From NCBI RefSeq assembly GCF_000003815.2, contig NC_049993.1:11597703-11661702 (forward strand): a DNA stretch of 64,000 nt. The letters run 5' to 3'. The notes under the pieces are model-generated. The model saw only the letters and a list, made by a program, of their open reading frames with translations. It made no database searches and had not been told where the DNA came from. The translations under genes and the position numbers were made by a program. This document shows positions 1-64,000 of the stretch, piece by piece. The DNA comes from Branchiostoma floridae (taxonomy: Eukaryota > Chordata > Leptocardii > Amphioxiformes > Branchiostomatidae). Each line of letters begins with the position of its first letter. Positions within the stretch are counted from its first letter, which is position 1.

Positions 1-3000
1 ACTTTCTCCCCAATGTCAAAGACACATCAGAGACCACACAAAGAATCAAAGGGAATGTTGTCATGTATCAGGTATGCCAATTGCTGGAAAATGAGCATAA
101 TCACCAGCTTAGGTTTGGACCAAAATAACATCATGCACAACAACATTTCATAAACAGCTTCTGTAGAATCAGGATGATCGTTTCTCTCTCTTTCAGACTT
201 TGACAATCCTTTCACTAAGCTAATCCAAAAAGGACATTTATTAAGTTGCTGTGGTCACATGACAAATCACACACAATGCATTCCATGATGATCATCCCTT
301 AAACGGCCAACAGTTTGAAGAAAAGCAGCTTTCGAAGAAGCTTAGTTTGAACAAATACTTTTCACATAACTCTGATTAGGATATACATGTAACAACATTG
401 TCAAGTACTTTCAAGTTGTAGAAAATTTTTGTCATTAGCGTTACTGATGCCATTGAAGATATGTAACAGTATCGATAACTTTATCATCTTCTTGATAGAT
501 GCTTAAGATGTGCAAATAAGGAATTCCACATGGTTCTACTATTGCCTCGGCCAATTGTGTGGAAAGTAGCATTGAATTGAATATCCGTTAATCCCGGGTA
601 AGGGATGTAATGGACAAAACCTACAAATACACATAGTTGGAATTGTGGAGTTGGTGGGAATGTGTGTCATGTCCTGTGTGTACGTTAGATGTCAGGACAT
701 CGGAATGTCTCCCCTGTTGCTGTAACAGTGGCAGGAATCTGAGAGGTTATCAGGCTATAGGGATTTGGACATGTCGTGCTGTCATACCAACTAATGACTC
801 ATTCAAGTCTACATCTGCATTACACACTGTGTGAGCATGGAATTTTTATGTACTATTTGGGAAGTTTGCAAGAGAAATCTGCTGTGCTTATCATCAGTGA
901 TAAACCTTTTTTTTTTTTCAAAGTCTCTATGCAGTATGCAATTAATTTTCTAATCAGAGAGATGTTAATTCACTCAGTTAAAGGTTACCGAAGTGAGTCT
1001 ATTTGGGTATCTGCCACTAAACGCTTTTGGTAGGTCAATGACATATAGTAATTGGCACATTCCATTTCCATTTGAAATGTCTCTTTCATGTCTTTTAAGT
1101 CTTTCAAGTTTCAACAGTCTAAGTGCAACTTAAGGGAACGTATGACACTGACACTTCTAATAAATGTATGTTTCATAGGAGTTTCATTGTGTTGTGATTT
1201 TAAGGCATGCTTTGCTTGAAACAGCTATCAGATTGACTTCAATGAGATAATGTGATTATCATACTTTTTCGATGAAGTAATGAATCTACAAATGATTGAA
1301 GAAGGTGTATACAAAACCGATCCCAACATCGAAAGATCTAGTAATTAATTTCTAAGAGATTTCAAACAAAATGCCGGTTTGTCACCTCAGAAAATATGTA
1401 GATCACTGAGCACACAAACGATTAATCATCGTTATGTAATCAGCTGTTTTCTCCAACCCTCGAACAACATATCTTTTATCTTAGCTCTGTGAACTTTCTT
1501 TAAGATTGCCTCCACGATTCCTTTTAGTAAGCCCAATTCAGATATTATGCAATAATCATACTTCTCCGGTATATCTTATATTATACATGATGGGAAAGTT
1601 AAGTTGTTAGACGACCGACCGATCGCACATGCAAATTTTTTGTCTGGGACGAAAGACTAGAAAGGGGTATTTTCGAACGCTTCCCACGGACTACACTACT
1701 GTTTAGTAATGCCAGAACCGTCTTTGGACATCACGAATAAAACAAATGGCTACCAGATCGTTCAGTATTCAGACAAGACAGACATGGGTCTTTTAAACGT
1801 CATACATGCATGTTGTCTGCGGACTGAGACTGAATGACAAAGACATGGCTCCCAGTGCCTTCTTCTTCAACCAAGAAAAACCACGTCATCGCCAAAAATC
1901 CTGAGGCAATGAGTTCATATCATGAGCGTGGATCGATTTCTTATTTTGTTGACAGCCGATGACGTGAAAATGGTACCAACATGACACTGTTTTTGCTTCA
2001 AATTTGACCAAAAAGTACCTGAAAATCGGCCAGAATCATCTCCCTGTCCGCCGCCATTGTTGTTTATGATGCAAGTGATCATACCATAGACTATATGGGG
2101 AAAATAAATAAAATAAATAGCAGTGTTGGTAAATTAGTAAGTCCAAAAGAACAAGAAGATTCAATGAAATGAATCAAATACTTTTATAATGCTAGTTGAT
2201 ACTTATAATGAAAAAAAGAAGGGGGAAATATCAATATCAAAATAGTTAGAGAAAAAATATCACCCCTTTTCGGGGTGTTCCATCGAAGTTTGGCAACACG
2301 CATGTACAAAATACGTGTGAGATATACTGGTTTTACGACAACATATTTTACGACTGTCCCATGTTATCTACCTCGTTTTGCGGCTTGTATAGCGTCGTCT
2401 ATTTTTAGAAGGTACGCGATGACGTTATCTGTTGCTGTTCACCTGCGCCGTGGGCACGCTTGCTTATAGATGGAGCTTTTTTCTGGCCTAATGGTCATTT
2501 GATCGCTTTGAATGGCTTTATGATCCGCGCCCAAAAAGCTGTACGGATAAGACAAGAGGCGATATTACCGGGGCAACACTCTTTTGGCAGCACGACTGAA
2601 ATTTTGTACGGGAAGGCGGGAACGGGATACTTCTGAGACCGCCCCACGCGGACCGGGGTCTCGGCCAATCCGGCACCCGACAGCGGGACGTGCCCGGGTC
2701 TGCCCGCTCCATTTGAATACCATGGACGGAGGAGGCGACACGTATTTAAAGGGACACGCAGGTGACTTCAGGTGTCGACGTTCAGCTTGGCTACGGGAAG
2801 GTCGCGCTACCACCAAACGTCGCTTTCTTCGGGAAAGACTTTCGGGGCTGCCGGGAAAAGACTGGTGTCAGCTAGTCCCGACCACAGACGATATCCAGGC
2901 AGAGATAAGTGCGTTCTCTCTACTAGACATTTAAGGCTCTTAAGGTACACGCAAGACAGTCGTCCAGTGGTCAGAGAACAGTACCGTAGTTTCAATGTAG

Positions 3001-4154
3001 CGTACACTATAAGCTATTACAAGAAGAGCTGACCGGATTGACAAACACGATCAGAGGCAAGGCACAGACAGAACCCACTACTACGGATGTCAGAAAACGT
3101 CTGAGAGTTACAAGCACTGCGGGTGAAGATAGTTCAACATTGTCAACACCTTATCTACGTCAACTCTCTACTCAAAACTTAGTAGTGCCTGGGAATCGAA
3201 CTCATAACCTTCAGCAAAACATAAAACATCAGAAGAGTCCTTGAGCGACCGCAGAACAACGATTGTCAAATTATGGCGCCAACCGAGTACTAGAGTCATA
3301 GAACCTGTCTGATGACAAGTTGCGGTGACCCCTGTCAAGCACATTCAAGAACATCAATACGACTGTCGAGAGACGTCGTGCTGTATCTGTTTTACAAAAT
3401 ATTTCATTGAGCTGATCTTTTGAGTAGGATCGTAGCAGTGCGGGTACAAGGAAGGCAGCGGAGACGAAAGTTCAGGCAGTGCCCTGTGCGTGTATTGAGA
3501 GGTCGCGGAGTTACAGGTCAAGCTGGGGGCAATTATCTGTTGCATTGACTGTGTCCGCTCTCCCACTGCGAGACTCGGCGTACAGGTGGACGCCAGGCAT
3601 CGGCCTCACAAGTACAAAACCTGACGACAAAACCGCCGGCCAGTTTTCGTCAGGATCGAAATATTGTCGCGTTGTCAAGGAAACGAACTGTTATCGTATT
3701 TTGAGTCTCCGAACTGATAGGACAACGCGGTAAGAAGACTAGGAACTTTCACACCAAAGGTAAACAAGAGGTTATATTCATCCACGTTTTCACCGAGTGG
3801 AGAAGTCTAATATGAATGGAAGACGTCAATTGGCCAATAAGCCTGCACGTTGTTTGATGACGTAATGTTTTTATGGCATGACAAACATTTAAGAAGTAAC
3901 GTGCCGTAACAGACAAGACGAGACGCTCACAAATCGTCTTGTAGTAAAGCGTACTGTTTAGAAGGTGACGCGAGACAAAAAAGGAACGACTCGAGTGGAC
4001 TGCGTCCAATAGCGGAGAGGGGAAGTAGCGGAAGTCCACACGTGACTGTATTTTTGTGAGAAGCATTGTCACTCGGACGACAGGCAAGACGCCGGGTGTA
4101 GGAGAAAAGCGAGAGGACCCCGCCGGGAGAGGTACGGGGTCTCCTCGCCGGGGG
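1..4154. other. 5' flank upstream of the INK4-like gene, no gene recognised
   Basis: I see no convincing coding exon here. Short open frames exist but lack recognisable domains or consistent splice sites. A GC-rich stretch at about 2580-2900 stands out from the AT-rich surroundings. It could be a promoter, a non-coding exon or an old repeat; I cannot tell which. Positions 3165-3240 carry a reverse-complement tRNA-like B-box and may be SINE debris. The last 150 bases before 4155 are GC-rich and are the likely promoter or 5' UTR of the INK4-like gene. Confidence 0.5.
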
Positions 4155-7100
4155 ATGGCTCACAACGGGGCCGCCAGGGAAGACGGGACCAGCTTTCCTG
4201 AGGGAGCAGCCGGCGGCCAGGCAGCACAAGAACAGGCGGCCGGCTTCCACGCCATCAACGTGCACGACGGCAACGACCTGACAACGGCCGCGGCCAGAGG
4301 CGACCTGGAAGAGGTACGGCGACTCTTAGCAGCAGGAGTCGACGTCAACGCACGGAACCAGCACGGGATGACAGCGATACAGGTAGCTCTTAATTATTTT
4401 TCTTTCTTTTAATACTTTTTCTTCGCTCCTAAATGCTGAGGCTGGACGTATTGATTTGATGGTTACGTGAATTCTGTGTGATTTAGAGCAGACGCGTCCC
4501 GAGGACTTGGCAGGGGTTGGGACGCCATACAGAACGCGACGCGCGTGGCGGGCAGCAGGAATCATAACTCACCGCATTTGGTTTACACTTCAGCCCGCGT
4601 CAAACTAACGCTGCCCACACTAGACCAGGGGCCTGTCTGTTAAACAACACGTCCCACTAACGCCTGTTGTGTACCGCCGCGAAATATCACAGCGTAAATA
4701 TCCCTACTCCTCACTTCAAGTCCTTAAACAAGCCTCACTTCTACCAGTGGCACTGACTGACAAACATGCACGAGAACGATTACACGTAACATGGATCACC
4801 GAATGAATGATTGAAAGAGATAAAGGTATTATTATGCTAGGCAACGGTAACACGTTATTATATATACAGTTTTATTTCATTTATCACGAGCAAAATTATA
4901 ATTACGGTGATGTAAACAAATAAATTTCGAATAATTCTCTCACAGGACTCGGTCCGCTGCTCATTGCGATTTGAATGTTTCATGTCACTGGCAGAACGGT
5001 GCCTTACTGTTATTCTCATTCTTCAGCAGTCTTTCTGATGTCTTTTGACAGTCTGTTCATTCATTCATCACAACTGCTGTGTACGTACGCGGACTATTCA
5101 AGCTGAAATCACGAGTCAAACTCGCGCGCATACAAAATCTGACGACACAAAAAACTGTTACAACTGCATTATATTTGACAATTTGTATTCGGTTCGCTAC
5201 GGTCTATAAAGCCAACGTCTGTGAGGTGTTTTCGTCTGTTTTCAATCAATAATAGCGTTTCGCGGGTTGTTGCCTGAAAAACGTCGTCTGTTTTGACCAC
5301 AAAAATGGCGGCTCTGAGCTTGGACGGTGGTAATACTCGTCGCCTCTGCAGTCCCGAGTTCAAACCGTTCGTCCCGAGTTCGAACCACTTGTGATCCATT
5401 CTTTGTCCCAAAAGCCTTGAAGATCTGACTCTTTGAAATTAACACGACAGTCTCCTTAAACGCGTTTTGTTAGATAAAAACATTGATGTTGTCATGTAAG
5501 CAACCGGTGGATTTGTATTTGTGAACCGCATGTGTTTCCATTGAAACTACTGCACATGCGTCCGTACCTGTTGATTCAGGTGTGCTACTGCACTAAAGAA
5601 TCGGTATATCCGTCTGTGGTATTTGTAATCAAAAATTGGGAAGCGTTTTTGTGGATTGCTTGAGCGGTGGCTAGGCGAACACGCTGCCCTATTTTTCTGT
5701 AGAAACAATTTCGCCCAGTTGGCTCCCGCCCAGCGTCCCCTGTTGCTGGCAGGGCGCCAAGAAATGATTCAGCCCGATCGAACGATGCGACCGCGTCCCC
5801 TCAGAACCGCCATGGACGCACTGCAATGTAAATAACGCCTCACCGCCTATCTTTATATCCTATTGGTACATCCGTCTGTAATATCGACTTTTCTACCGTA
5901 TACAAAAACTAACGCTTTCTCTGTTAAGATCTATAGCACACACGTGACGCGCCCTCGTCGACAATTAAGGTTACGTCGGTTGTTAGAGAAGTGACCCCCG
6001 TTTATTTTCGCGGTTTGTGTTCGTTATTGTTATCCATGTAAACAAACCACACCGACACGTGATACGGCTGATTATTTTATCCATATCGGAGGTCGAATGC
6101 GGCAACTCTGGCGTACAAACGACTATACGTCATGTCAACAAATATGGATAAACATAAGTGAATGGTATTTGTATCGGTCAATGCTACAACTAGTCAGTGC
6201 TAAAACCAGATTTGATAAGAAAGAAATTTTAGAAACCGCCAAGTTTCATTCCTATTAAGCCAATACTTAATTCACTAGTGCTTTCAAGGTCATACTTGAA
6301 AGACGTGCCCTTCAATGATCAACTTTGCGCGGACAGCGTCGTTTTGTTTTTGTAGATTTGTCGTGACAAAACAGTGATACGATATTGACTATTGGCCGTC
6401 CCATACCAATAGGTCGTAAACAGTATGTAGTATTGCTGTGCACAGGATATGTACTTTTACGTTTTAAGCTTTGGCACTGGTTGCCGCGTTCCTTACCCAA
6501 GAGGAGGGTAGCTACTCTTGCCATTGTACTCGAACAAACGGCAAATACAACGCAGGGGACCACCAGCTCTGTCTGTAGTATTTACCGACTTAAACAACTG
6601 CTTAAAGACTGAATATCACCCTTTGTAATCATTAACGCGAATCTAGATGATTGACAGTTGAAAATGATGTGGTCTGACAACTGGTAGCCCGGCGTCAACA
6701 GGGTTCTGATCGCCGTGTGTTTGTTGTATCCCGTAAGCTTGCTTGAACGGGTTGTTATAATAATAGTTTATTGCAAATTCTTCCCCGAGGACTACTTGTA
6801 GCTAACATGAAAGGGGACAAACTTGTTGGGTTCAACTTCTTTTCCTGAGACAGTGGAAGACGAAGTGGAAACTTTTTCTATGATGTGTGGGTTCTAGATC
6901 TGTGATACAAATATTGGTGTACTAGCATAGTCGGGCACCACAGGGAACCCTACAAACACTTGAGTGACGTTGAAGTGCTCGACCTGTCGCCCAGACCATA
7001 TCGCTGTCGGTGTAACAGCTCCTCCAAAAGGCGCACAACATTTACTGAAGTCTGAACTCTGTTAGACCTACCTGCAACGGAATCCTACGTGACAGACTGC

Positions 7101-9082
7101 ATGAGCTCTTCGCTGGCAAACATATTCTCCCGAGTGTAAGGACTATTTTCTGGAGTTTGTAACTTTCGTTCAACACAAGTAAACTGCTTGCCTGGAATTT
7201 TATTTTTGTTAGGACTCTTGTCACATTTCATAAAATATATGTGTTTGTTCTTGTTTTACCTCAATGTACAGTCTTTCCTCTGTTGCAAATATTTTTTTTC
7301 TCAAAAAGAGTTTTCTAACAAATTCAAGTTGTTTTAAAAGACTTCAAAATAGTTTTAATCGGTTAATACAATACACAACGTAATTAAGCTCTTGGGAAAA
7401 TGTGCATATTCAGAGAATGGTAAAACCTTGTTAATTTCATGCCAGAATCAAACACCTGATATGATATACTATTAGTTGAAAGATAGGACCTTGGTGGGGG
7501 CAATTCCAATTAGATGATAACACTGTGACTACACACCTTACTGTACCCTGCCTCGAGGGAAAGCGTGATACGTTCAAGTCATTCAATTTGTACATGATAT
7601 ATGCCTCAATGATATATGCCCTGAAACACTATATGTAGATATAGATACAGACACACAGAACTGGCCTAAAAGTGTGAAGAAACAATCTCTCTTCAGAGAA
7701 GAAAGTACAATCAATAGTGCATACAATGTCTTACCAAGGAGTTCTTACTGGTGGATACTGAAATTAAATGGTGTTAAAGGGCGTCCAAAAAGTGGAAACA
7801 AAAGGAGGAATGAAACAGGAATTTTATCCAACTGTACAAGTAATCGGTCCATTTCATGTTTCTTTTTTTGTAGCACGCCTGAAATATTGTAAAACTTGAA
7901 ATTACAGGAGAAACATTTGACCATCCCCCCATAGTCTCATTCCTAGTAAACTACAAACTCACCGTTTTAAATATGCATATTTCGTTTTTTTTAAATACCA
8001 TATTTTCGCCAATCTGGGTTTTCACTTTTCTAGTTTGTATCAAACGTACATAACTATCGTTTAATAAGCTAAATCGTTAAATGTTTAATGTTCCCTGACT
8101 TTTGAAGAAAAAACACTGTCAAGGCCCGCATGTAATTTTTCTCTCACATCGTTAACGGCATGTTGGTGTGTGTACATGTATGTTAAGATTAGGAGCAAGT
8201 TGAGCAACACATACTCTCGTCCCCAGTATCTATCTGACCACTCCGAGTCCTCCCGACTTTCCCACAACCAAACCGGAAGTCGCGCCGACCCCGCCTTCCC
8301 CTCTCCTTCCGCGAAGCATGCCGGATGTTCCGTTCTGTTACAAACAGGTGTTCCGAGAAAAAAGGAGAGAAGAGAACAGTTTTCTTTTGTCAGGAATAGT
8401 TGTCGATTCGTTTATCCTACATTGCGTTCCTTTTCATAACAAGAAAGTCAGGAATACAATACACATTATTACAAAAACTATAACATACAGAATTTCCTAG
8501 TACTTGTAGTAGTAACGTTAGTAGTACAACTGTCATACTAAATTTAGTAATTGCCGTTCAAAACAGTAACTTTTGTCCACCATTTAGTACGTTAATAGGA
8601 AAGTATCTCCTGGACTGTTATGTACTGTTTTCCAATGTGTATTGTTTGGCCTTAAGTTGATAAGTTCGGTGTCCGATAAACTGACGATATTTAACAAACG
8701 AGTCCTTCAAAATGACACATAGAACAAATACAAAAGGCGTGTTTCATTTTTTACCGGCACTTATAGTATAGAAGTAATGCTAGTGCTGTTTTGGGTGACG
8801 CAAACGTACCCTTATTTTTATAACTAACTTAGTAAGGCTGTCGTTTGGTGCTTACTTGTAAATATCTATAATCAAAGTGATGATATACTCATGTTAGGTC
8901 CAACATTACTACATCTACATGTATGCTATAATTAGCTGGAATGGAATTACGGGTACATGTTTGGTCTCACAAAATGACTTTTGAAATACGGTTTCACAGG
9001 ACAGATACGAAGACGACATTCCCACGAAGTCGAAGCCCTACCCATCCAAATACAACTGGCATTGGGTAAAATGTTCTGAAAG

Positions 9083-9158
<76 letters not shown>

Positions 9159-12100
9159 TGATCTATCACTGTTTTGTTGTAAGACAAGAAAGGTATACTA
9201 GCCCGTGGTATCATTATGGCAGAATATAGCTTGGTTGTGGCATATACAGTGTACTTAACATTTACATGTGTACTATGTAGTACGTTTTCCTATAATACTC
9301 AATGCATCGACTGCTTGTAGTAAGGGATCGTAGGCAATAGACTGGAAAGTAAAGATGGGGCTAAACACATAATATGACATGACTCAACTGCTAACGGTTT
9401 CAAAGTCAACAGTTATTCACCTGCCTAGCGGAAAGGATAAAGACANNNNNNNNNNNNNNNNNNNNNNNNNNNNNNNNNNNNNNNNNNNNNNNNNNNNNNN
9501 NNNNNNNNNNNNNNNNNNNNNNNNNNNNNNNNNNNNNNNNNNNNNGCTTAACAAAAAAAAAACGGTTGTTGCTTTTGGCTTCAGTAGTAAATAAACTGTT
9601 AGGCAAATGTTCTGAAAGCTATAAATGCCCTATATCTTGTGTATACGTAACGAGCTTATAACCTAAGACTGTACTTGGACATTCACCGTTAACCCATGCG
9701 GTTGTTGCTTTTGGCTCACAGTAGTAAATAAACGGTTAACATGATTTCACAGCATGTATTCGTCGCTTGTTGCCAGATACTAGTGAGTGTTGTTCTTTTA
9801 TCCTTTCCGTTAGGCAGGAAATATAACTGTTGACTTTGAAACCGTTAGAAGTTGAGTCAAGTCATATTATGTGTTTAGCCCCATCTTTACTTTCCAGTCT
9901 ATTGCCTACGATCCCTTACTACAAGCAGTCGATGCATTGAGTATTATAGGAAAACGTACTACATAGTACACATGTAAATGTTAAGTACACTGTATATGCC
10001 ACAACCAAGCTATATTCTGCCATAATGATACCACGGGCTAGTATACCTTTCTTGTCTTACAACAAAACAGTGATAGATCAGTGCTTGATTCTAATCCGAT
10101 TTTGCACTCCCTCCCAAAGGACACAGCTAAACTGCTCTTTGAATTTGTTATCTCAAAAGCTAGGGATTTGTGGTTGACAACACAAATGTCAAACATTACA
10201 ATTCCACTATGGCTCCAAATCGGGTAGTAGTGACTTTGTATGTACACGATCATGAGGAGAGCCTATTATGATAATACATTGTACCCACACAAATATACAC
10301 ATTGCACCGTTGCATGTGGGGTGATTTTGTTTGGTTTGAGTTTGGGAAAACCACAGAAAATGCAGTGTTCGTTCTTCAATACAGATTGAATCTACACAAT
10401 GCAGTTTGTAGAAAATTTCGTTTGTCCATTCTGAGAAGATGTCAGCTCATTTCTGAAATGTTTTTACATCCAAACTTTGTTATATCTAAACTAACATGCT
10501 TCTAACAATCATCATTGAATTTACTTAATTTTGCATTCTTACTTGTTATTTTGCATCGTTACATACAGTACTACTTGACGTGTAATGAAATATGTTGACC
10601 CTAGAGTTAGCATGTCAAAATGGTAATCATACATGCTATTAACTTTTTGTTAAATAAATAGAACAAGATATAGGAAAAAAAATAAATACAATATATGCAT
10701 GCAGAGTTCCTATATTCCTATTCCAAAAAGATATCATATAAACAAAAAATGTTTTAGAGACAATCGTTCACAAAACGTTTTGTTAGCACTCCTGTTTTCA
10801 ATACTAGTGACAGTGAGCTCGAGGTTTGACTGGTGGATTTAATTAAGGTCGTGGTTGGACGTTATTGGTATCGGCACACAAATGTCTACTCACAGGCAAG
10901 TACTTTATTTGACAAAGTAGAATATAGAACCAAAACGTAACTAGATTAAAGGTCAAAATGTGGACATTGGCGAGTAGTCAAGTCGTCTTTTGAAAATGTC
11001 TCAGTTTTGTGGCCAGCTTACTCAATTATTTGCAGCAACTTTCGTTACATCCGTTACAAATCCGATATTTAATAAGAGCAGTTGTTCATGTTAGCCTTAG
11101 TCTAAGAGGCATTGTTTACATCACTATCATTGTCTGAGTGTGAAACGTTACAATATGCATGGATAACATGAGAACAGTTGATGAGCTATCAGTTATATGC
11201 CTGTACCGTATGTGCACAACTGCACAATACTGTATAGCAGGACGTCCAATGTTCGATAAAAGTTACAAGCAACCGACAGTAATATCATGTTATAACAAAG
11301 GTAGAGGTATACAGTTTTTATGTATTATCTATCGACATGAATGTACCATCGTCCAAAGTAAAGGAGAAAATAGGAAATATTTAGACATATTAACAAGTCA
11401 GAGCTGTTGGCTAGTTAAACTTAGCATGTCCACCTGCCAAAAGCTATGGTATCTATCAAAGTGCATAACTACGTTGGCAAATTGTATCTAAGAGCACTGA
11501 AAGTTAAACGTTTGAAAGGCTTCAAAATGCATTTATTTCTCTTGCAGTTAGACAGTAGATATTTTGACAATTTGACGTTTGATTTGTCATCTAATAAAAA
11601 CAGTTTTGTAAATGCCGCTGTGTTGTAGGAACAATCGAACGTGCATGGTGTAATACAACACTGTTACTGAAACATGTTTGAGTTAGATATCAAAATGAAC
11701 ACGACAATCAAACAGTTGATCTAGTTACTATAGAATACTTGGACAAGGTGATGTTTACACAATGCACTAACAAAGATACGGTGGCCAGTTTTGATAACAA
11801 TGTGTGGTGCTTCTATATGTGGTGTATACTTTGCTGTAGACTGTAAACTTTTGTTCTGCTGCATGATCGTTAAGGATTTCTTCTGTAGAGCAGAATCAAG
11901 CTGATTTTACAGGACTACGCATCCGTGTGTCTGGTCTCGTAAACGACCACAACCTAATGCTAACTCAAACAGGTGGTACAGGGCAACTACACTGCATCCG
12001 ACACATGTATAGATGCTATCTTCTTGTGCTTACCTTGGTGGCAATTTCTAGTTTCTTTTTCAAGTTTCAGATGGCACAAAAGTTTACATTTTTTTGACCG

Positions 12101-13447
12101 GAAGGTCTGGAAACGTTTGGGTCTTATAACGTTTTTCTGTAAATTTATTACCAATGTTTATACACCTGTAGTGTGTACAGTACTAGTAGCCATGATTGAG
12201 GTTAGAACTTAGACAGCGACTTGTTCCGATCCACACATTCACACCGATGTTCAGGATTAAGAATTATAACACCAGCGCGACGTTTCCTCGCGCGTCTAGA
12301 CAGAACCGTTAGATCTAACGGTGCATGTTAGAGACAGTTTGCATTCAAATCTTTCCCAAATCCTTATTCAGTTAGATCTACAGTGTGTTTATTCTTTCGA
12401 GTTTGACTGCCAAATAAACATTCGTCCTAGGCATTATGTTATAGATGTGTTGTTCCAGCTCTACCTATGTAGACAGATATCACAGGTCAAGCGAAACATC
12501 GGCAATCATACAAGATTCACGGGTAAAGAAAAACCATAACTACAGAGATGTTGACGACACTTTTACAGACGTTAAACGTAGGCTGTACACTACGTGACAC
12601 ATTGAAGAACAATGATGTATGTAACAAGGAAAAAAACGTGAAATATGGAAAAGCTTCGGAATTAGAAAAAAAGCTTGTGATCTGCAGGGAAGCAGTACGG
12701 GCGATCTTTGTCGCGTGCTCGTTCGGAACTCTCGAGTCTATCGTGCGTCTAGTTCAGGTTTCCGATTTCACTGATTTCGCTCCAACTTGCTAGTAAAACA
12801 GGGAAGTTGGAACTTTTACATGCTAAGTATATTTTTTCCACATGCGGTGTTTTCGTGTGTGAGGCATCCCCAATTTCAGCCACTTCCAAACTCAAGAATT
12901 TTCTGTTGATCATCCTACACCCGATAATCATATAATGTGTGTTTTTGGAGTGTGTGTGTGCCAGATACTTGTTTGTTGCCAATGCTTCTCGATGATTCCT
13001 TACTTGAGTGCTTACATTGTTCTTTATTTCCCTGGCTGTAATATTTTTATTTGTCATTTGCAGGTGATGGAGTTTGGGCATCACATAATCGCAAAGGAGC
13101 TTCTTGAGAACGGGGCAGACCCGAACGTTCGCGACGTAGAGACCGGTCTGTCACCTGTCCACGACGCCGCGCGCGACGGCTGGGAAGACACCTTGAAGCT
13201 CCTGTTCGAGTACCACGCGGACTTAGACGTCAAGGACCTGCAAGACATGACTCCGGCACACCTTGCTGCCGAGAAAGGTCACGTCAGAATCTTAGAATTC
13301 TTACGTGCCAAAAGTACGGACCTGTGGGCAAAAAACAGGCGAGGACAGACGCCGCGAGACCTCGCGAGAATCCACGGGAAGACGGACGTGACCGCCTGGT
13401 TCCGAGGCAGCTTTCCCGAGCAGCACGCCGAGCAACAAGGGCAATGA
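4155..13447 (+). CDS. CDKN2: INK4-type cyclin-dependent kinase 4/6 inhibitor (CDKN2 family)
   Basis: Two coding exons, 4155-4382 and 13064-13447, give 203 residues. INK4 proteins bind CDK4/6 and block cyclin D activation, arresting cells in G1. Five ankyrin repeats are visible: about 40-69 ([17 protein letters not shown]), 73-102, 107-134, 139-167 and 172-190. Five repeats resemble vertebrate p18/p19 rather than the four of p15/p16. The family hallmark HDAAR lies at 109-113. Repeat 2 has the atypical first helix (VMEFG at 77-81) typical of INK4. The splice junction falls after TAIQ, just before VM, in phase 0, the same place as in vertebrate CDKN2 genes. The start is the first in-frame ATG; the open frame extends upstream only to a GTG. 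Residues 1-39 are a low-complexity Ala/Gly/Gln extension absent from short vertebrate forms. It lies next to, and converges with, MTAP. Family identity is firm; one-to-one orthology to a single vertebrate paralogue is not implied. Confidence 0.94.
9084..9157. repeat. (TA)n microsatellite
   Basis: About 37 uninterrupted TA dinucleotides, immediately left of the inverted-repeat arm at 9157. The preceding words (ATGTTCTGAAAGCTATA) recur at about 9608 without the TA expansion. This suggests a local duplication whose one copy expanded. Confidence 0.97.
9157..10082. repeat. Inverted repeat (about 287 bp arms) spanning a scaffold gap
   Basis: The left arm, 9157-9445, is the reverse complement of the right arm, about 9796-10082, with a few substitutions and small indels. 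The spacer contains the N gap and two direct copies of a GGTTGTTGCTTTTGGC word followed by AGTAGTAAATAAAC (about 9564 and 9698). It could be a foldback-type transposon or an assembly artefact in which two orientations of one locus were joined at the gap. The arm divergence argues against simple duplication of identical reads. Confidence 0.8.
9446..9545. other. Scaffold gap (100 N)
   Basis: Exactly 100 N, the usual placeholder for a gap of unknown size. It lies inside the spacer of the inverted repeat, where a hairpin would hinder sequencing or assembly. Confidence 0.99.
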
Positions 13448-16400
13448 CGTCACGGGAACGTTAGAACTCTTGTGAGTTTCTCATTTACATATTTTTCCAA
13501 TTTCTCGCCAACCGAGGGAAGCTGCACGGCCGCTATGTCGGGCTCTAGTTGGACCTGACACAGAACGGTCTAACCTAAGGGAGGCCATGCCCTCCCCAAT
13601 TACAAACACAAAATGTCGTTCACGGCTCAGCGGCTTTCAGTTGAACGTAAATTACCTGTGATTAGAAAGATCTCCAACAGTCGGCAATATCGTATATTTT
13701 AGATATTTGTTGAGTCACATGTTTGGTGTCCCCTCTACAGACGACAGTTTCACTTTACAGCTTAAAACTGTTTTTAGAAGAACTGACCTGCATTTTATCA
13801 TCATTGTACTACATCAGAAAAGATGACTATGAGGCTCTTAACATACAGGGCCCTACAATCACCTTGTGTGTTCAACTAGCCGTCAGTAGATTTCAGACAG
13901 AAAACAATAGAACGGCCAGTACATAATTCTGACAAAAAGATAATTATGTAAGAGAAAACAATGACTGCTGCTTTCAATGATACTGCCAAACTAGCATTCG
14001 GAATTATTGTACAATCGGAGACTAACACATGTTTAACTGAAGTGTATAGCCTACAGTCGATATACCGACGACGCTGTTTAGTTTACATCCTATTCCGCGT
14101 GTGTAGAAACAGGCTTGGAAACTCGACATTGAAGGGAAATGCGTCAGGAAAAAAAGTCGATAAGAGTTGAAAAACTTGGTCTGGATCGTTTTCCCTTCAA
14201 ATCACTGGGTCCTAGAGACGGTATCGGGGAACGGTGGTTCTCGTTTGGTGTAGGTCACAGCGTGTCAGGTTTCCGACCGACGCTACCCTCTTGTAGGGCA
14301 TTAGATAATAGACACGGAGTGGCAAACTCTTGAGTTGACGCCGGAGTCATATTTGAAGCTGTCACAGACAGTTGAGAGGCAGGGCAAGGGCACTTCTGGT
14401 CTCAATATGGATTAAGGGCCGTTGATTGCTCCTAGCAGTGTGGGATATGTCAACAATCTAATCAGCGTTGTCGCACAGGGCTAGACAAGAGTTCGTTACT
14501 CGTACAGCTGATTCGTACCCACCCTCCACAGTAGCACGCGTATCAGTGTGAGAAATCGGGCTGAACGCTTATCAACAAGAGAAGCCACACGCCTTATTTG
14601 GACATGGTTACCAGTGTCTTGATTAGCGTTGTTTAAGACTGAACAAACGAGCAGTCACAAAGAAAAGGAAACAAGTTTGTCGTTCGAGTCACAGGCAAAC
14701 AAAGAACTAGCAGCTTGTGGAAGTATTGGCGGGTTGAACAGACGCGAAAGTTGTATCAACAGGAGAGAACACGTTAGTGCAGGACGCTGAAGTGTTGTTT
14801 TGGGAAAGTCGACCACATCTGTTAGAAGGGCAGACAGGTAGGGGGCTGTGAGTGACAAGGGGGAGGGGAGGGTCGCGCGCCCGACACGTGTCCGGCCACT
14901 CACACCCGCTGGTAGCTGTAAACCGAGCCAGGGCGGCCAGACGGACGGCTCGCCGGCCCACGCGTCCTGTGGGGCGCCCTGGCCGAAGTTCGTGGCTTCC
15001 CTTAGCAACCGTCTCATCCCTCCTGCTGACGTTTGTTCGCTTTCTCAGAAGTTTGTCGTTCAAACACCAGCCACGCTGTACGAAACCAGAGCTCAAAAGA
15101 TGGGCCTTACCCCACAGCCTGTAACGAAAGAGCAGGGGGGTCTTAAGAGGTTCAAAGGACCGTAAAAAGGTCAATCATGTGGCGACAAAGTAAACTTTCT
15201 CAAGTCTTGTCGGCGTGGCGTGTGGCAGACGTGTGTGCGGGTAGGCCGGGTCAGGTTACTCTACAGACTTCTCCACAAACGTGTTTATCGGCAGGAATGA
15301 CCCTGCTGCCCCTGTGTTTGTAAATCCTACCCCACTCCGACTCCGCCAACCTTTTTGTCTGAATTAAGAACAGAAAAACAGAAGTCAGGAGGGCGGGGTT
15401 AGTGCACTACTATAGTCCGTCTGGAGTTGTGAGGTGGGCCCCCTAGATCGAGACCCTACCCTAGCCACCACTAGGCCTTCCTACTGGGGGTACGGGGATC
15501 GTAGAAGTCGGCAAAAAATCAGAAAATTGGCCAGGGGGTCAGTCTACGCTTATGTTCATGTATCCCCTCCGACCGACCAACTCCTCTGGTAGCAAAACTC
15601 CCCTGGCAAATCCCCCCCCCCCCCTATACTAGCCAGCGTAGTCGGTCAGGTAGAGACTAACTCTACCCATTAACTGTTACCCTTTCATGAAATGAAGGTC
15701 TGTTTTCAAACAGCTTTCGCGATTGGCCCCCGATAACGACCGTTGTTTACCCGCGCTCCAGTGACGTCGACCTTCCCAGCCTGTTTCTCGTGTTACACGC
15801 GGAAAGTACCAGTTTCCGCCGCACAGGTCAAGTTCACCGGCACAGGGTGTCGCAAACGGCCAGTATCAGCAACGTCAACTTCAAGGACACTTGTAGTGTT
15901 CTAAACATCCTTTATACTTGACAGTTAACGGCCAAATTTTGAAAAAGTGGTTCGGCTGTGGCATCAGTCAAAGTCAGATCCTTAGTGAATAGATTTCTTG
16001 TATAATATTTCACCTCTGCTGGCAGATCGTAGGCTATATTATAGAATCATATGTTTAGAATATGACAGTTTACAGTAAAAGTCACAATTTCTTGACAAAT
16101 GTAGCCGAGATACTGTAAACAAAGGTCTTCTCAATTGATGCAAAGACGTATTTTACAAAGAAATCTCAATCCTACCGACAGTTCACTGAATTTGAGATGG
16201 TAAGTAAGAGGGTGCTAGTAGCATGGGCACGGATATCGTATGGTACACCAACCGGAACAATATTTTCCCAACCGCCCACAAAGCACCGCGTATTAAGTTA
16301 TCATCCGGCATTGAAAGGTTTCGGACCTCGAAAAATCGAATTAGGCACGCTCTAATAAAAGGACTGACACCATGAGTTATGGGGCAGCCGTCTCGGTTTG

Positions 16401-18183
16401 AGGTAAAATGGCTGGTCTATGAGCCTTAATTGAAAGTTGATGGACTACAAAGTGCGAACTGGGACGCCGTATTTGTTTACCTAGTCTCTTAACAATTACC
16501 AACGTGTTCTACCGGGGCATTTATATTCGTTACGGTCGGCTATACCTACATGGCCGGGGCTTTCAGGATTCTTGGATAGGAAGGCAGACTTGCTTTTTTT
16601 CTTGATCTGTGATTTTTTTTTGGTCACCAGTAGTGAAATAGAAGGATACGATTACAAAATCTAGTCAAGTCTGAAGAAATTATGATATAACAGTGGCAAC
16701 CGGATACATGAGCGACAATTTGGGATACTGTATGGTAGAAGCCTCAAAATTGACGGAACAGAAACTAGATAAGTACGTCCATAAAAACTCCCTGCGTTTC
16801 AAGTGAACCATTGTATTGTTTGACCGAAGACATTATGTACTAGTAATGTCTTTGGTTTGACAAAGGGTTTTTATGTCAGACTAATTAAGCAGAAAATGGA
16901 ATTTATACCGTGTCTAATTCTTTCGTTTTCGCCATGGTAAACCATGAAGACTGGTTGGCAGGTGCTTTCAGTCTCACTGCCATATGGTTCCAAGCACTCC
17001 CCTCCCCAACCCAAAAATACTCACCGTTTAGCCATAGAAAAGCACAAAACCAAAACAACATCTGTTAAGTTTGGAAAAAGCACAACACGACTCAAGTCAA
17101 CCGTGACCAAGAAAAAATCACATCTCAAGTCTGAAAGTGGCACAAGTTCCTTATTGCGACAACACTAGGTCTCCCTTTTTCGTACCACCCTCGTCAATGA
17201 ACTGTCTGTTTATATACCACTGTGTGGTTTGATTGTTATATAGACAAACGGAATAGAATATTACTTGTCTGTAGAAAGTACAAAACCTGAACAACCTTCC
17301 TGATCTACATATGTATACATGTTCTAAGTAAACTCACACTGGAAAATCTCTTGTTTTGTAAGAATACACTTGAAAGACGAATCCATTCTCTCTCGTAGTG
17401 GAGGGGCGAAATTTGCTGTGTTTGGGACGGACCATTATTTGCTGGGGGAGAAAATCATGGTTTGATGGCACAAAATCAACACTCAAATTTATCAGTGCCC
17501 TAGAATCTTAAGGCGGCGTTATCTATAGCTAAATGTTCCTCTCTGGCAATTAAGAGAGCAATCCTCTTCAAAACCAACCCCAACAGATAATGGTTTGGCC
17601 GGTGATAGAAGCTGAACAATGATGAATATGTTAAACTTAAGGATACAGTAATTGTTACATGTATGTTAGTTGTTAATCAAACTACATCCATTCCATTCAT
17701 GGTAATCGCTGCTTTGTTCATAAATCATTGAAATTATGGCATTTTGGCAATATGTACAGTTTCTTGTTCTTTGTTGCACTTCTTATATCTTGTTTAAGTT
17801 CATCAGTCGTTTTGATGATGCCTTGATAATATGTATTACACCAAGCATGCTAGACAATTCCTTTATTTATAACTATGCTCTTCAAACTACAACTGTACAT
17901 ACCGTTCTCATTCACTATTACATGTACTTGTAATGTTCTGTACGATAGTTCAATAGAAAATGTACAAATGCGCCATGTTTCGTCATAATTCAAAGACGTA
18001 TATTAATAAATTATTGAATTAGAAAGTCTGAGTCTCTTGTAGTGCATTATTTTTAGTAATCGGATCACTCATGGTCTGAGAAAGTAAGCGGTAAAGTTTA
18101 AATGATAATCATCTGGTGTATTTTGCCATGAGATGTTGATTTCCAGGTTTTCATGAAATAGTATTAGCAGAGGTTACTCTAAG

Positions 18184-18324
18184 TACACCAAAACGAGTTA
18201 CTCAAGCAACTGGATATGATTTTGAATACTGTCTGTCACTTACGAAATTTAGTGGATACTGTCGGAAACGACTGGTCGTTCCCAAAATCATATCCAGTTG
18301 CTTGAGTAACTGATTTTTGGCGTA
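18184..18324. mobile_element. Hairpin MITE, family 1, complete copy
   Basis: The ends are mutually inverted: TACACCAAAA..GTTACTCAAGCAACTGGAT on the left and the complement ending TTTTTGGCGTA on the right, about 40 bp of arm around a short centre. The same terminal word recurs near 28160, 54950, 57920 and 59260. This indicates a short non-autonomous inverted-repeat transposon family. The superfamily is undetermined. Confidence 0.85.
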
Positions 18325-20038
18325 TCTTATTACATGGATGCCAAACCTTCATCACCATTACTTTAGGTAGATTATACGTCATGATTATTCTGGAACCTTC
18401 ATTCCTATACAACGTAATCTAGCTATACATTGTCGTCACAAGGATGATGTAAACGTTTTGATATGTTTGGGAGATTGTTTTACAATGAACAAATCAAGAC
18501 GCAATACATACTAGAGAATTTTCTGCTGCAGTACCAAGTTCACATACCAGGGGGCACAAAATTGACATTGACCTTCGTCCAAATATCATCGTAATCCATC
18601 CAGAAGTTCTTGAATTATACTGACTATAAAAATCCGGAAACACAAACAGACAGACACACCCAACTATATGTCCATTTTTCGTGGGGATAAATATTGAAGC
18701 AGGGTTGGTGGGGAGTGTGGGCGAATAAGAAAGAGAGATGACCGCTTTCATCCTTTATCATGTCCTGTGTCTTTCCTGATTTAAACTATCAGATGGGTAC
18801 ATAAACGTTATCTTCCACACTGTCTTGAGTACGAGTCAGCGCATCTCACAGGTGAGAAATCCTGAGGAACACCCACCTGAGAGGACCTGGGCATGTCTGG
18901 ACAGGTAACACACCTGACACCTAAAATAGCTCACCTTTAGTCGCCAATGTTTGTGATAAGTCACCACCGAGACAGAAAACAACAGGACACAGATTGGAGG
19001 TCAGTAAAAAACAAACAAACAAAACAGCATATCATTTTTCTAACACATATGACAAGAAATCAATGCAAATAGCCCCGATACAAGTCTACCAAGTTACTGA
19101 CGTGATACAGTTTTCAAATACTTCGTCATACTGTTCAGTCTGTTGTGTTGTGTTGGATTTGAAAATATCCCCAAACAAATGGTACGTGTGAAACACTTAC
19201 CTTGACTGACATTTGCCATTAAAGGCGATGTAAATGTGCTTTTCATCCTTGTGCTAATTTGGCTCAATCAAAGCTCGTTTACCCTTTTCCAATTTGTGCG
19301 TTGACGTCATGACCTTTTCGTGATACGTGCTTAGAAGAAAGTGAATACTAGTAATGTCAGTACTAAAAACGAAAAAAACGTCAAGAAAGGGACAGAACAT
19401 GGTGACCATTTTTATGGGAAGATATTCTTTAAAAAATGATAGAATCCAGTAGAATAAATGTCTAGCATCATGTTGATTTGTCTTTCGTGAGTTTCGTCCT
19501 AGTTCAGTATGATGCAAAATTTCTACATAGAGTATGTCAAAAACGTTTTTCATAAAGCAAAAATCAGGAGCTGTCTTCTCATCCTAATATTTACACATAG
19601 CAAGACCAGACTTGTCAGTACCAGACATTATAGACATGATGACGATCACATTCCAAAAGGGGCATTGTCAGCTATTTGTGTCAGCCTTTCTGGCAATGTG
19701 GCAAACCTGGTAGTGCCGCACAAAAGAGCTGATGGACTTGTGTTGGGAAATATGGTCAAAGAGGGCATGTCCAGGCATGCCCTAATGACGCATGTGCCAA
19801 AAGGTTCGGGATGGCAATCACCGTAAAGTTGATTGTTCTCATGGATAACGTGCCACGCCCAGCCACTCCTACCTGTGTAGAAGCGCCCCCATTTGACTGA
19901 AGGACAAACTGCAGAATGACCATACAGGTAAGACACAGTACCATTCATACAGCCTTGGAAGCAGTAATTTCACTGGATGATATTTATAGGCCTGCTATTA
20001 AGTTACCTAGTCGTACAATTATGAAGTCTGTTCAGTAA

Positions 20039-20745
20039 TTGGTATTCAGATACAACTATAAAGTCTCTGTCACTGAATACAGTAATATTTACACACATAC
20101 CCCAGTGCAGTCCTTGGTACTGAATGGCATTCACATACACATTGGCACTGAATTGTATTCATACACAAATGTACAGTCCCTGGTACTGAACTGTATTCAC
20201 AAACACACATTTTACAGCCCATGGTACTGACACACAACTGTAACATTACAGTCTCTGGTACTGAATGGTATTCACACACAATTGTACAGTCCATGGCATT
20301 AAATTTAATTCACACACAGCTGTACAGTGCCCGGCACTGAATGACATTCACACACAACTGCACAATCCCTGGCACTGAACAGCATTCTCACACAACTGTA
20401 TAGCTGGTACTGAATGGTATTCACACACACTACTGTAACACTACAGTCCCTTGTGCTGAATAGTATTCACATGTGCACACACAACAGCAACATTTCAGAC
20501 CCTGGTACTGAATGGTATTCACACACACACAACTGCAACATTTCAGACCCTGGTACTGAATGGTATTCACACACACAACTGTAACATTTCAGTCCCTGGT
20601 ACTGAATGGTATTCACACACACAACTGTAACATTTCAGTCCCTGGTACTGAATGACATTCACACACAACTGTACAGTCCCTGGCAATGCATTCATTCATT
20701 CATGGTATTCACACACAACTGTAACATTACAGTCCCTGGTATAGT
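20039..20745. repeat. Minisatellite of about 45 bp units with (CA)n core
   Basis: Roughly fifteen imperfect units each contain CTGGTACTGAAT, then GTATTCACACACA, then AACTGTAACATTTCAG. Units are most alike at 20500-20660 and decay toward both ends, as expected for an array growing in the middle. No gene function is suggested. Confidence 0.9.
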
Positions 20746-21484
20746 AATATACTAAAACATCAGTTGACTTGACAAATTTTGTTGATTAACACTAACTAAT
20801 GAAAGACAAGCAATGACAATAACAAAAGGAAAGAAATGCAAGTTGCTATGCTTTTATCTTTTTAAGAGCAATACTTCAGAAACCACTTAAGCTTATGAAA
20901 AACCTTAATCTGTTAAATATATCCATGAACACATACTATACTATACCAACCATACTAACTGGAAGTTTGCACAATAAGAGAATATTATCTCTTGTAATCT
21001 TGTTGAACATGTAATATGAAAAGTATAATTTTGCTATTGCTTTCCTCAATATCCTTATCTTCTGTATGAGGATATAATTTTGCTAGAGTAGCTGATAACT
21101 AATAGCTTTACCTCCCTTATAAATGTGTACATGTAATATAACCACACAACAGACACCTTATAAAGTTGCATTTTCCCACTTTGACTGAAACATAAAGATA
21201 ACTTAAACTAATGACAACTTAAAATCAAAACACATTGTTAGCAATTTCCATTTCTGATTTGAAAGCAGTTTTGCTACATAAGAATATTGTGCAGAAATTT
21301 GATTTATTGACTCCCTGAATCACTGTGTATTGTAGAGCAGTGTTTGCCATTATTGCTTTGTTCAATCTAGCAGTTCATTGCCTCTGATAGTCATAGTAAC
21401 TATTTTGACACTGTGTCTAGTCTATCACCATATCTGGCTTTAATATTGCTGTTAGTTTAGGCATACTCTGTGGTGTTGTGTTGT

Positions 21485-21700
21485 CATAACAGTTTTGTTC
21501 CCCAGGACCCAGAGGTTCTGGTTTGAATCCTCTAACATGCTGCCAATATTGTGCCCTTGAGAAAGGCACATTAACATATCTTTACTCCCTTCACTCAGGT
21601 TCAGGTGTAAAAATGAGTACCTGATTTTGGTTGAGAAGATAAAGGCAGCGGGAGGAGAAGATTGGACTCCACCTTCCAATACCATGCCCTAGATACAGTA
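21485..21700 (+). mobile_element. tRNA-derived SINE-like element
   Basis: A B-box-like GGTTTGAATCC lies inside a tRNA-like stretch. It is followed by a body containing TTGTGCCCTTGAGAAAGGCAC, a motif shared with the elements near 26990 and 28000. Such bodies are common in deuterostome SINEs (established). The assignment here is by pattern only. Confidence 0.6.
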
Positions 21701-21932
21701 GATAAACCATCAGAAGGGGAGACAACAATTTGGAAGTCAGTTGACATTGATAGAATTTAGACATATAACAACTCTGGTTCAGAGTTATGTAACAGACCTG
21801 AGCCTTTCTAATTTCCCATATTATATAAATATTGTGAAGTGAAGTGAGAATGCCTTGATGTCTTTGGTCAAGGCAGATAAGACCTTTTAAAGTGAGGTAC
21901 AATGAAGGCAGAGCCTGTTGCTGTTGACTAGG

Positions 21933-24900
21933 TTATCCTTCAGATGGTGGCAGCATGATAGAGCTGGAAACTGTCACCTGAAAAACACAGGAGAAAATGT
22001 TTAAGTGTATTGTAACCTATAGCAAAAACAACTGATTTCAACCTTACCTGCAACCAGCTATTATCCACTATTTGACAATTCATTCATAAGTAATTACATA
22101 AGTATATCAGATAAGTGATTTTTCGAATGATGGACTGAATAAATGTTGTTGGTGTAGCGAAACACTCTCAACAGCATATACGAATATCAATGCAAGCCAC
22201 ACAAGAAGTGCAATGTATAACTATAAAGATATATAGGTGTGCAATAAAAACATTTCCACATACAGGTGTGGGAATGTAGGGCTGTCCACAGATTAGATAG
22301 GCAAACAGGGAAGTATCACAAGCATCACACAGTGCAGTGGTACAATTCTGCAGCTCAAAGCAGTACCTTGCTGTGGCACCATGTACTGAAGTGTTAGTAC
22401 CCGTATCCTGCATGCAGGTTGGAGATATTACTGACGGAGGTTGGATTACTGAACTGGTGACAAAACCCTAGGAAGAGACCATATAAACTGCCAACGTTCT
22501 TACTTACTGTCACCGTAAAATTACTTTGGAATTTGAAGGGATTTTGTTACTTCATTAATTGTACTTGGTCTGATTACTAGAAGTTGATTCATTCAATAGA
22601 ATAGAGAATGTGCACATATGCAGAGCATGTCAAATACAAATCAATATCAAAATCAAATTCAACAATACTATATTGTATATGCAGAGCATGATTTACACTA
22701 AATTATGCTTCAATAACTACCACACACCATTTAAATTTATCAGTTTGTAGATCTTTATTATCAGTGATTAGGTATTAGGCTGAGTTTGTCATGAAGAAAC
22801 ATGACTGTAGATCCAATGACATCATTCATTCATCTTGATGATCAGTCAATGCCATATATGGTGATACAATTTAAATGAACTATTATTGGTACATGACTGT
22901 AAACCCCCCTTTTCCACTACACAGCTATCGATGAATGATCGTCAAACAAGCATAACTGGATCTGTAAGACTTTTGACGTTATAATTGGAATATAATGCAC
23001 AACACAACATATAACAGCATGATCTAAAAGACAACAAAACATAAAAACACTGGTTCTTTATCTATGAAATTTTTTGGATGACATATTGTTAGCTTAGGAG
23101 CTACCCACAATGGATACCCACATTAGATCTTACTGCCTGCAGACAACAAGAGAGTTTCAAACTTTGACAGTTGTAACCTTACCCTGTTCTCCTCCAGCAC
23201 AGCTGACCAGTCCCGCTGGGCAATCTTGGGAATGGCAGACTTAAAGATGCGGACTCCCTTCTCAGCATTGCCCTTAAACACCTTCAGCACAGCCTCAACA
23301 CTCACCTAGAACAGAGCAAACACATGTCACTCAAGCTTTCTGGATATTGAATACCAGGGCTCGAAATTCATTTGGGGAATAGGTGCACCCAACCTAGAAA
23401 ATTGGGTGCACCAAAATATTTTTGGGTGCACGGTGCACCATATCAGATAAAGTAGAATATCAGAATAACCTAATTCCAAACCTACTAAATTAGTACTAGT
23501 AATTTGAACGGAGCTCTTCAGAAATCGGAAGTACTATGACAGTCATTTTATTGTCTTTCTAACACATAGACGTCAAGAATATGGTGTTTACTTAGTATAC
23601 TGACATCTTAACATACATAAGCCTATAAAAATATTTGGGTGCACCCTGTGCGCCCACAGAAAAAAATTGGGTGCACAGCCCCAATTTTGGGTGCACCTGG
23701 GTGCACAAAACCCCAGTATTTCGAGCCCTGAATACGAACAAGGCCATAAGCCTTTTCATGAATACATCCACACAGGCACGCATACCACATCCACACACAC
23801 ACACACACACACACAGACACACACACCAAACAAAGACATGACAAAGACATTGCTAAAATACACATACATGGTGTCCTGGATCATCCCTCCAACAATCATA
23901 ATCTGTTGCCATGGCAACTGCAGCGTAGCACAGTCCCGCCTCCTTGGCCAGGGCGACCTCCGGCACCGTGGTCATGTTGATGACATCACCGCCCCACATG
24001 CGGAACATCTTGCTCTCCGCACGCGATGAAAAGCGAGGCCCCTCGATGGTGACCATGGTGCCGCTTTCATGGTGCCTGATTTCCAACTCCTTGCAAACAT
24101 CAATCAGTATCTGGATGGAGAAAAACAACATGGATAATAAAACATACCAAAAATCCCCGTGGAATATTGTGTGCATTTGGTTGGTCATGAGTTCAATCCT
24201 GGCTGAGTCATACCCAAGACATTAAAAATGGTTCGTACTGTTTTCTCTGCTTAGTACTCAGCATTCAGAAGAGAGTATGGAAGTTGAACACACACCACTA
24301 CCAGTGGACTAGTCCCCTGCTGTAGTGATTAAACAAAGTTGTGTGGCCCAGGAATACTGAAACAGAGAAGGGCGTTGCCCTATGCACCATCTGGTGCGGG
24401 AAGGACTTTAACTAACTAACTTAGTTCAAGTTTACAGAGGACCTACTTTTCTGGTGTGAGGACAGAAAGGTGTGTCCATCGGAAGGTGACACACACCCAG
24501 AGGACTGCCAGGGTTGCCGTCGTAAAATGTTGTGGCACGTTTCGTTGTCCGATCAATGAACTGGTCCAGGATGACCATGTCTCCTGGATGGATGTCTTCT
24601 CTGGGGTAAGATAAAGGGATAAATAAATAAATAAAAACAAAGGGAGTAGATAAATCTGCAATGTAGCTCCACACAACACCTAAGTTTGCATGTGAGGAAT
24701 AACACAATAAACTTCCAAAAAAACAATTCCTGAAACTGATAAAGTGAGAGACAAGTACAACATTAAATTAGATTAGACATCTAAGTGTACAATAAATTAT
24801 ACAAATCATTCATATAGTCAGATGTTTTCTGAAGCGTCTGATTCTGTTAGAGACCTTATTTGGTTGTTTGATTTAATTTGCATAATGCAGCTACTAAGAT

Positions 24901-27900
24901 GTCTAACCTTTATCAAACTTTACCCTGGAAACCAGCCTTTTAGCCAGGGCTGGCACAGAATCTGTTTGGCAGCTAAGGCAGGTTTTTTCGAGGACCTTAG
25001 ATAAGCACACCAGGGATTTGTCATGCAGGGAGTGTTTGCTGGCCTAACTAGTAGTATTAGCTGCCGAACAGATTCTCTGCCAGCCCTGGGTAAGTCTGGT
25101 TTCCAAGGTACATATAGTTCAGCTCAAATGAAAAAGTCCTCTCCTCAACTGTGAAACACATCACTGAACACAAAGCACGTACCTGAGCGACCCGCAGGCT
25201 GTAGAGACGATCAGGTGAGTACAGCCCTCAGCCTTCAGGGCGTGGACATTGGCTCGGAAGTTTATGTTGGTAGGCATGACAGTGTGGCCTCGCCCATGCC
25301 TGAAATCATGTTCAAAAACACGCTTCACAATGTATATACTATGGATGACAACTTTTAAGAGATTATAAGAATGGAATACTATCAATGCTGTAGACTAGGA
25401 GACTGCTGCCTACTCCTGTGTCAGGGACCCCAGCAGCAGTATAATCAAATACTAATACTGGATACTACTACTACTGTACTGCTCTTTACGAATTTTTTCC
25501 CCCTGTCAACAAAAAGTCACATAATATATCCATAGCTTTTTAAATTACATGTATCCTGTTATCTATAGTGTTAACCAACCTACCAACAATGCACAGCAAC
25601 AAATGCTGATATAAACATTACCTCCTTGGAGATATTCTTCAATTTCAGCAATTACAGCATTTCCCAAAGAGTTTATCTCACCTGGCCAGAAGGACACATT
25701 CCACACCTCCGACATCACCCAGGATCAGGGCATCAGACGGCTGTTACAAATATCAATGGTTTATTTCATTTGTGTGAAAAGCTATTCTGTTGCTACTGTA
25801 TATCTGCTGTTTGCATACTTTGGCACATTGATTTGCCAGAATTACAGCTTTTTTTAGGCTTATAGCAGTCAGTGGTAATAAAACATTTCATATACATTGT
25901 AATATGATTTAACCAAGGACGTTACATAACATCCTTGATTAACAACTATAGGTGTAGATTTATGGTAGATTCATGAACCATTTTCCATTCATTTAAGTTT
26001 GTCCTAGGCTTTTACATCTACACTACCAGGTATATACAACACTACACTTTGCTCTTTCCTCTTGAATCAGAGTCCCCTAAATCAAGGAGGTTATATATCT
26101 CTGATGATGTGTCCAAGAATGTGTCACTGTTCGCACTACCAGAGTGTATTCTAGAGTAACCTCCTTGCCTAAATTCATCAACTAACTCCTCTTGATCCAA
26201 GAACAAGAAGCCTGTCAGTTTTCAGATGTCATGAATAAATAGTGTCAGTCTTAGCACTGTGTGAAAAATGTTGGAAAGTATCTCATAATGTATATTGACC
26301 TCTGACCTTTCCATAGGGCGTGTCCACATGCTTCTCTCTCCTGTTGTCCAGGATATCTGGGTTGTCCAGTCCTGAACCTCCAATAATGCCGATCTGAAAA
26401 AAGTTGTAAAACTAAAAGTGTGCGTCGCCAAACTGACCATGCCAAATGGTCTTGCCTATTGGTGTAGTGGTTATCAGCGTTAGGCTTGTGAGCTGACGGC
26501 CTGGGTTCTGCACGGGTTCAAATCTTGGGACTGTTCATACTCGCCCCTTCTGTTTCAAAGTTAACAAATCTTAATGTCGTATCTTAATCTTCATTAGTGG
26601 CCATCGCAAAGGTCCAAATGTCTCAACTCTCACTTTTGGCGAAATATAGAAATTCAAATTCAAAACATTAAGATACCAGGGGTGTGAAAATCCATGGGAA
26701 ATCTCACAATAACGTTATAATAGAAATCTCGATCAATGCTGCTCGTGAAATCAAAAACAAAGGCCTGCAATTGGAAGCAATTAGCAAATGAATCTTATGA
26801 CATGTATGGGGTTTACGGAAAAGGCTGGCCTGTCTACCTGGGCTGTCTACCTGGGCTGTCTACCTGGGCTGGCTATCACGTCAGGCTACTTGGACCTACG
26901 AAAGCCCATTGGGACAAAAGCTGTTTTAGCAGTAGGGATTGTTTGTACTCAATAAAGAAGCTATGTGTGAAACTATTGTGCGTGTTACATAACCCAGAGG
27001 TTCTGGGTTCAAATCAGTTGATATGCCAGCGATCTTGTGCCCTTGGGAAGGGCTATAGTATTAACACGACTTATCGGCTGATTGGATTAGTCTTAATGTA
27101 AGAAAGGGGGCAGATGTTGTGGCCCCGGGTTCTTATTTGGAATTGCTGCCGAGAGTCTAAGACTGAAGGGAAGAACAACACGCAGAGACACAGGCCATTT
27201 TCCGCACACACACGGACTGCTTGCTGGGGAGCTACATCCTCGTGTCTGCACTCCACGCACGACTGACACAACTGATCTCTCTTTCTCCCCACCAGCAAGC
27301 TTGTCCTGTTTATTCATCCAAATTCACATATTCATACATATTATAGAGGTGACAATGTTTTTGAAGTCCCTTTGTTGTTCAAGATATCAAAGGCTGAGCG
27401 ACTGCCATCTATCTGTTAGTTCTGTCTATGGCTTTGGTGTGAAACAATTACACCTGGCACTAGAGGAGACGAACGTTCGTTTGCATACGACACTAATCAA
27501 AATGCAAATCTCCACACTTCACACTCTTGCTACAGCTCTGTGGCACTAATCAAAACAACAACCTAACTTTAGCCCTACCAAATAATACACAAAAAGTATA
27601 AAACACAGTGAAGTTCATTTTGCCCTACTTACATTAAGACTGGTGGCTAGTTGGTCAAAGGCGTCCAGGAGCCTTTCTTTAGTGGCTGTCATGGTCCAGG
27701 CTTCTGCGCCATACATAAGGATCGACAATTGAATTGTGAGGAGCTTAAAATAATCGTTGCTAGAGGGTCTGGAACTGCTGCCATTCGGTGCTAACTCAGG
27801 TGACCTCAATACGACAGCAATTACCCCAGGTGTGGCCATAGGACTTAAGGTTTTGAACCACTTACACTGGGAAGGAAGGACCCCTAGTCTTTTCCGTAAG

Positions 27901-28605
27901 TGTGGTGGGTTCTTTGCCCTATCTGAGGGAGGGCCCTTACCGAAGCTAGGTACTCTTTTCTCTACCCTAGTGAAGGGAGGAAAGTCGTGTTAAGAGCCCT
28001 TCCCAAGCGCACAAGATCAGTGGCATATCAACAGATTCGAACCCAGAACCTCTGGGTTATGTAGCATACACAACTCCTTCAAACACAGCTACTTCACATA
28101 CAGCTCCTTCACACACTGCCACTTCACATAGCTCATTCACATAATAACACACAGATCCACCAAAAAGTAGTTACTCAAGCAACTGGATATGGTTCACCGT
28201 GACAGATCCTTCAAACAACCCCTACTGCTAACATAGCTTTTGTCCCAATGGGCTTTCGTAGGTCCAAGTAGCCTGACGTGATAGCCAGCCCAGGTAGACA
28301 GCCCATGTAGACAGACCAGGTAGACAGCCCAGCCTTTTCCGTAAACCCGACATGTATGATAGCTCTATCCAAAGAGCGTTTTATCAACTGTTGATATGAA
28401 AATGCTCTTTGTTCTATCTATTATCAAAGGCCAAGGAGGCCTGTCTTGATATTTAAAATTATGTTGACAGGAAATTATCACGATGATGCTACGCTTGTAA
28501 TTAAAGAGTAGAGTAGAGTAGAGTTCTTCGGTTTGGTAGGAGCAAGGAGCTCCATATAGCCGCAGACGTTACCTTTATTTTCCTTGGCGCTGATTTGGCT
28601 TCCAT
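21933..28605 (-). CDS. MTAP: S-methyl-5'-thioadenosine phosphorylase
   Basis: Eight coding exons in transcription order: 28605-28573, 26393-26307, 25740-25682, 25299-25183, 24600-24447, 24110-23868, 23305-23183, 21977-21933. All have GT-AG sites and continuous phase. The product is 286 residues (human 283, also eight coding exons). The enzyme phosphorolyses methylthioadenosine from polyamine synthesis to adenine and methylthioribose-1-phosphate, in cytosol and nucleus. Seen in the sequence: phosphate loop IGIIGGSG at 12-19, R60-H61, T93-A94 in [19 protein letters not shown] at 173-183, M196-T197, and the purine-site pair D220/D222 in TDYDCW. Numbering matches human at these sites. Position 18 is Ser where human has Thr. 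The start ATG at 28605 gives an 11-residue first exon ([11 protein letters not shown]) as in vertebrates. The last exon encodes only 14 residues. It converges with the INK4-like gene and diverges from the CAPSL-like gene. Confidence 0.97.
23355..23730. mobile_element. Element with CAGGGCTCGAAAT inverted ends, copy 1
   Basis: It begins CAGGGCTCGAAATT and ends ATTTCGAGCCCTG. The flanks share GAATAC on both sides, a probable target-site duplication. The interior has repeated inverted GGGTGCACC words. It sits in the MTAP intron between the exons at 23305 and 23868. A second element with the same ends but a different interior lies at 59327-59651. The ends resemble hAT-type termini; the superfamily is inferred. 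Confidence 0.75.
23792..23827. repeat. (CA)n microsatellite
   Basis: A run of CA dinucleotides with one GA interruption, in an MTAP intron just outside the exon at 23868-24110. Confidence 0.95.
24180..24410 (+). mobile_element. SINE-like element in an MTAP intron
   Basis: The B-box-like GAGTTCAATCC is followed by a body (TGGCTGAGTCATACCCAAGA, then AAAATGGTTCGTACTG, then GCACCATCTGGTGCGGGAAG) of the type seen in dispersed invertebrate SINEs. The identification comes from remembered sequence style, not a search. It lies wholly within the intron between the exons at 24110 and 24447. Confidence 0.55.
24921..25110. mobile_element. Hairpin MITE, family 2
   Basis: Inverted arms of about 55 bp. The left begins TACCCTGGAAACCAG and continues through CAGGGCTGGCA and AGAATCTGTT. 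The right is the complement, ending CTGGTTTCCAAGGTA. It is intronic in MTAP, between the exons at 24600 and 25183. Confidence 0.8.
26431..26560 (+). mobile_element. tRNA-derived SINE, family A, copy 1
   Basis: A clear A-box (TAGTGGTTATCAGCG) and B-box (GGGTTCAAATC) are spaced as in a tRNA gene. The leader AACTGACCATGCCAAA is shared with the copy at 63688. It is not called a tRNA gene because cloverleaf pairing is poor and a second diverged copy exists. It lies in MTAP intron 1. Confidence 0.75.
27600..27760 (-). mobile_element. Fragment of a LINE reverse-transcriptase ORF
   Basis: The minus strand encodes a stretch containing [20 protein letters not shown]. This resembles the conserved Y-G-[SA]-E-x-W-T segment just after the palm/thumb region of many non-LTR retrotransposon reverse transcriptases. 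Only about 50 residues remain, with no flanking RT motifs, so it is a dead remnant within MTAP intron 1. Confidence 0.65.
28155..28195 (+). mobile_element. MITE family 1, terminal fragment
   Basis: The word CAAAAAGTAGTTACTCAAGC followed by AACTGGATATGG matches one end of the complete hairpin element at 18184-18324. The other arm is missing. Confidence 0.7.
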
Positions 28606-34778
<6,173 letters not shown>

Positions 34779-36249
34779 AAACTTTTGTGCAAAAATGTCA
34801 AAGTGCAGCTGACAGGATGAAAACAGGTCTTTTACCCATGTACAAGATTCCAAAATAATTCCTTAGGACAGAATTGTGAGTAAAATTGTGAGTAAAATTG
34901 TACTGTATAACACATACAAATTGTTCTAATAATGTTATAGATTCTGAAATTTTGGCCAGTTGCATTGATCAGAATGCATAAAAGTCTAAGTCCCTGATTA
35001 ATTACTGTACATAAAGTGATATGTACAGTACTATATGTGTTAGTGGTAGTACTATAAGACTGTAGAGGGAATAATTTCAGTTCTCTCTGCTAGTGATTAT
35101 CATGTGCAAACTTCTCTTCAGACAAGGTAAACTGTCATGAGAGAGGCTATTTAGCTATTTTAAGTTGCTTATTTCTAGTTATGATTATAGTAGAATTTTA
35201 AATGTACATACATGTATTTTATCTTTGATGATTTCCATGGAAAGTTTTATCCTAGTTGACAAAGAATTTCTATGTTCTGTTTCCTATTTGTGAAGTGGAA
35301 CTGTTGAAATGGTACGTAAAAGATATCAGATATTGAGCCATTCCATTAGAAAATGGGGGGGGGGGGAAACATGTAAGGGTTCAAGATTAATCGCTGTGAG
35401 TTGGTATGACCAATGTAGTAAATGAAGCATGATGTTAAACACTTCTCTATAGTTTTAATGTATAAGGCAGTCTAAAACACTTGTGACATTTATTCACCTG
35501 TGACATTGCTATTTAGTACATAAGTCATACTGTAGATTACTGTGCTGATTTGTGAATCTTTGTTTGGTCTTTTTAGCTTGTGCTTGAATGAATGTAAAAA
35601 ATCCTTTACATGACAATTCAAGTTGTAATGAAATGAATGTGGGATCATGGCTTTGATACCATTATAAGCCAGTAGAAAACTATAGCTTGGCTACTTGCAT
35701 GTTTTATTGGATGAGGGACAAAATACATTTTTGTAACATACTTCAGAGAAAATTATCAATTGGAAAACAAAAGCCTCATTAGAAAAAGGGAAAGAAACAT
35801 ATGTTCAGGGATAGTAAGAAATTACCCTACCCCTTGGCAGATAAAACTTTAGAAGAAAACTTTTGACAGTAGTAGGCTGAAGACAATGTTATAAGTTTTG
35901 GTCTCACAGTATTCCGATTTGTATATCTGTAATATATGCTGTAGCTAAGTCAATAAAACAATTTGTCTGCTCCCAAATTACCTAAATTGTCACAATTTGT
36001 GTAGTATTTAACATATTGATCAGCGTCAGGGGACGGTTTAATTAACATAAGTTGTCTAACATTTTAGAACACAGACAATACGTTGTCTTTAATTGTCTAT
36101 AATTTCCTTAAATATCGCAGCCTAGCTATATTCATGACATCCTTTTGTTTTAAGACCCCGTCGTCATAACACAAACACACCCAGCTAGTGTTTCCTGCAG
36201 ATGTTTTTCCCTTAAGAATAACGCTGTGGGCGTTACCTCATCCTGAACC
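34779..36249. other. 3' UTR of CAPSL-like exon 4b and intergenic DNA
   Basis: AT-rich sequence with a poly-G run near 35356-35366 and a canonical AATAAA at 35952-35957, the probable end of the long 3' UTR. No coding sequence is seen. Confidence 0.65.
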
Positions 36250-36305
36250 TGACGTCATCAAGGCAGGTGACCAATGACAAGCCTTGGTGCTAGACCTCAT
36301 ATATC
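36250..36305 (+). promoter_or_regulatory. CRE, CCAAT and TATA-like cluster before the CAPS-like gene
   Basis: TGACGTCA (palindromic cAMP-response element) is at 36250-36257, CCAAT at 36271-36275 and CATATAT at 36299-36305, all within 126 bp of the ATG at 36376. The order and spacing resemble a compact core promoter. Calcyphosine was first described as a cAMP-responsive thyroid protein (established), which makes the CRE notable. TGACGTCA also occurs elsewhere in the window, so alone it is weak. Confidence 0.55.
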
Positions 36306-36375
36306 CTGCGGAACAGGTAGTCGTGTTGTGTTAGTCTTGTGTTCGGAACAGTATACGCCCCTGTTGTTTAGCAAG

Positions 36376-39850
<3,475 letters not shown>

Positions 39851-42301
39851 GGGGTTGACAGTTAGAATTGACCTTGAAAGTCCGTCGATATTCTAAACAG
39901 CTAGACTGCCTTCTAAAGCTACGCTTTAGCCTTCATCTGGTTGAAATGACCAACAGCAGTGTCACGTGTCACATGTCACGTGGTGATTGGTCATTTGGAC
40001 TTGCTGAAAGATAATGTGCGAACGGCCGAAAACTTGTGAGACTTTGTTTCATTTGAACATCGGAACGCAGTCTAGCTGTTTCCTATCGATAGAATTTTCT
40101 TGTTTTGACCATCTGTTCGTCATGGCCGTTATTTTTTCAAAAGTACTTGTTCATAGATCCAGTCCTTCATGCCCTTCATCATCATGTACTGCCAAACACA
40201 TCAAACAGCGCAATACATTAAACAGTACTGTAATGGAATTCCTAGAAACTAATGCGTACGGTAATGACAAGGTGCAACAACAACATACAGATAAGATAAT
40301 TATGGTTTCAGTACAGATAATGTCATTTGTAACGTGTTTGGAAAATGCAGTTTTTCCAGGAAATGTGTTCAGTTAAGTTTAGCTTCAGAAAAGGAACATT
40401 AATGTTGTGGGATAAATGAAGTAGATGCTCAACTGTAAGTGCAAAAAGGAACCATGAATATTCAAAGTGTTGTAATGTTATTTAGTTTATGATGTTGATA
40501 TACATGTATTGTTGTCACATGACCATGCAGGGCAATTTAAGTTTGTTTAAGTGAACAATTAAACAGTTGAAAGTGAACACAGTGATGTCGATACATTACA
40601 TACAAGCATCGAATCCGGGAGTTTTCTTTATATTAAAAGCCATATAAAACCGCGGTCACACTTAAACCCAGGAAATGCGGTATCTATAAAATAACACGTT
40701 TTCTTAACTCAATGCATTTGTTAATCAAATGCATGAGCAAAGCAGTCCAACTTCTGACGTCTTTTACATCGACATGTGTAGATTTCTTGCACTACTACTT
40801 CTTGAACACGTTTTATCTCCAGACTTCCAGGCGTGTGTTTTTTTCTTATTAGTTACGGCGGGTATTATGGGACGGAAAATTAGTCGACTTTTAGATGCAA
40901 GTAGAAGCCAGTACTGTATCAACTGAACAAAGAATAAAGCTATCGAGTCGCAAAAAACAATTTCATGAAATCTTTAAGACAATTTACCGGAAGATATGCT
41001 TTGATATGCGGATGATGTGATACCAATGCCTTGTCAAGGAATGTACCTAAATAAAGTTAACTCACTCTGAGTCTTATCAGTTTTAAAATATTGATTTTTG
41101 TGACTTTTTCATCAATCGATAGTTTTGATAAAACTGAAATACTAGTAGTCTTAAAGATTAAGTCCATGGAGCAAATCTGTCGAGCATACACCATATAAAA
41201 TTTGTACATTGTAGATAATTATACTTTTTCACTACGCTTCATCACAAGATATGATGATGACTACACTCGCAATCCGAAACTGAGTAACCTAATGAGAGAT
41301 TCTACTACACAGTTAACACATATAATCTCCAAGCAGATATAGAAAGGCAAAATAGTATTTAACCCTTGTCCTATTGAGGCTGTATACGGGTTGGACATAT
41401 ATAACGCCTGTATGTGTATGTCAGTCCAGTATCCCTATGGGCTTGGGACAATTCTCACTTAAATGCGGCATACCGCAGCAAAACGCATGGATTGGGGAAG
41501 TAGATCTGCAGCAGCAGCACAGAATAGGTAAAGTTTTACTGATCTGATTAATCATCCGGATCCAGCTTAGTTAGGGGGGTTAAATTGGCAAAAAGTTCTC
41601 AGCAGGACAAGAGTTAACTGGCCTCTGCTCCCTGAAACAGGGAGACTGAAAACTTATTATTTTGGCTGTGCTCATACTGCATGAACATGACTTAGTGTGC
41701 AAAGGTCTCTGTGAATACCTCTAACATAAACATCGCACTTGTACTTGTTAACTTTTAAAAAATCAGACATAAGGCTTATCTGTACTCTGACCTTATCTTT
41801 TTGAAATTTTGAATGATCATACAATGCAATGCAAGGGGACATTTGTGTGCAAATTAGAAGCAGAATTTCATACCCTTCAAAAATTCATTCAGCCAAACAC
41901 TATGTTAGTGTACATGATATTCGGTACCCCTCATTCCAGTCTATGTATGTTTATATTCTATGTCACCTTAAAGTTAAACAGATAATGGTTTGAAACAGTA
42001 GTTGTTGTACTCACTTATTCAGCCGACATATGGAGAGAGTCGTCACTATTGACGGTGTTAGTCTTCGCTTGGCTGCATCACAAATGCCGGAGCTTCTCAG
42101 TTCCTAGTAATACATGGTTATCTGAGCACAAACTTGGTTGAGTCACGGCTCTTCGTTTACACAGACACGGTCGGCTCATATTGCACAATGTCACATGTGT
42201 ACTAAATAACTACAGACTCCACATTCGGAGAACAAAACAAAGAACCAGAACAACAAGGTGCTCTGTTTAGGGCGGGACGGCCCACCTGTGTGTCACACCC
42301 G
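39851..42301. other. 3' UTR of the CAPS-like gene and intergenic DNA
   Basis: Candidate AATAAA signals are at 40933-40938 and 41050-41055. Beyond these I see no gene. Scattered stops occur in all frames. Confidence 0.6.
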
Positions 42302-42339
42302 TGTTTATCCTTTGTTCACCACCTGGTTGCCATAGTGAC
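42302..42339 (+). promoter_or_regulatory. Candidate forkhead plus X-box (RFX) site before the second CAPSL-like gene
   Basis: TGTTTAT (forkhead-like) is at 42302-42308. GTTGCCATAGTGAC is at 42326-42339, one base off the RFX X-box consensus, and 167 bp before the ATG. X-boxes at this distance mark ciliary genes in animals (established). Functional use here is inferred. Confidence 0.5.
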
Positions 42340-42472
42340 GGTACGTAAATCCGCCCAACCGGTTTTCTGGGATGGTTGGTTGGATGTCTGTTTAGCGTAC
42401 CCCTACACAAATACTAACAGTAGTGTCTTCACGTGACGGGTGGTCGGGCGCGTTTACTTACTCCATTCCTGA

Positions 42473-44816
<2,344 letters not shown>

Positions 44817-47800
44817 GGGCTCCACACGTACAGATGGAGCTGACCTTGAACCACGCCCAACAACAGACAATGTATCATAACATGGCCTTGGTTATACTCC
44901 AAATCTCCAAGCAGATGTTAGAGTTAAAGTCGTAGTGTTTTTTAAAGAAGAAGGGTGCTGCTTTAGCTACAAGGAAGTATCATAGGCGTAGTTAATAGTA
45001 CGTGGAATGAATCATGAATGTGAGTATCGCTCAATACATCTGTATACGTAGCTTGACACTTTTAATGACAGAAACGATCCGTAAAAACGATGTACAGAAG
45101 TGCTATTTTCGTGCTTGTAGACTGTAACAATGACTTGAACACTGTGAGCTATATGCAGACGTTTACTGACGTGTCTTTAAAGTCCTACAAACAAGCTGGT
45201 CCCTCTTTCAATATTGTTTAGCTGACATACGCATATCTTGATGTCATGACTTTGATATAAACGTGTGTGATGACGGTATACTCAGCTTTCCGAATGAATA
45301 CGTCATATTGAATCAAATTAATGCTCCTCTGACTTCTGATCAATTGATATATTTCGTTAAGCTTGGATTGCAATCACTTGTGTTACGGGATCAATGAACA
45401 TACAGTCATGTACTTTTAATCTGATGTAGCATGGCTAAAAATGCAATCGTAAGGAGAGGTTAAACAGAAGAGGCAGGTTTCAATGAGGCATTTGGTATCT
45501 GAGATGAGGTTGTGTCGGGCAGCCCCTTCTTTATAACACACAGGCTGAACATGAACTTCTGCACCGATCCCTCCTACTGAAGGAGAAAATGGCAGCCCAG
45601 GCCATGAGTTCAGCGACTAGCATAGCAAACTTTTGACAGTAACGTTACCATTTCAGGACAATACTAGAAAGCTAACATAATCATAATCTGCTATGTACAA
45701 AATGTATAGTGAAAATAACCCCAAAGAATAGGAATACTGCAGCTGAGAACTTTAGGTCGATCTGTGACTAAAACAGTGTCTGTCATGCTGCTAATACACT
45801 GCGCTGCGCGCCATTTTGAATGGGCGGGACGGCCGCCGCGCCGGGAAACGCGGGTAAACAGACATATGTACGGTTTTCAATTTACAATAAAACGCGTTGT
45901 AGAGGGTTATAGTTCACCAAGCTTCACAGACTTGTAGAACTTCTTACGTTCTTTCAGACCAGCTATTTTATTTGATCAGAAAATCCTTATATTTTTGTTA
46001 AAAATGTAGATGCCTTCGGTGTAAATTTTCACTTTGGTCTCCCTATCATGCAACATACCGATAGCGGCAACTCCCACAATCAACACCCATACTGAGGATC
46101 TGAGTTACGGTTCTCGACATTCTTTTGACACATGTTGAAGATCTGGAGGTAATGTCAACAAAAGTATACCATGTTACCCGTGTGCGCCTTTCCCAGGCTT
46201 CTGTCTGCCTGTAGACAGCGTAAATCTTGTCTGTTGTTCATTTTAAGTCTCCAAGTCGACTCGCACGGTACAAGGACGCCACTATTATTCAGCGGAATAA
46301 AGTACAACTGCAACTGATGTTGCCAACTTCGTAATATGGATGTTGATTGGTTGTAAATGAAATAAAACGACCAATCAGTGTATACTTACCTTCGGCGAAA
46401 TAACTATACTAAGTGCATGTATCACTCCGCTTGACGTTCAATCTGCGGCGTTTATTCTGTTGGCTGCTAGGGGTCGCTCTTGACACGTAGCGAAAAATCA
46501 GCCTGTAGTCATTGAGTTGTTTCTATTGTTGAGCGGAGAAGTAGGGGAAATATGCAATAATGGTAACTTTGAGGAAATTGTATATAACATCCATAGCTTC
46601 TACTTAGATTCTCATGTTAACGTTGTGTATCGCAACGTAAATTCTCCCCAAATCGTCATGTACATGTGTAATGAAAGTTGAGTTGATTCCAGAGGAAAGC
46701 GCCTCCTTATTTCCCACTTTATCCCATTTGATTCCTGTCTTATGGATGATTGATAAAAGTGACATACCCTTGCATGTCCTTGTTCAATTTCTCATTGCAT
46801 ATAGCTTCTCCTTGTTGCCGGTTTCTCAATTTCCAGCCAGTTAGGATGAGTAACACCCCTATGATGTGGAAGCCGTATATTTCTGTTCATATTTAGTAAT
46901 TTTTCAGTCACAAAACAGACGGGACAGGGTAAGGGGAGGGTCAGAGTCTATATTGAAAATTCTATGAACATCCATCTTTATGAATGACATACCTTCGTAA
47001 GAGGTAGAACGAAAATGTCTCTCCTATTTACTAATCTTACACAAGAAGAAATTGGTTCATATCACATGTTGGTGTTTGCTGATATGGATAAAATAGAAGT
47101 ATGAATTCTGGTACAGAAAATTGTTGAAAACTCAAGAACTGATATTGTTTACAGGTAATGTGAATTGTGACAGGACTTTCCTCACAAAATAGATGTGGGA
47201 CTTTTCGAGTAATGACTCGTTAAGGGGACTGTCTAATTTCTTACTATGAAATTTTTGCCATTGCAACATAAAAGTGCAACTTCCAAATATCTCAAACTTG
47301 AGAACAGTGCTCTTGGATTATTGATTAAGCAGTACATGTATAGCATTCAAGTTCTCTAAACAACACTGGTTACTGTCAAATGTGTACTTTGTGGTAATCA
47401 GCAGCAAATGCAAAGTCATGACAGGCATGGTAACAGTAAGTCATTCAAAAGTCCCTTTAACAAATATGTGTTCAAATCAAGCTTGGTATTAAAATGTGTA
47501 CGCTAATGTCATTGTCATCAAATTAGCAAGTGACATTAGCAAATTAGCCAGTTAGGAAAGTAATGTCAGTTGTACACAGCTAGACATCAGGCAAAAATAG
47601 TGGTCCCACAACTCAACCTGCCAATAACCTATCCAAAAGAATGTCTACAAGCATCATTACATAATAGAACTTACTGTATATTTATATATCACGTTAAATG
47701 TGTAACACTACAGCAAAGCTATGAAAGAGCAAGCCTACATACAGTCAGCAATACTGATTGCAATGTGACACATTAAAAATTTCCATATAACAAAATTAAA

Positions 47801-49968
47801 TTCTCCAGATACAAGGCTTGTATTCTTGTGATATTCTTATGACAGAGACTGGTTTTAATTGATTCCTTGACAGAAAAGGGGATGTCCTGACTCCTGATTA
47901 TGAGATTTGTAAGTCATTATTGTGTTAAGATAATCTCTAGAACCTATAGTAACTACATGTACAAATAGTCAATATATACAGAACAATTGGCATTCCAGCC
48001 GTACTGACATTTTGACATGGTAGGGAAAAGATCTACATTTTAACCTCAACCATGCCAAGGGCCAATTTTTGTATCCAACATTACATTGGTTACAACAGAG
48101 GTCAGCAGTGTGAGGGGTAAGGAATTTGTCTCCAAGAAATCTCAAAAACAAAACTGAAACATTTTTCTCCACAACCCAATCTATGAACCATAAAGCATAC
48201 AAATGACACAAAGTTTTTAACCTTAACCCCCCAAGGTAACCACTTGCTATACAGTACACACATGGAGAATTGTGTATGATGCGAGTGCTTAGCACAAATA
48301 CTGTACACAATATCTTCTGTATTACTTTCACATCAGAGAATTGATTAAGGCCTCCATTTTTCTGTACTTATTGTGGAAACAAAATGTTTCTTTCTGAACC
48401 TAACATAGATAATGCCATAACAGAGTATAATCATGTCCATCCAAAAACATCACAACTTTGCCTAAACATTTGTCAGTAAGTTCAACCATCACACACAATA
48501 GTTGGTGTCATTTAGCCTGCTTCATAGGGAAACTGACTTCCCCAAACTTTGCTTTCTAAAGAGTGAGGTTTCTTAGAATTTGATAAGAGTTTGTTTAAAA
48601 AAAGGTTGATTCATTTTGACCTTCCCCCTAAGTGCGGTAGAATTTGCACATTTCTTTAGGATTCCAGTTCACTTCAGATGTTTTATCAAACTGAAATGAG
48701 ATTTAATATAGGCATATTCTATGGGATACATTTTGCCGGATAATACAGTTGGAAGCAATCTTCAGCATATAAACAGGTTCCAAACAATATTTCTTATCAT
48801 GAGAAGTGATACAACAATATGTTTCAAAAGTATTTTAGATGGGAAGTCATACATATTCAACATGATGTTGAAATCTCAGCCCTACTTTTAGCGAGTACCC
48901 TTCTCAATTTTTATTATCTTATCCAATCGGAGGACAAATTGACAAATAATGTTCTTTGATCTTCTTGCTGTGAAATTCAATTTCAGCCAATCAGAGAAGC
49001 ACAGACAAATTCTACTGATTTTCTGAACATTAGATAGAATTTCTTCTCTATTTATTCAAGGTTTCAAATGTCAAACCAAGGGCATATAATGTCCTTGGTT
49101 AAACTATATCGTGGATAAAGTGTATCCCTCACATTGCATAAATATCTCCTACTGATTCATATTGGAATGACAAGTTAAGCAAGTTCACACTAGATTTTTC
49201 CATGCTTGATTTTGCCATCTAGCTAAAATCCCCTCAAAGCTAAACATCATCTGCAATTGGTGGCCTTTGAAATCCAACAATATTCCTGGACCATCTTTCT
49301 CCTAAAGGAAGAATGCATCTATATCAACCTAAGGTTGACATCCACATAGTGAAGAAACTAAGGTGTAGAATTTTTCTACTAAATAGTGAAAAACAATCAT
49401 GATATTCTATTTTCAAGTATGAACACAATAATAAAAGTTCAATCAGAATGATCTATCATAGAATCACATGTACACTATTTGACGAAGGAATGCTGATAGT
49501 GCTCCACAGAGCTTGGTTTAGATACATATTCAGGTTGACATTCTTTCATCCTGAAACAATATACAGTAGATCATAATTAACTCTTCTGCTGTTCTACCTA
49601 GCCATTGTGCACCATTCAAGGTAATCTATCATGTTTGCTGCATTTTTCATTGAGTCATAAAGCAATAATTTTACAAGCTCGGAGAGCAGACTTTAAGGGC
49701 TTTCAGTGGACACAGCATACTACTCATCCAATACTCCTGCATAAGTGGAATATATTTCCTTAAAGCTACTGATGTCTCTTCCTTTTACAAGGTTAACTAC
49801 CTCACATTTTTTGTGACTTCAATAAAATGTACAGAAACATACTCTAAAGGATAAGAAATGAGAAATTTGAGACTGAATCTATGGGGGCTTGCTAAAAGGG
49901 CTAGTCCATTTCTGTGTGGGGGTGGCATGAATGATGTACCCAGTATCCCTGGTGTGTTTGTCCCCGTG
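44817..49968. other. Intergenic, between the CAPSL-type gene and the PRKCSH 3' end
   Basis: The two genes converge here. A CpG-rich patch at about 45790-45860 (CGCGCCATTTTGAATGGGCG) looks promoter-like but leads to no coding exon I can find. On the minus strand an AATAAA at 49056-49051 could end the PRKCSH transcript, giving a 3' UTR of about 0.9 kb. No further gene is supported. Confidence 0.6.
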
Positions 49969-52900
49969 CTATAACTCTTCATGACTAAACTCTGGGTTGT
50001 TGGGGACCTCCTTAGTGCACATGGCCGGAGTCTCAAACTCAAACACATACTCGCACCTGTTGGGCTCCGACGCTGATAACAACTTGTTTTCTATACCACA
50101 CGTCATGCGGACCTGGAACAGACAAAGGTAGATGCTTTAATAACATTTCCATCAATTTTACTCCACAAAATTGTTCAAGATTGCATGGAAAGAATGATAA
50201 ATACAATGAACATATATGCTTGGGGTATTGGCACTTGCATATAAAATTTCAATAAATACTAGTAAACACCAGATGTTGAGCCAGACAGCCTTAGATCTAC
50301 AGTAGATAAAAAAAAACACAGAAATTTGAAAATGTGACACTGCCAAAAGCTTGTGGATGCTGACATTTTCTACATATTTCTGTATCTGACTCTATAAGTA
50401 TATAGCTGCCATAATCGCCCTTTGACGTAACACACCAGCTTTGCAGGCATGCGGTGCAGCAGCGTCTGGTTATATTACACCGAACATACCTAAACTGTCA
50501 TACCTAAATTCTGCACATCTATTTCCTAAGCTTGAAAGTAAATGTGTCTGTGCATACATGTGTAATTAAAGGACAGCATCAGAAAATTTTCAATTCTTTA
50601 TTTTCCAGTAGTTTACTCATTAAAAAGTTGATGTACGTCAATTTTTACATTGATCCGCCTAATATGACCCTGTAGACACGTTTGAACTTCGCGCTCTCCT
50701 CCTCTCCCCGCCGCGCTGGCCGATGACGTAATGGCCTCGTTCTGATCGTCTGAGATTGTATGACGTCACGGATCCAAAACTTCTAGCCAGCCATTTTTCT
50801 CGGTGAACCTCGGTCCTCTCAGCGGTGAATAATCACCCCGCCATTCTGGAGTTCAGTTTGTTGTTGTTGAAAATTACTTTCGTGGACCTGTAAGTCGCAT
50901 TGTGAGCTGTCTACGAAGCCATAGTCCCCGGGAGACTGAACATGAATAAGCTTGCCTGCGAGTAAACCGCGCGGCGACGGGACGAAATCAAAACAATGGC
51001 GGTGGGGGAGGTTCACGCACCGTGCTTTTCTGGACTTTTACAAGAGCGAGTTCGGGTCAGTTCTTACCTTCTCCTTTCCGGACAGCACAGCGATAATTAC
51101 ACGTAAGCTTCCACGAATTTTGGTTGAATTCACAATTGTCCAACTGGCAGGGACATTAAAAAAAACATTTTTCCTCTGACAACATACCCTTGATCGCTAC
51201 ATATCGAACGACCCCCTTTTCGCGCCGAAACAGATAGCACCGCAACTTGTACAGATCGTGCGAGTTACGCCTCGCCTCTCACTTTATTTTCTGTTTCTCG
51301 GGTAAATCATCTGGACTGGTCGGTTTTTCAATCATGTAGCTTTGGCGGAGATTGCTAGGGGTTCATTCAAAACAAATCACGGACTCTGAAACGAAGCCGA
51401 CATTTCGCGCCATTCACAATGCCGGCCTGTGTTGTATGTAAAAACAACAATGCTGTATGTATGTTTCGGCGCGGAAGGGGGATCGTTCGATATGTAGCGA
51501 TCAAGGGTATGTTGTCAGAGGAAAAATGTTTTTTTTAATGTCCCTGCCAGTTGGACAATTGTGAATTCAACCAAAATTCGTGGAAGCTTACGTGTAATTA
51601 TCGCTGTGCTGTCCGGAAAGGAGAAGGTAAGAACTGACCCGAACTCGCTCTTGTAAAAGTCCAGAAAGGCACGGTGCGTGAACCTCCCCCACCGCCATTG
51701 TTTTGATTTCGTCCCGTCGCCGCGCGGTTTACTCGCAGGCAAGCTTATTCATGTTCAGTCTCCCGGGACTATGGCTTCGTAGACAGCTCACAATGCGACT
51801 TACAGGTCCACGAAAGTAATTTTCAACAACAACAAACTGAACTCCAGAATGGCGGGGTGATTATTCACCGCTGAGAGGACCGAGGTTCACCGAGAAAAAT
51901 GGCTGGCTAGAAGTTTTGGATCCGTGACGTCATACAATCTCAGACGATCAGAACGCGGCCATTACGTCATCGGCCAGCGCGGCGGGGAGAGGAGGAGAGC
52001 GCGAAGTTCAAACGTGTCTACAGGGTCATATTAGGCGGATCAATGTAAAAATTGACGTACATCAACTTTTTAATGAGTAAACTACTGGAAAATAAAGAAT
52101 TGAAAATTTTCTGATGCTGTCCTTTAACAATAAGGAATAACAAATGTGGAAGAAACTGGTACATGTATTTAGTATTTCCTGTCCCCACCTCTGTAGACCT
52201 GTCCGGACCGTTCCAACAGTTCTGTCCCTTGGTGTACTTCATGGCGCTGTACTTGTTGTCCTCAGGGCCTGCCCAAGACTCCCAGCGGCTGGAGAAACAC
52301 AACACAAACTGTAAACTCACTCATTCAAAACATGAACACAACACAAACTGTAAACTCACTCGTTCAAAAAATGGCTTTGACCAGGAAGAATGAAGAGAGA
52401 GTGTGGGAAAACTACACTGTACTTTTGTCCAGGTCAAAACATTCTGAAAGCTTTGTCCTGCTGCACTTTTTCCTATTGTTTTTTTTTCCATCCTGATGAG
52501 ATATATCCAACCTCACCTCCTTAAAATCCATTGTAAATCTATACTTGGCAACCATAAAAAACTTAGAGTAAATACTAGCAAATTAAAACAGTTAAACCTT
52601 CCACAGTGAATGTTTTAAAGACGGTCATAACATTAGTCAGAGTTGGAGTTCCTCGAAAATCTGCAATTCAGCAATGTAAGAATATTTAAAGTGATTTTAA
52701 GAGATACATCAATTCAGCATCAGTAATTCTGAGGTATAAACATTTGTAAACTTTGGATATTAAGGTGTACAAGACAATCTTGAGAAGGCCACTATTGCAA
52801 TGTTTTTTGATGTGGCAGTATTATGGCACCCGGTGGAATGATGAGAGTTGATGTTACTCTTTAAAGTTAAATAATTTGACAACTAGGCTAGCAATGATGG

Positions 52901-55900
52901 GGAAAATGATACCATTTTTATTTTTATTTTCTAGCAGATGATATAATTTCAAACTCACCCTAATGTTGTCTCCGACCCGCCATGTTTGGGACTCTGTGAG
53001 CACTTGTCAAACGGACACAGCTTGTACTTGTACTCCTTAGTCTCCAGCTCAAAACACTGGCCATCCAGGGAGCTGTACTCCGCCTCTGCACCAAAGTCTG
53101 TGCCGAGCTGCTTCTCTAGTTGCCTGGTTGTTGAGAAATGTAGGCAAAAATATCAGAGATTTGTCTTGTCACAACTTGTCAGGCCTAATTTACACTACTA
53201 CATGTAGTTGCTTATTCTATCCAACCTGTCTTATGTGCTTAAACTTAAAGAGTTACATACACAAACTCTGAGAGGTATGCAAAATTGACTTCTATTACGG
53301 TCCAGTAAGAAGCTGCGTGTGGTTAGGAATTTTGCTAGAAGTCAGCGTAAAAATCCTAGACATACAAGGAAGCTAACTAGCTGACTAAAGTATGAACACT
53401 GTGCTACAAAAGCAATTGGTAACCTCCCAAATTGCAAGTAGTGTGATGGGCAAAATGTATGCTTTATGGTACGCTCAAATTTACCAACTGGAGGATGATG
53501 CAGTTCACCTATGCCTCAGTAGGGGCTCTACTAACCTGATCTGTGCATCAACATCACTGACTTTCTTGTTTGCTTCTGTGTACTCTGCCCTGGCCTGGTC
53601 TGCAGCTGTTGTCAACATGATGAAGATTATCATTGTTAAAACTGGAACACAGCTTTACACAAATGTACTCTCATTTCAAAGGTTCATTGTGCAAAGAAAA
53701 ATGGCAGAGATGGCACTTTCAGGATATGGACACTAGTTTTGGTGCTGCCGAATATTGTTTCAAGCTTTTACTTTCAAAGTAGTTAACATGTTGCCACCTG
53801 GAGTGAATTGGTTACAAATAATATTTCATACATACTATGTCAAGGAAATAGCATAATGACAATGTTCTTTTTCTCGAAATTGCTCTAGTACAACCCCATT
53901 TGCCAGCATATTTCTGGCAACTTTCTGGGTGGTGCAACATGTGAAGTTATCCAGCTGGGCCGCATCAGTTTGGGATTTGGGGCTTCTTTGCAATTAACAG
54001 AAGTGTGCAGCGATCTGTTGTACAATTAACTGGCTTGTACTGAAGCTTAAGATTTCGAACTTTTGTAACCTTCCCCATGCTGTACTTTGAATACCCAAGT
54101 CTGCTGCCAAGAACAATTGTACCAGACGTTGTTGTTTGTTTACAACAGACCTGCGATCAGCTGTTTTGTCTCCTCGTCATAATCTGGCATCGCATCCTCG
54201 TCTGGTTTGGATTCGTCCTTGACCAGGTCGATTTCAGGCTCATCATCATCATCATCATCTGGGTAGTCGTCATCAAGATCATCATCATCATCATCTACTT
54301 CATCATCATCATCATCATAGCCTAGAAAAGCACATATAGAGTAACTCACTCTATTACCACTACAGCATATAACAAAAAGGACCTTACTACCATCTTTTGA
54401 ACAATCTTTTCTTTTATCAAACAGCTCTTTAAAGAAACTGTGGTATTTAAACAATTGTACTAAAATGAAAAAAAGTAGAAGGTTTAAAACAAATCCAACA
54501 TTTGATGTACCAATTAGCTGAATTCATCACAACTACAAGTAAGCTTTTGTGGAAGGGTCAAAAAGACAATCTCAAAGAAAGAAGAAATTGCTGATGACTG
54601 AAGCTGCCAAACCCTCTAGGAATTAAATGCTAACACTTTGTATGCAATTGGCCCTCGGACATTAATTTGCAATAAAGATTATCATCAAAATATATAAACT
54701 TACGCTCTTCTTCTTCTTCCTCCTCCTCTCTGTCCTCCTCCTCCTCAGCAGGAGGGGCGGGTGGTTCTTCAGTTGGAGGCAGATCTGTGTCTCCTTTTGT
54801 AGGTTCCTCTACGGGAGGTTCCTTTGCCTTGTCCTGTTATTAAAACAATAATTAGAAAGTTTAGGACACACAAACCATACACGCAAAGCTATATCTAATC
54901 ATCATCATCCAATCATCTGTCTATTTTTCCAAAATGATGATGTCTTTTCCAAAATCATATCCAGTTGTTTGAGTAATTGCTATATGGTGTATCTTATATC
55001 TGGCCTTCATTGACGGATCATGTCTTTAGTCAAAAATATGCTTTATCCCAGCATTTGTAAAAGTGTGGACTACATTATGATTTGTGTGTAATACGACACA
55101 TTATTATGATTCAAGTGCTTTGTCTCTTGTTTTCCAGTCCTTAAATATGCCCTTTCCGTTGTTACTGTACTTTAATCAACCTAGTATTTTCCCCCAGTGC
55201 ACAACTCTAATAATTTCATGTAAAAATGCACCCCACTTACCTTTTCACCCTGGTAAAGGTCCTTGATTTTGGGCCAAGTCTCTGACAGAAAACTCTCCAA
55301 ATCTACCTCCGTCACATCACCAAGATGGTTCTAAATGTACCAAAAAATGACATATGAACAATTTTGATCTGTGTTCAATTTACATATAAACCAGTATACC
55401 AAGACAGGGCACATCATATCGGGTCTGAAAGTACACGTTCATGGTTCCAAGTACACATGCAAAGTGTTACGTATTATGGGTAACATGTCAAAGGTGAATG
55501 CCCCTGAGACATATATAAACTAAACATAGTCTAGACAAGGTATCAGACATGGCTGTGACAAGAACTGTTGACAAGATAGGGGCCTCCAGCTTTCATCTTG
55601 CACCTGTGAGTTGGAACCATAAATCCACTTTAAGAGCAATGAATCAAGTAGAAAAGTTTAAATGCTGACCTTGGCCTCCTCCTCTGTGACCTCTCCATCC
55701 ACATCATCATCAAACTCCAGGTGAGTCTGCAACTCCTCCAGTTTAACCCTACAGGACAGGAGAGTGGATATCAGTCATACAGACATTATTGTGTCAACAT
55801 GTAAGCTTTACATCAAGCCTGAGTATCATGACATACTTATCAACATAAAGCCATTGTCTTTCTGACTAAGGTGAAGATGTCTTTTCAAGTAGCTTGTATA

Positions 55901-58900
55901 TTTTGTATAGACACAACACACCAGTTATGCAGGCACCAAGCGAGACAGTGGCTAGCAATACACTAAACGACCTGTCATTCATAACCTTTGCACATCTAAC
56001 TGTGTAAAAGCACTGTTTAGTGGTATCTAGAGAGGATGTCTCTACCGTACTTGGTGTTAACGAGTTCAAATCTGTGCTAATTTCAGGAAAAATAAATGGT
56101 GCAAATAAGTGCAGTGTCAGCCAAGCACTACAGGTCACTCTTACTCTTCTGGACAAGTGTGTTGGGTTTCTGAGGCAAACTCATCAAATACGGTGCTTTC
56201 TAAAAGAAGCATTTCCTTCATTACCATTACATGGGATAGCTAAGTTGAAGGTAAGAAGACACACATAAATTACCATGTTAAACATTGGGAAAAACAACAA
56301 TGGCACTTTGATTGAGACTTGACAGTGGGGGAGGGGGGCACACTTACAAGCCATCTCCATCCAGGTCCAGCTCACTGAAGGCTGCAGTTCCTGCCTCCTT
56401 CTGCCTCTCCAGTTCTCGGGCAGCCTTCACCTCTGAATTACACATGGAACAATGTCACACTGGGAGAAACCTTAGCCATATGCAGAGTTTGTATCTGGTC
56501 ATGTATATGAATTAGTCAAGTCACACTGGGAGAAACCTTAGCCATGTCCAGAGTTTGTATCTGGTCATGTATATGAATTAGTCAAGTCATTGTCAACAGA
56601 AGATTGTGCTGTTTAGTAGAAAATAAGTCCAACCTTAAGTGTTGGAGGTCAAACGATAAATCGATAGATACATCCTACATAGATTTGATCGGTAAGAATA
56701 TATCATTCCTGGTTTACGTGTCTGTTTTTAAAAATGTATATGTATGAGTAAAACCAAGGATATTTTGTAGTTGAGTATAAAGAACAAACAGATCCAGACC
56801 TTCCCAGGCCTTCTTGTGCTTGTCTACTGCTTCCTTCTCAGGTGTTTCCGCAGCCTCCTTTGCAGCTGTAAAATCACATCAAATCAAATATACTAGTACT
56901 TTCAGGACAAACCCATCTAGATATGGTATTGACAATAACTCAGTCAAGCATTAAAGTCACCTAAAAGATAAAGTACATTAACATGTAGTACACAGCTTTG
57001 TTGTTTAGGTTGACCACTTTGCAGAAACCATTGTCATAATTTTAAACAGAAAAATCATCTGAAGTTTGCAGTGAACAAAACTTTCATCAATCTATCTACA
57101 CTATCTACATGTGCAGAAATCAATTCCTTGATATTTGTCAGATGATGCAAAGAACATGCAAAGACATAATATTATGTTACAATACAGACTGACCTTGAGC
57201 CTCTTGCTTCTTGGATTCCACCACTTGTTTCTCTTCTTTCAAGGCATTCAGCCTGGTCTGGGTACAAAAAGAAAGGATTTTGCACAACTTAAGTCCTATG
57301 CTTCACAGTGTAACTTAAAGTTTTGTTATGCGACTTGTCATGTGAAGACAATGCTTGGTACAAAATGTTGTTGTTCATACGTTTGGAATTACTGTCAACA
57401 ACACAGACAACGAGACGTGAAGAGATACAGCTGAATTTTAAAGACATTAAATGATGATGTCACTATCACACAGGTAATACTTATACCTGTACTTGTGCAA
57501 AGATTCTGGTGTCCATCTCTATTATAGCTACCTAGTCTTTTTCATCCTCTCAGCAAAGTTGTGAAGAAGATGAAAGCAACTCAACAGCTATAACAGTGAT
57601 GGATACCAGGCTAAAGTCCTGGTACCCACCTCTCTGTCCTGCCTAGTTTGTTTCCCATCAGCCACCAGGGTCTGCCTCATCTGGAAACCCTGGTTGATGA
57701 TCTCGGCCTGTTTTTTCCTCTGTTCAAGTTCAACAGCACCCATCTCCCTTGTAACAACAACAGCGGCATAGACAATGTTGGAGCACTCTAATCACTTTAA
57801 ACTAGATATGTATCAACAAATAATTGTAAATGCTCATAAGTTCGCAGTGATTTAAACTCGCAGTTACGTAAGGGGAAAATGGAGTGTTTGCCGTGGTTTT
57901 AAGTTTGTGCTAAGATATGCCCAAAAGTAGTTACTCAAGTAACTGGATATGATTTTGGTAGTATCCAACATCCACTAGCGTCTCTGTGACAAAAGATAGT
58001 GGATACTATCTGAAACGTCTGACAGTTTCCAAAAGCATATCCAGCTTTGCTGCTTTTTGGCGTACTACACACATACAGTATAGAAATGGAAACACTGGTG
58101 GCTTAAAGTTCATGATGAAGAGATCACTGTGATAACTGATGACATAAAAACACGGTGTCACCACAAAAATTTCATTTATTACATAGACTTCAGCAACCTA
58201 TTAACTCCATCAACTACAGAATCCACACATACCTGAATTTTTTTTTTCTTTTGTTAGTAAGTGAAAAAGTGTGTATGCCTAGCTTTGCTTTCTTTATATT
58301 TCCATGTAGAAAATCAGGTGACATACCTGCACTTGTCTTCACACAGCACCAGTCCACTGTACTCATCTGTACCGTCACAGCAGTCTGGCAATCAGATGAT
58401 AAATCTATACATCAGTCTTACGTTTATGAAGGTTAGACATCCAGATTAACAATATTCAAATACAATTCAATCTCTACGGCTGAATAAAAACAGAGATTTA
58501 CTTCCGGATATTCTTCAGTGTCACTTCTTCAGCGTCCTAGTGAAGCTGAAGAAGAGTGATGAATGTCACTCAAAACATCAGGAAGTAAATCTCTGTTTTT
58601 ATCCAGTTGTAGAGATTAAATCGTACTTGAATACATCAGTCTTGTAGAATTGAATTGATCAATATACACTATACAGTAAAACCTACAATAAATAATACTG
58701 ACAAAACCTGTCTATAATGGCCATTAAAGGGATGTGAAGAAAGTTGTTTCAGTACACATGTGGCCATTACCTACGAGATTCTCAATACAAGTGATCCCGA
58801 TGATGTCACAGTGACGCAGTGGTAGGCAAAAAGCAGATGTTTGGCAAAAGCTTCACTTACATATTAACCAGTAATTTGAGCTGCTAATCTAAATATCAAT

Positions 58901-60798
58901 TTTTAATCCAATCTACTGACGTCCTGGTAGGCACCAAATGCCCAATACTCCGGATATAAACAACAACAGCGATTGCTCGTATGGAAAAATAATCTAAGGA
59001 ACCATAAAAAGGTGACCACAATGAACAGGTGGACTATTAAAAATTTCCTTTGGACTGCTAAAAATTTGTCTTCCTCCCCTTTTTTTGTATTAATTCATAC
59101 ATGTCATAGTTAGGATAAACCTATTCTCCAACTAGATCTCTTTTGCACATTAATTCACAGCTATGATATTAAAAATCTCGCCAACAAGATTACTCCAGTG
59201 TCACTGACAAAAGACACTGAATGGTACATCTGAAACGTCTGGCCGCTTCCAAAATCATATCCAGTTGCTTGAGTAACTGCTCTTTGGCATAACAAACAGG
59301 TGGTCTCCATACTAGTCATCACTAGTCAGGGCTCGAAATACCACCTGCATATGCAGGTTAGTGCAGGTAAAATTGGAGCTGTGCAGGTATTTCTGATGTC
59401 TACCTGCACCTAACCTGCACTGGTCCATGTACTGGGTTTTATACATAAATGTCATATGATGTAGGTATATGTGGATTGTTATCAGCTGCATTGAATGTTA
59501 CCACCTATAAAGTATAAAAAATAGCAATGTTTCCTGAAAAATCATACTTCCTAAATCAGAGTGATGCAGGTAAAATTTGTCAGGTGTAGGTAATTTTCAA
59601 TCATGTTACCTGCAACAGAGCAGGTATGCAGAAAAAATATTTTGAGCCCTGCTAATATACATGTATATGTGTGACAAGTCCAGAAAGTTGACTGAATGGT
59701 AGTACTCACCACAAATGCCATCATTGACCCTGGAGGAAGGGATGGTTTTTGGAGTGAAGCCCTTGTTACTGCAGTAGTACATCATGTTGGGACAGGCAGC
59801 AGTACCTTTGTTAAAAAAAAGTTCCACAATCTCATACCTTTGCCAAATAGTGTTACACATGTCTGGCATGACAAAAAAAGATTCTCATTTTTATACCAAC
59901 AATATCAAAATAGGCCATAAGGACATTATTTGCCACCCAAAATAACACAAATTGTTCAAAGTCTCACATTTCCAAAGATGGCTATTTTAACATTTCCTCA
60001 TTAATTACATATATGAGGCCCAATTTGCATGATTAATGTATAAAAATGTTCATCTTCATTGAACTTTCAATAACTGGTTGATAAAAAAAAGCAAATAGCC
60101 TGTCACTAGATGTGTAATAGATAAATCAAATGTACAATCTTACCTGGTTCGTCGGTCCCATCCTTACAGTCACAGTAATCATCATTAACCTGATCAAAGG
60201 GGATGGTCGCTGAGCCGTCTAAACAAGTGAAGGGCTTCGACTCATCATAGAAGGGTTTATCTAAAGAAAACATGATGGAAAATGCCTAGATTAAAACATA
60301 TCAACATCACAGTTGTTCTGATCAATAACGTTGTGGATGTCAAGATCACTGTCAAAATAACTACGGTCCTTACACTACCTTTAGAATTGGTAACATCGAA
60401 CAAAATACACACGACAGGTTATTTAGGTCACACATAAATTATTACACACCGACACCTGGTTGGCACATACAGTTGTAACACTAGAATTTACGAGAACACC
60501 ATGTCACGAATACTGCAAATAAAATGGGGATAAAATGGTGACTGCGAAACGTTGATGCACAACCCTGAAGGATTAGTATTATCTTGTCGAACCACTCTCT
60601 GCAGTGAAGCAGAACAATGGTGACTTCCTTTGTGAGGAGCCTTTTTCAGCAAATACAAGTGGGGAGGGCGACACGTGGACAAGGCATGTTTCAACAGTAC
60701 TTACGCAGCAACGATACTCCCCTCGGCCGCAAAATTTCTACCGCAGCTGTGTTATAAAATGGACTAACTATGTGTAAAACTAGAAGTGCTAAGAACAT
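49969..60798 (-). CDS. PRKCSH: Glucosidase II beta subunit (GII-beta / 80K-H)
   Basis: Sixteen coding exons in order: 60798-60705, 60260-60144, 59805-59710, 58384-58327, 57747-57630, 57257-57194, 56865-56800, 56432-56348, 55748-55670, 55330-55241, 54833-54704, 54321-54151, 53605-53536, 53123-52959, 52288-52189, 50112-49969. They give 548 residues (human 528). The subunit retains the glucose-trimming alpha subunit in the ER and presents N-glycans in the calnexin cycle. Seen: a signal peptide ([14 protein letters not shown]); two Cys-rich LDLa-type modules at about 44-120 (CKDGTDE, CCDGTDE); a charged helical region at 122-210; EF-hand loops at 227-238 and 246-257; a Glu/Asp tract at about 318-362; and an MRH lectin domain from about 436 with sugar-binding Q435, R498, E517 and Y523. 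The ER-retrieval tail is HEEL instead of the usual HDEL. An upstream in-frame ATG (60864) with better context would add 22 residues before the signal peptide. Confidence 0.97.
50566..52127. mobile_element. 1.56 kb near-perfect palindrome flanked by TTAA (long-TIR element)
   Basis: The left arm (50566-51231) and right arm (51462-52127) are reverse complements over about 666 bp. I noticed one substitution deep in the arm (a C/A site near 50738 and its partner near 51955). A 230-bp unique spacer separates them. Both outer ends are TTAA followed by AGGACAGCATC inward, as for transposons that target TTAA. The arms are GC-rich, with E2F-like TTTCGCGCC (51218-51226; also 51403-51411 in the spacer). 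No transposase is encoded. It lies wholly in the last intron of PRKCSH. It could be a foldback transposon, a recent inverted duplication or an assembly artefact. Confidence 0.85.
54941..54992 (-). mobile_element. MITE family 1, terminal fragment
   Basis: AAAATCATATCCAGTTG, then TTTGAGTAATTG and TATGGTGTATC, match the right end of the element at 18184-18324. It is intronic in PRKCSH. Confidence 0.65.
57915..58064. mobile_element. Hairpin MITE, family 1, complete copy
   Basis: The left end CCAAAAGTAGTTACTCAAGT and the right end GCTGCTTTTTGGCGTA flank an inner pair of GTGGATACT / AGTATCCA words. The length of about 150 bp and the inner words agree with the copy at 18184. It lies in a PRKCSH intron. 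Confidence 0.82.
58453..58634. mobile_element. Hairpin MITE, family 4
   Basis: Arms of about 50 bp, for example AAAACAGAGATTTACTTCC on the left and GGAAGTAAATCTCTGTTTTT on the right. The outer parts (AATCTCTAC and its complement, ATTCAAATAC and GTACTTGAATAC) also pair. It is in the PRKCSH intron between the exons at 58384 and 59710. Confidence 0.82.
59190..59290 (-). mobile_element. MITE family 1, half copy
   Basis: It contains CTGAAACGTCTGGCCGCTTC, then CAAAATCATATCCAGTTGC, then TTGAGTAACTG and CTTTGGCATA. This matches the right half of the family. The left arm is absent or decayed. Confidence 0.7.
59327..59651. mobile_element. Element with CAGGGCTCGAAAT inverted ends, copy 2
   Basis: It begins CAGGGCTCGAAATACC and ends TATTTTGAGCCCTG. 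The interior is full of CCTGCA / TGCAGGT words in both orientations, unlike the GGTGCACC words of copy 1 at 23355-23730. The ends match and the insides differ, which is typical of a family mobilised in trans by one transposase. Confidence 0.72.
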
Positions 60799-61968
60799 TT
60801 CTCCGTATAGAAATGAGCGAAAATTGCACAAAATCCCTCGTACACACGGCATCGTTTCCGCCATCTTGGGAAATTTTGGTCCCGTGCGCAGGCGCATGAT
60901 TTGTGATCTGCTGATTGGTCAACAGTTACTTTCCCTTTCCCAGGGTTCTCTTTGGCAGGTGCTTCGAGAAAATATTATGAACCACCTGCTACTTAAAGTA
61001 TTACAAGAAAAACAAACAAAAGGGGACAAACCTTGGTCCGATAAAAAGCTTCTGAAAATGTGTACTAAGAACTCGTCCGATAGGCTTAACTATGTCTTTG
61101 AAGACGGTGCAGACACCAGATACACCGTGTAAAGAGAAAGTAAAGTTTAACCCTAATCATATTCATTGTCATAGATTAATATCAATAAAAAAGTTTGGAC
61201 CAGTCTAAGTAGAAAAAAATGATTAGTACAGGCGTGTCTGAACGTTCACGATATCGGAGCATCACTTAGGCGACGTATCTTCGTTATTGATAAATTATTC
61301 ATAAAGATTATGTTGCCAAAAGCGTCCACATGTTATCATCTTTTTGCATATCAATAATTCATAGCTACGATTGCACCCTAACCGATTGAAATGTTCATAT
61401 TAGGAATAGCGCACCTCTCTGTAATATAATACTGCTTCCTGTTGCATTGAATGGCACCCTTGAAATTTTTCATGTTGAAATGACGTCAGGTTGATTTTTG
61501 CAAAGCAGTTAAATATTGTCCTATCATGATTGAATTCTCCATTAGCGATGGTAAGTTGATCTACGGTGAACATTAGGGTGTTTCCCTAATCATAGAGGGT
61601 GTGGATGGTAAACGCCCATACCCAGGAATAGTAAACACTTCACCATAAAGAAGGTCAAGCCATTGCTACAACAGCAACAGCAACTTCTTTTAAATTGTGT
61701 TGGAAAAGTAGTTTGAACTCACGAAATACCACAAGGTAAGGATTAATAGGTGTTTTGTACCTATTTGCTACCTGCATCTTTGATCGTAGAGGTCTATGAT
61801 AAGACGTACATTTATAAAATAGAGTGCAATATTAGCCCGGTTGGTTTAAGCATGTATGTTCAATGGGAAGCAAGGAACAAGCCTACAGACTTTGCCTGTA
61901 GTCCAATTTTTCCAGTTACTGTTTGTTATACATGTGTATCTATTATCATGATTTTTATATTTTTACAG
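60799..61968. promoter_or_regulatory. Divergent PRKCSH / IFI44-like promoter interval
   Basis: The genes read away from each other. Near 60862-60870 the minus strand has CCAAGATGGCGG, a YY1-type element usually just inside a transcription start; it also forms the upstream PRKCSH ATG. On the plus side TGACGTCA lies at 61481-61488. A donor-like ACAAG/GTAAGG at 61735/61736 and an acceptor at 61968 suggest a non-coding first exon for the IFI44-like gene. No interferon-response element was noticed. Confidence 0.5.
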
Positions 61969-61980
61969 AGAACAATTGCA

Positions 61981-63991
61981 ATGGCTTCCTACTTGCCTCG
62001 CGTAAACAAAAACAACACCAGTGTTCTTTTGTCAGGGGAACATGAGCAGAAGCTGAGGCAGTGGCTGAAGAAGCCTACGTCCGATTTTAAACTGCTTTTC
62101 AAAGCGACCGCGAACACCTACAACGCCCAGGAATTCCACCGTCTGTGTGACAACCAGGGGCCAACCATCATTGTCGCCTACAGCAACAGCGGCGACGTTT
62201 TTGGGGGGTTCGCCAGCGTGTCGTGGAGAAGCGCGGGAAGGCACGTCACCGCACCTGGGTCCTTCCTCTTCAACCTGAACAGTAAAGTGCGCTTCCCGCT
62301 TAAACAGCAAGGTGACGCTTCTGCTTTGTATGACGACGGGGCTTACGGACCGACGTTTGGAGGCTACGACTGGGTTTCCTTCACCGGGTCCGGGATGAAA
62401 TCCTCCTTGTTGGGCCCACCTCACTCCCGAGTTGAAGCCCAGGGGGCCAGGGGTAATATCGGGAACTCTTATTCCCCCCACGGGACCGACAGAGCGGTGT
62501 CGTATGAGGAGTTTGGGGGGCTAGAGGCGTACGGATATCTGACTGGCACCTTCTGCGCCGACCTGGACTACAAGGACATCGAAGTCTACACCATCAGAGG
62601 TGCGTTGTTGACGTTATCAGATGGGCTGATGTAAGGTAAAATCTTTCACTGAGAACAGCGATCCGGCTACACGACGAGAAAGGTAGTAGAAAAATCTTAC
62701 AACTAGTCTTATACGTTTCACTATATTTTTATTGCCGTTTTGACAGACAAGCCAGTCGTTATCAGTGGAAAGAGAGCGGATGCTAGTCCAAATGTGCCGA
62801 GGCTTAAAGAGACAGCCTGGAGGACCATGGAGTGGACTGTTAGGTACTTCTTTCTACAACGTCATCATTCGTATCTTACAGTTGTCATTGTTAAAAGTTC
62901 TGCCCTTTGAGTTAACATGTGCTGCACATGTTCATGTTTTAACCGGCAATAGACACATGTATAGCCATACAGCGGAAACATATTAAGTTCATCTAATAAG
63001 TCTAAAAGGTAGTATTTAAAGGAACTAAAAAATTGGCCATATCGTTACATACCAGTACACCATGAGCGGTCACTTTCGGTACAAAATATGTTGATGCAGG
63101 TTAGACGTTAAGTACAGAATGTTTTTGGTTATCTTCTCATACGTGCAGTACAAGAGATGACCTGGTGCGAGAAGTGAGTGAGTACCGTCCCCTGGACAGC
63201 ACTAAGGTTCCACAAGCACAGATCCTGCTGTTGGGCCCGGCAGGGGCAGGGAAGTCCAGCTACTTCAATACCATCAACTCCATCTTCAGGGGCCACGTGA
63301 CGTCACAAGCTGTCACTGGGATAGCGCCGCACAGCCTGACTAACAAGGTACACTTCGCACATGCGCAGTAAGCACTGCCAAATACGGGGTTGCGAAAATT
63401 GATTTCTATTGAACGATTGCAGTATCACTGGCAATAACTTACTCACAATAAGGGAATAGGCTATTCCAAATAAGCCATGGTTTATATGCTCAGAAAAGGT
63501 GTCTTTTAAAACAGTAAAAACGTCATAAGAGATTTGACACTAAGACGTGTTCAGAATTTCTAACCAGAAGCTCTCCCCAAGTTATCGAACCTGATTGATG
63601 AATGCAGTAGGTAGTGACAGTTCGTTGTTTAAAAAGGAAACTACTGATATTGTTTATGTAATAGTGGGGTTCAAGCGCCGCCACTGAAACTGACCATGCC
63701 AAAGGCTCTGAGCTTTTGGCGTAGTGGTTTCCGGCGCTGGGTTTGTGGTCTGGTGGCTGGGTTTGGCGCGGGTTTGAATCCTGAGAGCCAGGAGACTGTT
63801 TCTACTCCTTTCTTACATTTATGTATTGGATGATCTCTCTACAGTTCCGGCGGTACGAGGTCCGGTCCGGCAGGGACGGCGGTGCGCTGGGGTTCCGCCT
63901 GTGCGACACGATGGGTCTGGAGGACGGGCAGGGTCTGGGCGTGGCAGACATACCCTACCTGCTGGGCGGGAACGTACCTGACAGGTACCAG
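61981..63991 (+). CDS. IFI44L: IFI44/IFI44L-like protein: TLDc domain plus GTPase (3' end outside window)
   Basis: Coding exons 61981-62599, 62747-62843, 63149-63347 and 63845-63991 give the first 354 residues. A donor at 63992 leads out of the window. The 5' UTR is spliced (acceptor ending at 61968). Residues about 20-206 form a TLDc-type domain (CDNQGPTIIVAYSN; YGYLTGTFCADLDYKDIEVY). A P-loop GTPase follows: Walker A GPAGAGKS at 268-275 and DTMG at 326-329, with the FRGHVTSQAVTG segment close to the vertebrate family. Vertebrate IFI44/IFI44L have this same order and are interferon-induced; their biochemical role is debated. Interferon control here cannot be assumed. The reading frame runs past the 62599 donor to 62634, so an unspliced short form is conceivable. 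The remaining G-domain motifs lie beyond the window. Confidence 0.88.
63688..63815 (+). mobile_element. tRNA-derived SINE, family A, copy 2
   Basis: The leader AACTGACCATGCCAAA, A-box-like GTAGTGGTTTCCGGCG and B-box-like GGGTTTGAATCC parallel the copy at 26431. It ends about 30 bp before the acceptor of the IFI44-like exon at 63845. Confidence 0.72.
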
Positions 63992-64000
63992 GTGAGAACG

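Follow-up and report, generated by a model that had tools for sequence, protein, structure and literature searches.

The analyzed window, 64,000 nucleotides of the Branchiostoma floridae genome (C15:11597703-11661702), carries a single-copy INK4 (CDKN2) gene on the plus strand, which lies between FAF1 and MTAP, both on the minus strand, on a contig that also holds relatives of human 9p genes. With a probability of roughly 0.9, this lancelet locus is the single pre-duplication INK4 locus, and the order ancestral to chordates was FAF1(-) INK4(+) MTAP(-), with neighbors differentially lost after the duplications. The two human pairings, FAF1 with CDKN2C and MTAP with CDKN2A/B, appear to be remnants of one neighborhood predating vertebrates. 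The presence of FAF1 on the other side of INK4 is the stronger part of this observation and was absent from the preliminary description, which had dealt with the INK4-MTAP pair.

The INK4 gene model consists of two coding exons encoding a protein of 203 amino acids. Exon 1 (4155-4382, 76 codons) ends in ...TAIQ and is followed by a GT donor at 4383, and exon 2 (13064-13447, including the stop codon) is preceded by an AG acceptor. Intron 1 (4383-13063) is in phase 0 between Q76 and V77, splits AIQ|VM in repeat 2, and contains a gap of 100 N (9446-9545). The intron of human p16, at codon 50/51, presumably occupies the equivalent place. Human p18, p19, and p16 match the gene with 138, 129, and 100 bits, respectively, as against 87, 78, and 57 bits for the best other amphioxus ankyrin frame. 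The set used for these scores and for the signatures below comprises 33 open frames of at least 110 amino acids from 20 other amphioxus ankyrin sites, not each of which need be an ankyrin frame. Among these frames and the four human INK4 proteins, the window gene and INK4 are reciprocal best matches. The third-repeat signature HDAAR-x-G-x-x-DTL is shared by the window gene and all four human INK4s and occurs in none of the 33 other frames; the same distribution was found for AAARG in repeat 1.

Consistent scores were obtained from structures. Among the 60 of 434 PDB matches listed, p18 reached 135 bits in a single stretch; the highest-scoring ankyrin-1 stretch had 49 bits and the leading single-stretch designed ankyrin about 103. 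Many multi-repeat ankyrin proteins rank above p18 by whole-protein score, because their stretches are summed. A tree of 25 rows, 20 of them outgroup segments, placed the window gene and the four human INK4s on one side of a branch with moderate support (84/65); this grouping was recovered in 87% of 200 bootstrap trees, and the order within it is unsettled. Only one INK4 copy was found in the genome, the next-best place scoring 65 bits (150 of 248 candidates scored). A general ankyrin-repeat protein was ruled out as the identity of this gene by the scores, the reciprocal match, and the signature. Among the p16 contact sites, E26, D74, H83, D84, R87, and D92 are kept, and R80 and E88 are changed to S and D, respectively. 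Amphioxus INK4 is predicted to bind CDK4/6.

The first coding exon of FAF1 (2019-2057, minus strand) reads MAADREMILADFQ and is followed by a GT donor, and the remainder of the gene, also on the minus strand, lies to the left of the window at about C15:11578571-11597000. A tblastn search with a human FAF1 sequence gave 11 collinear minus-strand pieces at this locus, extending from residue 6 to residue 625; three other rows elsewhere, with 22-24 bits, were dropped as chance matches. In Pfam, the locus matches the FAF1 domain with 34.9 bits, above the cut-off, and UBX with 43.0 bits. FAF1 chains are the best PDB matches for the UBX and UAS pieces, and the UBA and ubiquitin-like stretches match human FAF1. 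All three FAF1-family matches in the genome fall at this locus beside INK4. FAF1 (-) and INK4 (+) are thus head to head, their start codons being separated by 2,097 bp (2058-4154). This spacer is CpG-rich, with a CpG o/e of 1.09 over 1501-4154, and is probably a divergent promoter region, from which FAF1 and INK4 would be transcribed in opposite directions. For chordates, PMC6292497 counts 372 putatively ancestral 5'-to-5' neighbor pairs in its treatment of ancestral bidirectional promoters; FAF1-INK4 is a pair of this kind, known here from its start codons.

On the opposite side, MTAP (21933-28605, minus strand) has eight coding exons encoding 286 amino acids, and every intron is GT-AG. Exons 1-4 are located at 28573-28605, 26307-26393, 25682-25740, and 25183-25299, and exons 5-8 at 24447-24600, 23868-24110, 23183-23305, and 21933-21977. 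The last exon is the least certain, having been picked from several open alternatives by its resemblance to the human C-terminus. The protein exceeds the cut-off of the NCBIfam MTAP equivalog (303.2 versus 274.85 bits) and matches human MTAP with 401 bits across residues 7-282. PF01048 has seven matches genome-wide: this gene and six others, which form two clusters on C6 and are presumably other nucleoside phosphorylases. INK4 and MTAP are therefore convergent neighbors, tail to tail, as the preliminary description had proposed, with 8,485 bp (13448-21932) between their stop codons. Its statement that no gene is recognized in this interval also stands: among 16 open reading frames of at least 75 amino acids, the 10 scanned with Pfam gave no match, and Rfam at gathering scores gave no match across the window.

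Both sides of the amphioxus gene have human counterparts. CDKN2A/CDKN2B and MTAP at human 9p21 are likewise neighbors and, to judge from fusion transcripts, tail to tail, so that the adjacency and convergence claimed earlier for this human locus hold with that qualification. Amphioxus differs from 9p21 in having one INK4 gene instead of two, FAF1 on the opposite side, and a gap of 8.5 kb. At human 1p32.3, FAF1 and CDKN2C are together as in amphioxus and presumably immediately adjacent, divergent, and head to head; in contrast to the amphioxus gene, CDKN2C is not known to have MTAP beside it. The location of both FAF1 and CDKN2C at 1p32.3 is given in PMC4060785 and PMC5386330, and that of CDKN2A/B and MTAP as neighbors at 9p21 in PMC6066557. 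In one passage of the latter, ANRIL is described as antisense to the three coding genes, MTAP among them, a wording that conflicts with a reading of MTAP on the strand of ANRIL. The greater age of the pairing relative to vertebrates, also put forward in the preliminary description, is supported by the amphioxus adjacency and by FAF1 as a second flank. Since FAF1 accompanies CDKN2C at human 1p32.3, common descent is far likelier than convergence. Conserved metazoan microsynteny blocks were reportedly described by Irimia et al. in 2012. Such blocks, also treated in PMC8851819, are a comparable kind of system. Among the open-licence papers listed, none was recognized as dealing with amphioxus INK4-MTAP linkage, although one may be published elsewhere.

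Linkage beyond the immediate neighbors was evaluated in the genome of 513.43 Mb and 431 contigs. NFI, ELAV, DM, and mir-31 are relatives of human 9p genes. C15 carries both NFI matches in the genome, the five best of 22 ELAV matches (no single exon reaching the ELAV family cut-off), the four best of 12 DM matches, about 2 and 10 Mb from the locus, and the only mir-31 match, about 11 Mb away. The controls lie off C15, with both RUNX matches on C9 and the only engrailed match on C16. The prediction for FOCAD, another human 9p21 gene, failed, as all six matches are on C2 and not on C15; the JAK model had no match in the genome and is uninformative. C15 would correspond to BFL15, described in PMC7269912 as one ancestral linkage group with a largely scrambled order, and the kept FAF1-INK4-MTAP triple is therefore notable.

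The following course of events would account for these arrangements. An ancestral chordate order FAF1(-) INK4(+) MTAP(-), with a single INK4 gene, would have been copied by the vertebrate genome duplications, and the copies would have lost different neighbors. The 1p32 copy would have retained FAF1 with CDKN2C and the 9p21 copy MTAP with CDKN2A/B; the 19p13 copy, CDKN2D, which is not known to have FAF1 or MTAP close by, would have retained neither. The weakest step concerns the survival of the order: the divergent FAF1-INK4 pair would most likely be hard to break without harm to a promoter, and MTAP may have stayed beside INK4 mainly through inertia, possibly aided by INK4 regulatory DNA at 13.4-19.5 kb. 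The INK4 tumor-suppressor loci would then probably have started from one gene flanked by FAF1 and MTAP, and the tumor co-deletions of CDKN2A/B with MTAP and of CDKN2C with FAF1 would be explained by differential loss from one ancestral neighborhood. Whether old linkage means shared regulation becomes a question that is testable in amphioxus.

As for why the order survived, plain inertia, i.e., inheritance without function, has about even odds. The bodies of MTAP and FAF1 are CpG-depleted (CpG o/e of 0.40 and 0.42), which is typical of broadly expressed genes, whereas the INK4 intron is not (0.94), so that expression probably differs. A chromosome scrambled to the extent described in PMC7269912 should also leave some pairs intact by luck. 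However, both flanks of INK4 were kept, each in another vertebrate copy, which exceeds the usual remainder of scrambling.

Regulatory constraint is a doubtful explanation; it would place enhancers for INK4, MTAP, or both in the interval or neighboring introns, under selection since before vertebrates. In human cells, enhancers at 9p21.3 act on MTAP, CDKN2A, CDKN2B, DMRTA1, and MIR31HG according to a preprint (PMC12668014), and the human 9p21 genes lie inside one topological domain according to PMC6066557. INK4, MTAP, the DM-domain genes, and mir-31 are indeed all on C15; yet the last two are megabases from the locus, and a shared enhancer hub is thus not needed for their linkage. Moreover, CpG o/e falls within the interval from 0.81 (13448-19500) to 0.13 (19501-21932), so that INK4 seems to belong to another chromatin neighborhood than MTAP. 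The CpG-rich stretch spans INK4 and most of the interval and stops about 2 kb before MTAP, at about 19.5-20 kb, a pattern that gives no indication of a single domain common to both genes. The lack of Rfam families and, in the frames scanned, of Pfam domains in the interval also speaks against constraint. It is unlikely that FAF1-INK4-MTAP is an ancient selected regulatory block of which MTAP (9p21) and FAF1 (1p32), co-deleted with INK4 genes in human tumors, are the halves.

An independent re-encounter of the neighbors is extremely improbable and was rejected: in a random order on a chromosome assumed to hold 800-1200 genes, one given neighbor would be on the right side and strand with odds of about 4e-4 to 6e-4, FAF1 and MTAP together with about 2e-7 to 4e-7, and any two of six candidate neighbors, orientation ignored, with about 2e-5 to 5e-5, although the odds rise if all three genes come from one ancestral chromosome. 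The 100-N gap in the INK4 intron is flanked by the two arms of an inverted repeat (260 bp, 99%). Fusion of unrelated pieces there by an assembly error was rejected as hardly credible, since exon 1 on the FAF1 side and exon 2 on the MTAP side are halves of one in-frame, single-copy INK4 gene that itself bridges the gap.

Beyond MTAP, the window contains three tandem CAPSL-like EF-hand genes (29540-44813, plus strand), detected by tblastn with human CAPSL and by an EF-hand Pfam match in one exon, and exons of PRKCSH (glucosidase II beta; 49972-60252, minus strand), whose best tblastn piece with human PRKCSH has 97% identity over 37 amino acids.

The preliminary description held that INK4 and MTAP lie tail to tail, as at human 9p21, in a pairing that, if the organism is amphioxus, is older than vertebrates. 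Gene identities, strands and order were shown in the genome examined. This headline stands, and it is strengthened by a second flank that the description lacked: FAF1, on the minus strand, lies directly left of INK4.

The INK4 gene model comprises two plus-strand exons (4155–4382 and 13064–13447) with GT-AG splice sites and encodes 203 aa. Its intron is in phase 0 at the Q76/V77 boundary; in the sequence comparison, human p16 has PIQ/VM at residues 50/51, the site of its first intron. Residues 39–192 align with human p18, including a fifth-ankyrin-repeat stretch that p15 and p16 are without. Against the window INK4, p18, p19, p16 and p15 scored 138, 129, 100 and 100 bits. A further 20 amphioxus ankyrin sites, chosen as good matches to the window INK4, supplied 33 open frames, against which the best scores of the same four proteins were 87, 78, 57 and 55 bits. 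The motif HDAAR-x-G-x-x-DTL is present in all five INK4s (the window gene and human p15, p16, p18 and p19) but in none of those 33 frames. In a tree of 25 rows, with an outgroup of 21 segments reduced to 20 rows by a name clash, the five INK4s formed one side of a branch (support 84/65), which is moderate support for membership and by itself no proof of it. Among the natural proteins shown from the PDB, p18 gave the top single stretch (135 bits), but multi-repeat ankyrins ranked above it in summed scores; Pfam identified ankyrin repeats only. The protein would be expected to inhibit CDK4/6. In the genome search, in which 150 of 248 candidates were scored, the two exons reached 288 and 152 bits, against 65 for the next-best place; INK4 is a single-copy gene in the genome examined. 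Its intron contains an inverted repeat (9157–10082) whose 260-nt arms are 99% complementary, with a gap of 100 N lying between them.

MTAP has eight minus-strand exons between 28605 and 21933, every intron being GT-AG, and encodes 286 aa; the last exon was picked among alternatives for its likeness to the human C-terminus. The protein exceeds the MTAP equivalog cut-off and matches human MTAP with 401 bits. The genome holds seven PNP_UDP_1 matches, six of which, besides the window MTAP, form two clusters on another contig, C6. Within MTAP intron 1 (26796–28361), one inverted repeat measures 150 nt (92%) and another 100 nt (85%), probably a mobile element.

FAF1 was traced in the 100 kb examined on each side of the window (C15:11597703–11661702). 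A human FAF1 query gave 11 minus-strand pieces on the window's contig, C15, ordered from residue 6 to 625 (C15:11599750 to 11578571), with no match at the locus for residues such as 136–157 and 250–341; three extra rows elsewhere (22–24 bits) were set aside as chance. The Pfam FAF1 model is above cut-off on one exon, all three of its genome matches fall at this locus, and the top PDB matches of the UBX and UAS pieces are FAF1 chains. The first coding exon (2019–2057, minus strand) lies inside the window, so that the FAF1 and INK4 start codons stand head to head, 2,097 bp apart, presumably with a divergent promoter between them.

Human FAF1 and CDKN2C are, we assume, likewise immediate neighbours, head to head. 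According to PMC4060785, both are co-lost at 1p32.3 in human myeloma, with deletion in 18/91 cases, homozygous in 5/91. Thus, one flank of amphioxus INK4 is the neighbour of human CDKN2C, whereas the other, MTAP, is the neighbour of human CDKN2A/B. A pre-duplication locus would be expected to show this pattern, and chance would hardly bring both flanks together, given odds under an assumed gene number. We infer that the FAF1-INK4-MTAP triple is ancestral and that the vertebrate loci arose by differential neighbour loss. For the human orientation, we take the annotation to be convergent. MTAP-ANRIL fusion transcripts are described as arising after deletions (PMC4941330), and with ANRIL running antisense to the INK4 genes, human MTAP and CDKN2A/B should face each other, as in amphioxus. 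However, this reading conflicts with a phrase in PMC6066557 in which ANRIL is termed antisense to each of the three coding genes, with MTAP among them.

The linkage extends along C15, which at 21.5 Mb is 4.2% of the genome (513.43 Mb, 431 contigs). ELAV, NFI, JAK and DMRT were predicted on C15 before searching, whereas the predictions for mir-31 and FOCAD followed once the first results were known; NFIB, ELAVL2 and FOCAD are human 9p genes. Both genome matches of NFI (11.10 Mb), the best five of 22 for ELAV (13.82–13.84 Mb; none over the family cut-off, the exons scoring apart), the best four of 12 for the DM domain (1.18–1.20 and 13.57–13.60 Mb; matched at the level of the domain) and the single mir-31 match (0.30 Mb) are on C15. 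The prediction failed for FOCAD, whose six matches are all on C2 instead, and the JAK model, without a match in the genome, was uninformative. The controls fell elsewhere (RUNX, 2/2 on C9; engrailed, 1/1 on C16). Four of five answered predictions correspond to a chance of ~1.5e-5. The figure is generous, since both DM and ELAV are families with multiple hits and two of the predictions were made late. INK4, FAF1 and MTAP are linked with relatives of human 9p genes on one contig. DMRTA1 and MIR31HG are placed at human 9p21.3 in a preprint (PMC12668014). C15 would correspond to BFL15, which, according to PMC7269912, represents one ancestral linkage group 1:1, with gene order inside such units largely scrambled.

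Preservation of the order by constraint is entertained as a hypothesis only; the interest lies in the ancestral INK4 locus. As first described, no gene is recognised in the interval (13448–21932): of its 16 ORFs of at least 75 aa, the 10 scanned had no Pfam match at 0.01, and Rfam found nothing in the whole window. The FAF1 body has a CpG observed/expected ratio of 0.42; the ratio is 1.09 at 1501–4154, 0.94 in the INK4 intron, 0.81 at 13448–19500, 0.13 at 19501–21932 and 0.40 in the MTAP body. In invertebrates, gene-body methylation leaves CpG loss, and the low values in FAF1 and MTAP are read as its trace; MTAP transcripts perhaps extend to about position 20 kb. Read in this way, MTAP has a neighbourhood distinct from the one made up of INK4 and most of the interval, so that a single shared domain is not favoured. 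Against this, human 9p21.3 enhancers are reported to act on MTAP, CDKN2A, CDKN2B, DMRTA1 and MIR31HG (PMC12668014, preprint). The 19-kb CpG-rich run with INK4 is not unusual; the 264 kb examined also contain ones of 35 and 15 kb. This region (C15:11497703–11761702) is a sharp mosaic, with calreticulin, FAF1, MTAP and PRKCSH in CpG-poor stretches and the right flank and much of the remainder CpG-rich. The CpG-poor end of the interval contains an imperfect minisatellite (20100–20750), with units, by eye, like CAGTCCCTGGTACTGAATGGTATTCACACACA.

Further genes nearby are calreticulin, ECM29, CAPSL-like genes and PRKCSH; calreticulin and PRKCSH lie at human 19p13, the same place as CDKN2D. The calreticulin GPDICG...VHVIFNYK exon apparently exists in two tandem versions (C15:11560135–11560260 and 11560455–11560550), perhaps mutually exclusive, and for the first of the CAPSL-like genes there are two similar candidates for the last exon (33197–33295 and 34677–34775), possibly alternative ones. 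Between PRKCSH exons lies a near-perfect inverted repeat (50566–52127; arms of 366 and 306 nt in series, 99%, 229-nt centre), which either is a foldback element or stems from the assembly. Finally, 61980–63997 holds a gene with a TLDc domain and an IFI44L-like look.
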